DNA of 64,000 nt, from the NCBI RefSeq assembly GCF_000426485.1, contig NZ_KE384529.1, positions 62,001 through 126,000 of the forward strand. Reading direction: 5' to 3'. The position numbers and the translations under genes are program-made. This document shows, one piece after another, positions 1 through 64,000 of this stretch; the first letter of the stretch is position 1, and every line of letters begins with the position of its first letter. The notes under the pieces are model-generated. The model was not told where the DNA came from. It made no database searches and worked only from the letters and a program-made list of their open reading frames with translations. This DNA is from Indolivaga capnocytophagoides DSM 22835. GTDB taxonomy: Bacteria > Bacteroidota > Bacteroidia > Bacteroidales > Dysgonomonadaceae.

Positions 1-424
1 GGAAGTTAAAGATGTATTAAAAGCTGAACTTCTTAAAGACAAGAAAGCTGAAAAGATGATAGCTGACATGAAAGCTAAAAACTTAACATCTCTTGATGCT
101 TATGCACAATCGCTAGGTTCAAAAGTAGATACAGTTAAGTTTGTGACTTTCAATACTCCAAACATTATGGGTATCGGTCGTGAATCAGCATTAAATGTAT
201 ATGCAGAAGTAGGTCAGGTAAATAAACTGGCTGGTCCTGTAAAAGGAGACAACGGAGTATTGGTACTTACTGTTCTAAATAAAACAGATCAAAGTAAAGA
301 CTTCAATGTACAATCATTCAAACAAACAGCTAATAACCAAAATATGTATCGCATCATGTCTCAAGCGACACAAGTGCTGAAAGAGAAGCTGGATGTAAAA
401 GACAATAGAATTGCGTTCTTCTAA
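1..424 (+). CDS. Peptidylprolyl isomerase, PpiD/SurA type (C-terminal end only)
   Basis: The reading frame enters from the left edge (first full codon at base 2) and ends at TAA 422-424, so only about 140 C-terminal residues are visible. Lys-rich helical sequence, then a segment around residues 50-75 ending in KGDNGVLVLTVLNK, then a helical tail (MYRIMSQATQVLKEKL) resemble the C-terminus of membrane-anchored PpiD-like periplasmic foldases of Bacteroidetes. Those proteins have a SurA-type N-terminal chaperone domain and one or two parvulin domains, which cannot be seen here. A clear intrinsic terminator follows, so this is the last gene of its transcript. The family call is from pattern recognition of a fragment and is moderate. 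Confidence 0.65.
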   Translation, partial: EVKDVLKAELLKDKKAEKMIADMKAKNLTSLDAYAQSLGSKVDTVKFVTFNTPNIMGIGRESALNVYAEVGQVNKLAGPVKGDNGVLVLTVLNKTDQSKDFNVQSFKQTANNQNMYRIMSQATQVLKEKLDVKDNRIAFF

Positions 425-448
425 TAGAGATCGTTTATCTTATATAGT

Positions 449-486
449 AAAAGAGAATACCTTAAACAAGTATTCTCTTTTTTCTT
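449..486 (+). terminator. Intrinsic terminator after the PpiD-like gene
   Basis: Arms AAGAGAATAC (451-460) and GTATTCTCTT (470-479) form a perfect 10-bp stem with a 9-base loop, followed by a T-rich run. Confidence 0.85.
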
Positions 487-532
487 TTCATAAGAATTCG
501 CTATTTTTGCAATAGACTATCGATACTGAAAA

Positions 533-1195
533 ATGAAGAAAAAAGAGAGATTCGAACACGTTATCAACTGGTTCGAGACCAACGTTCCGGTTGCAGTAAC
601 TGAATTACATTACGACAATCACTTTCATCTGCTCATTGCGGTTATACTATCAGCTCAATGTACTGATAAAAGAATAAATATGATAACCCCTCCCCTTTTC
701 GAGTCATACCCTACTCCTGAAGTTATGGCCGAAGCGTCAGTTGATGAAATATATGAATACATAAAAAGTGTATCTTATCCTAACAACAAAGCTAAAAATC
801 TAGTAGGAATGGCTAAGAAACTGGTTTCTGATTTCGGAGGAAAAGTTCCTGACTCAATGGATAAATTAGAATCGATTCCAGGCGTGGGACGTAAAACAGC
901 CAATGTTATTCTATCAGTGGCATTCGATAAACCGGCAATGGCTGTGGATACTCATGTCTTTAGAGTTTCAAACAGGATAGGCTTAACTACGAATTCTAAA
1001 ACCCCATTGGAAACAGAACGAGAATTGGTAAAGTATATACCATCTAGACTGTTATCAATAGCTCACCATTGGCTTATTCTCCACGGAAGATATATATGTA
1101 CTGCAAGAAGTCCCAAATGTGAAGAGTGCGGAATCAAACAATGGTGTCAATATTACTTTAAGATTAACGGAGTGAAATCTGTAAAACAAGACTAG
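533..1195 (+). CDS. nth: Endonuclease III (DNA glycosylase/AP lyase)
   Basis: Base-excision repair enzyme that removes oxidised pyrimidines and cleaves the abasic site. The 220 residues match the family length. The helix-hairpin-helix around residues 113-145 reads ESIPGVGRKTAN, giving the Schiff-base Lys121, and is followed by AVDTHVFRV with the catalytic Asp139. Four cysteines at 189, 196, 199 and 205 have the C-x6-C-x2-C-x5-C spacing of the [4Fe-4S] cluster. The ATG at 533 starts a typical N-terminus (KKKERFEHVINWF). The stop TAG overlaps the stop of the convergent glycosyltransferase gene within one CTAG. Confidence 0.96.
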   Translation: MKKKERFEHVINWFETNVPVAVTELHYDNHFHLLIAVILSAQCTDKRINMITPPLFESYPTPEVMAEASVDEIYEYIKSVSYPNNKAKNLVGMAKKLVSDFGGKVPDSMDKLESIPGVGRKTANVILSVAFDKPAMAVDTHVFRVSNRIGLTTNSKTPLETERELVKYIPSRLLSIAHHWLILHGRYICTARSPKCEECGIKQWCQYYFKINGVKSVKQD

Positions 1196-2358
1196 TACAG
1201 CTCAAGTATAGACTCAACCTCTTTGAGCCATCTGCTGTAATCAAAGCGGCTCAGGCATTCCTCATGTGTTCTTACATAATGAGCTCTCAAGGAAGGATCA
1301 TCCAACACCTTCTTCATTGCCTGATATACGCCCTCTTGGCTATTTTCTGTCAGGATACCATATTTCCCATGTCCAACCACATCCTCGGGACCTCCGCATT
1401 GAGTAGTGATTACAGGCGTACCCAAAGTTATAGATTCCAGTAAGGTCAGAGCAAAACTCTCTCGCGAAGATGGACATAAAAACCAATCAGCATTTTTCAT
1501 AAAAGGAAAAGGATTATCAACCCGTCCCAACATAAACACCTCTTGTTCTAAGCCTCTATTCTTAACCTGATTCTGTAAATTATCGAACTCCATACCATCA
1601 CCCAAAATAGTAACATTAAGTTTATATCCTTCCGATAGTAATCGTTCTACAGCCTGAATCACTCTATCAACTGTTTTCTCATATGACAAACGTATAACTA
1701 CAATAAACTTCAGACCCTCTACTTCTTTTCTCACTAACTGCTCTTCGGCTTTCTTTACAATATTGGATAAATCCAAAGCATTGTATAAAACAATCAGCTC
1801 TTTTTGCGACTTGCCTCTATGATAAATATTGATATACCCCTCTTTCGAAGAATCCGACACACACACAACTTTGTTATATTTATCAAAAGACCGAGCCATT
1901 TTCACTATTTGAAGTCTGTTTAAAGTATAGCCTAGCCATTCTCTTACTGAATGACTTGTATAATTACGAACAAAAGGTTGATTTTGAATCCAAAGCACCT
2001 TGAATAATTTCATCCGACTGAACATGATCGAATGAAAGCAGTCTTTAAAACAGACAATCTGATCATAATCATTTTCTCGAAACTTAACCAGCCTGCTATA
2101 TAAAGCAGGTAAAAAAATAAGCAAATTCTTATAGAAAACGCGTTTAAGTCCTACTTGTTCTTCTTTGAACAGATATTTAATTTCCACTTTATCGGAAACC
2201 CGACTCAGCAATACATTCTTTTCCGAAGGATTCGGTAATAATAAAGTCACTCTGCAATTATCCCTTTCAACCAGATGATTCAACAAGTTTACAAGAAGAA
2301 TTTCTGTCCCTCCCATAAAAAAGCAATCATTAAATATCAGAATCCTTTTTTGAGTCAT
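1192..2358 (-). CDS. Glycosyltransferase, family 4 / GT-B fold
   Basis: Cytoplasmic sugar transferase likely working on surface polysaccharide or glycolipid; donor and acceptor cannot be told. The N-terminal Rossmann half starts RILIFNDCFFMGGTEILLVNLL, the GG-T-E-LL pattern of GT4 enzymes. The C-terminal half has FIVVIRLSYEKTVDRVIQAV, then LNVTILGDG and the donor-site stretch FLCPSSRESFALTLLESITLGTPVITTQCGGPEDVV with the E-x7-E motif. Length of 388 residues is normal. It converges with nth, sharing four bases, and is preceded closely by the ferredoxin terminator, so it probably has its own promoter. No other polysaccharide gene lies nearby. Confidence 0.9.
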   Translation of the reverse strand: MTQKRILIFNDCFFMGGTEILLVNLLNHLVERDNCRVTLLLPNPSEKNVLLSRVSDKVEIKYLFKEEQVGLKRVFYKNLLIFLPALYSRLVKFRENDYDQIVCFKDCFHSIMFSRMKLFKVLWIQNQPFVRNYTSHSVREWLGYTLNRLQIVKMARSFDKYNKVVCVSDSSKEGYINIYHRGKSQKELIVLYNALDLSNIVKKAEEQLVRKEVEGLKFIVVIRLSYEKTVDRVIQAVERLLSEGYKLNVTILGDGMEFDNLQNQVKNRGLEQEVFMLGRVDNPFPFMKNADWFLCPSSRESFALTLLESITLGTPVITTQCGGPEDVVGHGKYGILTENSQEGVYQAMKKVLDDPSLRAHYVRTHEECLSRFDYSRWLKEVESILELY

Positions 2359-2408
2359 AAATGCTTATTCAAATTAGAAAAAAGGGCAACACCGATAAAA
2401 TATATAGA

Positions 2409-2438
2409 TAAAAAAAGGACTACATTTTCGGTAGTCCT
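2409..2438 (-). terminator. Intrinsic terminator of the ferredoxin gene
   Basis: Stem AGGACTAC (2416-2423) with GTAGTCCT (2431-2438). Read on the minus strand it is followed by a run of seven T, placing it 25 bases after the ferredoxin stop. Confidence 0.85.
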
Positions 2439-2462
2439 CTATGCTTTTAATTAATCCCAGAA

Positions 2463-2630
2463 TTATGCCGGACTAATTGCGCTTGTAGGACATACATCCG
2501 CACAAGTACCACAATCAGTACAAGTATCTGGATCAATTGTATAGATTTCACCTTCAGCAATCGCACTTACAGGACACTCATCAATACAAGTTCCGCATGC
2601 GATACAATCTTCACTAATAACGTAAGCCAT
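2463..2630 (-). CDS. 2[4Fe-4S] ferredoxin, clostridial type
   Basis: Small electron carrier of 55 residues. ATG is the complement of 2628-2630 and TAA that of 2463-2465. Two cluster-binding motifs are visible, [12 protein letters not shown] and [12 protein letters not shown], both C-x2-C-x2-C-x3-C-P, giving two [4Fe-4S] clusters. The protein starts MAYVISEDC, as in clostridial-type ferredoxins. It stands as a single-gene transcript with a near-ideal promoter on its right and its own terminator on its left, suggesting strong constitutive expression. Likely partners are ferredoxin-dependent oxidoreductases such as the 2-oxoacid oxidoreductase at 47-50 kb (inference). Confidence 0.95.
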
Positions 2631-2675
2631 GACTCTTAAAATTTTATGTTAATACTAACTTAATATATGACAGAA

Positions 2676-2705
2676 CAAAGATAAACTGTTTTTTGTACTA
2701 TACAA
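2676..2705 (-). promoter_or_regulatory. Bacteroidetes promoter for the ferredoxin gene
   Basis: On the minus strand a TTG (complement of 2703-2705) lies 19 bases before TATCTTTG (complement of 2676-2683). This matches the Bacteroidetes -33/-7 consensus. It is 46 bases upstream of the ferredoxin ATG. Confidence 0.75.
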
Positions 2706-2906
2706 ACTGATTTGCGTTAGATAATGCCAATATTTAATTAATTTTGTCAGTCAGAGATTACATTATAAGGGATAAAAAACTTAATTACAATATTATAAAT
2801 AAACTGTATAATTATATTCGTTTATTCTTATATTATCTTTATTTTTACACATTCTAAAGTAACTCAACCTTGAGTTTATGTAATAACCACGTACAAAAAG
2901 AACAAA

Positions 2907-3626
2907 TTGAAACGTTATAATTTATATATAGTCTTAATATTCACTTTGCTATTTTTTTGCAGCAATCATTCATATTCTCAAAATCGTAAGCCTAAAAACC
3001 TCCCATTTGCAGACCAAAAACTATTCCATTTAGGCTTTACAGTAGGGATCAATGCTCAAGATCTTATTTTATCACATACAGGTTTTGCTAATAAAGATAA
3101 GTCTGTATGGTATTCGGAGATCCCTTCCTATTCAGTCGGTTTCAGTGTGGGTTTTATTGCCGATCGGTATATCAATCAATATATGAACCTACGGGTTGTG
3201 CCAACTCTTCATTTTGGAGAAAAACGATTTACGTTCAGAGAGGAAAACGGACTGAAAGACAATTTCGAAGCGTCTATTAAGACGAATTACCTTTCGCTTC
3301 CTGTTCACATGCGTTTCAGCTCCGAACGATTCAATAACATACGGCCTTATGTTCTTGCAGGAGGTTTTGTCAACACACAGATAGGCAACCCTAAAGCTCC
3401 GGTCATAAAACTTGAAAATCTGGATTATGGGATTGATATCGGATTAGGTTGCAATTTATACTTTCCTCTGTTTAAGTTAAGCCCCGAACTTCGGTTTTCA
3501 TTTGGCTTAAGAGACCTTATCGTAAAAGACCGTCCCGACATTACCGACCCGGATATGCAGGTGTTTACCAATGCTCTGAAATCGGGAAAATCACGGATGA
3601 TTACGCTTACATTTAATTTTGAATAA
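2907..3626 (+). CDS. porT: PorT-like outer-membrane beta-barrel protein (type IX secretion)
   Basis: Probable PorT/SprT, an outer-membrane protein needed for type IX secretion and gliding in Bacteroidetes. It has an N-terminal signal peptide (hydrophobic YIVLIFTLLFFCSNHSYS, cleavage before QNRKP). Then comes LPFADQKLFHLGFTVGIN, the conserved PorT opening, and alternating barrel strands ending in the outer-membrane-type terminus ITLTFNFE. At 239 residues it fits the family. The start is TTG at 2907; no ATG before the signal peptide is in frame. No other T9SS genes (porKLMN, porU, sprA) are in the window, so it stands alone, as porT often does. A generic porin-family protein is the alternative. 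Confidence 0.75.
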   Translation: MKRYNLYIVLIFTLLFFCSNHSYSQNRKPKNLPFADQKLFHLGFTVGINAQDLILSHTGFANKDKSVWYSEIPSYSVGFSVGFIADRYINQYMNLRVVPTLHFGEKRFTFREENGLKDNFEASIKTNYLSLPVHMRFSSERFNNIRPYVLAGGFVNTQIGNPKAPVIKLENLDYGIDIGLGCNLYFPLFKLSPELRFSFGLRDLIVKDRPDITDPDMQVFTNALKSGKSRMITLTFNFE

Positions 3627-3646
3627 TAGAATATAAATAAACTCAC

Positions 3647-3979
3647 ATGCAAGAAGACGAAAACTGGGACGATCCTTCAATCAAGGAATATACTGATATG
3701 CAGAAATATGCATTTGTAACAAAACGTGCCATCGAAAAAGATTTTGTAGGATATTGTTATCGCGAAAATACAGAATTTAAGATAGACAGCGGATGGCGTT
3801 TTATTTACGGCGACGAAGACGAAACATATCTTGATAACCCTGATAATACAATAACTAAAGATCTCGCAGAAGTTGCCGAATGGAAACCTCAACTAAAAGA
3901 AATTCTGGGATCTCGGCGGGGATCGGAATTTGAATGGGATGATGATAAACAAATCTATAACCACATCACAGAAGAATAA
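3647..3979 (+). CDS. DUF2185 / Imm33-like protein
   Basis: Small acidic cytoplasmic protein of 110 residues with no signal peptide. The core FVTKRAIEKDFVGYCYRE followed by DSGWRFIYGDEDETYLDNPDN matches DUF2185, a domain also called immunity protein 33. These occur beside polymorphic toxins or as solitary copies. No toxin gene adjoins it here: the left neighbour is porT, 20 bases upstream on the same strand, and the right is an L,D-transpeptidase. Cotranscription with porT is likely from the spacing. The biochemical role is unknown. Confidence 0.75.
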   Translation: MQEDENWDDPSIKEYTDMQKYAFVTKRAIEKDFVGYCYRENTEFKIDSGWRFIYGDEDETYLDNPDNTITKDLAEVAEWKPQLKEILGSRRGSEFEWDDDKQIYNHITEE

Positions 3980-4013
3980 TATAAAATAGTGATTTTAAAT
4001 CATTAAATAAAAA

Positions 4014-4032
4014 AAGGTTACAAAGGTTACAG
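4014..4032 (+). repeat. GGTTAC dispersed repeat, copy A
   Basis: AAGGTTACAAAGGTTACAG, followed by CTGTACACTTTTCGG and GTTACTTT. The same block recurs at 34443, at 34546 and, on the other strand, at 28159. Confidence 0.6.
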
Positions 4033-4160
4033 CGAAACTGTACACTTTTCGGTTGTTACTTTATTGGTCATTATCACATTTCATCATTAAATTTCAGCCA
4101 TTCAAAGAACACTTTTTTCACAAGAGGATCTGGGACTCAAAGAATACTTTCAGTATAGAT

Positions 4161-4192
4161 AAAACCGGTAACAACAGCCGGTTTTCCTTTTT
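4161..4192 (+). terminator. Intrinsic terminator downstream of the DUF2185 gene
   Basis: AAAACCGG (4161-4168) pairs with CCGGTTTT (4178-4185), followed by CCTTTTTT. It probably ends the porT-DUF2185 transcript, 180 bases after the DUF2185 stop. Confidence 0.75.
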
Positions 4193-4288
4193 TATAAGTG
4201 AGAAGCAAAAACAATTACGAATTAACATTTGTTATAAGTAGAAATTATTTAAGCAATTAAGGTCACCACTTAATTATTCTATATAAAT

Positions 4289-5302
4289 ATGACTATAAAA
4301 AAACACTCATTATCTTTATTCATTACACTATGGGTATTCTTCGGAATTTCATGCAATGAACCAGTATCCACTCCGATTGTTGAAACAGTAGCAGACACCA
4401 CAAAAATAGAAGAAGAGCAACAACCAAAGTCAATCGATCCGGCAAGCATCAAAATAGAAAAAGAACTGTTATATGATAAATATACCCTTGAAGATACATA
4501 TCCGTACAAAGATACAACCCGTCAATACCAATGGGATAAGATAAAAAAAGGGCTCGCCTTTGTTGACTCCATCCGCAACGAGCCATCTTCGTGGGCTGTA
4601 TTACAAAATTATAAAAACCTGAACGGAGAAGCTCCATTGGTGAGAAATTACAAACGGAATGCCTATACCCGCATTGCCGATTCGCTGGGAGTAGAACGTT
4701 ATCAATCAGTTCCGTTATATTATGTCAATGACTCGATTAAACCCGAGTGTTATGGCAGAGATGGATGGCTGGTGAAATACATCGAAAAAGAAGGAACTTT
4801 CGATAAAATAGCCACTGTTGATATACATGGAGAATGGATTGTTCCTCAAAGATACATCAAGCAACTGAGCGATACCACCATCTTCAACAAAGTTATTTTT
4901 ATAGATACTTCGAATCAGAATATTGCAACTTTGGAAAAATCGGACTCCGGATGGCTGGTCAGAAGTATGAATCCTGCAACAACAGGACGTCATCAACCGC
5001 CTCATATGCAAGAAACACCCACAGGTATATTTGTAATTCAGGAGAAGAAATTCAAAATGCACTACTTAGTCGATGGCAGTTCCGAAATCGGAGGATTTGC
5101 TCCATACGCCAGCCGTTTTACCAACGGTGCATATATACACGGCATTCCGGTAAATGCTCCGTCAACACAGACAATCGAATTTAGTGCATCATTAGGTACA
5201 ACTCCCCGGTCACACATGTGCGTAAGGAACGCGACCTCGCACGCCAAGTTTGTCTATGATTGGGCTCCGACCTTATCTACTTTAGTTTTTGTGATTGATT
5301 AA
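4289..5302 (+). CDS. L,D-transpeptidase lipoprotein (YkuD fold)
   Basis: Likely cell-wall enzyme forming 3-3 peptidoglycan crosslinks or attaching proteins to peptidoglycan. The N-terminus MTIKKHSLSLFITLWVFFGISC has a lipobox with Cys22, followed by an acidic/Pro linker, so it should be lipid-anchored in the envelope. The C-terminal catalytic domain has YIHGIP (His284), and SLGTTPRSHMCVRN places the nucleophile Cys311 in an S-H-x-C-V-R motif, with Met where Gly is usual. Length is 337 residues. A second L,D-transpeptidase with a different catalytic signature follows 75 bases downstream behind its own promoter. The substrate is not predictable. Confidence 0.88.
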   Translation: MTIKKHSLSLFITLWVFFGISCNEPVSTPIVETVADTTKIEEEQQPKSIDPASIKIEKELLYDKYTLEDTYPYKDTTRQYQWDKIKKGLAFVDSIRNEPSSWAVLQNYKNLNGEAPLVRNYKRNAYTRIADSLGVERYQSVPLYYVNDSIKPECYGRDGWLVKYIEKEGTFDKIATVDIHGEWIVPQRYIKQLSDTTIFNKVIFIDTSNQNIATLEKSDSGWLVRSMNPATTGRHQPPHMQETPTGIFVIQEKKFKMHYLVDGSSEIGGFAPYASRFTNGAYIHGIPVNAPSTQTIEFSASLGTTPRSHMCVRNATSHAKFVYDWAPTLSTLVFVID

Positions 5303-5335
5303 GACAATTAACATTCTGTTTAACAATTAAATAAT

Positions 5336-5343
5336 TAACTTTG
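5336..5343 (+). promoter_or_regulatory. Promoter -7 element before the second L,D-transpeptidase
   Basis: TAACTTTG fits TAnnTTTG and lies 35 bases before the ATG at 5378. The -33 box is weak. Confidence 0.5.
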
Positions 5344-5377
5344 CATCAAATTTTTATTTTTCAGGATAGTATTAAAA

Positions 5378-6058
5378 ATGCAAAGAATATTTATATACCT
5401 TTTATTATTTATCATACCGGTAAGCAAATCAAATACTGAAAGCAAAACCGTTGATAAACCAGAAGAAAACAATTCTGTCTCGGAATGTTACCAGCTATAT
5501 ACTGATATGCATCTCCAGAACGAAGTTAACTATAAAGCCTTTGAAGAGGCGTATACCGGATATCAGAAGGTAAAAGAGATCAAAAAGAATATTGTCACTT
5601 TGATTGACTTCACAAAGCCATCTACAGAAAACAGGTTATTTGTACTTGACATGAAATCCCGAAAAGTATTGTATTCCACGCTGGTTTCTCATGGCAAAAA
5701 CAGCGGAGAAAAATATGCAACATCCTTTTCGAATGAAAATAACTCTCTGCAAAGTTCTCTTGGGTTTTATATAACAGAAAATACGTATCAGGGAAAGAAT
5801 GGGTATTCCCTTATTTTAAACGGATTAGAAAAAGGCATAAATGACCATGCCAAACAAAGAGCCATTGTTGTACATGGTGCGGCATATTCGAATCCCTCGG
5901 TTATAAAAAGCGGACGACTCGGTCGTAGTTTCGGCTGCCCTGCCCTGCCCCAAAATCTATCACGTCCTATTATTAATACAATCAAGGACGGAAGCCTGTT
6001 ATTTATATATGCAAACAACGAAAAGTACCGGAAAGATAGTCCGATACTTTCGATGTAA
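5378..6058 (+). CDS. Murein L,D-transpeptidase catalytic domain protein (YkuD_2 type)
   Basis: Secreted or periplasmic protein of 226 residues; the N-terminus (RIFIYLLLFIIPVSKS) is a signal sequence. The domain resembles the L,D-transpeptidase family with the extended SFGCPAL motif: NRLFVLDMKSRKVLYSTLVSHGKNSG, then AIVVHGAAYSN with His166, then GRSFGCPALP with catalytic Cys187. This family is distinct from the YkuD protein encoded just upstream, although both use a Cys/His pair. It has its own -7 element. It converges on fbaB with 50 bases between the stops and no obvious terminator. Exact crosslinking activity is inference. Confidence 0.85.
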   Translation: MQRIFIYLLLFIIPVSKSNTESKTVDKPEENNSVSECYQLYTDMHLQNEVNYKAFEEAYTGYQKVKEIKKNIVTLIDFTKPSTENRLFVLDMKSRKVLYSTLVSHGKNSGEKYATSFSNENNSLQSSLGFYITENTYQGKNGYSLILNGLEKGINDHAKQRAIVVHGAAYSNPSVIKSGRLGRSFGCPALPQNLSRPIINTIKDGSLLFIYANNEKYRKDSPILSM

Positions 6059-6107
6059 AGCTACAGAACTGGTAAGTCAATGAACTGCAGCCTTAGTTAT
6101 TTAGAGA

Positions 6108-7163
6108 TTATGCTAATGTAATATCCTTATCCAGATATACATCCTGTATGGTATTCAATAACTCAACACCTTCTTTCATTGATTTCTGGAATGCTTTACG
6201 TCCGCAAATCAATCCCATGCCTCCGGCACGTTTATTGATAACAGCAGTAGAGACAGCATCTTTCAGGTCGGATGCTCCATGAGATTCTCCACCTGAATTA
6301 ATCAAACCTACACGTCCCATGTATCCATTGGCTACTTGATAACGGCAAAGATCAATCGGGTGATCAGTAGTCAGTTCGGAATACATCTTAGGATTAGTTT
6401 TACCAAACTTAATAGTTGTAAACCCTCCGTTATTGGTCGGGAGTTTCTGTTTTACAATATCAGCCTTAATAGTTACTCCTAAATGATTAGCCTGTCCTGT
6501 AAGGTCTGCTGCTGACGAATAGTCGACTCCATCTTTAGTAAAAGCAGAATTACGCAAATAACACCAAAGAATTGTAACCATGCCCAACTCATGAGCATAA
6601 TCAAAAGCTTTCGCTATTTCGACTAATTGACGGCGGCTTTCTTCCGAACCAAAATAAATAGTCGCACCAACAGCTACAGCCCCCATATTCCAAGCATCCT
6701 TAACGGTTCCGAACAAAATCTGATCATAAGTATTTGGATACGATAATAATTCGTTGTGATTGATTTTAACAACAAAAGGTATCTTATGTGCATACTTACG
6801 GGCAACAGAACTTAAAACCCCAAATGTAGATGCCACAGCATTACATCCACCTTCCACAGCGAGCTTAACGATATTTTCGGAATCAAAATAAATAGGATTA
6901 GGAGCAAAAGAAGCACCTGCTGTATGTTCAATACCCTGATCGACAGGAAGTATTGATATATATCCAGTTCCGGACAGCCTTCCGTGATTTAATAAGGAAC
7001 TATAACTATTGAGAGTTTGTAAATTACGATCCGAATCTACCCACACATCTTCAATAATCGAAGGACTTGGCGCATGAATCAATGATTTATCAATAGTCTT
7101 ACATGTGTGATCCAATAAATAAGAAGCGGAATCTCCTAAAATCTGTTCAATCTTCATAATCAT
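6108..7163 (-). CDS. fbaB: Fructose-bisphosphate aldolase, class I (FbaB/DhnA type)
   Basis: Cytoplasmic enzyme cleaving fructose 1,6-bisphosphate to glyceraldehyde 3-phosphate and dihydroxyacetone phosphate through a Schiff base. Diagnostic stretches are [15 protein letters not shown] near the N-terminus, then [25 protein letters not shown], and late [16 protein letters not shown] with [13 protein letters not shown]. Length of 351 residues matches the archaeal/bacterial DhnA class. Two ATGs lie in frame (7163 and 7157); either gives a normal N-terminus ([14 protein letters not shown]). A perfect copy of the GGTCTGAGACC palindrome ends 13 bases before the start, inside the presumed leader, so it may influence translation or transcription here. 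Confidence 0.95.
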
Positions 7164-7175
7164 TTGTTTTTTTAG

Positions 7176-7188
7176 AGGTCTGAGACCT
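7176..7188. repeat. GGTCTGAGACC palindrome, copy 1
   Basis: AGGTCTGAGACCT, perfect except for the central base, then TAA. It lies 13 bases upstream of the fbaB start codon. Confidence 0.8.
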
Positions 7189-7404
7189 TAATTATTTTGA
7201 TTCTAAATAAGATATGTGAATAAAAGCCTTATCGCTTACTATTCCACATTATCAACTATTCATACTTATGGTATATTATTAAAACGTATTTCGTTTGGAG
7301 ATAGTTTCTTTTAAATATTAATAATTTGTTAAAATCTAAGATTATTTAACAATATCTCTGATTGATAAAGATATGCCCCAAAGCTGATTATTTATTTTTT
7401 TTGT

Positions 7405-7412
7405 TATCTTTG
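7405..7412 (+). promoter_or_regulatory. Promoter -7 element for the PEPCK-like gene
   Basis: TATCTTTG matches TAnnTTTG, 64 bases before the ATG at 7476. A clear -33 box is not visible. Confidence 0.5.
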
Positions 7413-7475
7413 CTTGCCTCTCAAAACAAAAAGACATTGAATAACTAGTAATAATAATCAAAGAGTAAAAAGAAT

Positions 7476-9206
7476 ATGCTACATGAATTTACACTATCGC
7501 GGGGAAGAGCGATGATTAATTTCACACTGAAATACTGCGATACTAAACAAAAATTACTAAGTAGTTATGGATTTAGAAGAGTAGTTGAAGCATTTGTCAA
7601 AAAAATAAAGAAGGACGATCCTATTATATACGATCATTATATCAAAAGTTTCAAAACAGACGAAAACCTTGTCGAATCACTTATAGAATCATTCAAATTA
7701 CTGACTGTATTCAAAATAGAAGAAGTTATCGAAGTTGATAATAAATACACCGCACTTTTTGCTGATAAAGATTTATTCATCGAACTAATCGAACTACTGC
7801 TTCAATATTGGAAAAAACTCGAAAGATATTCTATTGTACGTAATACCCGCTTAGGTGACGGACTTCAGAATGTAAGATTCATTCAGGCCAATGACTTGTT
7901 CAATGATCTTGTACTGACTACAGTACGCCGTATTCAGGAGACTGTAAACGGATTCGATCAAAGAGTATACCGTCAGACTACAGTCGGAGCAACAGCCTCT
8001 CTTACATTGAATGATGTAAACTGGAATTGCCCAATCGAATACAAAGGACTTACACCGATACCATTTATCAGTACAGTTGTAATACGTCCTCCTTTCATTA
8101 CATACACAAAACGCAATACCCGAGACGGAATCTTTCAGGAACATCACCAAAATCCATTGAATAATATTATTCTGAATGAGGACGATTGGTATGTATTCCC
8201 TGCTAAAGTAGGTGCAATGCTTACATTTGTTTATTTCCACAAAGACTTTATGGCTCAGGGAATAGGTTTATCTAACCTGTTCGAGCTTGCCAAAGAAAGT
8301 GAATACATCGGAAAGAAACCTGATATCATCTACGTATTCGGATATCCGGACGGAGAAGAAGAAAAACGTACATTCTACTATAAAGATAAAAAGAATGATA
8401 TCCTGATCGGATATGCAAACTATTGCGACGATATCGATTATTTCGGATACATGAAGAAGATGTTATTAACACTTCATAATGTTAAACAAATAGAAAACAA
8501 TCGCTTACCTATTCACGGGGCAATGGTTAACATCGTTCTTAAAAATGGCAAAGAGTCTAATATCATTATCATGGGTGATAGCGGAGCCGGAAAATCAGAA
8601 AGCTTGGAAGCATTCCGTACGCTGAATGAAAGCTATATCCGTCATATGCGCGTAATCTTTGACGATATGGGATTCCTTAAAAAAGAAGCAGATGGCTCTA
8701 TCAAAGGATATGGTACCGAAATCGGAGCATTTGTCCGCATAGATGACCTTGATCCTGCTTACGCATACGAACAGTTGGACAGAGGTATCTACAGCAATCC
8801 TGATAAAATCAATGCCCGTGTAACAATTCCTATTTCAACATACGAAGTAATCTCTAAAGGATACAAAGTAGATATTATGCTTTATGCAAATAACTATCAG
8901 GAATCCGATAAGAAGATTTCATTCTATGACGATCTGGATAAAGCAATTCAGGTATTTGAAGACGGAGCACGTAAAGCCAAAGGAACAACTACCGAAAAAG
9001 GCCTTGTGAAATCTTACTTTGCCAATCCTTTCGGACCTGTTCAGGAACGTGCAGAAACAGAAGTCTTGGTTCGCCAGTTCTTCAAAGATATGAAGAATAA
9101 CGGAGTTCAAATCGGAGAAATACATACTTCTCTGGCTATTGACGGACGCAGCAAAGATGGTCCTCGTGAAGCAGCTGAAGAGTTGTTCTCTTTGATCAAC
9201 AACTAA
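7476..9206 (+). CDS. PEPCK-fold / HPr-kinase-like P-loop protein of unknown substrate
   Basis: Protein of 576 residues often labelled phosphoenolpyruvate carboxykinase in Bacteroidetes annotations. The C-terminal half carries NIIIMGDSGAGKSESLEAF, a P-loop with GDSGAGKS at residues 367-374, preceded by LPIHGAMVNIVLKNGK and followed by MRVIFDDMGFLKKE. This arrangement is like HprK and PEPCK. I do not see the full set of substrate-binding motifs of classical ATP- or GTP-PEPCK, and the N-terminal 330 residues are unlike either. It may therefore phosphorylate something else. No signal peptide or membrane segment. It is monocistronic: own -7 element, and a terminator straight after. Confidence 0.7.
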   Translation: MLHEFTLSRGRAMINFTLKYCDTKQKLLSSYGFRRVVEAFVKKIKKDDPIIYDHYIKSFKTDENLVESLIESFKLLTVFKIEEVIEVDNKYTALFADKDLFIELIELLLQYWKKLERYSIVRNTRLGDGLQNVRFIQANDLFNDLVLTTVRRIQETVNGFDQRVYRQTTVGATASLTLNDVNWNCPIEYKGLTPIPFISTVVIRPPFITYTKRNTRDGIFQEHHQNPLNNIILNEDDWYVFPAKVGAMLTFVYFHKDFMAQGIGLSNLFELAKESEYIGKKPDIIYVFGYPDGEEEKRTFYYKDKKNDILIGYANYCDDIDYFGYMKKMLLTLHNVKQIENNRLPIHGAMVNIVLKNGKESNIIIMGDSGAGKSESLEAFRTLNESYIRHMRVIFDDMGFLKKEADGSIKGYGTEIGAFVRIDDLDPAYAYEQLDRGIYSNPDKINARVTIPISTYEVISKGYKVDIMLYANNYQESDKKISFYDDLDKAIQVFEDGARKAKGTTTEKGLVKSYFANPFGPVQERAETEVLVRQFFKDMKNNGVQIGEIHTSLAIDGRSKDGPREAAEELFSLINN

Positions 9207-9228
9207 GACAAATTTAGTTCTACTATAT

Positions 9229-9266
9229 AAAAAATAGGATTCATAAAATATGAATCCTATTTTTAT
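9229..9266. terminator. Bidirectional terminator between the PEPCK-like gene and putA
   Basis: ATAGGATTCAT (9234-9244) pairs with ATGAATCCTAT (9250-9260), with an A run on the left and a T run on the right. It can serve both convergent genes. Confidence 0.85.
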
Positions 9267-9280
9267 TTTGAAAGCTCAAC

Positions 9281-9294
9281 CCTTCTGAGACCTT
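9281..9294. repeat. GGTCTGAGACC palindrome, degenerate copy beside putA stop
   Basis: CCTTCTGAGACCTT keeps the right arm CTGAGACCTT but has lost the left GG. It ends two bases before the complement of the putA stop codon (9297-9299). Confidence 0.5.
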
Positions 9295-9296
9295 AA

Positions 9297-12200
9297 CTAC
9301 TTTTCATCGAAAATGCTTCCATAACGGTGATATTCAAAAGCAATACTTTGCTCTTTCAGGTAATGCAGCAATTCCAATCGACCTTCTACTAAAGGCTTAT
9401 TTGAAGCAATGTGCTTTCCTAATTTAGCAGCTTTAGCATAAAATTCATCCGACAAATCAGAAGAACAAGTTCTGATACGGTCATAGCGATCCATACCATT
9501 TAAAAATTCTGATTCGGACTGAACTTGTATGTTCGCATTCTTAACCATAGGCAAAGCCCATTCTAATTTCTGAGATTTAGGATCATCAGCACTAACACTT
9601 ACTGTTAAATCAACAGATGCAATAGATGCAGCAAGCATCGAAAGCAAAACATCGCACAGGTCATCTTGCACCCGAACCCTAAGAGCAACCTTATTCAATG
9701 GTAAATAACGGAATACATTAGATTCTCCATAGATATGATTAACATCACGTCCTTCAGAAAATTCAGCCTTATAAACCTCAGTATAATTTGCAGCAGCAAA
9801 ATTCAAGCGGTTCTTAGATACCTCATCCTGAACCAAATCACTTAATGGACATACCGATGCTACTGATTGTAAATTATTATTTTCCTCAAATTCAACAAAA
9901 CAAGAGACATAATTCACACCTCCCGCTTTAATACCTCCGCCAAAAGCAGACCGTTTCATTCCTCCAAAAGGCTGACGATTGACAATGGCTCCGGTAATAC
10001 CTCTGTTTATATACAGATTACCAGCCTCAAGAGTATCCTTCCACAACTCCTGTTCATCTTCGTCCAAACTTTGAAGCCCCGATGTCAACCCATATTCGGA
10101 TGAATTAACAAAGTCAATTCCCTGCTTCAAATCTTCGATACAAACAACAGCCAGCAAAGGAGCAAACAATTCGGTCTTAAAAGTGTAACTTGAAGGTTTT
10201 ACTCCCCATTTTACAGTAGGTTTCAGTATATATTTTTTCTCATCCACAAAAACAGGAGGTACTAACCACGATTCACCCTGTTCGAGATTTTCAACAGCAT
10301 GTAATAACTTATCATTATCGTTTGTTATCATTGGTCCGATGATATTATCGGGGTTCCAGACACTGCCTGTGTGCAGGCTTAGAACTGCATCTCTTAATTT
10401 AGATTTAAAATTCTCATCCTTGTAAATATCTTTATCAACCAACAGCAAAGAGCAAGCCGAACATTTTTGACCTGCATTACCGAACGCAGAAGAAACAACA
10501 TTCAGAATAGCATGATCCTGATCTCCGTTTCCGGTAAGTATAATAGCATTTTTACCTCCTGTTTCTGCAGATAAAGGTGTTCTGGGATTCTTTTCCAATA
10601 AATTGAATGCAGTATCTGTTCCTCCGGTTAAGATAAAATGCTTAACAGACGGATGTCCGGTGAGAAAGTTCAACGGTTCACGCCCATTCGGACAAACAAC
10701 CTGTAAGGCATCTCTCGGAACACCTGCATCCCAGAAACACTGCGCAAATTCCCACGCTACAGGAAAAGCAACTGTAGCAGGTTTTAATATAACTGTATTA
10801 CCTCCGGACAAAGCGGAAGCAACTCCTCCTACAGGAATAGCCAATGGAAAATTCCATGGTGATATAACCAAAACGGTTCCTTTAGGCTTATAAGAAACGG
10901 TTTCAAGCTCTTCGAATGACTTCATGCTGATAGGGTAAAAACGGCAGAAATCAATTGCTTCCGAAACTTCTACATCCCCTTCCATAAAAATCTTTCCAGT
11001 AATAGCAGCCATACAGCCAATAAGATCACCTCTTTTTGCCGACAACTTATCAGCAACATTATGCAGGATACGATTACGTTCTTCGAGAGTTTTTATTCTC
11101 CACCCTGATTTATCAGAATCCGCAACAGATACAATTTCTTTCATCTGATCCAACGAAGACAAGCTAGCCTCGCAGAAGCACACCGCATCATTATTACTCC
11201 GGTCGTAATACCTCTTTTTATCTGTTGTTTCAATTTCTTGATCCCCGATCTGAACAGGTATCTTATAATTATCAGATCTTACTTCTGTCTCCCACTTCTT
11301 TAATTTTTGTAGTGCCCATTCTCTGTTGATCGGTAAATCCAGATCGGTATCCGGTTCATTCTTGAACAGATTAATATCTTCTACCGGCAAAGGGGCAGCA
11401 GTTCTATCTTGTTTTCTAAAAGACTGAGGTATCATCGAGTCTTTTTTCGCATAAGCCTCAAGAAACTGACCAGCTAAAAAATCCCATTGAGGGCTATCCA
11501 GTCTCAAGCTAAAAGAATAGCTCAGGAAATTGTCTTTTCCTGTATTTTCATCCAGTCGGCGCACCAGATAAGATACTGCATTCAGGAAATGCTCTTTCTT
11601 CACCACAGGCGTATAGAGAATAATCTGCTTATCTAATTTTCTCATCACACGGGGTAAATGATTTGCCATACCTTCGAGCATTTCGAAAGTAATATAATCC
11701 TTCACATCGTTTCGCTCACTCAATAAGTAAGCATACCCTATTGTAAAAAAATTATGGGATGCAACACCTATATTCAACACCTTAGCATTCTCCGGCTGCA
11801 AGGCAATATCCAAAATATGAAGATAGTTTGCATCCACATCCACTTTTGAGGGTAGAACGGGATTTGTCCAGCCTTTCAGAGAAGAAACAATAGTCTCCAT
11901 TTGCAGATTAGCACCTTTTACCAACCTCATTTTAAGAGGTGCACCACCCTCCTCTACTCTCTTTCTGGCTAGAGTCAGTAATCTTTGCTGTAGTAACCCT
12001 GCATCGGGTAAATATGCCTGAACAACTATCCCCGCAGTATAATTTTTGAATTTAGGCATACTCAATACCGTCTCGAAGACATCTAATGTCAACTCAGCAT
12101 CTTTGTACTCCTCCATATCGAGATTTACAAATTTAGATTTTTGAACACCTTCGGGAGTAATATAAGGATAATCTATAGCTTGCTGATATATACGGGCTAC

Positions 12201-12803
12201 CCGTTCGCAAAGCTCCCTCTTATTCTGTTCATAACTAAGAGGTTTTATCTGTGCATAAATACCTGACAATTTAATTGAGATATAATTTACATCCGGTTCT
12301 TTAAGAGCTTCCAAATAATGTTCGTAACGATGCAAAGCCTCACCATCACCCAAAACAACCTCTCCTAATAAGTTTACATTTTGCCCTATCTTTTTTTGCT
12401 TCCGCCCCTCGAGATGCTTAGTCAATTCGGGACGCTCCTCTCCAATAATGATTTTATTGGTCTCATCTCTTAAACGTTTTTTAAAAATTGGAATAGAGAT
12501 TCCATCAAACAAGTAGCCTATTTCCGTGAAAAGTCTTAGTCCAATACGATCAAATGCTCCAAAAAAATCAGGGACTCCGTATTCTTCGATAAGTAATTTC
12601 ATCCGTTTTGCAAGTTTCCTGTTATTTCGCACCTGCGATGATTCATCTAACATTTTCGACAATAATGTCTTATAAGCAGGTGTTTGTACCAATGACGCAA
12701 ACTTTTGCTGCTCTTTAATTTCGTCGGGGGTTAATTCCGATTCAGCTTTTGACAAAAATCCTTTCGCCCACTCTAACACTTCTGAAGTCTTAATATTTTC
12801 CAT
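9297..12803 (-). CDS. putA: Bifunctional proline dehydrogenase / glutamate-semialdehyde dehydrogenase
   Basis: Converts proline to pyrroline-5-carboxylate (FAD) and then to glutamate (NAD). The 1168 residues hold, in order, an N-terminal helical region, a proline dehydrogenase barrel (residues about 100-480; KLSGIYAQIKPLS, VVQAYLPDAG, RLVKGAN, GVASHNFFTIGYA), an aldehyde dehydrogenase (about 530-1010; VISPWNFPLAIPVGG, LSAETGGKNAIIL, nucleophile Cys781 in GNAGQKCSA, GGMKRSAFGGG) and about 150 C-terminal residues. No ribbon-helix-helix DNA-binding domain is seen at the N-terminus, so it should not be an autoregulator like E. coli PutA. It is a single-gene unit with a hairpin in its upstream region. 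Confidence 0.95.
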   Translation of the reverse strand: MENIKTSEVLEWAKGFLSKAESELTPDEIKEQQKFASLVQTPAYKTLLSKMLDESSQVRNNRKLAKRMKLLIEEYGVPDFFGAFDRIGLRLFTEIGYLFDGISIPIFKKRLRDETNKIIIGEERPELTKHLEGRKQKKIGQNVNLLGEVVLGDGEALHRYEHYLEALKEPDVNYISIKLSGIYAQIKPLSYEQNKRELCERVARIYQQAIDYPYITPEGVQKSKFVNLDMEEYKDAELTLDVFETVLSMPKFKNYTAGIVVQAYLPDAGLLQQRLLTLARKRVEEGGAPLKMRLVKGANLQMETIVSSLKGWTNPVLPSKVDVDANYLHILDIALQPENAKVLNIGVASHNFFTIGYAYLLSERNDVKDYITFEMLEGMANHLPRVMRKLDKQIILYTPVVKKEHFLNAVSYLVRRLDENTGKDNFLSYSFSLRLDSPQWDFLAGQFLEAYAKKDSMIPQSFRKQDRTAAPLPVEDINLFKNEPDTDLDLPINREWALQKLKKWETEVRSDNYKIPVQIGDQEIETTDKKRYYDRSNNDAVCFCEASLSSLDQMKEIVSVADSDKSGWRIKTLEERNRILHNVADKLSAKRGDLIGCMAAITGKIFMEGDVEVSEAIDFCRFYPISMKSFEELETVSYKPKGTVLVISPWNFPLAIPVGGVASALSGGNTVILKPATVAFPVAWEFAQCFWDAGVPRDALQVVCPNGREPLNFLTGHPSVKHFILTGGTDTAFNLLEKNPRTPLSAETGGKNAIILTGNGDQDHAILNVVSSAFGNAGQKCSACSLLLVDKDIYKDENFKSKLRDAVLSLHTGSVWNPDNIIGPMITNDNDKLLHAVENLEQGESWLVPPVFVDEKKYILKPTVKWGVKPSSYTFKTELFAPLLAVVCIEDLKQGIDFVNSSEYGLTSGLQSLDEDEQELWKDTLEAGNLYINRGITGAIVNRQPFGGMKRSAFGGGIKAGGVNYVSCFVEFEENNNLQSVASVCPLSDLVQDEVSKNRLNFAAANYTEVYKAEFSEGRDVNHIYGESNVFRYLPLNKVALRVRVQDDLCDVLLSMLAASIASVDLTVSVSADDPKSQKLEWALPMVKNANIQVQSESEFLNGMDRYDRIRTCSSDLSDEFYAKAAKLGKHIASNKPLVEGRLELLHYLKEQSIAFEYHRYGSIFDEK

Positions 12804-12880
12804 TTAGTTTAGGAGATTTATATTTTACATCTTAATTTACTTTGATTTAATCACCATAAACAACACTTCGTTGATATTGG

Positions 12881-12899
12881 AAGAGGCTTGCAGCCTCTT
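12881..12899. other. Hairpin upstream of putA
   Basis: AAGAGGCT, loop TGC, AGCCTCTT: a perfect 8-bp stem lying 78 bases before the putA ATG. No T-run follows on either strand, so it is not a typical terminator. It may be a leader structure. Confidence 0.45.
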
Positions 12900-13009
12900 T
12901 CCTTATTGTGTTTTCTGTATATTTTCAATAGCATTAGCCCCTTAAGCTATGTTTCACCCTCATTATCCGAGTCTTAGAGTCCTATAATTTTACAATTTTT
13001 TTTTCACAA

Positions 13010-13150
13010 AACAATACACACCTCCACGACGACCAAAAGACAAAACAATACAACCACAGAAATAAAAAAAACAAATAAACCAGAAAAAACAACCAAAACA
13101 AATCAACAAGACACAAAAATAATCAAAATAAAAACAAAAAGACAAATCAA
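13010..13150 (+). other. A/C-rich, G/T-depleted tract
   Basis: About 140 bases of the plus strand are almost only A and C, with isolated G and T. There is no repeat unit of fixed length and no gene. A similar tract lies at about 38930-39060; both are between divergent genes and near a palindrome copy. Confidence 0.55.
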
Positions 13151-13168
13151 TTTAGATTAATAAATAGT

Positions 13169-13176
13169 TATCTTTG
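13169..13176 (+). promoter_or_regulatory. Promoter -7 element for the M64 peptidase gene
   Basis: TATCTTTG fits TAnnTTTG, 129 bases upstream of the start. It implies a long leader that contains the palindrome element. Confidence 0.5.
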
Positions 13177-13280
13177 CTTTATCACTAGGTTTTTAATCCT
13201 ATTTAAATACGAACATGTATTAAATGATATATATTTAGTCAGCAACAGACTCTGGTTATTACACTTAAGAAAATAATAAA

Positions 13281-13296
13281 TAGGTCTGAGACCCTA
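13281..13296. repeat. GGTCTGAGACC palindrome, copy before the M64 peptidase
   Basis: TAGGTCTGAGACCCTA, with outer arms AATA and TATT extending the dyad. The core ends 11 bases before the start codon. Upstream sequence (AGCAACAGACTCTGGTTA) resembles that of the copies at 58297 and 39749. Confidence 0.8.
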
Positions 13297-13304
13297 TTCA
13301 TATC

Positions 13305-14597
13305 TTGAAAAAAAATTACATTATGCATTATCTATTATCACTTCTTCTCTTATTTGTTCCGCTAATCTCTCAATCGCAAGAATTCGATCAGTTTTTCATT
13401 GATAAAACACTCAGAATAGATTATATATTTTCGGGAAATTCTTCGACTCAAAATATATCCGTTGATCAATTAAATCAGTTACCCCAATGGGCAGGACGCA
13501 AACATAATTTATCCGGAAGTTGTTGGGCAGGAAACGGTAATATCAAAGTATATGATGTCGAAACCAACAAATGTATTTATGTAAATACATTCAGCAGCCT
13601 GTTTCAGGAATGGCTGACTACACCAGAAGCGGAACAAGTGACTCGCAGTTTCGAAAATGTACTGCTAGTTCCATTTCCTAAAAATAAAGTAAAAATAGAA
13701 GTTACCCTCACAGGAAAAGAACATAACACGCAAGCAAGTATAAGTCATATTATAGATCCTAAAGACATCTTAATACACCCCAAAGGTTATACATCAACCA
13801 CCCCGTATGCCATAATACATAAAGGAACAAATCCTGATAAATGTATCAACATCGCAATTTTGGCAGAAGGTTATACAAAAGAAGAAATGCCCGATTTTCT
13901 AAAATATGCTGAAGAATCGGTTAACCAGATATTCTCCTATTATCCGTTCAGTAAGTACAAAGACAGCTTCAATGTATATGCAGTACAAAGCGAATCGAAA
14001 GATTCGGGTGTAAGTGTACCCAGACTAAAAGAATGGAAACAAACCGCTTTCGGCTCACATTTCGACACCTTTTATTCGGATAGGTACCTCACTACAGGGC
14101 ATGTAAAAGATATACACGATGCATTGGCCGGAATACCTTACGAACATATCATCATATTAGCCAATACTAATGTTTATGGCGGTGGTGGCATTTTCAACGC
14201 TTATACACTGACAACTACAGGACATCCCGACTTCAAACCTGTTGTTGTACACGAATTCGGGCATAGCTTCGCCGGACTTGCCGATGAATACTTCTACGAC
14301 AGTGATGTTTTGGATCAGACTTACTCACATTCGGTAGAACCTTGGGAACCGAATATTACTACATTAAAAGACTTTGCCGTAAAATGGCAAAACCAATTAC
14401 CTGTAAACACTCCGATACCCACACCAACCGATTTAAAGGATAAATACCCAACAGGTGTATACGAAGGTGCAGGCTACTCTTCGAAAGGAATATACAGATC
14501 GTCTTTTGACTGTAGAATGAGAACCAATACTTACAAAGAATTTTGTCCTGTATGTCAAAACGCAATCGAAAAGTTAATTCTCTATTATCTTAAATGA
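13305..14597 (+). CDS. Secreted metallopeptidase, family M64
   Basis: IgA-peptidase-M64 family zinc protease, 430 residues, exported by an N-terminal signal peptide (MHYLLSLLLLFVPLISQSQ). The N-terminal 140 residues look like the M64 N-domain. The catalytic domain begins near INIAILAEGYTKEEM and has the zinc site VVVHEFGHSFAGLADEYF: His316, Glu317, His320, then Asp327-Glu328. Target proteins are unknown. The first in-frame start is TTG at 13305, with an ATG at 13323; TTG gives the more typical basic n-region. No type IX C-terminal sorting domain is seen. The palindrome lies immediately upstream in the leader. Confidence 0.9.
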   Translation: MKKNYIMHYLLSLLLLFVPLISQSQEFDQFFIDKTLRIDYIFSGNSSTQNISVDQLNQLPQWAGRKHNLSGSCWAGNGNIKVYDVETNKCIYVNTFSSLFQEWLTTPEAEQVTRSFENVLLVPFPKNKVKIEVTLTGKEHNTQASISHIIDPKDILIHPKGYTSTTPYAIIHKGTNPDKCINIAILAEGYTKEEMPDFLKYAEESVNQIFSYYPFSKYKDSFNVYAVQSESKDSGVSVPRLKEWKQTAFGSHFDTFYSDRYLTTGHVKDIHDALAGIPYEHIIILANTNVYGGGGIFNAYTLTTTGHPDFKPVVVHEFGHSFAGLADEYFYDSDVLDQTYSHSVEPWEPNITTLKDFAVKWQNQLPVNTPIPTPTDLKDKYPTGVYEGAGYSSKGIYRSSFDCRMRTNTYKEFCPVCQNAIEKLILYYLK

Positions 14598-14733
14598 AAT
14601 TTAGAATAAAAAGCCGGAAATATTCGATATATCAAGTTGCTTTTTATAATTTTGCTTAGCTTAAGATAGATTACATATAAAAAAATTTAAATATATATTC
14701 CTCAGCATATTAGGCATTATAGCCGGACTAATA

Positions 14734-17700
14734 TTGCTCTTGTACGGACTACTGAACATGTCGTCCGTTCAAAATTATGTAAAAGAACGAATAGTTACCG
14801 AGCTGAAAAACAAGCTACAAACAGATTTAGGAATAGAATCCCTCTACATAAAACCATTCAATGTCATTCAACTAAACGGGGTATACCTCAATGACAGAAA
14901 AGACAGCACTATATTAAAAGCAAATACCATATACGCCGATTTTGATCTGCTGCCATTACTTAACAGGCAACTGATATTCAATGCGGCAAAATTATCTGAC
15001 TTTGATGTAAATCTGGCAAAAGACAGTGCTAATGCACCACTTAATATCCAATTTATTATTGATGCGTTCAAACCAAAAGAGCAAACCAATAAGGCAAAAA
15101 TACAAATTCATATAAATTCCCTTGATATTGAAAACGGAAATTTCCGGTATGATATCAAAGACAGAGGGGTTGTAAATGATAAATTCGACGCAAACCATAT
15201 TGATATCAGCAATCTGAATGCAAAGCTGGCACTCAAGTCTCTTGAACCTGATTCGCTTAATATTCAGATAAAAAAGCTAAAGTTGGAAGAAAAGAGCGGA
15301 CTCAAGATTGATAATCTTATCGTAAGGGTAATCACTCAGGATAATCATTTGTTTGTCAAAGGTTTTAAACTCAATCTTCCTAAATCGCAATTACAATTCG
15401 ACAAATGCGAAATTGACTATGCCGATACCTTATCCCATAAGAATATTATAGACAGAGCCATCTTCGACATCAAAATCGGGTCATCATACATCGCCCTGAA
15501 AGATATATCGCCATTGGTTCCTGCATTTAAACATTTCGAAGACCGTATCTTATTCAAAACCTCGATACAAGGAACATTAGATAATATACAGGTATCCGAC
15601 TTAAAACTCGATTACGGAGATCTGATGCACTTATCAGCAGAAGGAACGTTAAATAATTTTCGTGATAAAGATAAGCTCTGGCTATCCGGAAATGTCAGTA
15701 ACCTTACTGTCAGCGAAACAGGAATACCTACACTCATAAATAATCTGTCGGGAACAAAACAAGAGCCGTCCCCTATTTTAAAACAATTAGGTACGATCTC
15801 ATTCAAGGGTAAAGTTTCAGGTTTTCTGAAAGAATTGAAAGCGATCGGTAATTTTTCAGCGCAACCGGGATCTGTTATCGCTACACTTGATTTTGGATTC
15901 AACCCGGATGAACGTACATCTTCTTATTTCAGAGGAAAAGTAAGTACGGATAATTTCCATTTAGGAGATTTATTAACCAACAAGGATCTGGAAGATTTAT
16001 CTTTCGACCTTTCAGTAAACGTTAATAAACCAAAAAAAGGATATCTGAACGGAGATGTAAACGGTATCGTAAAAAAATTGGTGTATAAAAAATACACATA
16101 CCAAGATATAAAATTAGATGGTAAATACGATGGTCTGCGTATAAACGGAGGCTTGGCTTTGGATGATGAAAATGCGGTATTTAATATACATGGTTTATTC
16201 GACTTGTCGCAAAAAGAGCCCGAATTGAATTTTGATGCCCGTCTGAAAAATGTACGCTTCGATAAACTAAACCTGAGTGACAAATACAAAGACTCTTATC
16301 TGAGTTTACTGATCGACGCTAACTTTACAGGCAAAAACATTGATGATATACAAGGATATATCAAAGCCGATTCGATCCGTTTTCTGAAACCAGATAAAAA
16401 ATTCGAGATGGACAATTTTATCATTGCTGCATCAGGGACAGGAGACCAAAGAGAGCTAAGTATTACCTCGGATATTATAAACGGACAGGTAAAAGGCGAA
16501 TATTCATATTCAACTATAGCTGAGAGCATGCAAAGATCACTGAACAGCTATCTGCCGTCTCTGATAAATTATACGGCAAAAAGAGGACGAAAAATTAAAA
16601 ACAACAACCTCAATTTCGAGTTTGTTATCAATAATACAGAGACAGCCAGCGATATATTTCAGTTACCTGTAACTATACTCAGCCCTACCAAGATTATAGG
16701 ATTTTATAATAATCAGATAGAGCGATTTAAAGTTGAAGCCTTTATGCCTTCGATGAAAGCAGGAGGCGGACAGATACAGTCGGGATATTTCGTTATCGAA
16801 AATAATGCCGATCAGATAACGTCTAATCTTGCTGGCACGTTTGTAACTAAAAAGCAAACACTAAATACGTTGTCATCTGATTTAAAAATAAGTAACGACA
16901 TCATTGATATCCATACTTTATTTTTAAACAAAGACCAGACCCGCCTGAAAGGAGAGTTTTCCAACTCAATTACTTTTTCGAGATCTCAAGATAAGAACCT
17001 GCAAACCGATATTAAATTCAATAAAGGAGAATTGGTTCTCAATAACACAATATGGAACATTGGTGATTCTCATATCCGTTTGATTCCCAATAAAATTGAT
17101 GTCGATAATTTCGAAATAGCAAGCACAACAAAAGATCAGAAATTAAAAATAGACGGTACGTTCTCTTCAAAAGATTCTAATGAAAAGCTTTTTGTGAACC
17201 TGCAGAATATAGACCTCGATTATGTATTTAAAACATTAGCTATAGATGCATTACAATTCGGAGGAGCTGCTAGCGGACAACTGGCAGTATCGACAATAGA
17301 AGGTCAACCCTATGCTAAAGTCAACCTGAATGTAAACGACTTTGCTTTTAACAATACAACATTAGGGCACCTGATCTTAGACAGTGATCTGGATTCGGAA
17401 ACGAAAAAAGTAAACATGGTGGGAACTATCACCAACGAGCATGACAAAACAACAAAAATAAAAGGGCATATCAACCCCATAACTCAGGAACTGTCCATAG
17501 ATTTTGACTCAGAAGAAGTGAATATTGCATTCTTGAATAAGTATGTATCAACCCTATTTAATAATGTACAGGGAGTGGGACATGGAAATGTACGCTTATC
17601 CGGTGATTTCTCGAATGTAACAGTAGAAGGTAAAGCATTTATCGAAAACGGCGGGCTTGGTATTAATTTCCTGAATACTTATTATACTTTCACCGATACA

Positions 17701-19164
17701 ATATACATGAAGAAAGACCTGATCTACTTCAGCGATATTGCATTCTATGACCAGAAAGGGAATACAGCTTTAGTCAGCGGAAAAGTCGTACACGATTACT
17801 TCACTAATTTCATGTATTATGTAGATCTGAAAGGTGATAATTTCATGTTATATAACGCCACTGAAAATCTGAATCCAATGCTTTACGGTACTGTATTCGG
17901 ATCGGGAACAGGGGTTATCAAAGGCGATGAAAAAGCGGTTGACATCAATGTCAATATGCGTACCAACAGTAATACCAATATCTATATGAATTTCATGGAG
18001 GAGACGGCCGAAGAATATTCATTTGTCAGATATAAAACAAAAGAAACGCCGGAAGATTCATTGGTAAACAAAGACGATAAATTCAAAATAGGACGCCTGA
18101 AAACCGATTCCGGAATGGAAATCAATATGGATTTCTATATAGATGCAACACCCGATGCAACTGTAGAGCTATTGATGGATCCCGTAGGAGGAGACCGTCT
18201 GAGAGGATCGGGAAGCGGAGCTCTTCAATTTATATGGGGAACGAATAAAGATCCCATGCTTTACGGTACATATCAGATAAATAAAGGATCATACAACTTT
18301 ACTTTCCAAAAAATATTGGAAAGGAAGTTTGCAATACAAGAAGGTAGCAGCGTACAATTCCGAGGGGATCCTTTTCAAGCGAATATAGACATCACAGCCG
18401 TTTACCGCATTGTAGCAAACCTTAACGATCTGGATCAGAATCTTGCACGTACCACAGGTCAGGCTAGTGTACCGGTTAATTGCCTTCTGAATATAACAGG
18501 TGCGCTGCGAAGGCCAAATATTAATCTCGATATTGCACTGCCATCGGCCGACCCCGAAGTTCAGCGTCAGGTCAAGAGCCTGATGAGTACTGAGGATATG
18601 ATAAACAGGCAGATAGTTTATTTATTGCTGCTTTCGAAATTCTATACCCCTAACTATGCTGTAACGGAACAAAGAACATCTGACTTTGCGGCAGTAGCAT
18701 CTGCTACCCTATCTTCGCAACTCAGTAAAATACTCAGCCAGATAGATGATCGCTGGCAGGTTGGAACCAATATACGTACAAGCGACTCGAATTTCTCGAG
18801 TACCGAGGTTGAGCTACTACTTTCAAGCCGTCTGCTTGACGATCGCGTACTATTTAACGGAAACTTCGGATATCGTGATAATCCGATGACCCAGGATGCC
18901 TTTATCGGAGATATTGATATAGAAGTATTACTGAACCGTGTAGGCACATGGCGTTTGAAAGCATACAACCACTATAACGAAAAGTACTATTACGTGGGTA
19001 GCAATGGAGGTAATGGAGTGCAGACTCAGGGTATAGGTATCTTGTATAAAAAAGACTTCGACAGCTTACGTGAGCTATTCGCAAGACCAAAGAAAGTACA
19101 AAAAGATTCATTAAAAAATGACTCTGTTCCAAGTTTACACGATGTTGTGAAGATGAAAAAATGA
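14734..19164 (+). CDS. tamB: TamB-like translocation/assembly module protein (DUF490)
   Basis: Very large (1476 residues from this start) envelope protein of the AsmA/TamB class, which form a long groove across the periplasm for lipid transport or outer-membrane protein assembly. The repeated beta-rich stretches and the C-terminal DUF490 end (GSGALQFIWGTNKDPMLYGTYQINKGSYNFT, then NINLDIALPSADPEVQRQVKSLMS and LSKILSQIDDRWQVG) are diagnostic. TTG at 14734 is the first usual start, but it cuts the anchor. The frame is open from 14665 and encodes KKFKYIFLSILGIIAGL just upstream, with ATA at 14677 where ATG is expected. The stop overlaps the next start (ATGA). Confidence 0.9.
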   Translation: MLLYGLLNMSSVQNYVKERIVTELKNKLQTDLGIESLYIKPFNVIQLNGVYLNDRKDSTILKANTIYADFDLLPLLNRQLIFNAAKLSDFDVNLAKDSANAPLNIQFIIDAFKPKEQTNKAKIQIHINSLDIENGNFRYDIKDRGVVNDKFDANHIDISNLNAKLALKSLEPDSLNIQIKKLKLEEKSGLKIDNLIVRVITQDNHLFVKGFKLNLPKSQLQFDKCEIDYADTLSHKNIIDRAIFDIKIGSSYIALKDISPLVPAFKHFEDRILFKTSIQGTLDNIQVSDLKLDYGDLMHLSAEGTLNNFRDKDKLWLSGNVSNLTVSETGIPTLINNLSGTKQEPSPILKQLGTISFKGKVSGFLKELKAIGNFSAQPGSVIATLDFGFNPDERTSSYFRGKVSTDNFHLGDLLTNKDLEDLSFDLSVNVNKPKKGYLNGDVNGIVKKLVYKKYTYQDIKLDGKYDGLRINGGLALDDENAVFNIHGLFDLSQKEPELNFDARLKNVRFDKLNLSDKYKDSYLSLLIDANFTGKNIDDIQGYIKADSIRFLKPDKKFEMDNFIIAASGTGDQRELSITSDIINGQVKGEYSYSTIAESMQRSLNSYLPSLINYTAKRGRKIKNNNLNFEFVINNTETASDIFQLPVTILSPTKIIGFYNNQIERFKVEAFMPSMKAGGGQIQSGYFVIENNADQITSNLAGTFVTKKQTLNTLSSDLKISNDIIDIHTLFLNKDQTRLKGEFSNSITFSRSQDKNLQTDIKFNKGELVLNNTIWNIGDSHIRLIPNKIDVDNFEIASTTKDQKLKIDGTFSSKDSNEKLFVNLQNIDLDYVFKTLAIDALQFGGAASGQLAVSTIEGQPYAKVNLNVNDFAFNNTTLGHLILDSDLDSETKKVNMVGTITNEHDKTTKIKGHINPITQELSIDFDSEEVNIAFLNKYVSTLFNNVQGVGHGNVRLSGDFSNVTVEGKAFIENGGLGINFLNTYYTFTDTIYMKKDLIYFSDIAFYDQKGNTALVSGKVVHDYFTNFMYYVDLKGDNFMLYNATENLNPMLYGTVFGSGTGVIKGDEKAVDINVNMRTNSNTNIYMNFMEETAEEYSFVRYKTKETPEDSLVNKDDKFKIGRLKTDSGMEINMDFYIDATPDATVELLMDPVGGDRLRGSGSGALQFIWGTNKDPMLYGTYQINKGSYNFTFQKILERKFAIQEGSSVQFRGDPFQANIDITAVYRIVANLNDLDQNLARTTGQASVPVNCLLNITGALRRPNINLDIALPSADPEVQRQVKSLMSTEDMINRQIVYLLLLSKFYTPNYAVTEQRTSDFAAVASATLSSQLSKILSQIDDRWQVGTNIRTSDSNFSSTEVELLLSSRLLDDRVLFNGNFGYRDNPMTQDAFIGDIDIEVLLNRVGTWRLKAYNHYNEKYYYVGSNGGNGVQTQGIGILYKKDFDSLRELFARPKKVQKDSLKNDSVPSLHDVVKMKK

Positions 19165-20342
19165 TTGAGCTAACATCAGATATAAAAAAATTCATAGCAG
19201 AACACGAAAATGAGGACATCAGAGAATTAGCTCTAAAAGCCTCTCGATACCCTCAGATAAATATGCAGGATGCTATCCAGCAAATAGCCGGACGACGTAT
19301 TGCCAAGAGTAAAATACCCTCATGGTACGCACAGAACAACATCATATATCCACCCCATATATCAATGGAACAATGCTCTTCTGAGCAAACGGCTTCCTAT
19401 AAGGCATCATTATCCACAGGCAATACAATTATTGATCTTACCGGGGGCTTTGGTGTAGATCTCTCGTTTATGGCTCAAAATAAAACTGAAGCATATTATA
19501 TAGAAACACAACCACATCTGGTCGAATTAGCTCAGCATAACTTCAAGGTATTAGGTTTAGATCATATAACAGCTATAAATAACAACGGTATCAATTTTCT
19601 GAGGTCCGAAGATAAACTCTGGGATACTATATACATCGATCCAGCACGCAGAAATACCTCCGGACGCAAAACAGTTCTGATCGAAGACTGTACACCCAAC
19701 CTGATAGAGATTGACAGTCTATTAAACCAAAAATCCAAACAGGTTATAATAAAATTATCACCTATGCTGGATATTACCCATGCGTTAAATTCAATCAGTA
19801 ATATTACAGATATCCACATAATCAGTGTTAATAATGAATGTAAAGAACTGCTCTTAGTAAAAAGTTCTACGCAAAAAGAGGTAAAGTTCCATTGTATAAA
19901 CATAATAAACAACGGTGTTCAATGTTTTTCTTTTACTAAAGACAATGAAAACAATGCAGCAGTCACATATTCTGATCACCCGGAAAAATATCTGTACGAA
20001 CCCAATAGCTCTATATTAAAAGCCGGAGCCTACAAATATCCTGCAGATTATTTTAATCTGAAAAAACTACATATAAGCAGCCATCTGTACACATCAGACT
20101 TATATATACCCGATTTTCCGGGACGCCATTTTACGGTCAAGAATGTATTTGGAGCGAATAAGAAAGATATAAAACAATATCTGACAATGAAACAGGCGAA
20201 TATAAGTACACGCAATTATCCACTATCGGTAGCTGAAATAAGAAAGCAAACTAAACTCAAAGACGGTGGAAATGACTATATATTTGCGACAACACTTGTC
20301 AATGAAAAAAAAGTGCTAATTTTGTGTGAGAAGGTCGAATAA
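19161..20342 (+). CDS. THUMP-like class I SAM-dependent methyltransferase
   Basis: Predicted RNA or protein methyltransferase of 393 residues. The SAM-binding motif is TIIDLTGGFGVDLSFMA, with IETQPHLVELAQHN as the acidic loop and DTIYIDPARRNTSGRKTVLIEDC as the catalytic-side motif. The C-terminus (LKAGAYKYPADYFNLKKLH ... VFGANKKDIKQYL) resembles the THUMP-like domain of the PG1098 group. It starts inside the stop codon of the TamB-like gene, so the two are translationally coupled. The substrate has not been assigned to my knowledge. No signal peptide; cytoplasmic. Confidence 0.85.
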   Translation: MIELTSDIKKFIAEHENEDIRELALKASRYPQINMQDAIQQIAGRRIAKSKIPSWYAQNNIIYPPHISMEQCSSEQTASYKASLSTGNTIIDLTGGFGVDLSFMAQNKTEAYYIETQPHLVELAQHNFKVLGLDHITAINNNGINFLRSEDKLWDTIYIDPARRNTSGRKTVLIEDCTPNLIEIDSLLNQKSKQVIIKLSPMLDITHALNSISNITDIHIISVNNECKELLLVKSSTQKEVKFHCINIINNGVQCFSFTKDNENNAAVTYSDHPEKYLYEPNSSILKAGAYKYPADYFNLKKLHISSHLYTSDLYIPDFPGRHFTVKNVFGANKKDIKQYLTMKQANISTRNYPLSVAEIRKQTKLKDGGNDYIFATTLVNEKKVLILCEKVE

Positions 20343-20416
20343 AACCGCCGAACTATATTATAGTTGATTAACAGATTAACAGATCTGCTTATCAGCCCGT
20401 TTATTGACATTATAAA

Positions 20417-20431
20417 AAGGTCTGAGACCTT
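20417..20431. repeat. GGTCTGAGACC palindrome, copy before tilS
   Basis: AAGGTCTGAGACCTT, seven-base arms around a single central base. The GGTCTGAGACC core ends 13 bases before the tilS ATG. Confidence 0.8.
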
Positions 20432-20442
20432 AGATTCAAAAC

Positions 20443-21765
20443 ATGGAAATCCTCTCCAAAGTAAAAAAGTATATTAAGGATAATAATCTGTTGAACGATC
20501 ACGCCCGTGTAATAATCGGCGTAAGTGGAGGTGCAGATTCTATCGCACTGTTAGATATACTTTACAATTTGGGATATGAATGTATTGTAGCACATTGTAA
20601 CTTTCATCTTCGGGATCAGGAATCATACAGGGACGAGTATTTCGTTGAAAAAGCTTGCGAAAAATATAATGTAGAATATGTATCTGCCAGCTTTAACACA
20701 AAAAAATATATCAAAGAAGAGTCTATTTCACTCGAAATGGCCGCTAGAGAATTACGATATGCGTGGTTCGAGAAAATCAGGAAGAAATACAAAGCCGAAA
20801 AAATAGCTATTGCACATCATCAAAATGATTCGGTTGAAACCGTTCTCATAAATTTGATTCGAGGTACAGGTATACGCGGTCTTACAGGCATTGCACCCCT
20901 CAATGGATATGTAATCCGTCCCTTACTTTGCATATACAGGGATGACATCTTAGCGTATTTGCAAAAGAAAGAATTATCATTTGTAGAAGATAGCACAAAC
21001 AAAGAGGATATATATACCCGTAACAAAATAAGGCTTAACGTTCTGCCCTTACTTCAAACGATAAATCCATCGGTAATACAGTCTATAAGCCGTACTGCCG
21101 AAAACCTGACTCAGACAGAAAAAATATACCAATCGTATATAGACAAAGCTAAGAGGGCTGTTTTTTCTGATAATATCATTGATATAGATGCTCTGTTGCA
21201 GCAGGTCGAACCCAAAACTATACTTTTTGAAATATTGTTTCCTCTGGGGTTTAATACACCTACTGTCGATAATATATACGAATCGGTTAACAGCCAATCG
21301 GGGAAAGTTTTTTTCTCAACAGAATATCAGCTGGTTAAAGATAGAAACACTTTTATTATCCAGCAGATTGAAAGCCAATCGGACAAAATATATACGCTTT
21401 TTGAACACGAAACAGAAATAGCAGAACCCTTGAAGCTGACTATCGAATCGTTTCGCAAGCCTAAAGATTTTGAGATAGAACGTAATCCCAATACAATATA
21501 TATCGATAAAGGTAAACTCTCATTTCCGCTGATCATCCGTAAATGGAAAAAAGGAGATAAGTTTCGACCTTTCGGAATGAAAGGACACAAAAAAATCAGC
21601 GATTATTTTACCGACCGGAAATTCAGTCTTATCGAAAAAGAAAATATTTGGCTGCTCTGTTCTGTCGATGACATTGTATGGATCATTGGCGAACGTGCCG
21701 ATGATCGGTTTAAAATTACCAATAAAACAATAGAAGTATTAAAGATTAATATTGATCGAGGATAA
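20443..21765 (+). CDS. tilS: tRNA(Ile)-lysidine synthetase
   Basis: Essential enzyme that adds lysine to cytidine 34 of the tRNA(Ile) reading AUA, using ATP. The PP-loop SGGADS is at residues 28-33, followed by ALLDIL and, further on, VAHCNFHLR and IAHHQNDSVETVLINLIRGTGIRGLTGI, all typical of TilS. The C-terminal substrate-binding domain has IIRKWKKGDKFRPFGMKGHKKISDYFTDRKF. Length of 440 residues is normal. The last 27 bases overlap the 3' end of the convergent TPR gene. The palindrome sits close upstream of the ATG. Confidence 0.96.
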   Translation: MEILSKVKKYIKDNNLLNDHARVIIGVSGGADSIALLDILYNLGYECIVAHCNFHLRDQESYRDEYFVEKACEKYNVEYVSASFNTKKYIKEESISLEMAARELRYAWFEKIRKKYKAEKIAIAHHQNDSVETVLINLIRGTGIRGLTGIAPLNGYVIRPLLCIYRDDILAYLQKKELSFVEDSTNKEDIYTRNKIRLNVLPLLQTINPSVIQSISRTAENLTQTEKIYQSYIDKAKRAVFSDNIIDIDALLQQVEPKTILFEILFPLGFNTPTVDNIYESVNSQSGKVFFSTEYQLVKDRNTFIIQQIESQSDKIYTLFEHETEIAEPLKLTIESFRKPKDFEIERNPNTIYIDKGKLSFPLIIRKWKKGDKFRPFGMKGHKKISDYFTDRKFSLIEKENIWLLCSVDDIVWIIGERADDRFKITNKTIEVLKINIDRG

Positions 21766-23115
21766 TACTTTTACATTGCTGCCGGCAAATCCTATCAAAC
21801 CTAAAGATTTCCTCAATCCATTGATGTGCTTGTCAAGTGCATCTAATTTATTGCGGGTTACATTTATTTCCCCTTGATCTGTTCTGTCGGGATTCTCTAT
21901 CTTCAACAGTTGTCCATAATATGTCTGTAGCGACTGTTTATATAATTCATAATATGTCAATGCTTCTCTCGGCTGCTTGAGATCAATCTCATACAATGAT
22001 AATATAGTATAATAGAGATTCATCTTCTGATTATCATTTGCATACTCAACCGCCTTTTTAAAGAACTCCACAGCTTCCGAAAATTCCTCTTTACCTTCAT
22101 ATGAAATGGCAAAATTTCGATAATACTGATACAATGTAAAGTCGGTAGGCACAGCACGGTCTATCAATAGCCCGAAACATCTTTTTCCCGTATCATAGTC
22201 GGATCTTTCATTGGCAACTACACCTAATGCATATAAGATATTGATATTTACAGAGTCTATTTTACTGGCCTTCAGCAAAAATGTGTATGCTTTATCATTC
22301 TGTCCCAAAGAATAATAACAAAATCCCAGGCTCCGCTGCACAACAAGTGAACTATCTCCCCTATTATAACATTTTTCGAAACGTGTAGCTGCTGCTTCGT
22401 ACAAGTCGGCGGCATAATAGCTGAGCGCATTCAGTAAGTTAATTTGCTGGCTAGTTGAGTCCCTTTCTACATAATGATCCGATATACGGATTGCTTCATC
22501 ATATCCGGTCTTACCTTTCTTGATATCCAAATTTATAAGACCTGCAACCGAAAATGTATCAAAAAAATCTTTCGACCATGACTTATTATAATACACGCGG
22601 GCACTATCGGGCATATTGAGATTATCGTAGCATTGAGCGATTTTCCTTAACATATTATCCATCCCGTATTTTTCAGTCAAAGAGCTGTATTCAGACAATG
22701 CTTCGGCATATTTATCCTGCCTCATGTACATATCCGCCCTCTGTATCCTGAAATAGATATTTGTAGAATCTTTATTTATTAACTGATTATAACATTCCAG
22801 ACTCTTATCCCATTTAGATAATGCCTGATAGCAGATTGCCAGTTCTGCTACAGATTGTTTATCTTCGGGATATTTCTTAACAATTTCCTCTCCCACCGTT
22901 ATGGCATCGGCATACTTATTCAGATTTTTCAAACACAAAGCCTTCTTCTGCATCAGGCTATTAGACTCTTCCAGACTATCAATCAGCCCTAAAGCTTTGT
23001 CGAATAAATATCGGTTTATGTAAGAATCAATCTCACTCTCAATCTGAGATTGCGCACAAACAATAAAACCAATAAATCCCTTAATAAAAATCAGCACTAC
23101 AAATATCACCCTCAT
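21739..23115 (-). CDS. Exported tetratricopeptide-repeat protein
   Basis: 458 residues. The ATG at 23115 is preferred over a TTG two codons upstream. It encodes a signal peptide (RVIFVVLIFIKGFIGFIVCAQSQ) followed by a long chain of TPR units, for example YADAITVGEEIVKKYPEDKQSVAELAICYQ, then units repeating roughly every 34 residues to about residue 390. It ends in an EINVTRNKLDALDKHINGLRK helix. TPR proteins are protein-binding scaffolds; the partner is unknown. It lies alone on the minus strand, with its end overlapping tilS by 27 bases and rho diverging from its start. Confidence 0.85.
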   Translation of the reverse strand: MRVIFVVLIFIKGFIGFIVCAQSQIESEIDSYINRYLFDKALGLIDSLEESNSLMQKKALCLKNLNKYADAITVGEEIVKKYPEDKQSVAELAICYQALSKWDKSLECYNQLINKDSTNIYFRIQRADMYMRQDKYAEALSEYSSLTEKYGMDNMLRKIAQCYDNLNMPDSARVYYNKSWSKDFFDTFSVAGLINLDIKKGKTGYDEAIRISDHYVERDSTSQQINLLNALSYYAADLYEAAATRFEKCYNRGDSSLVVQRSLGFCYYSLGQNDKAYTFLLKASKIDSVNINILYALGVVANERSDYDTGKRCFGLLIDRAVPTDFTLYQYYRNFAISYEGKEEFSEAVEFFKKAVEYANDNQKMNLYYTILSLYEIDLKQPREALTYYELYKQSLQTYYGQLLKIENPDRTDQGEINVTRNKLDALDKHINGLRKSLGLIGFAGSNVKVLSSININL

Positions 23116-23203
23116 AATCAATTTACTATTTTTTAGTAAAACTACGAATTTATTTTAAACATACAAATAAAGTCTATTGAATATTAATTATTCTTCTAAA
23201 AAA

Positions 23204-23233
23204 TTGTTTTTAGAAAAAACTTTGCTACTTTTG
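23204..23233 (+). promoter_or_regulatory. Bacteroidetes promoter for rho
   Basis: TTG at 23204-23206, a 19-base spacer, then TACTTTTG at 23226-23233: an exact -33/-7 pair. It leaves a leader of about 150 bases, long enough for autoregulation of rho by attenuation, but no specific structure was identified. Confidence 0.75.
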
Positions 23234-23386
23234 TAGAACAAGAAAAGACTTCTTATTTCTTGTATCAAGAACATTTTCAATATTATATCCAGCTTATTTG
23301 CATCAAACAAAAAATTATAATAGAGTACTTTCCAGTCTCTGTACTATACTGAGAACATATTAAATTAATAAACATCATAGATATAC

Positions 23387-25264
23387 ATGCGTATATATAA
23401 CATTCTTGAGCTTAATGAAAAGCTCACTACAGAACTTAGAACCCTGGCTAAGGAGCTGGGAATAAAGCGTCCTGATGCTTATAAAAAGGACGAACTGATC
23501 TATAAGATTCTGGATGAACAAGCTATTCTTGAAGCTAAAAACAAAAACTCGGATAGCTATAAAGCAGAAGATCAGGCCTCAGGTAAAAAAAATCAAGAGA
23601 AAGCTGAAAAGGTAAAGAGCAATAAACCGGCTCCTCAACCGAAACAAAACCAGCCTAAGCAAAAGAAAGACAACGCTCCTACAATCAAAGCAGAAGAGAA
23701 AAAAGAAACTGTAATTGTAGCGGAAGCTATAAAACCTGAGATAGTTGAACCTCAAAATGAGGCAGAAAAAGAAACCAAACAGCAAAACAAAGGGAAAGTT
23801 ATCGTAAAAAAAGAGACTGAAGAAAAAGAAGTGCCAGCTGCAAAAGAAAAAGAAGTAGCAGCAGAAGCACCTAAACCACAGCCTCAGAAACCAACCCAGC
23901 TTGTGTTCAAATCCAACAGACCGAGAGTAAACGAACCAAAACCCGAAGTTCCGGCATTGGCTCCTCTTACAGCACTGGAAGTTGAAGCCGAACCCGAAAC
24001 TATTGTTGAACCTGTAGCAAAAGCCCCTGTTCAAAATAATAATCAAAATAATCAGAATCAAAATAATAATCAAAATCAATCTGCAAAACAGAATAATAAT
24101 CAAAACCAACAGAATCAAGCTCAATCTCAAGATAAGAGTTTCGAATTTGATGGTATATTATCTGCCACCGGAGTTTTGGAAATCATGCAGGAAGGATACG
24201 GATTCCTTCGCTCATCTGATTATAACTACATGTCTTCTCCTGACGACATATATATATCACAATCACAGATTCGTCTGTTCGGATTAAAAACGGGAGATAT
24301 TGTAGAAGGCCCAATCCGCCCTCCAAAAGAAGGAGAAAAATTTTTCCCTCTTGTAAAGGTTGATAAAATAAACGGACGCACACCCGACGAAGTCAGAGAC
24401 CGTGTTCCGTTCGATCACTTAAAGCCATTGTTTCCTAACGAAAAATTCAGTCTGACAAATGGTCGTAATGATAATTTTTCGTGCCGTGTTGTAGATTTAT
24501 TCTCTCCGATAGGAAAAGGACAACGCGGACTGATAGTAGCGCAACCCAAAACCGGTAAAACAACTTTACTGAAAGATATAGCAAACGCAATAGCTAATAA
24601 TCACCCCGAAGTGTACATGATCGTACTTCTGATTGATGAACGTCCTGAAGAAGTTACAGATATGGAACGCAGTGTAAACGCAGAAGTGATAGCTTCAACA
24701 TTTGATGAACCAGCCGACCGCCACGTGAAAATTGCCGAAATCGTATTGAATAAAGCAAAACGTATGGTAGAATGCGGACACGATGTAGTGATTCTTCTGG
24801 ACTCTATTACACGTCTGGCTCGTGCTTACAATACCGTACAACCTGCATCAGGTAAAGTACTGACCGGTGGTGTGGACGCTAATGCCCTGCATAAGCCCAA
24901 ACGTTTCTTCGGTGCTGCCCGTAATATCGAAAACGGAGGTTCGTTAACCATTATAGCAACAGCTCTTACGGAAACAGGATCTAAAATGGATGATGTTATC
25001 TTCGAAGAATTCAAGGGTACTGGTAATATGGAACTTCAACTCGACCGTAAATTGTCGAACAAGCGTGTATTCCCTGCTGTTGATATTATTTCTTCAAGCA
25101 CACGCCGCGACGACCTGCTATTAGATAAAGATACACTAAGCCGCATGTGGGTTTTACGCAATTTCTTATCAGATATGAATTCGGTAGAAGCTATGCAGTT
25201 TCTTGAAAACAGACTGAAAAAGACTATCAATAATGAAGAGTTTTTGATTTCGATGAACGACTAA
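23387..25264 (+). CDS. rho: Transcription termination factor Rho with a long disordered insertion
   Basis: Hexameric RNA-dependent ATPase that ends transcription. At 625 residues it is about 200 longer than E. coli Rho. The N-terminal helical domain (residues 1-45) is followed by a disordered stretch (about 50-245) rich in Lys, Glu, Pro and Ala that ends in an Asn/Gln-rich run. Then come the RNA-binding cold-shock-like domain ([15 protein letters not shown]) and the ATPase: P-loop PKTGKT at 387-392, [15 protein letters not shown] and [12 protein letters not shown]. Such insertions are known in Bacteroidetes Rho and have been linked to RNA binding and condensate formation in Bacteroides. It is monocistronic with its own promoter and terminator. 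Confidence 0.97.
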
Positions 25265-25286
25265 AATTCGAAAGCTGAAAAAAATA

Positions 25287-25327
25287 AAAAGAAGGATTGT
25301 TTGATTTATCAACGATCCTTCTTTTCT
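25287..25327 (+). terminator. Intrinsic terminator after rho
   Basis: AAAAGAAGGAT (25287-25297) pairs with ATCCTTCTTTT (25315-25325), with inner pairing GTT/AAC, followed by a T-rich stretch. Confidence 0.8.
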
Positions 25328-25412
25328 TTGTATAGTTCAGTCCTTTTGTATTACTTTTAACAAGTATAACATCAGGTTGTTACTTACATAAGACCATAAA
25401 TTATTAAATATA

Positions 25413-26342
25413 ATGTCAGACAATCATATACATACACACAATCACGGAGTGCATTCGCATGGACACAATGCTAATAAAAAAGCTCTGACCATCAGTTTTT
25501 GCCTAATTGCAGGATTTATGCTGGTAGAATTTGTCGGAGGAATACTAACAAACAGTCTAGCTCTGCTCTCGGATGCCGGACATATGCTATCCGATGCTGT
25601 GGCTCTCGGGTTAAGCCTTGCCGCTCTGATATTCGGAGAAAGGGCTGCCACTCTCGACAAAACATACGGCTATAAACGTTTCGAAATATTGGCGGCTCTG
25701 CTTAATGGTATCGCACTTGTAGCCCTATCAATATATATATTGTATGAAGCTATCGTTAGATTATCGTCCCCGCCTTCGGTTATAGGTAAAGGCATGATAA
25801 TCATATCGGCGATTGGTCTTGTTATCAATATTGTAGTAGCATGGATATTATCAAGAGGTGAAACAAAAGAAAACCTTAATATAAAAAGTGCTTTTATGCA
25901 TGTTCTGGGAGATCTTCTCGGGTCAGTTGGAGCAATAATAGCAGCTCTGCTGATTATCTTTCTAGGATGGAATATCGCTGACCCTATAGCCAGCATGATT
26001 GTTTCGGTACTTGTACTATACAGCGGATGGCATATACTGAAAGATTCTGTGAATATACTGATGGAAAGCAAACCTGCAAATATAGACACAGCAGAAGTCA
26101 AACGAGCTATAAAATCTATTGATGGAGTTATAGATATCCACGACCTGCATATATGGATGATTACTCAGGAATTTTTGTCTCTCACAACTCATGTTTCCGT
26201 TAAAAACAATTCGGACAGAGACCTGCTCTTAAACCAAATAACAGAAATCATCAAACAAAAAACCGGCATAACCCACATTACAGTACAATTGGAAGGACTC
26301 GACTTTGCTATCTGCGAACATGCCTGTGATATGAAGCATTAA
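25413..26342 (+). CDS. Cation diffusion facilitator (zinc/cobalt/cadmium efflux)
   Basis: Inner-membrane metal-proton antiporter of 309 residues. A His-rich N-terminus (HIHTHNHGVHSHGHN) probably binds metal. Six membrane segments follow, with the metal site in LLSDAGHMLSDAVAL (D-x3-H-x3-D form) and HVLGDLLGSVG. The C-terminal cytoplasmic ferredoxin-like domain (IDGVIDIHDLHIWMIT ... THITVQLEG) ends in CEHACDMKH, another likely metal ligand cluster. This layout matches the CzcD/ZitB group. It is single-gene with no regulator alongside. Confidence 0.94.
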   Translation: MSDNHIHTHNHGVHSHGHNANKKALTISFCLIAGFMLVEFVGGILTNSLALLSDAGHMLSDAVALGLSLAALIFGERAATLDKTYGYKRFEILAALLNGIALVALSIYILYEAIVRLSSPPSVIGKGMIIISAIGLVINIVVAWILSRGETKENLNIKSAFMHVLGDLLGSVGAIIAALLIIFLGWNIADPIASMIVSVLVLYSGWHILKDSVNILMESKPANIDTAEVKRAIKSIDGVIDIHDLHIWMITQEFLSLTTHVSVKNNSDRDLLLNQITEIIKQKTGITHITVQLEGLDFAICEHACDMKH

Positions 26343-26366
26343 GAAAATTCTGCTATTAAGATATCA

Positions 26367-26400
26367 GTAAGGGTTTTGACTTGAAAGTCAAAACCCTTAC
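26367..26400. terminator. Perfect 15-bp hairpin between convergent genes
   Basis: GTAAGGGTTTTGACT (26367-26381) pairs exactly with AGTCAAAACCCTTAC (26386-26400) around a four-base loop. There is little T-run on either side. It probably ends transcripts of the cation facilitator (+) and/or the GH28 gene (-). Confidence 0.65.
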
Positions 26401-26493
26401 TACATTTAACATAAACCTATAAAATCATACAGTTACAGTATAATAGCCTATTATTATAATTTGAAAATATATCATCAAATACTTTATTTAAAA

Positions 26494-26506
26494 GAGTGAA
26501 ACCTTA
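26494..26506. repeat. GGTCTGAGACC family, degenerate copy at the GH28 stop
   Basis: GAGTGAAACCTTA keeps the right half of the element (TGAAACCTTA). Its final TTA is the complement of the GH28 stop codon. Confidence 0.45.
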
Positions 26507-27817
26507 AAACTCCTTTTTACCATTTACTGTTATATTTTTCAAATTAAAGTTCTTGATATAACCGGCTTGTATTTCCGAACTTTTTTTCGCAGTAATATCA
26601 AGATTCTCAAACGTAAAATCTGACAATTTATACTGATCAGAGTTTACAACTTCAAAAAAAGTTTCACATTCAAACTGAATATTACGCATTGTCACATTAT
26701 GTGAATAAGACAACGGCATTTCAGAGTGTCCTTTCATATCGAAAAACTGTGTCCATGGTTTGATATACAAAAAACTGCGTGCATTCCCTTTCACATCCTC
26801 CACCAATATATACTCATAATTCTGAGGAGTATCAGGACGCATTTTGAGCCACAACAGACGCTGAGCCATATTTATGGTATTACGTCTGAAAACGATATTG
26901 TGATTATAAATCGATTCGCTGCCACAGGTCAAAGCACTATGACAGAAGCCAAACGTACAATCTTCAATAATGATATTTTTATTACCCCCATTATTCTCAT
27001 CCTTATCTGCTAATGGTCCTTTCCCTCCTTTTAAAGCCACAGCATCATCATTAACGGATAAGTAACAATTCTTCACCAATACGTTCGTACATACATCCAA
27101 ATCAATAGCATCAGTACTTGGAGCCTTCACCGGTTTCGCCGGAGAATAAATATATAGATCCAGTAACTTTACATTTTCACATTTATAAAAGTGAGTTGTC
27201 CAGAAAGGCGAATTTTCGAGTCTTATACCCGACAACTGTACATTTTTACTGTTGGATATATATACCAGACGAGGACGCATTTCGTCCATATTAGTACATT
27301 TAGGATTTATCTTCCGTCTCAACCAGAAAGCCGTCCAGTAACGCAAACCATTTCCATTTATAGTTCCTTCTCCCGAAATAGTAAATCCGTCCACACCATC
27401 GGCATTTATAAGTGCTGCAAAATAGTCAAGGGTTTGCCCTTCCATACGGGTTTTCAATATCTCGAAATCCGCAATGTCATCACTCCCTTTCAATACTCCA
27501 TCTTTCTCTAAGTATAGATGCGTATTCGGCTTAAAGAAAAGAGACCCGCTCAAATAAGTTCCGGCAGGAATAACGATAACCCCTCCCCCTTCTTTTGAAG
27601 CTTTGTCGATAATCGCTTGTATCTTTTCGGTCTGTAAAGTCGTGCTGTCATTCAATACTCCATACTCAGTAATATCATATGCTTTACCAAGAGATTTTAT
27701 ATCAGTAGCTCTATTTTGCCTAAACCATTCAGGAATGGGTGTTCCATCCGGAAACATATCCTGTGCCGAAAGATTCAGCCCTAAAGCAACTGCTAATAAC
27801 AAAAAAAATAATTTCAT
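26504..27817 (-). CDS. Glycoside hydrolase family 28 (polygalacturonase-like)
   Basis: Secreted or periplasmic enzyme of the pectin-degrading right-handed beta-helix class, 437 residues, with a signal peptide (KLFFLLLAVALGLNLSAQ). It opens with FDITEYG-type sequence (YDITEYGVLNDSTTLQTEKIQAIIDKA). The catalytic region has PSTDAIDLDVCTNV and NDDAVALKGG, giving the paired Asp of GH28, and then FGFCHSALTCGSES in place of the usual G-HG motif and LLWLKMRP in place of RIK. The substrate could be polygalacturonate or rhamnogalacturonan. It is an isolated gene, not in a polysaccharide-utilisation locus. Palindrome copies flank both ends. Confidence 0.9.
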   Translation of the reverse strand: MKLFFLLLAVALGLNLSAQDMFPDGTPIPEWFRQNRATDIKSLGKAYDITEYGVLNDSTTLQTEKIQAIIDKASKEGGGVIVIPAGTYLSGSLFFKPNTHLYLEKDGVLKGSDDIADFEILKTRMEGQTLDYFAALINADGVDGFTISGEGTINGNGLRYWTAFWLRRKINPKCTNMDEMRPRLVYISNSKNVQLSGIRLENSPFWTTHFYKCENVKLLDLYIYSPAKPVKAPSTDAIDLDVCTNVLVKNCYLSVNDDAVALKGGKGPLADKDENNGGNKNIIIEDCTFGFCHSALTCGSESIYNHNIVFRRNTINMAQRLLWLKMRPDTPQNYEYILVEDVKGNARSFLYIKPWTQFFDMKGHSEMPLSYSHNVTMRNIQFECETFFEVVNSDQYKLSDFTFENLDITAKKSSEIQAGYIKNFNLKNITVNGKKEF

Positions 27818-27833
27818 GTTGTTCCTTTTTATT

Positions 27834-27852
27834 AAGGTCTCAAACAGACCTT
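27834..27852. repeat. GGTCT...AGACC palindrome, expanded-loop copy before GH28
   Basis: AAGGTCTCAAACAGACCTT: seven-base arms AAGGTCT and AGACCTT separated by five bases instead of one. It lies 17 bases upstream of the GH28 start. Confidence 0.65.
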
Positions 27853-27905
27853 CGGTTAACTTATTTAAGATTAAATGCTGCTAATTATATGATTTTTATT
27901 TAATG

Positions 27906-27913
27906 CAAAACTA
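27906..27913 (-). promoter_or_regulatory. Promoter -7 element for the GH28 gene
   Basis: The complement reads TAGTTTTG, fitting TAnnTTTG, 89 bases before the GH28 ATG. No clear -33 box. Confidence 0.4.
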
Positions 27914-28158
27914 TCTATTGGTATAGATATATATATGTGTTTAAGTACAAACATATGTATTTTTGAATCCGGCCAAGGGGGAATATCTGACTTTTCTAAT
28001 TTTTGAAACAAATACTCACCCAAAATAAGGTTCGACAGGTTTATAAAAAAAGGACATCTCTCGCATTGATTTTTATCTATACAGAAAGTCTATAAATATA
28101 CTGATTACTCAACATGGAATGAGAATTAAAAAGTTACAGATGAATGTATACAAAAGGA

Positions 28159-28177
28159 GTAACCTTTGTTACCTTTT
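28159..28177 (-). repeat. GGTTAC dispersed repeat, copy B (reverse strand)
   Basis: GTAACCTTTGTTACCTTTT is the reverse complement of AAAAGGTAACAAAGGTTAC, the same block as copies at 4014, 34443 and 34546. GTTACAG precedes it at 28133-28139, and TTTTGTTACCTTTT follows at 28231-28244. Confidence 0.55.
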
Positions 28178-28334
28178 GAGGAAATTAATAATGTCTAATT
28201 GATAACTGTTACCTGATCATTGACCACCGATTTTGTTACCTTTTCTATTTTAGGAAACAATTCATAATGAGACCGTAATATATGATATCTGATAAAAAGA
28301 GGAGGATAAATATTTAAGTCTCAAAAAAAATCAA

Positions 28335-28342
28335 TATCTTTG
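28335..28342 (+). promoter_or_regulatory. Promoter -7 element for rpsA
   Basis: TATCTTTG, 75 bases before the ATG, followed by a leader containing AAAGTTACTGATCAG. The -33 position reads TTTA. Confidence 0.55.
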
Positions 28343-28417
28343 CACCGCTTTTAAAAGCAAATTTTAAGTTTAACCCTTTAAAGTTACTGATCAGAGCTGG
28401 ACTCAGATCGTGAATAG

Positions 28418-30217
28418 ATGATCGAATCTGATAAATTAAAAAATGTACAACCAGTTGATAATTTCGACTGGGATGCCTACGAACAAGGCGAAACCTTTTC
28501 TAGCAAAAGCAAAGAAGAATTAGTAGAAACTTATGACCAATCATTGAATAAAATCAATGACAAAGAGGTGGTTATGGGTAAAGTAACATCGATGAACAAA
28601 CGCGAAGTTGTTGTTAACATCGGTTACAAATCAGACGGTGTTGTTTCGATGAACGAATTCCGCTACAATCCTGATCTGAAAATCGGCGACGAAGTAGAAG
28701 TATACATCGAAAGCCAAGAAGATAAAAAAGGACAATTGATCCTTTCTCACAAGAAAGCTCGTGCATCTCGTTCTTGGGAACGTGTTAACGAAGCTCTTGA
28801 AAAAGACGAAATCATCAAAGGTTACATCAAATGCCGTACTAAAGGCGGTATGATTGTTGACGTGTTTGGTATCGAAGCGTTCCTTCCAGGATCTCAGATC
28901 GATGTTAAACCAATCCGCGACTACGATGTATTCGTTGACAAAACAATGGAATTCAAAGTTGTTAAAATCAACCACGAATTTAAAAACGTTGTTGTTTCTC
29001 ACAAAGCTCTTATCGAAGCTGAACTTGAACAACAGAAAAAAGACATCATCTCTAAACTTGAAAAAGGTCAGGTTCTTGAAGGAACGGTTAAGAACATCAC
29101 TTCATACGGTGTATTTATCGACCTTGGCGGTGTAGATGGTCTTATCCACATTACAGACCTTTCTTGGGGGCGTGTTCAACATCCTGAAGAAGTGGTTAAA
29201 TTGGATGAAAAAATCAATGTGGTTATCCTTGACTTCGACGATGACAAAAAACGTATCGCCCTTGGTCTAAAACAACTTACTCCTCATCCATGGGATGCAC
29301 TTGATGCTAACCTGAAAGTTGGTGACAAAGTGAAAGGTAGAGTTGTAGTTATGGCTGATTACGGTGCATTTATCGAAATCGCTCCCGGTGTAGAAGGACT
29401 TATCCACGTATCAGAAATGAGCTGGACTCAACATTTACGTAGTGCTCAAGACTTTATGAAAGTTGGAGACGAAGTAGAAGCTGTAGTTTTGACTTTGGAT
29501 CGTGAAGAACGAAAAATGTCTCTAGGTATCAAACAATTGAAACCAGATCCATGGGAAAATATCGAAACTAAATATCCGGTAGGAAGCCAGCATACTGCTA
29601 AAGTACGTAACTTCACCAACTTCGGTGTATTTGCTGAAATAGAAGAAGGTGTAGACGGATTAATCCACATCTCAGACCTTTCTTGGACTAAGAAAATCAA
29701 ACACCCAAGCGAAATCACTCAAATAGGTGCAGATATTCAAGTACAAGTATTGGAAATCGACAAAGAAAACCGTCGCCTAAGCCTAGGTCACAAACAATTG
29801 GAAGAAAATCCTTGGGATGTATTCGAAACTATCTTTACTGTAGGATCTATACACGAAGGTACAGTTGTTGAGCTAGTTGACAAAGGTGCTGTAATCTCTC
29901 TTCCTTATGGTGTTGAAGGTTTTGCAACTCCAAAACACCTAGTAAAAGAAGACGGAACTCAAGCTCAGGCTGACGAAAAACTAGAATTCAGAGTTATCGA
30001 ATTTAACAAAGATTCAAAAAGAATCATCGTATCTCACAGCAAAGTATATGAAGAAGAAAAAGGAGGAAGCGATGCTTCTGAAAAAAGATCTTCAAGAAAA
30101 GCTACCAAGAAAGATGAACCTGCTCAAGTAACATCGACTTCTGCAGAGAAAACAACTCTTGGAGATATCGAAGAATTAGCGGCACTTAGAGATAAATTAT
30201 CAGGCGAAAGCAAGTAA
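28418..30217 (+). CDS. rpsA: 30S ribosomal protein S1
   Basis: RNA-binding ribosomal protein of 599 residues built of six S1 (OB-fold) repeats, starting near residues 50, 130, 215, 300, 390 and 470. Repeated signatures include GSxxxGTVKNITSYGVFIDLGGVDGLIHITDLSW and DDDKKRIALGLKQLTPHPWD, recurring as LDREERKMSLGIKQLKPDPW and IDKENRRLSLGHKQLEENPW. The C-terminal tail is charged and Ser/Thr-rich. Bacteroidetes mRNAs usually lack Shine-Dalgarno sites, so S1 is expected to matter for initiation. Codon use is visibly biased to a few preferred codons, as in highly expressed genes. It is single-gene with its own terminator. Confidence 0.97.
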   Translation: MIESDKLKNVQPVDNFDWDAYEQGETFSSKSKEELVETYDQSLNKINDKEVVMGKVTSMNKREVVVNIGYKSDGVVSMNEFRYNPDLKIGDEVEVYIESQEDKKGQLILSHKKARASRSWERVNEALEKDEIIKGYIKCRTKGGMIVDVFGIEAFLPGSQIDVKPIRDYDVFVDKTMEFKVVKINHEFKNVVVSHKALIEAELEQQKKDIISKLEKGQVLEGTVKNITSYGVFIDLGGVDGLIHITDLSWGRVQHPEEVVKLDEKINVVILDFDDDKKRIALGLKQLTPHPWDALDANLKVGDKVKGRVVVMADYGAFIEIAPGVEGLIHVSEMSWTQHLRSAQDFMKVGDEVEAVVLTLDREERKMSLGIKQLKPDPWENIETKYPVGSQHTAKVRNFTNFGVFAEIEEGVDGLIHISDLSWTKKIKHPSEITQIGADIQVQVLEIDKENRRLSLGHKQLEENPWDVFETIFTVGSIHEGTVVELVDKGAVISLPYGVEGFATPKHLVKEDGTQAQADEKLEFRVIEFNKDSKRIIVSHSKVYEEEKGGSDASEKRSSRKATKKDEPAQVTSTSAEKTTLGDIEELAALRDKLSGESK

Positions 30218-30237
30218 TTTATAACTAAATATAACTT

Positions 30238-30274
30238 AAAACGGCTTTTGCTCTGAGCAAAGGCCGTTTTTTAT
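30238..30274 (+). terminator. Intrinsic terminator after rpsA
   Basis: AAAACGGC ... GCCGTTTT with an inner CTTTTGCT/AGCAAAGG pairing (one wobble) and a TTTTTTATTT tail. Confidence 0.88.
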
Positions 30275-30295
30275 TTATGCCTTGTATCTTTTCAT

Positions 30296-30303
30296 TATAT
30301 TTG
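30296..30303 (+). promoter_or_regulatory. Promoter -7 element for the aminotransferase gene
   Basis: TATATTTG, 21 bases before the ATG at 30324. Its position inside a longer TTG-initiated frame (30282) argues that the ATG is the true start. Confidence 0.5.
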
Positions 30304-30323
30304 CACCAATTATTCATAAACAT

Positions 30324-31529
30324 ATGCCACTAATATCTGAACGCGGAATAGAAATGCCAAGCTCTCCTATAAGGAAACTGGCTCCATTATCAGACTCTGC
30401 GAAAGCAAGAGGTCTGAAAGTATACCACTTGAACATCGGACAACCTGATCTTCCGACTCCAAAAGCCGGATTAGATGCCATACACAATATAGACCGGGAT
30501 ATTCTCGAATATAGTCCTAGTGATGGATACAGATCATATAGAGAAAAACTGGTAAGATACTATGCCAAATACAATATCAATGTTTCGGCTGACGATATCA
30601 TAATAACTACAGGTGGTTCAGAGGCTGTTTTGTTTGCATTTCTTGCTTGCTTGAATCCTGGTGATGAAATTATTGTTCCCGAACCGGCATATGCAAATTA
30701 CATGGCTTTTGCCATTTCCGCGGGTGCGAAAATACGAGGAGTTACATCAAGTATAGAAGAAGGATTTGCACTTCCTCCTATTGAAAAATTTGAAGCCTTA
30801 ATCAATGAAAAGACTAAAGGTATAATGATTTGTAACCCGAATAATCCCACAGGATACTTATACTCTCGGGCTGAAATGAATCAAATCAAACACCTTGTGC
30901 AAAAGCACGATTTATATCTATTCTCAGACGAAGTATATAGAGAATTTATATACACAGGCTCTCCCTATATCTCGGCATGCCATTTAGTAGGTATTGAAGA
31001 TAATGTTGTGTTAATTGATTCTGTCTCGAAAAGATACAGCGAATGTGGCATACGCATAGGTGCTTTGATAACAAAGAATAAAGAACTACGTAAAACAGTG
31101 ATGAAATTCTGTCAAGCACGCTTAAGCCCTCCTCTTATCGGACAAATCATTGCTGAAGCATCATTGGATGCAGATCCTGATTATCTAATGGATGTATATG
31201 AAGAATACGTAGAACGCCGTAAATTCCTTATTGATCGATTAAATCAGATACCGGGAGTATATTCTCCTATTCCGATGGGAGCATTCTATACAATCGCCCG
31301 GTTACCGGTTGATGATGCTGACAAATTCTGCGAATGGTGCCTTTCTGATTTTGAATATGAAGGACAAACTGTATTCCTTGCCCCGGCATCGGGATTCTAC
31401 ACTAGCCCCGGACTAGGAAAAGATGAAGTCCGAATTGCATATATACTGAATAAGGAAGATTTGGGGAATGCCCTAACTGTACTTGAAAAAGCTTTAGAAG
31501 CATACAATATTCACAGAAATAAGAATTAA
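30324..31529 (+). CDS. PLP-dependent aminotransferase, class I/II
   Basis: Cytoplasmic fold-type I aminotransferase of the aspartate/aromatic group, about 401 residues. The start chosen is ATG 30324 (PLISERGIEMPSSPIRKL), because the -7 element lies inside the longer frame. Seen motifs: YHLNIGQPDLPTP, ITTGGSEAVLFAFLACLNPGDEI, MICNPNNPTGYLYS, LYLFSDEVYREF, then IDSVSKRYSECGIRIGAL with the PLP lysine in S-K-R, and the substrate Arg near VRIAYIL. The Ser/Cys-rich context (SKRYSECGIRIG) fits Bacteroidetes aspartate aminotransferase-like enzymes. The exact amino acid is not certain. Its TAA overlaps the acyltransferase ATG by one base. Confidence 0.9.
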   Translation: MPLISERGIEMPSSPIRKLAPLSDSAKARGLKVYHLNIGQPDLPTPKAGLDAIHNIDRDILEYSPSDGYRSYREKLVRYYAKYNINVSADDIIITTGGSEAVLFAFLACLNPGDEIIVPEPAYANYMAFAISAGAKIRGVTSSIEEGFALPPIEKFEALINEKTKGIMICNPNNPTGYLYSRAEMNQIKHLVQKHDLYLFSDEVYREFIYTGSPYISACHLVGIEDNVVLIDSVSKRYSECGIRIGALITKNKELRKTVMKFCQARLSPPLIGQIIAEASLDADPDYLMDVYEEYVERRKFLIDRLNQIPGVYSPIPMGAFYTIARLPVDDADKFCEWCLSDFEYEGQTVFLAPASGFYTSPGLGKDEVRIAYILNKEDLGNALTVLEKALEAYNIHRNKN

Positions 31530-32515
31530 TGAAATTACCAAATATCGATCTTACCCTACTTTCAAAATACAGAACTCAATTAATGGGTCTTGCTATGTTG
31601 TGGGTTGTAATCTATCATTTACCTTTGGTCTTTTATATTCCTGTAATCAGTGAAATAAGATGGTGCGGATATGCTGCCGTGGATATCTTCTTCCTATTGT
31701 CCGGGCTGGGTGTTTACTTCTCTTGGAGTAAAACACCATCAACCAGTCAATTTTATAAAAAGAGAATTATCCGTATATTTGCACTATATATTCCAATACA
31801 ATTACTGATACAAATTATACTTGTTTACTATCTTCACTTTCCTATATCATCAATCATACAAGCACTAACCTTCTATGATTTTTGGCTAGCAGAGCAAGGA
31901 CCAACGCCTTGGTTTATTCCGGCTATCTGCCTGATGTACCTAATCAGCCCTATTTATTTAAAAGTTACCTCTTCGAAAAATATACTGCAAAATACAGTTA
32001 TCGGTTGTATAGTGGGTTTAGTACTGTTCGGTCTATTTCCCCGATTCTTTTCCGAATTAGGAACACGTATTCCAAACTATTTCATTGGTATCTATGTCGG
32101 ATATTTAATCAAAAATAAGGTTCAGTTATCATCAACAGGTAAGATATGCATGTATGTATTACTTATAACAGGAATAAGTCTGATTTGTATATTCTTTGCG
32201 AATCCTTATTTTAACAACATAGAGATAGGACCTCTTATCAGATACGTAATGATAATAACAGCTCTCCCGCTTTGTTTATTTATCAGTAGTATTATAAATT
32301 TGAGTTCTTCTTACAAATACCCTGTATTAAGTTTTTTCGGGAAATATAGTCTACCGATATATCTTTCACACATTCCTATGTTCTTAATATTAGATCAATG
32401 TATCGGAACTAAAATGTCCAAAACATTAACCGGAATTATTTCTATTATCCTTTGTATGATGTTTTCATATTTCACACAAAAGATTATCTATAAATATTTC
32501 AAAATAGAGAACTAA
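31529..32515 (+). CDS. Membrane acyltransferase, family 3 (OafA/NodX type)
   Basis: Integral inner-membrane O-acyltransferase of 328 residues with about ten hydrophobic segments. The N-terminus (YRTQLMGLAMLWVVIYHLPLVF) carries the conserved early His, and FYKKRIIRIFALYIP carries the Arg pair, as in Acyl_transf_3 proteins. PTPWFIPAICLMYLISPIYL is another family stretch. These enzymes acetylate or otherwise acylate sugars of lipopolysaccharide, capsule or other surface glycans. It is translationally coupled to the aminotransferase (1-base overlap), with no known pathway link. A terminator follows. Confidence 0.88.
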   Translation: MKLPNIDLTLLSKYRTQLMGLAMLWVVIYHLPLVFYIPVISEIRWCGYAAVDIFFLLSGLGVYFSWSKTPSTSQFYKKRIIRIFALYIPIQLLIQIILVYYLHFPISSIIQALTFYDFWLAEQGPTPWFIPAICLMYLISPIYLKVTSSKNILQNTVIGCIVGLVLFGLFPRFFSELGTRIPNYFIGIYVGYLIKNKVQLSSTGKICMYVLLITGISLICIFFANPYFNNIEIGPLIRYVMIITALPLCLFISSIINLSSSYKYPVLSFFGKYSLPIYLSHIPMFLILDQCIGTKMSKTLTGIISIILCMMFSYFTQKIIYKYFKIEN

Positions 32516-32522
32516 ATAAGAA

Positions 32523-32557
32523 AAAGTGGAGGGTCTCAATTTGAGCATCTCCACTTT
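32523..32557. terminator. Bidirectional terminator between acyltransferase and mscL
   Basis: AAAGTGGAG (32523-32531) pairs with CTCCACTTT (32549-32557), with an inner CTCAA/TTGAG stem. A run on the left and T-rich on the right. Confidence 0.75.
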
Positions 32558-32568
32558 CTATATGCTTC

Positions 32569-32991
32569 TTATTTATTCTGTTGCTTTAGCAAGTCTCTAA
32601 TCTCTGCAAGCAGAACTTCTTCTTTTGTTGGAGCTGGAGGTGCGGCAGGCTCTTCGATCTTCTTTTTCTGCAGAGTATTCATTCCTTTTATAGCAAAGAA
32701 TATCACTGTGGATATTATTAAAAAGTTAATCACCATCTGAATAAAATTTCCATAGTTCAAACTTACAGCAGGCAAAGCATTACCCGCAGCATCAACCGAT
32801 GCTTCTTTGATAACAAATTTAAGGTCTGTAAAATTTACGCCATTTAATAATACTCCGATTGGAGGCATTATCACATCATTCACAAATGAAGTTACAATTT
32901 GCCCGAATGCACCGCCGATTATAACCCCGACAGCCATATCGACAACATTTCCCCTCATCATGAAGGCTTTTAGTTCTTGAATCATCGACAT
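32569..32991 (-). CDS. mscL: Large-conductance mechanosensitive channel
   Basis: Pentameric inner-membrane channel that opens under membrane tension to release solutes in hypo-osmotic shock. 140 residues: N-terminal amphipathic helix and first membrane segment ([39 protein letters not shown]), a periplasmic loop (residues about 45-72), a second membrane segment ([24 protein letters not shown]) and a cytoplasmic bundle helix ([17 protein letters not shown]). The sequence is canonical. It is single-gene on the minus strand, with the acyltransferase terminator at its 3' end. Confidence 0.97.
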
Positions 32992-33048
32992 AATATACTT
33001 TTTTTATAGATTATTTAGATATTATTTTTTGTATAACACTCTGCCTTA

Positions 33049-34377
33049 TTAATTGTTTAAGATAATTTCAGTTTTCAATTGACCGGATTCTGAATAGTAC
33101 GTATTCACAGCTATTTTAGAAAAACTTACTGAAAATTTTGAAAGATGAGTCCGAAAAGGAAACTCCCTTGATTCGTCTAGATTATTAGATCTGAATACCG
33201 TTTTGACTCGTAACCGAGTTTTAAATATACTATCATTCGAAGATGTTATTCTGGATACTTTCCCTCTCATCTTCAAATATCTTTCTAATACGTCCCGATC
33301 ACAGGAATAAAACATATAACCGTCATAAAAAGTTAAGGTAACAGGTTTATTCTCTTTAAATAAAAATGTCGCTAATTGTTCCGAAGTAGTATATACATGC
33401 TGCTTATTCAATATTATATCTTTAGTACTTAATCTCTTACCGATATATCCAAGTTCAAGAGTATTCAGTTCTTTAAAAATTTCAAACCTATTCACCCTAT
33501 TTTTCAATAAAAATACGGGAGCTTTCTGTAAAGTATCAACTTCAAGTTTATAGAGGGGATCTTCGAAATAAGATTTTAATTTATCAGATAAACCGGACTT
33601 TGTAAAATCAATACTATAGGACAATAAACTATCCGGCAAAATAGATTTATCAACAAAAATACTATCGGTAAAACTATCTGCGTTCAAAGATTCCTGTTCA
33701 TATTTCGTATTAGACAATCCTGAAAACTCTAGATTTCCCTGATTATCAAACCCTCCGTTAAAAATAAAAGAATCCCCATTCTCTTTAAATATTAAATTGA
33801 CCGGATAGTTAATTTTCAAATCTTTGGATAAAGATTCAAAAGAAGAATCTAAAAACAAATCACTACTGTCCGAGATATCAACAATACGTTCAAGAAACTC
33901 ATAATTATATCCACCTACAAATATTCCATTGTAAAACATACAGGCAAAAAACTTATTATCTGTTCCCGGATAAAATAAAATCCGTGTTCCTTTATATACT
34001 CTTTCTTTCGGAGGAAATGCCGGATATAATACATTAGATAATATTTTGCCGATAGCTTGTTCCTGCTCAATCGTTACTTTAGCTACAATACAAGGATAGT
34101 TGTTACAAGAGCTTATTAACAAAGGATATGTTATATAAGGGCTTATCGATAATAATACAGGTTTTATCTCCTGAAAATACGAACTGAACAGTTTTATATC
34201 TTTTTGCTTATTGATCTGAAAAAGACTTGACGTTTCCGCTGGAATATACGCATACAGATCCTCCTCGAATACCTGCTTATCGTGAGTCAGTTTTCGCAAC
34301 ATCACTATCCCTGAAATCAATATCAGAAGAATAAAAAATCCAATAATCCCTACCTTTAAATATTTTTTTACTACCAT
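33049..34377 (-). CDS. Membrane-anchored protein of unknown function
   Basis: 442 residues that I do not recognise. A single N-terminal membrane anchor (KYLKVGIIGFFILLILISGIVML) is followed by a roughly 410-residue domain expected in the periplasm. This alternates beta-type strands and short helices (EEDLYAYIPAETSSLFQINKQKD; FFACMFYNGIFVGGYNYEFLERIV; VTLTFYDGYMFYSCDRDVLERYL). Two similar blocks are visible: a strand-turn-strand reading FYxGxFxxxxxxxFLER near residue 155 and again near 360, suggesting an internal duplication. Remotely this recalls DUF3352-like proteins, but that is a guess. It has its own -7 element and no operon partner. Confidence 0.75.
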   Translation of the reverse strand: MVVKKYLKVGIIGFFILLILISGIVMLRKLTHDKQVFEEDLYAYIPAETSSLFQINKQKDIKLFSSYFQEIKPVLLSISPYITYPLLISSCNNYPCIVAKVTIEQEQAIGKILSNVLYPAFPPKERVYKGTRILFYPGTDNKFFACMFYNGIFVGGYNYEFLERIVDISDSSDLFLDSSFESLSKDLKINYPVNLIFKENGDSFIFNGGFDNQGNLEFSGLSNTKYEQESLNADSFTDSIFVDKSILPDSLLSYSIDFTKSGLSDKLKSYFEDPLYKLEVDTLQKAPVFLLKNRVNRFEIFKELNTLELGYIGKRLSTKDIILNKQHVYTTSEQLATFLFKENKPVTLTFYDGYMFYSCDRDVLERYLKMRGKVSRITSSNDSIFKTRLRVKTVFRSNNLDESREFPFRTHLSKFSVSFSKIAVNTYYSESGQLKTEIILNN

Positions 34378-34398
34378 AAATACACATACTGTTCATTA

Positions 34399-34406
34399 CA
34401 AAGATA
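34399..34406 (-). promoter_or_regulatory. Promoter -7 element for the 33049 gene
   Basis: The complement reads TATCTTTG, with TTG 17 bases upstream (complement of 34424-34426). It lies 21 bases before the ATG. Confidence 0.6.
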
Positions 34407-34442
34407 AATTAATTAATGTGAATCAATACTTGTATAATATCT

Positions 34443-34463
34443 AAAAGGTAACAAAAGTTACAG
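34443..34463 (+). repeat. GGTTAC dispersed repeat, copy C1
   Basis: AAAGGTAACAAAAGTTACAG (from 34444), followed by TGTACA eight bases later. Confidence 0.6.
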
Positions 34464-34545
34464 GATCAATGTACAATTATCAATAAATAATTATTAGTTG
34501 TCTATTTCAATCTTTCACCCTTCATTATTAATTCTTCATTTCCCG

Positions 34546-34566
34546 AAAAGGTTACAAAAGTTACAG
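34546..34566 (+). repeat. GGTTAC dispersed repeat, copy C2
   Basis: AAAGGTTACAAAAGTTACAG (from 34547), about 100 bases after C1 and nearly identical to it, followed by CTAAAATGTCGAC. Confidence 0.6.
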
Positions 34567-34641
34567 CTAAAATGTCGACTTACTGCTGTGACCTTTTATT
34601 GATGTTTAATCTGCCGATTCGCATTACTTATAATTAATTAT

Positions 34642-34649
34642 TACTTTTG
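34642..34649 (+). promoter_or_regulatory. Promoter -7 element for the HAD gene
   Basis: TACTTTTG, 30 bases upstream of the ATG at 34679. The -33 box is not clear. Confidence 0.5.
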
Positions 34650-34678
34650 AATATTATTCATTCTATAGATAAAATAAT

Positions 34679-35335
34679 ATGAGTTATAAAGGGGTAATTT
34701 TCGATTTCAACGGAACGCTGTTCTGGGATACAGACCTGCACAACAGAGCATGGGATAAATTTTTCGACAAAAACCAGATTAAAATGACTGATGCTGAAAA
34801 GTTTCAGAAAATGCATGGTAAGAACAATAGGGACATCCTGAACTCATTATTTAACGAACATCTTAGCGATAAAGAAATAGAAGACCTTGCCCTCGAAAAA
34901 GAATTGATGTATCAGGAACTTTGCCTGAAAACAGATATGAAACTAGCACCGGGTGTTGAAGAATTTCTCTCCTTTCTGAAAGAAAAAGATATTCCATACA
35001 CAATAGCAACAGCGTCGGGTATAGAGAATGTAGATTTCTACTTCAAACACCTTGCTTTATCCGATTGGTTTGACCGAAAGAAAGTGGTTTATAATAATGG
35101 CAAGATAAAAAGCAAACCCGATCCCGAAATATATCAGACGGCCATGTCTGTTATAAAACGGAAAGCAGAAGACACTATTGTTTTTGAAGATGCCATAGCC
35201 GGACTGGAGGCGGCAAGAAATGCCAAATCCGGAAAAATAATTGTGGTGGACTCATACAACGATGATTACTCAGGCTGGGAACAATATCAAAGGATCCACC
35301 ATTACAAGGAAGTTGACCGTCAGTTATTCTTATAA
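34679..35335 (+). CDS. HAD-superfamily protein, beta-phosphoglucomutase-like
   Basis: 218-residue HAD fold with a helical cap. Motif I reads FDFNGT: Asp9 is the expected nucleophile, but position 11, the acid/base Asp in phosphatases and phosphoglucomutases, is Asn. Motif II is TIATASG, motif III Lys lies in KIKSKPDPEIY, and motif IV is VFEDAIAGLEAARNA. The cap region (WDKFFDKNQIKMTDAEKFQKMHGKNNRDIL) resembles beta-phosphoglucomutases. The Asn suggests altered or lower activity. It is 18 bases upstream of gldFG and probably cotranscribed. The substrate is unknown. Confidence 0.88.
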   Translation: MSYKGVIFDFNGTLFWDTDLHNRAWDKFFDKNQIKMTDAEKFQKMHGKNNRDILNSLFNEHLSDKEIEDLALEKELMYQELCLKTDMKLAPGVEEFLSFLKEKDIPYTIATASGIENVDFYFKHLALSDWFDRKKVVYNNGKIKSKPDPEIYQTAMSVIKRKAEDTIVFEDAIAGLEAARNAKSGKIIVVDSYNDDYSGWEQYQRIHHYKEVDRQLFL

Positions 35336-35353
35336 ATCAGATAAATATCCGTT

Positions 35354-37765
35354 ATGACGGCTTTGATAAGAAAAGAGCTAACAACTATAATATGTTCGGT
35401 TACCGGACTTGGTTTCGCTATTATATTTCTTTTGGCCTGCGGGCTTATTCTATGGCTATTCCCCGGAAGTTCAAATATATTGGACAATGGATATGCCGTT
35501 ACAGACTCATTTTACAAAACGGCATCCATCCTGTTACTGATATTAACTCCGGCTCTGACCATGAGATTGATATCAGAAGAAAAACGCAGCCACACGCTTG
35601 ATGTACTCCGGTCTAGACCGGTTAAAACCATTACTATCTTATTTAGCAAATGGCTTTCTGCCTTGATATTTGTCATTCTTATATTTATCTCAACATTAGT
35701 TTATATATATACCATATATAAATTGGGCACTCCCGTTGGAAATATCGATATTCGCATCGTCACATTGACATACTTGTCTCTGATTATTATTACATCCGTA
35801 TTTCTAATATCAGGAATACTGGCTTCCTCGTTAACCAATAATCAGATAATAGCATTTTTGGCAGCTTTAAGCTTAAATTTTATATTACTTTATGGAATGG
35901 ACATGATGAGTAGTGTCATACATAATCCTCAGGTCAAGTCCCATATATTAAATCTATCGTTGTCATTTCATACCGACAGAATCAGAAAAGGATTATTGTA
36001 TCTGAATGACATAACACTATTTCTGGGATACATCATCCTTTTATTTACAATATCAATTCTGATTTTAGGAAAAATAAAACTTAGATCACTTACTATTTTA
36101 ATAGGTATAACCTCTCTGTCTATTGCCATGACACTAATACCTGTGTCGGCACGCTTAGACCTGACTAAAGATAAAAGATACACAATCAGTCCAGAATCGA
36201 CCGTTTTAATGGAAGCGGTAAATAAAAATAATACTTCGATAAGCATCAACATTTATTTCACAGGAGACTTAAACTATGGACTAAAACGCCTGCAAACTTC
36301 TGCACTAGACTTACTGAATGAATTAAATGAAAAAGCAGGAAATCGTCTATCCATTTCAATAATAAATCCCTATTCTCTGGGAATGGACAGAGAAACTCTG
36401 CCACAATATATGGCGGAAAAATCAATGCCTGCTATCCAGCTAAATGAAATAGACCGAAACGGAAAGATCAGCCGTCAATTAATTTATCCTTATGCGCAGG
36501 TAACAAGTAATGGAGATACCTTATCCATACCATTATTAAAAAGTATACGAGGCAATACAGCTGAAGAAAATCTGAATGCTTCGATAGAAGACCTCGAATT
36601 CCAATTTTCAGATGCCATCAGACTATTGACAAACAAAGAGAATCAAAACATTGCGTTTATCGAAGGGCATGGAGAGCTTCCCCGCACATATATATACGAT
36701 GCGGAAGAATCACTTGCTAAATATTACAACATCAACAGAGGACAAATCACGAATGATGTATCAGTTCTTGACAACTTTAAGGTTGTGATTATAGCAGGGC
36801 CTACAGAAAAATACACCGAAAAAGAGAAATTCATACTCGATCAGTATTTAATGAGAGGAGGACGCATACTTTGGATTATTGATGGAGCATACGTATCTTA
36901 TAAAGAACTGACTGAAAAAGGAGAGTCGCCGAGTATAAAAAATGAGGTAAATCTGGATGATATGCTATTCAATTACGGTGTTCGTATAAATTCCGACTTC
37001 ATACAAGACGCTACGTGTACAACTATACCGGTAAATTCAACAGACGGTTCATCGTATATTAATCTACCATGGTACTATTCACCTATATTATTACCCTCGG
37101 CAGACAATGCCGTTACCAAAGATATTGCCGGGGTTAAAGCATCATTTGCCAGCAGCCTGAATCCGGTTAACAAAAAATTAACCGTGACACCTAAAGTACT
37201 GCTTACTACTTCTGACAAAAGCCACATAGTACGCATTCCTGAAATGATAAGCCTCGATATTGAAAAAATCCAAGACAACAAAGATTATTTCGATACTTCA
37301 TTTATTCCGGTAGCGATATCATTAGAAGGCATTTTTACATCAGCATTCGAAAATAGAATGATGCCTGATAGTATTTCCATACAAAAAGATCAAATTCTCA
37401 CAAAAAGCAAGCCTACAAAAATGATTGTTGTTTCATCGTCCGATATTATACGAAATGATATAGAAACACAAAACGGCTCTCCACAAATATTACCAATGGG
37501 TTATGACAGATCATCGGGAAAAACATTCGGCAATAAAGATTTTATTGTAAATTCTGTCAATTGGCTCTCAGATGACAGCAACTGGATGCATCTCCGAACA
37601 AAATCAAGGCAAACGAATCTGCTCGATAAACAGAAAATATCCGAAAATCGTAATTTATATGTATTTATAAATATTTCGTGTCCGATATTCTTTATACTGT
37701 TAGTCTGTGGTGCATTTTCAATGTATCGCAAAAAGAAATATTCAAACAAAAAAAGGAGAACTTAA
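35354..37765 (+). CDS. GldF-GldG fusion: ABC-2 permease joined to a Gldg-family domain
   Basis: 803-residue inner-membrane protein. Residues 1-240 are an ABC-2 permease with six membrane segments (SVTGLGFAIIFLLACGLILWL; LTPALTMRLISEEKRSHTLDVLRSRPV is the family loop), matching GldF. After further segments near 245-275, residues 285-765 form a soluble periplasmic GldG/DUF4350-like domain (SARLDLTKDKRYTISPES; NIAFIEGHGELPR; GGRILWIIDG). One final membrane segment and a basic tail (RKKKYSNKKRRT) close it. In gliding Flavobacteria, GldF and GldG are separate and act with the ATPase GldA. No gldA is nearby, so the ATPase must be encoded elsewhere. The stop codon starts a palindrome copy. Confidence 0.88.
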   Translation: MTALIRKELTTIICSVTGLGFAIIFLLACGLILWLFPGSSNILDNGYAVTDSFYKTASILLLILTPALTMRLISEEKRSHTLDVLRSRPVKTITILFSKWLSALIFVILIFISTLVYIYTIYKLGTPVGNIDIRIVTLTYLSLIIITSVFLISGILASSLTNNQIIAFLAALSLNFILLYGMDMMSSVIHNPQVKSHILNLSLSFHTDRIRKGLLYLNDITLFLGYIILLFTISILILGKIKLRSLTILIGITSLSIAMTLIPVSARLDLTKDKRYTISPESTVLMEAVNKNNTSISINIYFTGDLNYGLKRLQTSALDLLNELNEKAGNRLSISIINPYSLGMDRETLPQYMAEKSMPAIQLNEIDRNGKISRQLIYPYAQVTSNGDTLSIPLLKSIRGNTAEENLNASIEDLEFQFSDAIRLLTNKENQNIAFIEGHGELPRTYIYDAEESLAKYYNINRGQITNDVSVLDNFKVVIIAGPTEKYTEKEKFILDQYLMRGGRILWIIDGAYVSYKELTEKGESPSIKNEVNLDDMLFNYGVRINSDFIQDATCTTIPVNSTDGSSYINLPWYYSPILLPSADNAVTKDIAGVKASFASSLNPVNKKLTVTPKVLLTTSDKSHIVRIPEMISLDIEKIQDNKDYFDTSFIPVAISLEGIFTSAFENRMMPDSISIQKDQILTKSKPTKMIVVSSSDIIRNDIETQNGSPQILPMGYDRSSGKTFGNKDFIVNSVNWLSDDSNWMHLRTKSRQTNLLDKQKISENRNLYVFINISCPIFFILLVCGAFSMYRKKKYSNKKRRT

Positions 37766-37778
37766 GGTCTGAGACCTT
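37763..37778. repeat. GGTCTGAGACC palindrome, copy at the gldFG stop
   Basis: TAAGGTCTGAGACCTT: the gldFG stop codon TAA (37763-37765) is the left outer arm. It is followed by TTTATTACTTTGGTAAG, a flank shared with other copies. With its T-run it could act as a terminator. Confidence 0.8.
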
Positions 37779-37889
37779 TTTATTACTTTGGTAAGTAAAA
37801 CATTCAAAACATGTTACAAATTAAAACACATCATTAAATCCTTTATATTACTTAAATCTGTTCTCCTTTTTATATGGGTTTCTATTTCC

Positions 37890-38492
37890 TTATTTAAATA
37901 CTAAAATTCGTTCCGATAACGGAGACACATCTTTTTCTCCAGGTTCCTGAGCAGGAACACCAAATGGCATTTGAGCAATTAGTTTCCATTTTTTATCAAT
38001 ATTCCACGTCTTAGTTACTTCTTCATCTATAATGGGATTGTAATGTTGCAATGAGGCACCGAATCCAACTTCTTCCAACAGAGACCAGATAGCAAACTGA
38101 TGAATTGCTGATGTCTGCAAAGACCAGCCTGGGAAATTTTCACTGTATGACGGAAATGCTTTTTGCAATCCTTCGACCACAGCCTGATCTTCAAAAAACA
38201 ATACTGTTCCATATCCTGAGGCAAAAGAAGTATCTATTTTGATTTCGGTTTTCTCAAAAGCATCTGCCGGTATTTTAGCCTTTAATATACTTTTTACAAT
38301 ATCCCATAATTTTTTATGATTTTCACCCAATAAGAGCACAACTCTTGTCGATTGAGAATTGAATGAAGACGGTGCATTAGTTACAACGAATTCAATAATA
38401 TCCTGAATCTCTGTATCAGAAACCAAAGCAGTGTTGGTCAATGAATAATAGGTACGGCGATGCTTCATCACCTCTTTAAAACTTTTTGCCAT
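37890..38492 (-). CDS. Nitroreductase-family oxidoreductase
   Basis: FMN-dependent NAD(P)H oxidoreductase, 200 residues from the ATG at 38492 (AKSFKEVMKHRRTYYSL). A longer frame begins 69 bases upstream, but its extra 23 residues look foreign to the family. Seen: RRTYYSL near the N-terminus (flavin phosphate contact), NAPSSFNSQSTRVVLLLGENHKKLWD, GWSLQTSAIHQFAIWSLLEEVGFGASLQHYNP and MPFGVPAQEPGEKD. This matches the HBN1/YdgI group of small nitroreductases. The physiological substrate is unknown. It converges on gldFG. Confidence 0.9.
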   Translation of the reverse strand: MAKSFKEVMKHRRTYYSLTNTALVSDTEIQDIIEFVVTNAPSSFNSQSTRVVLLLGENHKKLWDIVKSILKAKIPADAFEKTEIKIDTSFASGYGTVLFFEDQAVVEGLQKAFPSYSENFPGWSLQTSAIHQFAIWSLLEEVGFGASLQHYNPIIDEEVTKTWNIDKKWKLIAQMPFGVPAQEPGEKDVSPLSERILVFK

Positions 38493-38770
38493 ATGTTTTT
38501 TTGTTTTGTAAATATAGTCCTGAAGACTTTTAATTGTTTCCTGTGAGTTTAAGTATATCATAAGATGCTTAAGTCACCTTATATAACAAGACAATAAATA
38601 GATTTGTTTTTGCTTTTAGGTAACAGAAAGTATTTAATAACGTGTTTTTTTAGTTACAACAAACTTTTGCTGTTATGCCTTCAAAGTCAACAATTCAAGC
38701 AGTGAGAGCAAATACAAAATTTATTTTGATTATGCCAAATCGCGAGAAATGCCTTATGAAATAGCATAAA

Positions 38771-38786
38771 TAGGTCTGAGACCTTA
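38771..38786. repeat. GGTCTGAGACC palindrome, intergenic copy
   Basis: TAGGTCTGAGACCTTA preceded by AAA. Upstream, GTATTTAATAACG and AACAAACTTTTGCTGTTATG align with flanks of the copies at 13283 and 58297. Confidence 0.8.
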
Positions 38787-38929
38787 GAAACAAAATCAGC
38801 ACTTATACAATATCATATAATCATACAATTTTAACCAATATCATATTAACAGATATCAACAAATAACAAAGCTTCTTCATAAATATCATTTTAACACCAC
38901 ATCTTATTTAATCAGATAAAAATCCTCCA

Positions 38930-39060
38930 TATTAAAACAAAAAGACAAAACACAACACATCCATACATAGAAAAACAACACACATATAAAATACTATAAA
39001 TAAGACACATAACACTAAAACATCAGATAACAAATCGATAAACCCAACATCATAGAACAT
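38930..39060 (+). other. Second A/C-rich, G-depleted tract
   Basis: On the plus strand G is almost absent and A plus C dominate, with scattered T. Composition is like that of 13010-13150. Confidence 0.5.
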
Positions 39061-39199
39061 ATCCAATCCAATAGAAATATGTTTAATAACACTTTTGATT
39101 ATTTTAATATCATTTTGCTAGGAGGACAACAAAATAACACCTACTTTTACATCATAAAATTAATAAAACAAAAGTTCAACAATTTAAATACTTGACATT

Positions 39200-39607
39200 A
39201 TGAAAGCAAATGTTTTTACTTCAGCCATTGTTGCATTATTTATTTTTGTAACCAATTCATTGGTAGTGAAAGCAGATTCTGACGCTTTACTCTATCATAA
39301 CGTAGAAAAACAAGACAATGTCGTTTCAACTACTTACTTTAAAGGTGACGGAAAAAGCGAAAACCTCATTCCTTTCAAAAAGAAAGTAAATACGATGAAC
39401 GAACAAGGTATATGTGTATCGAAAGTTACATATATATGGAACGCAACCAATAAAAATTGGTTACCTCTCGACAAAATGGACTATACCTATGACGGAGCAA
39501 CCGTTACTAAAGTAAGCCGTTATTCATGGAATGAAAAATCTAAAGATTGGGGCAAAGCTCAACATGTATCTTACGATCAAAACGAAAGCAACTTATTAAC
39601 AAAGTAA
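39200..39607 (+). CDS. Small secreted DUF3836 protein
   Basis: 135-residue protein with a signal peptide (MKANVFTSAIVALFIFVTNSLVVKA). The mature part begins DSDALLYHNVEKQDN and has two repeats of the pattern KVTYIWNATNKNWLPLDKMDYTYDG / KVSRYSWNEKSKDWGKAQHVSYD, short Trp-centred beta units. This matches DUF3836 small exported proteins of Bacteroides and relatives. Function is unknown; an envelope or extracellular location is likely. It has a long unusual upstream region and its own terminator. Confidence 0.8.
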   Translation: MKANVFTSAIVALFIFVTNSLVVKADSDALLYHNVEKQDNVVSTTYFKGDGKSENLIPFKKKVNTMNEQGICVSKVTYIWNATNKNWLPLDKMDYTYDGATVTKVSRYSWNEKSKDWGKAQHVSYDQNESNLLTK

Positions 39608-39640
39608 TATACTACTTAATTTCACTTAATTATATAAATA

Positions 39641-39677
39641 TAAAAACGGGGATGCTGTGAAGTATCCTCGTTTTTGT
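39641..39677 (+). terminator. Intrinsic terminator after the DUF3836 gene
   Basis: AAAAACGGGGAT pairs with ATCCTCGTTTTT (one G-T wobble) around TGCTGTGAAGT, with a T-rich tail. Confidence 0.8.
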
Positions 39678-39746
39678 CTGTATTAAGTAGTAAAACATTG
39701 ATTGATGTATTTTTAAGCAATAACCAGCTCTTGCTGTCATACACAA

Positions 39747-39762
39747 TAGGTCTGAAACCTTA
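39747..39762. repeat. GGTCTGAAACC palindrome, copy at the recQ stop
   Basis: ATAGGTCTGAAACCTTAT region. The right outer TTA (39760-39762) is the complement of the recQ stop codon. Upstream, AGCAATAACCAGCTCTTGCTGTCATAC resembles flanks of other copies. Confidence 0.75.
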
Positions 39763-41667
39763 TTTTGTTCTCATCAGACAACCCTCTTCTAAGAGAAAAA
39801 TACCTTCATCGACTTGATATCGTATAACAGCCAGTATGTTCTCTTTACTATATTCAGTCAGAGAGTCTAAAATATCCTCAAGAGCAATACCCTGATCGGC
39901 ATCATCAAGCATTCGACTGATCAGATTACTTATTGAGCGAAATTTAAAAGCTGTTATCCCCGAATCATTTTTCGTTAAACAGACATCACAGCATCCACAG
40001 TCTTTTGCATTTTTTTCGCCAAAATAAGCGAGTAGCATGCGGCTTCGGCATACGTCATTTCTCTCAACATATTCGGTTATACCTTCAATACGTTTTGTAA
40101 ATCTTTCTTTTCGAATCTCATAAACACTTTTGGAGATCACTACATATTTTTTAGCTAAACGAGGTTGTGTGTACACCACAAATGGTGTTTTTTTATACGG
40201 AATGTAATCAATAATATGCCTTTTCGACAACAGCTTGAGCATCTCGTATACTTCCTTTCGTGTTTTCTGGATATGGACACCAATTTCACCTTCGTTTATA
40301 TTTATATAATCAGCAAACAATCCGGTATACAATCTCAGAATAACATTGATAAGACGTTCGTATTCTGGATCAAACTCATACTTATACAACTCATCCCTGT
40401 ATATCTTGAAAATAAGACGTGATTGATTGTCCGCCTCATCCGTATACTCTATATAACCGGCCAGACTCAAAATCTTCAAAGCATTATGTGTCGGTAAAAC
40501 AGGAAATTTATAAGCCGAACAAAACTGATGAAGATTAAAATCATAAGCCATTTCAGTACCGAATCCCTCCGCTACCTGAAAAAAATATGCTAACGATTCA
40601 TATATAAGAAGTATAAAATCCCTCTCAGGATATTCGTCCGATATGCGTTTCTTTAATTTTGTACTATCCGTTTTATTATATAAGATTGTCGCATAAGCTT
40701 TTTTCTCGTCCCTGCCTGCCCTGCCTGCCTCCTGATAATACTCCTCTATTGAATTGGGCAAGTCCATATGAACAACAACCCTAACATCGGGCTTATCGAT
40801 TCCCATCCCGAAAGCATTTGTAGAAACAATAACACGGCATTCATTGTCTTTCCACGCATTTTGTTTTCGTGATTTTTCATAAGAAGGCAATCCCGCATGA
40901 TAATAATCTGCCTGAATTCCATTTTTCATTAGGCTCTCAGCTATTTCTTTAGTTTTAATCCTGCTCCGAACATAAACAATAGCTGTACCCTGTGTCTTTG
41001 TCAATATCTGAATAAGTGACGAAAGTTTATCATCCGTATATCGTACTATATAAGACAGATTTTCTCTCGAAAAGCTTTTCCGAAAAACATTTTTCACCTT
41101 AAAATTCAGAATCTCCTGAATATCGTCAGTTACCTCCGGTGTAGCTGTTGCTGTCAATGCTAAAACAGGAACATCCGGAAACTGCTCTCTGATAGAGGCA
41201 ATATTCATATAAGAAGGACGGAAGTCGTACCCCCATTGCGAAATACAATGAGACTCGTCAACAGCCAGCATACAGAGATTCATATCTCTGAGCTTTAGCT
41301 GAAACAAACGGGTAGAAAGACGTTCGGGAGAAATATACAAAAATTTATAATCTCCCAGTATTGCATTCTCGAGTGTTGTAACAATCTCAGAATGGCTCAT
41401 TCCCGAATAAATAGCCAATGCTTTTATCCCTTTAGCCCTCAAATTGTCAACCTGATCTTTCATCAACGCAATCAAGGGAGTGACCACAAGACATAAACCA
41501 TCAAGAGCTAATGCCGGAACCTGAAAGGTGATGGATTTCCCCCCTCCGGTAGGCATTAGCCCTAATGTATCTTTACCGGCATAAACCGATTTTATAATAT
41601 TTTCCTGTAATGGGCGAAAACTATTGTATCCCCAATACTGCTGTAGTATTTTATGAAAAATATCCAC
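39760..41667 (-). CDS. recQ: RecQ-family ATP-dependent DNA helicase with displaced zinc module
   Basis: 3'-5' DNA helicase of 635 residues. Helicase motifs are canonical: FRPLQENII, Walker A PTGGGKS at 39-45, AVDESHCISQWGYDFRPSY, LALTATATPEV, FGMGIDKPDVR and HMDLPNSIEEYYQEAGRAGRDEK. The zinc cysteines sit at 540, 557, 560 and 563. Their 17-3-3 spacing equals that of E. coli RecQ (380-403), but they lie about 160 residues later, after an inserted region with winged-helix-like sequence (HNALKILSLAGYIEYT; RKEVYEMLKLLSKRHIIDY). No HRDC domain is evident. It is the last gene of recJ-MBL-recQ. Confidence 0.92.
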   Translation of the reverse strand: MDIFHKILQQYWGYNSFRPLQENIIKSVYAGKDTLGLMPTGGGKSITFQVPALALDGLCLVVTPLIALMKDQVDNLRAKGIKALAIYSGMSHSEIVTTLENAILGDYKFLYISPERLSTRLFQLKLRDMNLCMLAVDESHCISQWGYDFRPSYMNIASIREQFPDVPVLALTATATPEVTDDIQEILNFKVKNVFRKSFSRENLSYIVRYTDDKLSSLIQILTKTQGTAIVYVRSRIKTKEIAESLMKNGIQADYYHAGLPSYEKSRKQNAWKDNECRVIVSTNAFGMGIDKPDVRVVVHMDLPNSIEEYYQEAGRAGRDEKKAYATILYNKTDSTKLKKRISDEYPERDFILLIYESLAYFFQVAEGFGTEMAYDFNLHQFCSAYKFPVLPTHNALKILSLAGYIEYTDEADNQSRLIFKIYRDELYKYEFDPEYERLINVILRLYTGLFADYININEGEIGVHIQKTRKEVYEMLKLLSKRHIIDYIPYKKTPFVVYTQPRLAKKYVVISKSVYEIRKERFTKRIEGITEYVERNDVCRSRMLLAYFGEKNAKDCGCCDVCLTKNDSGITAFKFRSISNLISRMLDDADQGIALEDILDSLTEYSKENILAVIRYQVDEGIFLLEEGCLMRTK

Positions 41668-41687
41668 TTCTTAGATCGAAGGATTTC

Positions 41688-42497
41688 TTATTTACTGGAC
41701 ATCGGACGAACTAAAATTTTTATATTAGTTCCTTCCAGTGCCTTTTCCATATCATTATCATTAAAATCAGCAAAATGATATGGATATAAATAAACTGGCT
41801 TCACTTTCTTTGCAGCATCCACAAACATATCATCAGTCATTGTATAAGGCAGATTCTTAGGTAAGAATGCAATGTAAATGTCAGATAATTTAGTCATCTC
41901 CGGAATATTTTCAGTATCTCCTGCCACATAAACTTTTTTATCGCCAAAAGTCAGTACATATCCATTTCCACGACCTTTGGGATGATAAAATACACCTTCG
42001 GGAGTCTTATGTTCAATATTATAAGCAGGTACAGCTTCTATCGAAATACTATCGAAAGAAGTTATGTCTCCATTATTCAGAACCTCTCCTACTCCAAGTA
42101 GTCCATTCACAACCTTAGAGGTTATAAAGTGAGTATCGGACTTTTTTATCTGATTAATAGCAGTTGTATCCAAATGATCACTATGTTCGTGAGTCAAAAG
42201 AATCAAATCCGCCTTAGGTTGTGTTGAATAATCTGCCACTTTGGAATAAGGATCAACATGAATAACCTTACCTTTATATTTAAATACAATCGAAGCATGT
42301 CCCAACAGAGACACTCCCAATTCGCCGTTATTTGTAATATAGGCATCCTGGCTTATACCATGAGGTTCTTCTTTTTCCATACTTTGCAGATAAGATGATT
42401 CATTTGCCTTTTTATTATCACTGGAGCATGCGGCTAATGCTGTAAACATCAATAATAATGCTGAGATAATAGTTGTTGTTGTCGTCGTTCTTCTCAT
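41688..42497 (-). CDS. Metallo-beta-lactamase-fold lipoprotein (UlaG-like)
   Basis: 269 residues. The N-terminus has a run of Thr (residues 4-9, encoded by ACN repeats) and then a lipoprotein signal ending FTALAAC, Cys24. The mature domain is an MBL fold of the UlaG/RomA kind: SLLGHASIVFKYKGKVIHVDPY, LLTHEHSDHLD (zinc ligands), YVLTFGDKKVYVAGDTENIPEM and YLYPYHFADF. It likely hydrolyses some ester or phosphoester in the envelope. It lies between recJ (18 bases) and recQ (20 bases), yet is exported, so it need not share their DNA-repair role. Confidence 0.88.
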   Translation of the reverse strand: MRRTTTTTTIISALLLMFTALAACSSDNKKANESSYLQSMEKEEPHGISQDAYITNNGELGVSLLGHASIVFKYKGKVIHVDPYSKVADYSTQPKADLILLTHEHSDHLDTTAINQIKKSDTHFITSKVVNGLLGVGEVLNNGDITSFDSISIEAVPAYNIEHKTPEGVFYHPKGRGNGYVLTFGDKKVYVAGDTENIPEMTKLSDIYIAFLPKNLPYTMTDDMFVDAAKKVKPVYLYPYHFADFNDNDMEKALEGTNIKILVRPMSSK

Positions 42498-42515
42498 TCA
42501 ATGTTGAGTTAAATA

Positions 42516-44240
42516 TTAGGTAAATTGACCTTTATCTATATCTTTCACATAGAGTTGCGTATTCGTCTTCCCGTTATGGACATTTTGTTCCAGGGTATAA
42601 CAAATATCAAACAAATCGGTTTTCACCAATTGATAGTTGTTACTTTGCCTGAATGCAATACCATGTATCAAAGCACTGCTTGTTGCATCAAACATATCAA
42701 GTTTGATATGTAGATGATCTTTCCCCACAAGCTTGCTTGTCCCGTAATCACTTACATTACGCGTCACAAAAACAGGATTCAGATTCTCGGGTCCAAAAGG
42801 AGCGAACCTCCCCAAATCGGATATAAATTTAGCATCTATATCTTTAAATGTAAGTTCTGAATCAATATCAATCTGAGGACACATCATTTCCGGAGCAATT
42901 AATTCGACAGACATTTCTTCGAACCTGCGTTTAAACTCCGGTAGATTTTCCTCTTTCAGAGAAAGTCCGGCTGCATAAGTATGCCCTCCAAAATTCTCCA
43001 GAATATCTTTACAAGCCTCAATTGCTTTGTATACATCAAATCCCATAACCGAACGAGCCGATCCTGTTATAAGATCGTTCGACTTAGTAAGAACAACTGC
43101 CGGACGATAATACTTTTCGGTAAGACGGGATGCGACAATACCAATCACACCCTTATGCCAACTGTCGTTATAAATGACTATACTATTGACTTTACCTATC
43201 TCCAGAGTCGATTCTATATAATTGGTCGCTTCATCGGTTATACGCTTATCAAGCTCCCGTCGGTTATCATTGTAATGGTCTATATTTTCACTTTTAGCAC
43301 GGGCATCCTGTGTAGAGTTTGCAAGCAAGAGATCCACAGCCTCTTTTCCGTTCATCATACGCCCCGAGGCATTGATACGAGGACCTATTTTAAAAACAAT
43401 ATCACTTACCGTGATGGGTTTATGACTCAATCCGCAGATATCAATAATACCTTTCAATCCCATACTGGGACTATTATTGAGCTGTTTCAACCCATAATGG
43501 GTCAATACCCTATTCTCACCTGTTAAAGGAACAATATCAGACGCAATACTCAAAGCCACCAGATCGAGGAGATCAAGCAGTTCGCTAAAATCAATCTTGT
43601 TGTTTTGCGCTAATGCCTGAGCCAGTTTAAAACCGACACCACACCCCGAAAGATGTTCATAAGGGTATATCGAATCCAAACGCTTGGCATCTACAACAGC
43701 AACAGCATTGGGTAATGTTTCATCGGGCATGTGATGATCACAAATTATGAAATCAATCCCTTTACTATTTGCGTAGTTAACTTTCTCTATAGCTTTAATT
43801 CCACAATCAAGAGCTACAATCAAAGTCACTCCGGTTTCCGAAGCATAATCAATTCCCTGTTCCGATATACCATACCCTTCGTCATACCTATCGGGAATAT
43901 AATAATCGAGATTTGTTGTAAACTTTCTTAAAAACTTATAGACTAAGGCAACTGCTGTTGTCCCGTCTACATCATAGTCACCATATACCAAGATACGTTC
44001 TTTCTGTCCTAAAGCTTTTTCTATTCTGTCAACCGCTTTATCCATATCGGGAAGTAAAAACGGATCATGTAAATTATCAAAGCTTGGATGAAAGAATTTA
44101 TCAGCCTCATCTACAGTGGTTATACCACGCTGTATCAACAGCTGGCACAGAGCCGGGTGTAAATTCATCTGTTTAGCTAGTTCATCTTTTTTTTCTGTAT
44201 CTTTTGGTGTAAGTGGTTCGTAATTCCATTTGTAAATCAT
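42516..44240 (-). CDS. recJ: Single-stranded-DNA-specific exonuclease RecJ
   Basis: 5'-3' exonuclease of recombinational and mismatch repair, 574 residues from the ATG at 44240 (MIYKWNYEPLTPKD). A GTG nine codons upstream is possible but less family-like. DHH-domain motifs: ILVYGDYDVDGTTAVALVY, VTLIVALDCGIKA, FIICDHHMPDETLP, and GPRINASGRM. The DHHA1 part has GVIGIVASRLTEKYYRPAVVL and FGGHTYAAGLSL. An OB-fold domain ends the protein. It heads the operon with the MBL lipoprotein and recQ. RecJ and RecQ cooperate in end resection in E. coli, so their pairing is sensible. Confidence 0.95.
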   Translation of the reverse strand: MIYKWNYEPLTPKDTEKKDELAKQMNLHPALCQLLIQRGITTVDEADKFFHPSFDNLHDPFLLPDMDKAVDRIEKALGQKERILVYGDYDVDGTTAVALVYKFLRKFTTNLDYYIPDRYDEGYGISEQGIDYASETGVTLIVALDCGIKAIEKVNYANSKGIDFIICDHHMPDETLPNAVAVVDAKRLDSIYPYEHLSGCGVGFKLAQALAQNNKIDFSELLDLLDLVALSIASDIVPLTGENRVLTHYGLKQLNNSPSMGLKGIIDICGLSHKPITVSDIVFKIGPRINASGRMMNGKEAVDLLLANSTQDARAKSENIDHYNDNRRELDKRITDEATNYIESTLEIGKVNSIVIYNDSWHKGVIGIVASRLTEKYYRPAVVLTKSNDLITGSARSVMGFDVYKAIEACKDILENFGGHTYAAGLSLKEENLPEFKRRFEEMSVELIAPEMMCPQIDIDSELTFKDIDAKFISDLGRFAPFGPENLNPVFVTRNVSDYGTSKLVGKDHLHIKLDMFDATSSALIHGIAFRQSNNYQLVKTDLFDICYTLEQNVHNGKTNTQLYVKDIDKGQFT

Positions 44241-44462
44241 TATATATTTGTTTTTTCTTTTCTGCACGGGGGAGAAGCTTCTATCAGCCTCTAAACTCTT
44301 TATTCAAAGCCTTTAATCCTTTATGATTAACGAAACTTTCCAAGAGTATAATACGTAAAGATACTACATTATATATAACAACAGATAAGTAGCCGTTGTT
44401 TTTATTAAGCAAAAAATACTAAAAAATATCACATTTAAACTAGTAGACCTATTAATATAGAA

Positions 44463-46862
44463 TTAAAATTCGGCTACGATTTTTAAATTTAGTTGACGCC
44501 CTGTCAGATAATTGGGCACAGCATACTGCTGATCAAAAACATCATTGATCCAGTAAAACGAATTTGTGTTATTTATATCGAATAAATTAAAAACATCCGC
44601 TCCCAACCAGATATTTTTAAATGAACTGCAAAACGAGCTTCTATTTCTTATCGAAAAGTTTTCTCCTAAAACCTGCCATGCAAAGCCCAAATCAACCCGT
44701 TTATAAGCAGGTGTCCTGAAAGTTTTAGAACTTATAAATCCGCTATTAGGTGCCGATTGGGGCAATCCTTGAGATAAACTGGCACTCAAACTCATCGTCA
44801 AACGCTCTATTCCCGGAAAATAGTCTCTGAAGAAAAAAGAAAGGTTGTATCCCTGATCAGTAGGCAACGGTGCTTTTATACCATTTACATCCTGCTGGGT
44901 TTTCATAAAAGAAAGACTCACCCAACTATCTGTACCTTTGATAAACTCACCGAACAATTTCATATCTAATCCCATGGCATATCCCTTACCCTGATTTTCT
45001 CCGGAATAGCGAATCTTTACATTATCAACAGTATAGGGAACCAAATCGGTCAGATGTTTATAATAGACCTCACTTGTGAATTTGAAAGGACGGTCATCAG
45101 CCATGAACTTATAATCACCACCCAGAACAAACTGTAACGATTTTTGTGATTTTATATCCTCATTCAACACTATAACAGAATTATGACCGACTGTTTCGAT
45201 ACGCTGGTACTCCTTATAAAATGGAGTCTGATAATACAATCCAGCAGCAAGGCGTAAGGTAAATTTATTATTCGGAACATAGGCCAGGGATGCCCGGGGG
45301 CTAACCAACGATTCATCATTAAATGACCAATGACTAAACCTCACACCGGCATTCAGATAGAATACATTGTCACCAGATGTAAATTGATATGTATCCTGTA
45401 AATAGGCAGAATAACGGGTTGTATTTGTTGAGTTATCTCCTTTCAAATTGGAATAAACACTCACAATATCGGGGATATTAGGTTTGGAATAACCCGCCGA
45501 ATCTCTCATATTCCACTCTTTTATCTTATCTTCAATCTTTTCTTTTTGAAGTGTAATCCCCCATTTTATATAGTGATTATTAAATCTGAAAGCACCCTGA
45601 TGAGATAGAGTCGACACATCTGCATTCAATTTATTCCGTGCATGTTCAAGATACGAGCCTATCGCCAGCAAACTACCGTTACTCCCCTCGGCTCCTCCTG
45701 TATCCAAGCCGGAGTCAGTCAGCATGTACTCTCCTGAAATATCATAACGTTCATATTCTCGAGATGAAAAGGCTGAACCGGAAAATCCAATTTCAAGATT
45801 CTCCGATAATTTACCATTTACACTGAGAGCTCCAAAGTAAGTAAGGAATTTATCATGCTCCCAGCCATCAAAATACACTTTAAAGTTTTTGGCATTATCT
45901 ATCGTTCCGAATTTAGTTTCTCTGCTCTGAGGTGCGAATTTAAAAACATTACTAGACAAATTTCCAAGGAAGCTAACTTCCCATTTCGATGTAAGCTGCA
46001 AAGTCATGTAAGTCTGAGCATCTACAAATTCCGGATCATATTCTGCTTCGGTATCAGTTGTACCAAGCAGGCTTTTCGTTGTTTTATATCTGAATCCGGT
46101 AATTTGAGAAAAACGACCCGAAGAACTCCCTATATAAGCATTTGCACCTAAGAGACTACCAGAAACCACCCCTTCGAATCCGGTCGGTTTTTTATAAGTA
46201 ATATCGAGTACCGAAGACATTTTATCCCCGTAAGAAGCATCAAAACCTCCTGTTGAGAATTTTACATCTTTAGTCATATTCGGATTAAGAAAGCTGAGCC
46301 CTTCTTGTTGTGCAGATCTTATTAGTAACGGGCGATATATCTCTATACCGTTGACATAAACAAGATTCTCGTCATAATTACCACCTCTCACCGAATATTG
46401 ATTACTCAGTTCATTGGTTTTACTGACTCCACTCTCCATAGAGATACGGGTTTCGATAGAAGGATCGGTCAATAAATTAGAGTTTCCTAATTCGATATTC
46501 TGGATAGTATTAGTCTGAGCTTTTGATCCGGTAACGGTTACTTCTTCCAACGTTTTTTCTCTAAGCATAACATTTAAAGTCATATTGCCTACAACTTTCG
46601 CTATCTTCCGTTCTGTTTTCTGATATCCCAATACCGAAAACTCAATCGTCACCGAATCACCCACAGGTACAGACACTTGATATTTACCCTGACCATTCGT
46701 AAAACCGCCGGATACAGATCCTCTCACAGATACACGAACAAAATCGACCGGTTGATTATCAAAGTTTGTGACTGTTCCGCTGATTTTCGCCTGCTGAGCT
46801 GCCAGAGAGAAAGTTACTATGAAGAAAAAAAATAACGAGTAAAGTCTTTTATCTATTATCAT
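44463..46862 (-). CDS. TonB-dependent outer-membrane receptor with CarboxypepD_reg-like domain
   Basis: 799-residue outer-membrane transporter. A signal peptide (LYSLFFFFIVTFSLAAQ) is followed by a beta-sandwich (residues about 25-105, KISGTVTNFDNQPVDFVRVSVRG), then the plug domain (LEEVTVTGSKA ... YSVRGGNYDENLVYVNGIEIYRP) and a barrel of about 600 residues ending LTGRQLNLKIVAEF. No SusD-like partner, PUL enzyme, anti-sigma or ECF sigma gene adjoins, so the substrate is not predictable; the length fits small-ligand receptors. It has a -7 element 117 bases upstream and stands alone. Confidence 0.92.
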   Translation of the reverse strand: MIIDKRLYSLFFFFIVTFSLAAQQAKISGTVTNFDNQPVDFVRVSVRGSVSGGFTNGQGKYQVSVPVGDSVTIEFSVLGYQKTERKIAKVVGNMTLNVMLREKTLEEVTVTGSKAQTNTIQNIELGNSNLLTDPSIETRISMESGVSKTNELSNQYSVRGGNYDENLVYVNGIEIYRPLLIRSAQQEGLSFLNPNMTKDVKFSTGGFDASYGDKMSSVLDITYKKPTGFEGVVSGSLLGANAYIGSSSGRFSQITGFRYKTTKSLLGTTDTEAEYDPEFVDAQTYMTLQLTSKWEVSFLGNLSSNVFKFAPQSRETKFGTIDNAKNFKVYFDGWEHDKFLTYFGALSVNGKLSENLEIGFSGSAFSSREYERYDISGEYMLTDSGLDTGGAEGSNGSLLAIGSYLEHARNKLNADVSTLSHQGAFRFNNHYIKWGITLQKEKIEDKIKEWNMRDSAGYSKPNIPDIVSVYSNLKGDNSTNTTRYSAYLQDTYQFTSGDNVFYLNAGVRFSHWSFNDESLVSPRASLAYVPNNKFTLRLAAGLYYQTPFYKEYQRIETVGHNSVIVLNEDIKSQKSLQFVLGGDYKFMADDRPFKFTSEVYYKHLTDLVPYTVDNVKIRYSGENQGKGYAMGLDMKLFGEFIKGTDSWVSLSFMKTQQDVNGIKAPLPTDQGYNLSFFFRDYFPGIERLTMSLSASLSQGLPQSAPNSGFISSKTFRTPAYKRVDLGFAWQVLGENFSIRNRSSFCSSFKNIWLGADVFNLFDINNTNSFYWINDVFDQQYAVPNYLTGRQLNLKIVAEF

Positions 46863-46978
46863 TTATTATATCCGCTAATATCAACAACATACAACCTTTA
46901 ACATTATACAATTGAACTATAAAATCCAAACAATGTTATATATAACGTGTAATACAAAAGGATCAAACCTTAGGTTTA

Positions 46979-46986
46979 CAAAGTTA
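46979..46986 (-). promoter_or_regulatory. Promoter -7 element for the TonB receptor
   Basis: The complement reads TAACTTTG. It lies 117 bases before the receptor ATG; no -33 box is clear. Confidence 0.4.
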
Positions 46987-47226
46987 ATTTATATTTTGAA
47001 TATAATCATCTCTATTTTATGACTAAACTGCCATTTAATATACTCACCTATCCTATAAAATCCTTTAACCCGCCACTATTTTAAGAAAAAAAGTTCTATA
47101 ATTTCCAGAGCATCCTTATCTCGAAAATGCTTATTTGATTGGATTTTAGGTATCATCATGAAAGATTCATTAACATTCTGTTGACAACTTTATGATTGAA
47201 GAAAGCCAAAATGCAATATTATAATA

Positions 47227-47234
47227 TAACTTTG
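47227..47234 (+). promoter_or_regulatory. Promoter -7 element for the 2-oxoacid oxidoreductase operon
   Basis: TAACTTTG, 153 bases before the first ATG. It implies a leader containing the hairpin at 47285 and the palindrome at 47344. Confidence 0.45.
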
Positions 47235-47284
47235 CGTCCGTAGATACAGGAAAATCTAAAAGCTATTAAATATAGCAAGTCTTT

Positions 47285-47318
47285 AACGGCACATTTCGAA
47301 GAGAAATCTTCAGCCGTT
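47285..47318 (+). promoter_or_regulatory. Leader hairpin upstream of the 2-oxoacid oxidoreductase operon
   Basis: AACGGC (47285-47290) pairs with GCCGTT (47313-47318), enclosing ATTTC/GAAAT. There is no T-run, so it is a structured leader rather than a terminator. Confidence 0.45.
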
Positions 47319-47343
47319 ATCATACTTGGTAAGTTAGTAAACA

Positions 47344-47354
47344 GGTCTACGACC
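47344..47354. repeat. GGTCTACGACC palindrome-family copy
   Basis: ACAGGTCTACGACCTTAAA keeps GGTCT and GACCTTA arms with a changed centre. It lies 33 bases upstream of the ferredoxin-subunit ATG. TACTTGGTAAG precedes it. Confidence 0.6.
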
Positions 47355-47387
47355 TTAAAATATATAGACAACTATCATTTAAAAGGA

Positions 47388-47615
47388 ATGGCTAAAGTTA
47401 AAGGAACAGTAGTGGTCAATGTCGAACGTTGTAAAGGCTGTGACCTCTGTGTAGTATCCTGCCCGTGTGATGTACTGGAATTGCAACCGCGAGAAGTAAA
47501 TCAGAAAGGATACCATTACGTATATATGAAAAATGAAGATGCATGTATTGGCTGTGCCAACTGCGGATATGTTTGTCCGGATGCATGCTTAACCATATAT
47601 AAAAAGAAGATATAA
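47388..47615 (+). CDS. 2-oxoacid:ferredoxin oxidoreductase, delta (ferredoxin-like) subunit
   Basis: 75-residue subunit carrying two [4Fe-4S] clusters that pass electrons from the catalytic subunits to ferredoxin. Motifs are CKGCDLCVVSCPC and CIGCANCGYVCP. The opening GTVVVNVERCKGC is typical of KorD/VorD. It is the first gene of a four-gene set (delta, alpha, beta, gamma). Its TAA is part of a strong terminator stem, which partly separates it from the alpha gene. Confidence 0.93.
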   Translation: MAKVKGTVVVNVERCKGCDLCVVSCPCDVLELQPREVNQKGYHYVYMKNEDACIGCANCGYVCPDACLTIYKKKI

Positions 47616-47654
47616 AAAAGATACAGCAGATATATTTGCTGTATCTTTTTATTT
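47615..47654 (+). terminator. Intrinsic terminator inside the 2-oxoacid oxidoreductase operon
   Basis: AAAAAGATACAGCA (47615-47628) pairs exactly with TGCTGTATCTTTTT (47637-47650): 14 bp, followed by ATTTT. It lies between the delta and alpha genes. Confidence 0.8.
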
Positions 47655-47754
47655 TCAAACGGATTATAGTTGCTTGATCAACAATTTTCTCAGATTTTGG
47701 TTTTCTCAGCCAATCTATAGTCTGTACATATTTAAGAACTTTCAACATAACATT

Positions 47755-48837
47755 ATGTCAGAAGAAATATATTTAATGAAGGGCAACGAAGCCATTTCAC
47801 ATGCAGCCATCCGGCTTGGCGTCGACGGATATTTTGGATATCCTATTACTCCCCAATCGGAAATATTGGAAACTTTAATGGCCGAAGCCCCTTGGAAAAC
47901 CACCGGAATGGTAGTGTTACAGGCCGAAAGCGAAACAGCTTCCATCAATATGGTATATGGAGGTGCAGGTTGTGGAAAAGCAGTGATGACATCATCATCA
48001 AGCCCAGGATTGAGCCTTATGCAAGAAGGACTATCATACATTGCAGCCGGTAGCCTTCCTTGTCTCGTTGTAAACGTTATGCGTGGCGGTCCCGGACTTG
48101 GAACAATCCAACCCTCGCAATCAGATTATTTCCAAACAGTGAAAGGAGGAGGACACGGCGACTACAAAATGGTAACGCTAGCTCCTGCATCAGTTCAGGA
48201 AATGGCAGACTTTGTAGATCTGGGATTCCAACTGGCATTTAAACACCTGACCCCCGTCATGATCCTTACGGACGGTGTTATCGGGCAAATGATGGAAAAG
48301 GTAAAACTACCCGAGTACCGAAGAAGACGTACCGAAGACGAAATACGTAAACAGTGCCCATGGGCTACTTTAGGCAAAACACCAGACCGTAAGCCTAATA
48401 TTATAACCACCCTTGAGCTTGACGCCCATGCGATGGAACGTATCAACCTTAATCTTCAGGAAAAATATAAGAAGATAGAAGAAACAGAAATCCGTTATCA
48501 AGAAATCAATTGCGATGACATGGATTATTTAATAGTAGCTTTTGGCTCAGCAGCTCGTATCAGCCAAAAAGCCGCAGAACTGGCACGTGAAGAAGGCTTA
48601 AAAGTCGGCATAATCCGACCAATAACCTTATGGCCATATCCTTCTCAGATCATCAATGAGTATGCTTCAAAGGTAAAAGGTATACTGACTGTAGAATTTA
48701 ATGCAGGACAAATGGTTGAAGATGTTCGTCTTGCTGTTAACGGAAAAGTTCCGGTAGAACATTTTGGACGTCTGGGAGGTATCATCCCCACCCCGGCGGA
48801 AGTTGTTGCTGCCTTGAAAAATAAACTTATTAAATAA
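47755..48837 (+). CDS. vorB: 2-oxoacid:ferredoxin oxidoreductase, alpha subunit (VorB/KorA type)
   Basis: 360 residues from the ATG at 47755 (SEEIYLMKGNEAISHAAIRLG); a longer TTG frame at 47674 starts with sequence unlike the family. Pyruvate:ferredoxin oxidoreductase-type domains I and II: GYPITPQSEILETL, MTSSSSPGLSLMQEGLSYIAAGSLPCLVVNVMRGGPGLGTIQPSQSDY, and the C-terminal VGIIRPITLWPYPSQII. With the beta subunit it decarboxylates a 2-oxoacid oxidatively to an acyl-CoA. The substrate may be 2-oxoisovalerate (VorB) or 2-oxoglutarate (KorA), which sequence reading cannot settle. Confidence 0.92.
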   Translation: MSEEIYLMKGNEAISHAAIRLGVDGYFGYPITPQSEILETLMAEAPWKTTGMVVLQAESETASINMVYGGAGCGKAVMTSSSSPGLSLMQEGLSYIAAGSLPCLVVNVMRGGPGLGTIQPSQSDYFQTVKGGGHGDYKMVTLAPASVQEMADFVDLGFQLAFKHLTPVMILTDGVIGQMMEKVKLPEYRRRRTEDEIRKQCPWATLGKTPDRKPNIITTLELDAHAMERINLNLQEKYKKIEETEIRYQEINCDDMDYLIVAFGSAARISQKAAELAREEGLKVGIIRPITLWPYPSQIINEYASKVKGILTVEFNAGQMVEDVRLAVNGKVPVEHFGRLGGIIPTPAEVVAALKNKLIK

Positions 48838-48851
48838 GGCTTTCAGACCTT
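48835..48851. repeat. Palindrome-family copy at the vorB stop
   Basis: TAAGGCTTTCAGACCTT: the TAA stop (48835-48837) forms the outer arm; AAGGCTT and AGACCTT are imperfect arms. A T-run follows, so it may also work as a weak terminator. Confidence 0.55.
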
Positions 48852-48941
48852 TTTTCGACTTGCTACAAGGTTAATAGCTGTTCACAACATCTTTTTCCGG
48901 TGCAAGACATAGAAAGTTATAACAATTAAGAATTACAATTT

Positions 48942-49700
48942 ATGAACACCAGTATAGTAGATCCTCAAAATTTGGTATATGCCAAACCCGAACTGATGAA
49001 TGACAATCAGATGCACTATTGCCCGGGTTGTTCGCATGGTGTCGTACATAAACTCATCGCCGAGATTATCGACGAAATGGGTTTACGTGATAAAACTATA
49101 GCTATAGCACCCGTAGGTTGTGCTGTATTCGCATACGATTATGTTGATATTGATTGGCAGGAAGCTGCACATGGACGTGCTCCGGCACTGGCTACAGCTA
49201 TAAAACGACTTTGTCCCGATAAGCTTGTATTTACTTATCAGGGAGATGGGGACTTAGCCGCTATCGGGACAGCCGAAACAATACATGCCGCCAATAGAGG
49301 AGAGAATATTGCCATCATCTTTATTAATAATGGTATATATGGTATGACCGGAGGACAGATGGCTCCAACCACTCTGCAAAATATGAAAACATCAACCACT
49401 CCAAACGGACGTGATACTTATGAGAATGGTTATCCTCTGAAAATAACAGACCTGCTTGCCCAACTCGAAGGTGTTTGTTTTGCAACCCGTCAAAGTGTAC
49501 ATACAGCACCTGCTGTAAAAAAAGCGAAGCGAATGATTGCTAAAGCTTTTCAGAATTCTTTGGACGGAAAAGGAACATCTATTGTTGAAATAGTCTCTAC
49601 CTGCAATGCTGGATGGAAAATGACTCCGGCAGGAGCAAATAACTGGATGGTAGATAATATGTTTCCGGTATATCCAATCGGAGATTTAAAAGATATCTAA
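48942..49700 (+). CDS. korB: 2-oxoacid:ferredoxin oxidoreductase, beta (thiamine diphosphate) subunit
   Basis: 252 residues. HYCPGCSHGVVHKLI supplies the N-terminal Cys motif, APVGCAVFAYDYVDIDW follows, and the thiamine-diphosphate motif runs from GDGDLAAIGTAETIHAANRGENIAIIFINNGIYGMTGGQMAPTT. This fits KorB/VorC subunits. It follows the alpha gene after 104 bases that contain a palindrome-family element, and precedes the gamma gene by 22 bases. Cytoplasmic, part of the delta-alpha-beta-gamma complex. Confidence 0.93.
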   Translation: MNTSIVDPQNLVYAKPELMNDNQMHYCPGCSHGVVHKLIAEIIDEMGLRDKTIAIAPVGCAVFAYDYVDIDWQEAAHGRAPALATAIKRLCPDKLVFTYQGDGDLAAIGTAETIHAANRGENIAIIFINNGIYGMTGGQMAPTTLQNMKTSTTPNGRDTYENGYPLKITDLLAQLEGVCFATRQSVHTAPAVKKAKRMIAKAFQNSLDGKGTSIVEIVSTCNAGWKMTPAGANNWMVDNMFPVYPIGDLKDI

Positions 49701-49705
49701 GGTCT
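49698..49705. repeat. Half-copy of the palindrome at the korB stop
   Basis: TAAGGTCT then TATTTTA: stop codon TAA plus the left arm only. The right arm is absent. Confidence 0.4.
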
Positions 49706-49722
49706 TATTTTAAAGAAAAATT

Positions 49723-50277
49723 ATGGTTAACGAAATTATTATAGCCGGATTCGGTGGACAAGGAGTTTTATCGATGGGTAAAATTCTGGCATATTCAGGA
49801 TTGATGGAAGGAAAAGAGGTCTCTTGGTTTCCTTCATACGGTCCTGAGCAACGGGGTGGTACATCTAACGTAACAGTAATACTCAGTGATGACGTTATCA
49901 GTTCGCCCATTGTCAGCGAATATGACATTGCAATTATTCTGAATCAACCCTCACTCGAAAAGTTCGAATCGCAGGTAAAACCGGGAGGAATTATCTTATA
50001 TGATCCGGACGGAATTCATCGTCCACCTACAAGAACTGATATATCCGTATATAAAGTTGACGCTATGGGAAAAGCATCAGAAATGCAAAACCAAAAAGCG
50101 TTCAATATGATTGTATTGGGCGGCTTGCTCAAAATAAATCCCGTAGTAGATCTCGAACATGTAATGATGGGATTGAAAAAGACTTTACCGGCAAGACATC
50201 ACGGTCTTTTACCTATGAATGAAAAAGCCATTCTGCAAGGTATGGAAATTGTAGAAAAAGTAAACATTTCCGCATAA
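49723..50277 (+). CDS. 2-oxoacid:ferredoxin oxidoreductase, gamma subunit
   Basis: 184-residue subunit of the pyruvate/ketoisovalerate oxidoreductase gamma family. Diagnostic sequence: IIIAGFGGQGVLSMGKILAYSGLMEGKEVSWFPSYGPEQRGGTSNVTVILSD, then NQPSLEKFESQVKPGGIILYD. It probably contributes the CoA-binding part of the complex. It ends the operon, with a strong terminator after it. Confidence 0.93.
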   Translation: MVNEIIIAGFGGQGVLSMGKILAYSGLMEGKEVSWFPSYGPEQRGGTSNVTVILSDDVISSPIVSEYDIAIILNQPSLEKFESQVKPGGIILYDPDGIHRPPTRTDISVYKVDAMGKASEMQNQKAFNMIVLGGLLKINPVVDLEHVMMGLKKTLPARHHGLLPMNEKAILQGMEIVEKVNISA

Positions 50278-50300
50278 ACGGAAGCTATATAAGACAGAAT

Positions 50301-50335
50301 AAAGACCAGTCCGGCAAACGGACTGGTCTTTATTG
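50301..50335 (+). terminator. Intrinsic terminator of the 2-oxoacid oxidoreductase operon
   Basis: AAAGACCAGTCCG pairs exactly with CGGACTGGTCTTT around GCAAA, followed by ATTGCTTT. Confidence 0.85.
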
Positions 50336-50376
50336 CTTTATCAATCTGTTTTTGCATTGCACAGCTAATTAATAAA

Positions 50377-50391
50377 TAGGCCTGCAACCAT
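50377..50391. repeat. Palindrome-family copy upstream of der
   Basis: TAGGCCTGCAACCAT in the context AAATAGGCCTGCAACCATAA is a degenerate form of AAATAGGTCTGAAACCTTAA (58294). It lies just upstream of the der -7 element. Confidence 0.5.
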
Positions 50392-50408
50392 AAACCAATA
50401 AAAATGTG

Positions 50409-50416
50409 TACCTTTG
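50409..50416 (+). promoter_or_regulatory. Promoter -7 element for der
   Basis: TACCTTTG, 92 bases before the ATG. Confidence 0.5.
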
Positions 50417-50507
50417 CAAAAAAAATACAGAGAAGCAGAACTTCTTGTTTTTTCAAGAGAAGGTATCAACAGTATATACTTACTTATTTATTAGAGTTTA
50501 AGAATTT

Positions 50508-51830
50508 ATGGGAAATTTAGTAGCGATAGTTGGACGCCCGAATGTAGGAAAATCAACATTATTCAACCGCTTGACACAATCGCGTCAGGCTATTGTTGAT
50601 GAAACTTCAGGAACAACTCGCGATAGACAATACGGAAAAGTTGAATGGGGCGGAAAAGAGTTTTCGCTTGTGGATACTGGTGGCTGGGTTGTAAATTCGG
50701 AAGATATATTCGAAGAAGAAATCAATAAACAAGTGGCCATAGCTATTCAAGAAGCAGACATTATTTTGTTTGTTGTAGATGTGATGAACGGAGTGACTGA
50801 TCTCGATCAAAGTGTAGCCGGTATCTTACGACGGGCAAAAAAGCCAATTATATTAGTCTCAAACAAAGCTGATAACTTTAATGTACATGCCCTTTCTGCC
50901 GAATTTTACACATTCGGTTTGGGTGATCCAATAAATATTTCGGCAATTAATGGAGCAGGAACCGGAGATTTACTGGATGAAGTTATTACAAAACTGCCAA
51001 CTAATGAGGAGATCGATTTTGAGGATTACGAAGAGAATATTCCCCGTATTGCCATAGTGGGTCGTCCTAATGCAGGTAAATCATCATTTGTGAATGCTCT
51101 TATCGGAGAAGATCGCAATATAGTTACTAATATTGCAGGTACTACCCGTGATTCCATTTATACTAAATTCGATAAGTTCAATATGGACTTTTATTTAGTA
51201 GATACGGCCGGAATACGGAAAAAAGGGAAAGTGAGCGAAGACTTAGAATACTATTCAGTAATACGATCTATCAAAGCAATCGAAAATTCTGATGTTTGTA
51301 TTCTAATGCTGGATGCAACACAAGGTATAGAAAGTCAGGATTTAAATATATTTTCGATCATACAAAAAAACCGAAAAGGATTAGTTGTATGTGTAAATAA
51401 ATGGGACTTAGTTGAAAATAAAGAACAGGTAGTTATCAAGACTTTTGAAGAAGCTATCCGTAACCGATTGGCTCCCTTTACAGACTTTCCTATTATTTTT
51501 GCATCGGCTCTAACTAAACAGCGTATACTAAAAGTATTGGAGACAGCAAAAGAGGTTTATAACCACAAAAAAGTAAGAATTCCAACTCATAAATTAAATG
51601 AAGTTCTGCTTCCTATTATAGAGCGTACTCCTCCTCCATCTAATAAAGGAAAGTATATTAAGATTAAATATATCACTCAGCTACCTAATACACAAGTTCC
51701 GACTTTTGTATTTTTCTGTAATCTTCCTCAATGGATAAAGGATCCGTATAAGAGATTCCTCGAAAACCGCATACGTGACCATTGGAATCTTTCTGGAACA
51801 CAAATAAATATAATTATCAGAGAAAAATAA
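50508..51830 (+). CDS. der: Ribosome-biogenesis GTPase Der (EngA)
   Basis: Double-GTPase needed to assemble the 50S subunit, 440 residues. The first G domain has GRPNVGKS (9-16), [14 protein letters not shown] and SNKAD. The second has GRPNAGKS (185-192), [22 protein letters not shown] and NKWD. A C-terminal KH-like domain ([29 protein letters not shown]) follows. All elements are intact and the length is typical. It is single-gene with its own -7 element and terminator. Confidence 0.97.
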
Positions 51831-51875
51831 AAAACTAAAGAGATACTTTTGAGTATCATCACAGAATAAAATACT

Positions 51876-51918
51876 AAAAAGACTGTCCGTAGATAATTCT
51901 TCGGAAGTCTTTTTTTTT
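51876..51918 (+). terminator. Intrinsic terminator after der
   Basis: AAAAAGACT (51876-51884) pairs with AGTCTTTTT (51906-51914), with an inner CCG/CGG, followed by a long T-run. A small GATACT/AGTATC hairpin precedes it. Confidence 0.75.
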
Positions 51919-52097
51919 ATAAAATTCCAAATAAAATAAAAAGGGCTGTATATTTTTTTATTCACATAAAAAACGCACATATTTAACATTTATTAATTTT
52001 CAATCAAACTTTACACTTAAAATTTTTAACATGAATCACCAAAGTCAAACATTTTACTGTACCTTTACCGGAACAATAACAACAAAAAACAACACTC

Positions 52098-53132
52098 GTG
52101 AAAATCAAATTATTTTTAACGATGCTTTTTTCGGCATCTGTCTTCTTGGCATGTGGAGGTTCGGAAGATTATGAAGCACCGCAGCCTAACCCTAATCCAA
52201 ATCCAAGTAATCCGGGTACAATAGCTATTAGTTTCTATGACCCAAATCGTAATACTTTGGCAAAATATGAGGCTGTAAAAATCGGAGAATATTTATGGTT
52301 TAATAGTAATATAAACCACTATCCGGCCAGTGTAGAAACCACAAGAAGTCAAGTTGACCTTGTTCTTTCGAGATACCGCCTAGATCCGAAAAAATACAAA
52401 ACCTCATTGAGTGATATCAATAAATATTATGGTTTATACTACAACCGGGCCGACTTTGAATATCTTGAATTGAACCGATATAAATATCAGATAAAGGAAA
52501 ACGGCAAAGATGCTCCGACAGGAGCATGGGGAGCCCCCTCAAATGCTGATGTGGCTCAATTATTTGCAATGTGCGGCAACGGTACAGAAAGTGATGTAAG
52601 AACAATGCTCACTTGTAAATCTGGCAGTAATTCGGCAGCAGTTGCCGATTACACTTATTGGTTTAGTAACAAAAACACCAATAAATATAGATTTAACTTG
52701 ATGCCGGGAGGAGCCAGATTTCATGCCAACGATAAATGGACTTTAAAGCATGACCATAACGATAATGACATAGATGTTTTTGATGTAGCACCGGGAGATT
52801 TCTATGGGTTTGTCGAAGCCGCAATAATAGTAACATGGAACGGGCGTGTTACGATAGACGATTACATCAAATTCGATAATAATAAAAGCTGGCATTTAAT
52901 GACTGTCCGATGGTGCAGACAATTAACTGACGAGGAGTTGGGTTATAAACTCTACATAAATCAGACACAGACCGATATTCAGAAAGCAGGATTAAAAGAC
53001 ACCGCACCATCAGGATATACCGAACTACCAAAAGGTGCATTAAGAGGATTCTACGTCCAATTTATTATAAACGGAGTAAGACCAAATGCCTCTGTAACCG
53101 AAATGTTACAACTGGCAAAAGGCTTAGCATAA
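52098..53132 (+). CDS. Lipoprotein of unknown function
   Basis: 344 residues starting at GTG 52098. The lipoprotein signal KIKLFLTMLFSASVFLAC gives Cys19, followed by GGSEDYEAP and a Pro/Asn linker (residues 28-40). The rest is Trp/Tyr-rich: KIGEYLWFNSNINHYP, YYGLYYNRADFEYLELNRY, GAWGAPSNADVAQLFAMCGNGTE, FNLMPGGARFHANDKW. The order YGLYYN ... WGAPSNADVAQL recalls the Fibrobacter-succinogenes major paralogous domain (WRLPT-type), but I am not sure. It is probably surface-exposed. The upstream region is A/C-rich with a near-consensus TACCTTTA. Single gene. Confidence 0.75.
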   Translation: MKIKLFLTMLFSASVFLACGGSEDYEAPQPNPNPNPSNPGTIAISFYDPNRNTLAKYEAVKIGEYLWFNSNINHYPASVETTRSQVDLVLSRYRLDPKKYKTSLSDINKYYGLYYNRADFEYLELNRYKYQIKENGKDAPTGAWGAPSNADVAQLFAMCGNGTESDVRTMLTCKSGSNSAAVADYTYWFSNKNTNKYRFNLMPGGARFHANDKWTLKHDHNDNDIDVFDVAPGDFYGFVEAAIIVTWNGRVTIDDYIKFDNNKSWHLMTVRWCRQLTDEELGYKLYINQTQTDIQKAGLKDTAPSGYTELPKGALRGFYVQFIINGVRPNASVTEMLQLAKGLA

Positions 53133-53170
53133 AAAAAAGAACAGACATTAAACGTCTGTTCTTTTTTTTT
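53131..53170. terminator. Bidirectional terminator
   Basis: AAAAAAAAGAACAGAC (53131-53146) pairs with GTCTGTTCTTTTTTTT (53154-53169) around ATTAAAC. It serves the lipoprotein gene (+) and the AsmA gene (-). Confidence 0.88.
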
Positions 53171-53184
53171 AGAGTTCCGAAATT

Positions 53185-55902
53185 TCAATTTTCAAGTAAT
53201 TTCACTTTCTCTTCTGATTCATCCAATAATTTTTGGGCATTTTTCTTCGCCTCCGAATTCAATTTGGCTGCAGCTTTATCAGCGGCTAATTTAGCAATAG
53301 CACCTTTCGGAGCAGCAGCATCAATCAATTGCTGTCCTGCTTTTTGAGCTTCTTCCACTACTTTTTCGGATGCAGTTTTTGCTTCGCTGCGTATTTTAGC
53401 GATTTGCACTTGTTTATTCTGAGTTATTTTTGACGAAATGTTATCTGTCTTTCCATTACCGGTGCTTGTTCCTCCCAACAATTGCCCGGCAATACTACCT
53501 ATGACACTTTTTGCATCAACTTTTATTTTAGGATCATTAAATGTTCCGGTTATCGTAAGAGGAACTGCATTCACAAAATTATTAGACATGTTTTTAGGCA
53601 AAGTTACCGATCCTTTGTAGTTAATCGTCTGATCTAATCCAGTCATACCTTCTAAACTCAATTTCCCACCATCTCCAATATTAATGGCAAATGGTTTGGT
53701 ATTGATCTTTCCATCCTTTATTGCGAAAGGTATATTTACATCTTTAGCGGTAATTGATTTTAATGAATTAGATTTAAGAGCAGATGCCAACTCATTCAAG
53801 ACTTCTACATTTTGGACTTTCACCTCGTTAGATTGAATCAAACCACTGGCAGTTAAAGAGCCCAGCATCTGAGAAATATTACTCACCATAGAAGTATTGA
53901 GATTAATATCCATAGAATAATTCCCTAACATTTTCTCAAAAATAGGAGCAAACTTTTGGATAGCCTCCACGGATTTAAATGTTTCAGCAAAAGAAGCCTT
54001 GCTAATATTCAATGCCAGGTCTACTTTCGGAGCTGATACACTTTCTGCCGTATTATATGCTCCTGAAATCTTAGCGATTCCACCTAACACATTAGCCGAA
54101 ACATTCTGCATTCGGGCAATACCATCCTTAACCGTTATAACACCTCTCAGATTATTAATATTCGTTTTTCCGTACACAACATCTTTCATATCGACATCCA
54201 TAGAAAAATTGAGATTCTGAGGTATCATAAAGTTATCAGATGAGGGAGATGTTCTTCCCGAAGAAGTTTTTTCTTTGTTTTCAGATGGAGCAGCACTTGC
54301 TGTTGCCGTATTTTTCTCGGCATCCATAAAATCATTGAGATTAAAATAAGATGATTTCAAATGAAGCTCCCCTTTCAACGTTTTATTTTTTAATACATAA
54401 GCTATTAAATTCTCCAAACGCCCGTTAGCAGACAGATCGTTATCTCCTATTTTAATATCAAAAGTAGATAAATTGACAAACTGTGGCGAAAATTGAAATT
54501 CTGCATTATTTATCAGTATAGGTTTGGAAGCAGTGCTTTTATATTGCATATTGTTGATCTTCAAAAATCCATTTGCATCAATATTCTGATATTGTTCTTT
54601 CTCAATAGCCGACATACGAGCTGCTACATTTAAATCTGCTGTCAATTTCCCATTCAGATCAGTTCCTTTTTCTAAAGGATAAACATCCTTAATCATCGAC
54701 AAATCGATAATACCTTTCATTTTGGCTTTTAGGTTTGCATCACTCATCAGAGTTTTTATATTCAAACTTGCCGAAAAGGGATTACCCGCCATCGTGAAAT
54801 CAAATTTGCTGATATCTAATACCACGTTATCCAAATCTCCACCGGTACTACTAACACCCATGATGACATTTATGTTATCGACCGATTTCGGCAAAGATGG
54901 ATATTTAAACATAGCATCCTGTATCAATATTTTAAAGTCAAATGCAGGATAATGGTCTCCCTGCATCAAACCTTTGACATACCCTTCAAGCGAAGCCGTT
55001 CCTGACGTTTTGAGGTCTTTAAAGTCATTTGTATATAATGCAGGAAGGATAGACAAAATATCTTTGAACTGAGTATCCGGAGCTTTTAATTTAAGGTCAA
55101 AATCTTTGCCGTCATCCCCGACAAAACTAAATGTTCCGTCAAGAGACGCTTTTACGTCATTCAGTTGAATATTACTCTCAACGAATGTCAGCTTAATCTT
55201 GTCCATATCCACATCGACTGTAGCATCAGCCAGCCCCTTGATTCTTGATAAATAAGGTATACCATCCATTGTAAATGAAACTTCACCAATGGTAGACTTT
55301 GTTTTTAAAGTTGTATTCTTGGCCGTAAAATCACCAGAAACCTCCCCACTCCAGTCTGATAATAAAACTTTCATATTCAGAGATTGATCTTCGTACAACA
55401 GCTTGCAATGATTTAATGATACTTTTTGCAGCTGAAGTTTAAAACCTCCATCTCCGGAGTCGGTATCATTGTTAACAGTCTCTGCGAATACACTATCAGT
55501 CTTCATTATATCCCAATTGACACGACCATCAGCCAATACTTTGGCATAAACCTGTGCATGATCCATATTTATACGTGACACAGCATAATTTCCTTTTATT
55601 ATTTCCCAAAGGGACAATGTGATATCTGCCGACTTAGCCTTAACCAAAGTATCTCCGGCAAAATCCCCCACTCCACTTACCGACATATTTTCGAGAGATA
55701 ATGTAATGTTTGGAAAATTAGAAAATGCACTTATACCAAAGTCTTTAATAAATAACTCGGCATTCAGTTTTTCATTCGCAGCATTAATAACCGCATCCTT
55801 TATCTTCCCTTTAAATAGCAAAGGAACAGTAAATAATAGAATGAGCAGTACAACAAGAATTCCGCCTCCTATAAGCAAACCTTTCTTTACATTCTTTTTC
55901 AT
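53185..55902 (-). CDS. AsmA-family protein
   Basis: 905-residue inner-membrane-anchored protein from the ATG at 55902 (KKNVKKGLLIGGGILVVLLILLFTVPLLF). The longer frame to 55953 puts a polar stretch before the anchor and is less likely. The AsmA N-terminal signature follows (KDAVINAANEKLNAELFIKDFGISAFSNFPNITLSLENMSVSG). A long beta-rich periplasmic body and the C-terminal AsmA_2 region (LGNYSMDINLNTSMVSNISQMLGSLTASGLIQSNEVKVQ; FNDPKIKVDAKSVIGSI) come next. An Ala/Lys/Glu coiled coil ends it. AsmA-like proteins are thought to move phospholipids between membranes. The TamB-like gene at 14.7 kb is a second member. Confidence 0.9.
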   Translation of the reverse strand: MKKNVKKGLLIGGGILVVLLILLFTVPLLFKGKIKDAVINAANEKLNAELFIKDFGISAFSNFPNITLSLENMSVSGVGDFAGDTLVKAKSADITLSLWEIIKGNYAVSRINMDHAQVYAKVLADGRVNWDIMKTDSVFAETVNNDTDSGDGGFKLQLQKVSLNHCKLLYEDQSLNMKVLLSDWSGEVSGDFTAKNTTLKTKSTIGEVSFTMDGIPYLSRIKGLADATVDVDMDKIKLTFVESNIQLNDVKASLDGTFSFVGDDGKDFDLKLKAPDTQFKDILSILPALYTNDFKDLKTSGTASLEGYVKGLMQGDHYPAFDFKILIQDAMFKYPSLPKSVDNINVIMGVSSTGGDLDNVVLDISKFDFTMAGNPFSASLNIKTLMSDANLKAKMKGIIDLSMIKDVYPLEKGTDLNGKLTADLNVAARMSAIEKEQYQNIDANGFLKINNMQYKSTASKPILINNAEFQFSPQFVNLSTFDIKIGDNDLSANGRLENLIAYVLKNKTLKGELHLKSSYFNLNDFMDAEKNTATASAAPSENKEKTSSGRTSPSSDNFMIPQNLNFSMDVDMKDVVYGKTNINNLRGVITVKDGIARMQNVSANVLGGIAKISGAYNTAESVSAPKVDLALNISKASFAETFKSVEAIQKFAPIFEKMLGNYSMDINLNTSMVSNISQMLGSLTASGLIQSNEVKVQNVEVLNELASALKSNSLKSITAKDVNIPFAIKDGKINTKPFAINIGDGGKLSLEGMTGLDQTINYKGSVTLPKNMSNNFVNAVPLTITGTFNDPKIKVDAKSVIGSIAGQLLGGTSTGNGKTDNISSKITQNKQVQIAKIRSEAKTASEKVVEEAQKAGQQLIDAAAPKGAIAKLAADKAAAKLNSEAKKNAQKLLDESEEKVKLLEN

Positions 55903-56033
55903 AAAATTGACCAGTGTTAAAATCTCAGCTTTTTGATATTGTTTAATAAACATGCAACAAAAACAACTAAAGGTAAACTATATATCAAAATGACAATAAT
56001 TTACCTTCGTTAAATATCTAAAAAAGAAACAAC

Positions 56034-57986
56034 CTATCGGGATTTCTCTTTTATTTCCTCTAATTCCATGGTCAGCAATTCCCATGTACTCATTTCATTT
56101 TCTATATCTTTACTCAACTTTCCATGCTTTTCGAAAAGAGCAGCATCCGAAGCACCTTCAGGTGTAGCTAAAACCTCTTCTAACTGCGATTTTTCAGTTT
56201 CGAGTTTCTCTATTCGGGATTCAGCATCGGCAATTTGTTTCTCTTGTTTTTTTATCAGACGACCTAGCTCTTTACGTTCTTCATAAGATAACTTATTTTC
56301 AGACTGAACAACTTTAAGATCTTCTTTTGGAGCTTCACCATTCTTTGAAGCTAAAGGCTTTTCTAACTCCTGTAAAGTATCCATCTTTTTCTTTTGCAGG
56401 AATTCGTATATTCCATACAGATGTTCCTTTACCTGCTGATTACCAAATTCATATACCTTATCAACCAGTCCATCAAGAAATTCACGATCGTGAGAAACAA
56501 CTATAACCGTTCCGTCAAATTCTTTTATAGCCTCTTTTAATACATCTTTCGATCTCATATCCAAGTGATTGGTCGGCTCATCGAGAATAAGAAGATTAAC
56601 AGGTTCGAGTAGTAAGCGTATCATCGCCAAACGACTGCGTTCTCCTCCCGACAGTACTTTTACTTTTTTATCGGAAGCTTCACCTCCGAACATAAAAGCT
56701 CCTAATATATCTCGTATTTTAGTTCGTATATCTCCTGTTGCAACATAATCTATCGTTTCGAAAACCGTTTTACTCTCATCCAACAATGAAGCCTGATTTT
56801 GAGCAAAATATCCGATTTTCACATTATGTCCCAATTCGAGTTTCCCTTTGAAATCGGTCTCTCCCATTATACATTTGACCAAAGTAGATTTGCCCTCTCC
56901 GTTTTTTCCGACAAAAGCAACTTTATCACCTCTGTTAATGGTTAAAGTAACATTCTTAAATATAAGATGATCTCCATATGATTTTTCCACCTCATCGGTT
57001 ATAACAGGATACGAACCTGAGCGAGGCGCAGGCGGAAATTTAAGACGTAAAGAGGAATTATCTTCTTCATCTATCTCGAGCCGTTCAATCTTGTCCAGTT
57101 GTTTTATTCTCGACTGTACCTGTACTGCCTTAGTAGCTTTATATCGAAAACGTTCTATAAAATCTTCAGTTTCCTGTATTTGCTTTTGTTGATTTTCGTA
57201 TGCTCTTATTTGCTGTTCACGGCGTTCTTTTCTCAGTTCAACATATTTCGAATAACTTACCTTATAATCGTATGTCTTACCCAAAACAATCTCAATAGTA
57301 CGCATCGTTACTGCATCGAGAAAAGCCCGGTCATGAGATACCAGTATCACGGCATTGGCTCGTGTTGCCAAAAAATTTTCGAGCCACTGTATAGATTCTA
57401 TATCAAGGTGATTGGTCGGCTCATCGAGCAGTAATACATCAGGACGGCGGAGTAAAAGTTTTGCCAACTCAATACGCATTCTCCAACCTCCACTGAATTC
57501 ACTCGTAGGACGTTCGAAATCTGATCTTTTGAATCCCAGCCCGATTAAAGTACGTTCTACTTCTGCCAAAAAGTTACCTCCACCGGACATCATAAACTGC
57601 TCATTCAAATAAACAGAACGCTCTATCAGATCATGATACTCTTTCGATTCATAATCAGTCCGTTCTGCCATTTGCTGATTGACAGATTCGAGCTCAGATT
57701 CGAGTTGTTGAACATGATCAAAAGCCAAAGATGCTTCTTCTAAGACTGTATTACCTTCCACCAAAGTCATGTGCTGAGGCAAATAGCCTATAGTTAAATC
57801 TTTTGAATAAGAAATCCGACCGTGTGTTGGTTCCTGTATTCCTGCAAAAACCTTAAGCATAGTCGATTTTCCGGCTCCGTTTTTTCCGACAAGGGCAATA
57901 CGGTCTTTCTTATTTACAACAAATGATATATCATCGAACAACGGTCGCCCGCTGAATTCTACAGTTAATCCTTCTACTGAAATCAC
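56034..57986 (-). CDS. ABC-F family ATPase (ribosome-associated)
   Basis: Duplicated ATP-binding-cassette protein without membrane segments, about 650 residues. The first cassette has GKNGAGKST and FSGGWRMRIELAKLL; the ABC-F linker is helical (ERREQQIRAYENQQKQIQETEDFIERFRYKATKAVQ); the second cassette has GKNGEGKST and LSGGERSRLAMIRLL, with LLILDEPTNHLD in both. A C-terminal coiled coil (residues about 555-640) follows. The start chosen is GTG 57986 (ISVEGLTVEFSGRPLFDD); a TTG nine codons upstream overlaps the -7 element and cannot be translated from that promoter. Close to Uup/YdiF-type translation factors. Confidence 0.93.
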   Translation of the reverse strand: MISVEGLTVEFSGRPLFDDISFVVNKKDRIALVGKNGAGKSTMLKVFAGIQEPTHGRISYSKDLTIGYLPQHMTLVEGNTVLEEASLAFDHVQQLESELESVNQQMAERTDYESKEYHDLIERSVYLNEQFMMSGGGNFLAEVERTLIGLGFKRSDFERPTSEFSGGWRMRIELAKLLLRRPDVLLLDEPTNHLDIESIQWLENFLATRANAVILVSHDRAFLDAVTMRTIEIVLGKTYDYKVSYSKYVELRKERREQQIRAYENQQKQIQETEDFIERFRYKATKAVQVQSRIKQLDKIERLEIDEEDNSSLRLKFPPAPRSGSYPVITDEVEKSYGDHLIFKNVTLTINRGDKVAFVGKNGEGKSTLVKCIMGETDFKGKLELGHNVKIGYFAQNQASLLDESKTVFETIDYVATGDIRTKIRDILGAFMFGGEASDKKVKVLSGGERSRLAMIRLLLEPVNLLILDEPTNHLDMRSKDVLKEAIKEFDGTVIVVSHDREFLDGLVDKVYEFGNQQVKEHLYGIYEFLQKKKMDTLQELEKPLASKNGEAPKEDLKVVQSENKLSYEERKELGRLIKKQEKQIADAESRIEKLETEKSQLEEVLATPEGASDAALFEKHGKLSKDIENEMSTWELLTMELEEIKEKSR

Positions 57987-58010
57987 TACAAAAATTATTT
58001 TTATTATCAG

Positions 58011-58018
58011 CAAAAGTA
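58011..58018 (-). promoter_or_regulatory. Promoter -7 element for the ABC-F gene
   Basis: The complement reads TACTTTTG, 24 bases before the GTG start. Confidence 0.5.
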
Positions 58019-58030
58019 CAATTTATTTTT

Positions 58031-58068
58031 AAGGACTCTGCTTTTTTACTACTTTGGCAACTATAAAT
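58031..58068. repeat. Degenerate flank of the palindrome family
   Basis: AAGGACTCTGC, then TTTTTTACTACTTTGGCAAC, parallels AAGGTCTGAGACC, then TTTTTATTACTTTGGTAAG at 37764. The palindrome itself is eroded. Confidence 0.4.
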
Positions 58069-58090
58069 ATAAGATACAGTCATTCATCGT

Positions 58091-58210
58091 ATGAAAAATT
58101 TAATCTTTATAGTGATTTTAGCCATTTTGGTAATATCTACATCATGCCGATCAGCAAAAGGCTGCGGATGCCCCAATGGGACAGGCGGTATATCACTTTC
58201 ATCTTTCTAA
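58091..58210 (+). CDS. 39-residue lipoprotein
   Basis: Short gene, ATG 58091 to TAA 58210. MKNLIFIVILAILVISTSC is a complete lipoprotein signal with Cys19; the mature peptide would be only about 21 residues (CRSAKGCGCPNGTGGISLSSF) with two further Cys in GCGCP. Such tiny Cys/Gly lipoproteins occur in Bacteroidetes without known role. Coding is supported by the textbook signal sequence and lipobox; against it are the short length and lack of a clear promoter, although ACTTTGGCAAC lies just upstream. It is divergent from the ABC-F gene. Confidence 0.65.
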   Translation: MKNLIFIVILAILVISTSCRSAKGCGCPNGTGGISLSSF

Positions 58211-58290
58211 AAGAGACTTAGTGACAGCAAGTATTTAATGATAAATTAATAGTTTATAACAGACTTTGGTTGCCTTTTTTACCAAAAGAG

Positions 58291-58310
58291 TAAATAGGTC
58301 TGAAACCTTA
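58291..58310. repeat. GGTCTGAAACC palindrome, copy upstream of argF'
   Basis: TAAATAGGTCTGAAACCTTA. It lies 60 bases upstream of the argF' -7 element. Upstream flanks GTATTTAATGAT and AACAGACTTTGGTTG match other copies. Confidence 0.75.
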
Positions 58311-58369
58311 AGTTAGTGGTTCCACACACATTTTTACAAATAAAAGAAAGTAATCAATTCAAAATCTTA

Positions 58370-58377
58370 TATCTTTG
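58370..58377 (+). promoter_or_regulatory. Promoter -7 element for argF'
   Basis: TATCTTTG, 95 bases before the ATG. Confidence 0.5.
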
Positions 58378-58472
58378 ATAATTTGTTTCGTATAAAAATA
58401 CGATATGCAGCATAGTTTGATGCAACTAAATAGACAAAGCTTTTTATTTATATAATTGTTAGGAATACCAAA

Positions 58473-59426
58473 ATGAGAACTTATACCAACGTTAAAGATC
58501 TGGGAAACTTAAATGAAGCCGTTAAAGAGGCTCTTGAAATAAAAAAAAACAGATATGCATATAAGCATCTGGGAGAAAATAAAACCCTTTTAATGGTGTT
58601 TTTCAATTCGAGTCTGCGTACACGCCTGAGTACCCAAAAGGCCGGAATGAATCTAGGAATGAACACTATAGTTCTGGACATCAACCAAGGAGCATGGAAA
58701 CTCGAAACAGAACGCGGCATTATCATGGATGGAGATAAAACAGAACATCTACTCGAAGCAATACCTGTAATGGGTTGTTATTGCGATATTATCGGGGTAC
58801 GTGCATTCGCTCAGTTTGAAAATAAACAAGATGACTGTGAAGAAAAAATTCTTAATCAGTTTATAAAATATTCGGGGAAACCTGTATTCAGTATGGAAGC
58901 TGCAACAGGGCATCCTCTTCAGGCATTTGCAGATCTGATCACGATTGAAGAATATAAAAAGACTCACAGACCTAAAGTAGTCTTAACATGGGCTCCTCAT
59001 CCTAAAGCTCTGCCTCAAGCGGTTCCTAATTCTTTTGCTGACTTTATGAACGAAGCTGATGTCGATTTTGTCATAACTCATCCCGAAGGGTATGAGCTTG
59101 ACCCTAAGTTTGTCAGAGGAGCAAAAGTCGAATATGATCAGGATAAAGCTTTGGCCGGAGCCGATTTTGTATATGCAAAAAATTGGGCAGCCTTTGCAGA
59201 TTCCAATTATGGAAAAATTTTAAGTAAAGACAGATCATGGACTGTATCAACAGAGAAGATGGCATTGACCAATAATGCTTATTTTATGCACTGTCTGCCT
59301 GTACGCCGTAATATGATTGTAACTGACGAAGTTATAGAAAGCCCTCAATCCATAGTAATCCAAGAAGCTGCTAATCGTGAGATTTCAGCACAAACGGTTA
59401 TTAAACGAATATTGGAAAGTTTGTAG
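58473..59426 (+). CDS. argF': N-acylornithine carbamoyltransferase (N-acetyl- or N-succinyl-)
   Basis: Arginine-biosynthesis transcarbamylase of the B. fragilis/Xanthomonas type, 317 residues. It carbamoylates N-acetyl- or N-succinylornithine instead of ornithine. The carbamoyl-phosphate motif is FFNSSLRTRLSTQKA, and the family stretches VLDINQGAWKLETERGIIMDGDK, VLTWAPHPKALPQAVPNS and HCLPVRRNMIVTDEVI are present. Residue 90 (MDGDKT-EHLLE) is Thr; in studied enzymes Pro90 (B. fragilis) marks succinylornithine and Glu at the equivalent position marks acetylornithine. No other arg gene adjoins. The acyltransferase follows after 8 bases. Confidence 0.93.
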   Translation: MRTYTNVKDLGNLNEAVKEALEIKKNRYAYKHLGENKTLLMVFFNSSLRTRLSTQKAGMNLGMNTIVLDINQGAWKLETERGIIMDGDKTEHLLEAIPVMGCYCDIIGVRAFAQFENKQDDCEEKILNQFIKYSGKPVFSMEAATGHPLQAFADLITIEEYKKTHRPKVVLTWAPHPKALPQAVPNSFADFMNEADVDFVITHPEGYELDPKFVRGAKVEYDQDKALAGADFVYAKNWAAFADSNYGKILSKDRSWTVSTEKMALTNNAYFMHCLPVRRNMIVTDEVIESPQSIVIQEAANREISAQTVIKRILESL

Positions 59427-59434
59427 TTTTTTAT

Positions 59435-60352
59435 ATGGAAAGGCATATTTCATTAGACTATTTTAAATGTTTTCTTGCTTTTTTGGTAGTACTCATTCAT
59501 GTTCCATGGAGTAATATTACTTTTATGGGTTGGATAGTCACCTCCGGTATCTCAAGAATAGCTGTTCCTTGTTTTTTTATAATAAATGGCTACTTTCTAT
59601 CCGAAAAGATCAATGACTCTACCTTTATAAAAAAGTATGTATTAAAATTATTACGGATATACTTTGTCTGGATTTTTATATATGCAGCATTTAATTTTTA
59701 TACAGGCACTTCTTCTTTCAAGGATTTATTTTTCCACATGATTGTAGGATATGGTCATCTTTGGTATGTGCTTATATTAATTGAAGCTACAATTATAATA
59801 TACTGGATACAAAAAAAATACCCATTGTCTAATTTTATTCCATATCTGATTACAGCATTACTTATATTTGTATTAATATACTCATTACAAAAGAAATTTT
59901 ATTATATATTTCTCTATCGTAATTTTCTTTTAGGGGTCTCATTTATACTATTAGGTATAATCATTAAGAATAAAAAGCATCTATTCTTAATGGTCAAAGA
60001 TTACATTCTTTGTACAGCCATTATTTTTTCAATCTTTGTGTTGATTATAGAGTCTTGGTTTACATATAGATTAGGTGTAACTTATGATCTCTATATATCT
60101 CTAATTGTATTATGTCCAGGACTATTTATCTTAGTCTTAAAAAAATCCCAATACAGCAGCAACTCTAACGATTTCTGGGGAAAGATGTCTTCCAGTATGT
60201 ACTATAGTCATTTGTTAGTTATTTTTTATTGTGCACATTTTCTCCCCTCAATAAGCAATGTAACGGCTAAATTACCATTTATTTATATAGCGATTCTAAT
60301 GTTCTCATATGCCATAATTGAAATGAATAAGAAATTCAAAATACTTCTTTAA
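59435..60352 (+). CDS. Membrane acyltransferase, family 3
   Basis: 305-residue integral membrane protein with about nine to ten hydrophobic segments. The N-terminus RHISLDYFKCFLAFLVVLIHVPW has the conserved His, and YVLKLLRIYFVWIFIYAAF the Arg-containing loop of Acyl_transf_3. Its sequence is unlike the acyltransferase at 31.5 kb beyond the family pattern. The DNA looks more T-rich than its neighbours, which may mean transfer, though no composition was calculated. It sits 8 bases after argF' and 1 base before the M13 peptidase gene. Probable acylation of a surface sugar; a role in ornithine acylation is unlikely. Confidence 0.82.
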   Translation: MERHISLDYFKCFLAFLVVLIHVPWSNITFMGWIVTSGISRIAVPCFFIINGYFLSEKINDSTFIKKYVLKLLRIYFVWIFIYAAFNFYTGTSSFKDLFFHMIVGYGHLWYVLILIEATIIIYWIQKKYPLSNFIPYLITALLIFVLIYSLQKKFYYIFLYRNFLLGVSFILLGIIIKNKKHLFLMVKDYILCTAIIFSIFVLIIESWFTYRLGVTYDLYISLIVLCPGLFILVLKKSQYSSNSNDFWGKMSSSMYYSHLLVIFYCAHFLPSISNVTAKLPFIYIAILMFSYAIIEMNKKFKILL

Positions 60353-60353
60353 T

Positions 60354-62408
60354 ATGAAAAAATTGTATTATTTACCATTCGCATTCTTAGCCGTAACAGC
60401 TGTTGCTGCCATAGGATGTAAACAAAAGGCGAAAGCCGAGGAGGAGGTTGTCGTGGAAAAAGGACTCGACTTAAACAATTTAGATACTACTGCTAATCCA
60501 GGTACTAGTTTCTTTCGTTATGCAACAGGAGGTTGGTCAGATGCCAATCCTATCCCCGATGAGTATTCACGTTACGGATCTTTTGACCAACTGCGTGAAA
60601 ACAATCAGAAACAGATCAAAGATCTGATTGAAGAGCTAGGTAAGACCGAACATAACTCCGGATCAACTGCTCAGAAAATCGGAGATCTGTATAAGATAGG
60701 GATGGATAGTGTGAAATTAAACAAAGACGGGGCTGCACCAATTAAAGACCAGCTGGCTGAAATAGAAGCAGCTAAAACCGTTGAAGATATTATCACTCTA
60801 TCTGCAAAAATCAGACACTATACATCTGCTCCATTCTTTGGATTCTATGTAGGTGCAGATGATATGAATAGCTCGATAAACATAGCTCATATCTACCAAA
60901 GTGGATTGGGACTTGGCGAAAGAGATTATTATGTTGCTACAGATGCAACATCTAAGGCTCTCCGTGAAGGATACGTAAAACTGATACAAACTCAGTTTGT
61001 AAATGCCGGGTACTCGGCAGCCAATGCAAAAACTGCATCGGAAGCTATAATGAAAATAGAAACGGCTTTAGCTAAAGCTCATTTCGAAAAAGAGAAAACC
61101 CGTATCCCTGAGCTAAACTATCACAAAATGCAGGTGGCCAGTTTGAATGATTCAGTAGCCAAATTCGACTGGAATCTATTCTTCACATCTGTAGGAGCAA
61201 AAGACCTTAAAGAATTGAATGTATCTCAGATTGAACCTATAGCAGCTGCGATAAAATTAATTCAGGCGACCCCAGTAAAAGATTCCAAAGCATATTTGTC
61301 TTGGTGCTTAATAAATGCATCTGCTAAATATCTTAGTGATAATTTTGTCAATGCTAACTTCGAATTTTACGGAAAACAACTTAGCGGAAGCAAAGTAATT
61401 CAACCCCGCTGGAAACGTACTGTAAATACAATCAACGAATCACTAGGTGAAGAAGTCGGTCAAATGTATGTTGAAAAATACTTCCCGCCTAAAGCGAAAG
61501 AACGTATGCTTAACCTTGTGAAGAACCTACAAGAATCATTGAGCGAACGTATCAACAACCTCGAATGGATGAGCAAAGAAACTAAAGCTAAAGCTCAGGA
61601 AAAATTAGGTACTTTCATCGTGAAAATCGGTTATCCTGACAAATGGAGAGACATTTCGTCTCTTACAATCAAAGACGACAGCTATTGGGCAAATATGACC
61701 CGTTCATCTGAATACGAATTCAACTTCATGCTAGGCAAACTAGGCAAGCCTGTTGACCGCGCAGAATGGCTAATGTCACCTCAGACCGTAAATGCTTATT
61801 ATAATCCAACTACCAACGAAATCTGTTTCCCTGCCGGTATACTTCAACCTCCATTCTTCTATATGAATGCGGATGATGCTGTTAATTATGGAGCTATCGG
61901 TGTCGTAATAGGACACGAAATGACTCACGGATTTGACGATCAAGGTCGTAAATACGACAAGAATGGTAATATGTCTGATTGGTGGACTGCCGAAGATGCC
62001 AAGAAATTTGAAGAAAGAGCTAAGGTTCTTTCAGATTTCTTCGATAATATAAAAGTACTTGGCGACCTTCATGCCAATGGTAAATTTACTTTAGGAGAAA
62101 ATATTGCTGATCAGGGCGGACTTCAGGTTTCATATTATGCATTCATGAAAACAAGAGACGGTAAATCTACAGAAAAGATCGATGGATTTACTCCTCAACA
62201 ACGTTTCTTCCTTGCATATGCAAATCTTTGGGCTGGTAATATCAGAGATGCGGAAATAACCCGATTAACAAAGATAGACCCTCATGCCCTTGGAAAATGG
62301 CGTGTGGATGGAGCTCTTCCACAGGTTGAATCTTGGTATAAAGCATTCAACATTACAGAAACAGACTCTCTTTTCATACCAAAAGAAAAACGAGTATCTA
62401 TCTGGTAA
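60354..62408 (+). CDS. M13-family metallopeptidase lipoprotein (PepO/neprilysin-like)
   Basis: 684-residue zinc endopeptidase. The lipoprotein signal LYYLPFAFLAVTAVAAIGC gives Cys22. The mature protein starts an M13 N-domain (PGTSFFRYATGGWSDANPIPDEYSRYGSFDQL). The catalytic site is VVIGHEMTHGFDDQGRKYD with His521, Glu522 and His525; the third zinc ligand Glu582 is in GENIADQGGL. NAYYNPTTNEICFPAGILQPPFF is the conserved substrate-side stretch. M13 enzymes cleave peptides up to about 40 residues; PepO of Porphyromonas is a relative. It is one base after the acyltransferase stop. Its TAA begins a palindrome-like TAAGGTCACAGACTT. Confidence 0.94.
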   Translation: MKKLYYLPFAFLAVTAVAAIGCKQKAKAEEEVVVEKGLDLNNLDTTANPGTSFFRYATGGWSDANPIPDEYSRYGSFDQLRENNQKQIKDLIEELGKTEHNSGSTAQKIGDLYKIGMDSVKLNKDGAAPIKDQLAEIEAAKTVEDIITLSAKIRHYTSAPFFGFYVGADDMNSSINIAHIYQSGLGLGERDYYVATDATSKALREGYVKLIQTQFVNAGYSAANAKTASEAIMKIETALAKAHFEKEKTRIPELNYHKMQVASLNDSVAKFDWNLFFTSVGAKDLKELNVSQIEPIAAAIKLIQATPVKDSKAYLSWCLINASAKYLSDNFVNANFEFYGKQLSGSKVIQPRWKRTVNTINESLGEEVGQMYVEKYFPPKAKERMLNLVKNLQESLSERINNLEWMSKETKAKAQEKLGTFIVKIGYPDKWRDISSLTIKDDSYWANMTRSSEYEFNFMLGKLGKPVDRAEWLMSPQTVNAYYNPTTNEICFPAGILQPPFFYMNADDAVNYGAIGVVIGHEMTHGFDDQGRKYDKNGNMSDWWTAEDAKKFEERAKVLSDFFDNIKVLGDLHANGKFTLGENIADQGGLQVSYYAFMKTRDGKSTEKIDGFTPQQRFFLAYANLWAGNIRDAEITRLTKIDPHALGKWRVDGALPQVESWYKAFNITETDSLFIPKEKRVSIW

Positions 62409-62420
62409 GGTCACAGACTT
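62406..62420. repeat. Palindrome-family copy at the M13 stop
   Basis: TAAGGTCACAGACTT: stop codon plus left arm AAGGTC and an imperfect right arm. Confidence 0.4.
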
Positions 62421-62447
62421 TTATTTAGACCAAAACCTATAACAAAA

Positions 62448-62482
62448 AAGAGCAGATGAATAGCTATTCATCTGCTCTTCTC
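62448..62482 (+). terminator. Intrinsic terminator after the M13 peptidase gene
   Basis: AGAGCAGATGAATA pairs exactly with TATTCATCTGCTCT around GC, preceded by an A run and followed by TCTCAT. Confidence 0.8.
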
Positions 62483-62607
62483 ATATGTATAATGATCAGA
62501 AACCATTTTTAAGTAAAAAAAGGCGGTTTTCAGCCGAATAAACCATAAATTAGCATCATATTTGATGTGATCTGAAAAGAGCATCAAGAAAGATTCAAGT
62601 TATAGTA

Positions 62608-63726
62608 ATGGAATTTAGCAAACATACGGAATACAATATTTTAGATTCTCTGATAGATAATAACATACATTTTGCTTTATACAGATTGCCGAAAACAAAT
62701 ACGATCAACCTGATAATGCAAAAATCAGATATCACCCAAACATTCTCCAATTTATCTGAACTGAACGGAAAAAACGGATTTACAATTGTACCATATCAGA
62801 TAACGGGTAGTACTCCTGTTATATTAATAAAACCGGATGTAATCCTGAATAACGAACAGAACATACTGGACTATATAAAAAAGCTGGATTTACATCAGAA
62901 AAATGGGTACAGACCTGCGTCTTATCCTGATAAAGAAGACTGTAATTCATTTGAGAGGTATTGCAAAGTTTACGATTTATTTCAAGAAGAATTGGAATCG
63001 GGAAAATGTACAAAACTAGTGTTGTCAAGGACTTTTGACATTGATAAAGGAGACCGTTTCTCAGCAGGAGCTTCATTTGCCAAGGCTTGTTCAAAATACC
63101 CGAATAGCTTTATATATCTATGCCATACTCCTATTTCAGGAACCTGGTTGGGATGCTCTCCGGAACGACTGATATCGGGTCAAGATAATCAATGGATCAC
63201 TGATGCACTAGCCGGAACACAGAAAGCTGAATCGGATATAGCGTCAGCTGTTTGGGACGATAAGAATAAACTCGAGCAGCAGATTGTTGCCGATTATATG
63301 CATCAGCAATTACAGAAAGCAGGTATAACATCATCTCATAACAATGTGGAAACCATCCAAGCCGGAAATCTATTGCATTTGAGAAGTGAGTTTTCGTTTC
63401 ATTTAGATAACCCTTCCCAGATAGGACATGTGCTGGACTTACTACATCCAAGTCCGGCAATAAACGGATTCCCTAAAGAAGAAGCCTTTAATTTCATTCT
63501 TGATAATGAAGGATATAACCGGAGCTATTACTCAGGATTTATAGGAAATCTGAATACAGAAGAAAGAACCGATCTGTATGTCAATCTGAGATGTATGCAA
63601 ATATTTGACAACAAATTAAGATTATATGCAGGTGGAGGCATACTTCCCTCTTCTGATTTATTTTCGGAATGGAAAGAAACCGAAAATAAACTGCAGACAA
63701 TTATCTCTATTATAGAAAATATCTGA
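62608..63726 (+). CDS. menF: Isochorismate synthase
   Basis: Converts chorismate to isochorismate, the first step of menaquinone synthesis. 372 residues of the chorismate-binding fold: KLVLSRTFDIDKG, GTWLGCSPERLISG, ALAGTQKAES (the LAGT of isochorismate synthases), LHPSPAINGFPKEEAFNFI, NRSYYSGFIGNLN and DLYVNLRCMQIFDNKLRLYAGGGI. It is one base upstream of menD, so the two form the start of a men operon. A near -7 element (CATATTTG) lies about 50 bases upstream. Confidence 0.94.
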   Translation: MEFSKHTEYNILDSLIDNNIHFALYRLPKTNTINLIMQKSDITQTFSNLSELNGKNGFTIVPYQITGSTPVILIKPDVILNNEQNILDYIKKLDLHQKNGYRPASYPDKEDCNSFERYCKVYDLFQEELESGKCTKLVLSRTFDIDKGDRFSAGASFAKACSKYPNSFIYLCHTPISGTWLGCSPERLISGQDNQWITDALAGTQKAESDIASAVWDDKNKLEQQIVADYMHQQLQKAGITSSHNNVETIQAGNLLHLRSEFSFHLDNPSQIGHVLDLLHPSPAINGFPKEEAFNFILDNEGYNRSYYSGFIGNLNTEERTDLYVNLRCMQIFDNKLRLYAGGGILPSSDLFSEWKETENKLQTIISIIENI

Positions 63727-63727
63727 T

Positions 63728-64000
63728 ATGTTTTCAACAAAAAAGAACATATTACAAACAGCAGCATTGCTTAAAGCATATGGGATAAAGCATATTGTTT
63801 TATCTCCGGGTTCTCGTAATGCACCTTTGATGCAGACTTTTTCGCAAGAGCCGTTCTTTGATTGTCATGTTATTGTTGACGAACGGAACGCTGCATTCTA
63901 TGCTCTTGGCATCATACAAGCCAAACAATGTCCTGTAGCGATATGCTGTACTTCAGGTTCAGCCTTGCTAAATTATGCTCCGGCGGTGAGTGAGGCATTT
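63728..64000 (+). CDS. menD: MenD (SEPHCHC synthase), N-terminal part
   Basis: Thiamine-diphosphate enzyme joining isochorismate and 2-oxoglutarate in menaquinone synthesis. Only the first 91 residues lie in the window; the frame is open to the right edge. KNILQTAALLKAYGIKHIVLSPGSRNAPLM and HVIVDERNAAFYALGIIQAKQCPVAICCTSGSALLNYAPAVSEAF are characteristic MenD N-terminal stretches (SPGSRN; DER; TSGSA). ATG 63728 is one base after the menF stop. Confidence 0.96.
   Translation, partial: MFSTKKNILQTAALLKAYGIKHIVLSPGSRNAPLMQTFSQEPFFDCHVIVDERNAAFYALGIIQAKQCPVAICCTSGSALLNYAPAVSEAF

Follow-up and report, generated by a model that had tools for sequence, protein, structure and literature searches.

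Why does one short palindrome recur so often in the gaps between genes of a single bacterial genome? The question arises from a window of 64,000 nucleotides (the whole stretch of DNA analysed, positions 62001-126000 of contig C1 in a genome of 4.38 Mb and 38 contigs, hereafter G000). In it, seven exact copies of GGTCTGARACC stand at positions 7177, 13283, 20419, 37766, 38773, 39749, and 58297, just where a first-pass annotation had placed them. With up to one mismatch allowed, the window holds 13 strand-matches to this 11-mer at 8 places, against 0.90 expected and a maximum of 4 in 100 shuffles. Across the whole genome we count 303 copies (153 forward and 150 reverse), while the reversed control occurs 4 times (3 + 1).

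We analyzed location in 1.2 Mb (the first 920 kb of contig C1 and 280 kb of C2), which amounts to 27% of the genome, with gene calls from a simple purpose-made hexamer caller rather than a standard annotation. There, 87 of 92 exact sites fall outside called genes and five overlap one; given coding fractions of 85% (C1) and 88% (C2), the extragenic bias has a binomial p of ~1e-67. Four of the five overlapping sites are near a gene boundary (within ~90 bp); the fifth, at C1 689392, is clearly internal. The earlier statement that no copy lies inside a gene holds in the window but is not strictly true genome-wide, because of that internal site and the 5/92 overlaps. The claim that the recurrence exceeds chance stands, with a frequency far above the control in the whole genome and an unequal density inside and outside genes in the 27% analyzed for location. 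The observation of a dispersed palindrome is confirmed, and it is larger in extent than was first reported.

In the following, we argue that the palindrome most probably forms the right-hand end of a ~93 bp repeat, one of a family of non-autonomous, MITE-like transposable elements.

A repeat of about 93 bp that ends in the palindrome

Alignment of the copies reveals a long, degenerate sequence to the left of the 11-mer, which is no stand-alone site but the right terminus of a ~93 bp repeat. The repeat has a left end, TAAGTAACAGAAAGTATTTAATGA, and a right end, AATAAATAGGTCTGAGACCTTA, with a left-to-right end distance of mostly 68-73 and a shared body of ~70 bp. The wider consensus given by the first-pass annotation, AAATAGGTCTGAGACCTTA, is borne out by 87 intergenic copies (the 92 exact sites less the five that overlap called genes). 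Near-full copies number 109 in the 1.2 Mb. Most of their end positions are 75-100% conserved, the least conserved being three at 52-59%, two in the left end and one in the right. The middle is a mixture of several subfamilies with hairpins such as CTTTGG...CCAAAG and CTGTTGC...GCAAAGTC. There is also a longer form of ~170 bp with extra internal sequence, as well as some very short forms. Three Markov replicates contained no chance match to the left- or right-end profile.

The window illustrates this range. Full copies lie at 37762-37855 on the - strand (palindrome 37766-37776, abutting a stop codon at 37765), at 39684-39762 on the + strand (palindrome 39749-39759, GGTCTGAAACC, abutting the stop codon of the - strand gene 39760-41667), and at 58218-58311 on the + strand (palindrome 58297-58307, again GGTCTGAAACC; model positions 4-97, E 1e-15). 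Another ~93 bp copy, at 13211-13296 (+), carries its palindrome at 13283-13293 and matches the profile over model positions 11-96 (E 5e-15). The ~170 bp variant occupies 38616-38786 (+), with a left part at 38616-38694, the extra internal sequence, and a right end at 38764-38786 that contains the palindrome at 38773-38783. Solitary right ends are found on the + strand at 7177-7187 (GGTCTGAGACC), 13 bp upstream of the - strand gene 6108-7163 and with no partner found, and at 20407-20433, where the palindrome (20419-20429) ends 13 nt before a gene at 20443 and the match covers model positions 71-97 only. The looser "related forms" that had been listed belong to the same feature. The one at 47344 (GGTCTACGACC) is the right end of a decayed whole-repeat copy at 47273-47358 (+; model 11-97, E 1e-7), at whose place the congener G031 keeps a degenerate right end by inspection. 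Those at 27836, 48838, and 50379 are, also by inspection, decayed right ends: 27836-27850 on the - strand, with split arms (GGTCTCAAACAGACC); 48839-48849, reading GGTCTGAAAGC on the - strand; and 50379-50389 on the + strand (GGCCTGCAACC).

Compared with the reverse complement of the right end, the left end forms a weak, imperfect inverted repeat whose score is reached by 31 of 20000 shuffles. Without the TAAG tip, 125 of 20000 shuffles reach the score, and the control in direct orientation is not significant (4625 of 5000). In the flanks of 71 left/right pairs, the terminal T and A are present in 67 and 61 on the left and in 66 and 59 on the right. Outside this TA the bases are mostly A/T, with no variable duplicated base and no correlation between flanks. 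Insertion spots are rich in TA/TTA(A), and pairs of filled and empty sites are compatible with a TA or TTAA target, yet inexact as pairs. Like a MITE, the repeat is too small to encode a transposase, is dispersed in many copies, and has terminal inverted repeats, here imperfect ones.

In full copies, mismatches in the GGTC/GACC arms are independent of each other, as in drifting copies, and compensatory changes do not exceed expectation. Two pairs in the middle hairpin covary (positions 53-68 are paired in 74 of 103 copies against 45 expected, and 55-66 in 77 of 105 against 69.5), which we attribute to the subfamilies. RNAalifold returned no common fold for the near-full copies, and Rfam at its gathering score gave no match to a known structured RNA in the window.

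Presence, absence, and solitary right ends

Presence or absence at orthologous sites, as expected of a MITE, is observed in several genomes. For the window copies at 37762 and 39684, no counterpart was detected in the orthologous gap of any of four congeners. Conversely, copies private to G031 precede the orthologs of 39760-41667 and 50508-51830, and one private to G030 lies between the orthologs of 48942-49700 and 49723-50277, beside an older solitary end common to G032; at these places the other congeners have no copies. Elsewhere in G000, the copy at C1 827140 is absent from the three congeners whose gap could be shown, and the copy in the gap 830367-830456 (in the C1 820-833 kb region) has no counterpart in the one congener whose gap could be shown. 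In the comparison of G030 with G032, in which most alignable pieces are 82-93% identical, four clearly aligned places (c8:36960, c8:29887, c88:14496, and c88:35555) carry a full unit in only one of the two genomes. One full unit, G030 c22:14151, is common to both, and the other units lie in larger differences or have flanks that could not be placed.

A sequence-only model of the unit finds matches in at least 29 of 101 family genomes and at least 6 of 15 genera, with at least 41 matches in each of 8 genomes. These per-genome counts are lower bounds, because 41 candidates were scored per genome; the filters were strict, and the 72 genomes without a match are weak negatives. Five genera beyond Dysgonomonas carry the unit, some with only 1-4 matches (lower bounds as well). 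The exact 22-base right end is carried by other Dysgonomonas, too, and by MAGs under the labels Prevotella and Bacteroidales.

Many right ends stand alone. At a PWM score of at least 20, which 171 of 228 hits in our right-end search reach, there are 82 full units, 20 partial ones, and 69 right ends without the standard body. The last class included long-variant right ends (e.g., the one at 38773 in the window), one short left/right unit, and members of inverted pairs. A test for partners finds no left end and no opposed right end within 200 bp for 52 of the 69 in the 1.2 Mb; since the same test shows a "partner" at 111 of 3000 random positions, a few of the removed ends may be solitary too. 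With profiles built alike, ends lacking a partner within 20-180 bp are far rarer on the left (7/64) than on the right (41/89; p 3e-6), and the right-hand figure is not predicted by a plain MITE. Among the first 30 exact palindromes listed per genome, 10 are partnerless in G000, 9 in G030, and 14 in G034 (13, 11, and 14 before partners were recounted); for G034, 100 of its 124 sites in total are among those listed.

In the stretches compared by eye between G030 and G032, 7 of 8 placeable solitary sites are common to both genomes and mostly decayed, while full units are mostly not shared. At two of these old sites (c8:23931 and c8:25076), the palindrome is kept though its arms changed between the genomes. 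In G000, both congeners with gaps shown (G034 and G032) lack a counterpart of the solitary sites 824021 and 824477, and, judged by eye, a right end at C1 829305 next to a full copy resembles an insertion of only ~25 bp relative to G031.

We take solitary right ends to be remnants or by-products of the repeat that are kept or made more often than solitary left ends. A bolder idea, which we hold tentatively and think probably wrong, is that the palindromic end of ~22 bp, when solitary, disperses or is actively retained as a unit in its own right, either as a RAYT-independent, REP-like minimal element of Bacteroidota or as an excision footprint; in the latter version, a specific excision would remove the left end and body and leave the palindrome. 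If true, it would account for the contrast between partnerless right ends, common in three species, and partnerless left ends, which are rare, and for the appearance of C1 829305 as a ~25 bp insertion.

With respect to genes, right ends of both the full and the solitary classes often abut a stop codon (0 nt) or lie upstream of a start codon at distances from ~13 nt on; many ends classed as solitary lie 11-24 nt before a start codon, a few of them nearer than ~13 nt. The simplest reading is one of tolerance, in which insertions would be kept where the stop codon and the ribosome-binding stretch are spared. Full copies show no significant orientation preference towards the gene on their right (47/80). 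Ends classed as solitary point to a downstream gene start in 48 of 67 cases (p 0.0005), and in 40 of 50 once partnered ends are removed, although the orientation of a near-palindrome may be biased in A-rich leaders. In the G<C-skewed parts, the leading-strand orientation is 97:50, not different from that of genes (454:316; p 0.12).

Weighing the explanations

The first-pass annotation had considered three readings possible: a regulator site, a REP-like element, and a methylation or recognition target. The REP-like suggestion came nearest, in that the feature is a dispersed, extragenic, mobile repeat, but the 93 bp element was missed. In its strict form, the palindromic end of ~22 bp would be the basic unit, which a Y1 (RAYT-type) transposase would disperse in single-stranded form, and the 93 bp units would be composites. 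We consider this unlikely. The short extragenic palindrome with hundreds of copies is in the 20-40 nt, high-copy range of such elements, solitary ends occur in G000, G030, and G034, six close inverted right-end pairs are 46-88 bp in size, the middle hairpin covaries between subfamilies, and G030, G031, and G034 have one Y1 match each. However, the usual partner of the right end is the non-palindromic left end; the six inverted doublets are outnumbered by the 109 near-full left/right units of those 1.2 Mb; and arms are intact in 39 of 52 partnerless ends versus 55 of 82 full units, unlike the less conserved singlets described in the available text of PMC3116915. Y1_Tnp has no match in G000, the genome of the genus with the most exact palindromes, nor in G032, G010, or G022, and no convincing ends flank the three Y1 loci of the genus or six others in the family.

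Less probable again is a host regulatory or RNA hairpin site (an operator, a leader, or a 3'-end hairpin), perhaps acquired by a mobile repeat. It would fit the solitary ends that face a downstream gene start, with the possible bias just mentioned, their frequent position 11-24 nt before the start codon, and the palindrome kept at c8:23931 and c8:25076. Against it, full copies have no orientation bias, their arm changes are uncompensated, the solitary ends at 824021 and 824477 lack counterparts in the two congeners with gaps shown, and insertion tolerated only outside ~13 nt of a start codon predicts equal spacing. As a stand-alone proposal, a regulator or recognition site leaves unexplained the ~70 bp body, the paired left end, and the presence or absence of whole units. 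That the sites serve as a methylation or restriction motif is the least probable reading of all: the GAGACC hexamer in the core is present, but the 93 bp body, the restriction to intergenic DNA, and the differences between species would not follow from it. Intrinsic transcription terminators are hardly more plausible. The short dyad is perfect, and a loose scan of the window's first 20 kb flags two copies; the consensus, on the other hand, continues behind the stem with T T A A and mixed A/T rather than a T-run, and copies are found not only after genes but also upstream of them and in divergent gaps.

A mobiliser was looked for in three transposase families. DDE_3 (IS630) is matched in none of the six genus genomes, which fails to provide the resident transposase with matching ends of an IS630-mobilised, RUP-type MITE, and at four DDE_3 loci elsewhere in the family (L174-L177) the profile is unmatched and the only ends carry 7-8 mismatches. 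Y1_Tnp is matched in 43 of 101 family genomes. Around the genus loci in G030, G031, and G034 (L115-L117) the profile is unmatched as well, the only ends there having 6-7 mismatches, and six further family loci (L168-L173) likewise have no profile match and only weak ends (at least 6 mismatches). DDE_Tnp_1, searched on account of the GAGACC ends of Porphyromonas gingivalis ISPg1, has no match in six of eight genomes that carry the element, among them G000 and two single-contig genomes, G034 and G024; at the three loci in the other two genomes (L238-L240), the profile is unmatched and any end has at least 7 mismatches. None of the 16 loci inspected has convincing copies of the repeat's ends, and none of the three families accounts for the mobility. 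Nine ORFs between opposed right ends were also run in Pfam: seven are host metabolic or surface genes, one is a phage terminase, and one has no match.

Several further observations sit uneasily with the MITE reading: the three families searched gave no transposase with matching ends, the inverted repeats are weak, a duplication beyond TA is not demonstrable, and the unit at c22:14151 is shared. We nevertheless prefer the MITE-like repeat, a preference that the recount of partners did not alter. A transposase supplied in trans would recognise the ends of the repeat and insert the unit at TA/TTA(A)-rich targets, and copies would persist mainly between genes because of such targets, abutting TAA stop codons or standing at least ~13 nt before start codons, where translation would be spared.

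The repeat matters as a high-copy mobile element that shapes the intergenic regions of Dysgonomonas. In promoter screens of these genomes, the 11-mer should not be taken as an operator or a methylation motif. The solitary ends and the missing transposase would interest specialists: with no matching transposase among those tested, spread and retention without a resident transposase become testable in G034, a finished genome of one contig.

Comparison with known systems

The first-pass annotation knew of no named element with this sequence, and our searches agree: the open-access literature searched holds no name or description for it. In open-access full text, GGTCTGAGACC appears in no paper, and no paper joins Dysgonomonas with miniature inverted-repeat elements; in the broader literature, the titles and abstract starts among the matches listed do not name the repeat's family.

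Porphyromonas gingivalis is another Bacteroidales species. The palindrome shares the GAGACC/GGTCTC hexamer with its BrickBuilt/MITEPgRS elements and with ISPg1 (IS5 family), and several P. gingivalis terminal repeats begin with GAGAC(C) or end with GGTCTC, according to the available text of PMC4596501. However, the hexamer is oriented differently, the ends diverge in their remaining sequence, BrickBuilt bears 23-nt tandem repeats, and DDE_Tnp_1 is unmatched in six of the eight genomes described above. We regard the hexamer as a lead only, which may be due to chance.

With REP/REPIN sequences and their RAYTs, as presented in the available text of PMC3116915, the repeat shares short extragenic palindromes, hundreds of copies, and the coexistence of solitary and paired forms. 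It differs in its non-palindromic left partner, in the absence of Y1 from the richest genome of the genus, and in its solitary ends, which are not more decayed, while REP singlets are less conserved than doublets in that text. REPs of the CGTC type occur in Bacteroidetes (PMC3733652, available text); no such tag was seen in the repeat's consensus, judged by sight of the consensus alone.

In general build, and in its presence or absence at orthologous sites, the repeat behaves like the RUP elements of Streptococcus pneumoniae and the Correia/NEMIS elements of Neisseria, MITEs of ~100 bp with TA termini, high copy number, and mobility, the last inferred here for our repeat (PMC2229807, available text). 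RUP is intergenic, and the same text calls such elements in general A+T-rich. Correia has a short and a long form of 107 and 155 bp, and the Dysgonomonas repeat likewise has forms of ~93 and ~170 bp. RUP ends match IS630-Spn1 (PMC2229807), whereas no IS630-type DDE_3 was found for the Dysgonomonas repeat in six genus genomes; compared with both RUP and Correia, its inverted repeats are weaker, and its right end is palindromic and often solitary. The open-access literature searched yielded no named family that has these ends, and our best reading is that the ~93 bp repeat is a new, MITE-like family of a known kind of element.

Right ends retained and changed among congeners

A very decayed, reversed right end (TTAAGGACTCTGC...) lies at ~58028-58066 of the window, upstream of the gene at 56034-57986 (-), and the corresponding gap retains a recognisable right end in the congeners G030, G032 and G034. 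At an old site common to both species, G030 (c8:23931, joined coordinates) and its G032 counterpart (loci L100-L105) each have a perfect palindrome, and the two sequences differ (AAGGTTTGAAACCTT and AAGGCTTTAAAAAGCCTT), which may reflect either selection for the hairpin or templated mutation of a quasi-palindrome.

Orientation and a phage neighborhood in G000

Right ends favor the leading strand by 97:50 over positions 0-920 kb of C1 taken together with the stretch of C2 where G<C, versus 454:316 for genes (p 0.12), an excess not clearly above that of genes. Several right ends surround a phage terminase gene (C1 648820-649980; region L067, C1 ~645,000-657,000), and a prophage may thus be a further location of the repeat.

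Y1 transposase loci

Y1_Tnp, one of the candidate mobiliser families, has no match in G000 or in G032. One Y1 transposase gene each is found in two other members of the genus, G031 (C22:96539, L115) and G034 (C1:418666, L117), adjoining similar genes that we take to be von Willebrand-type, in what looks like one shared locus; the Y1 gene itself is presumably RAYT-like, resembling the transposase of REP/REPIN systems.
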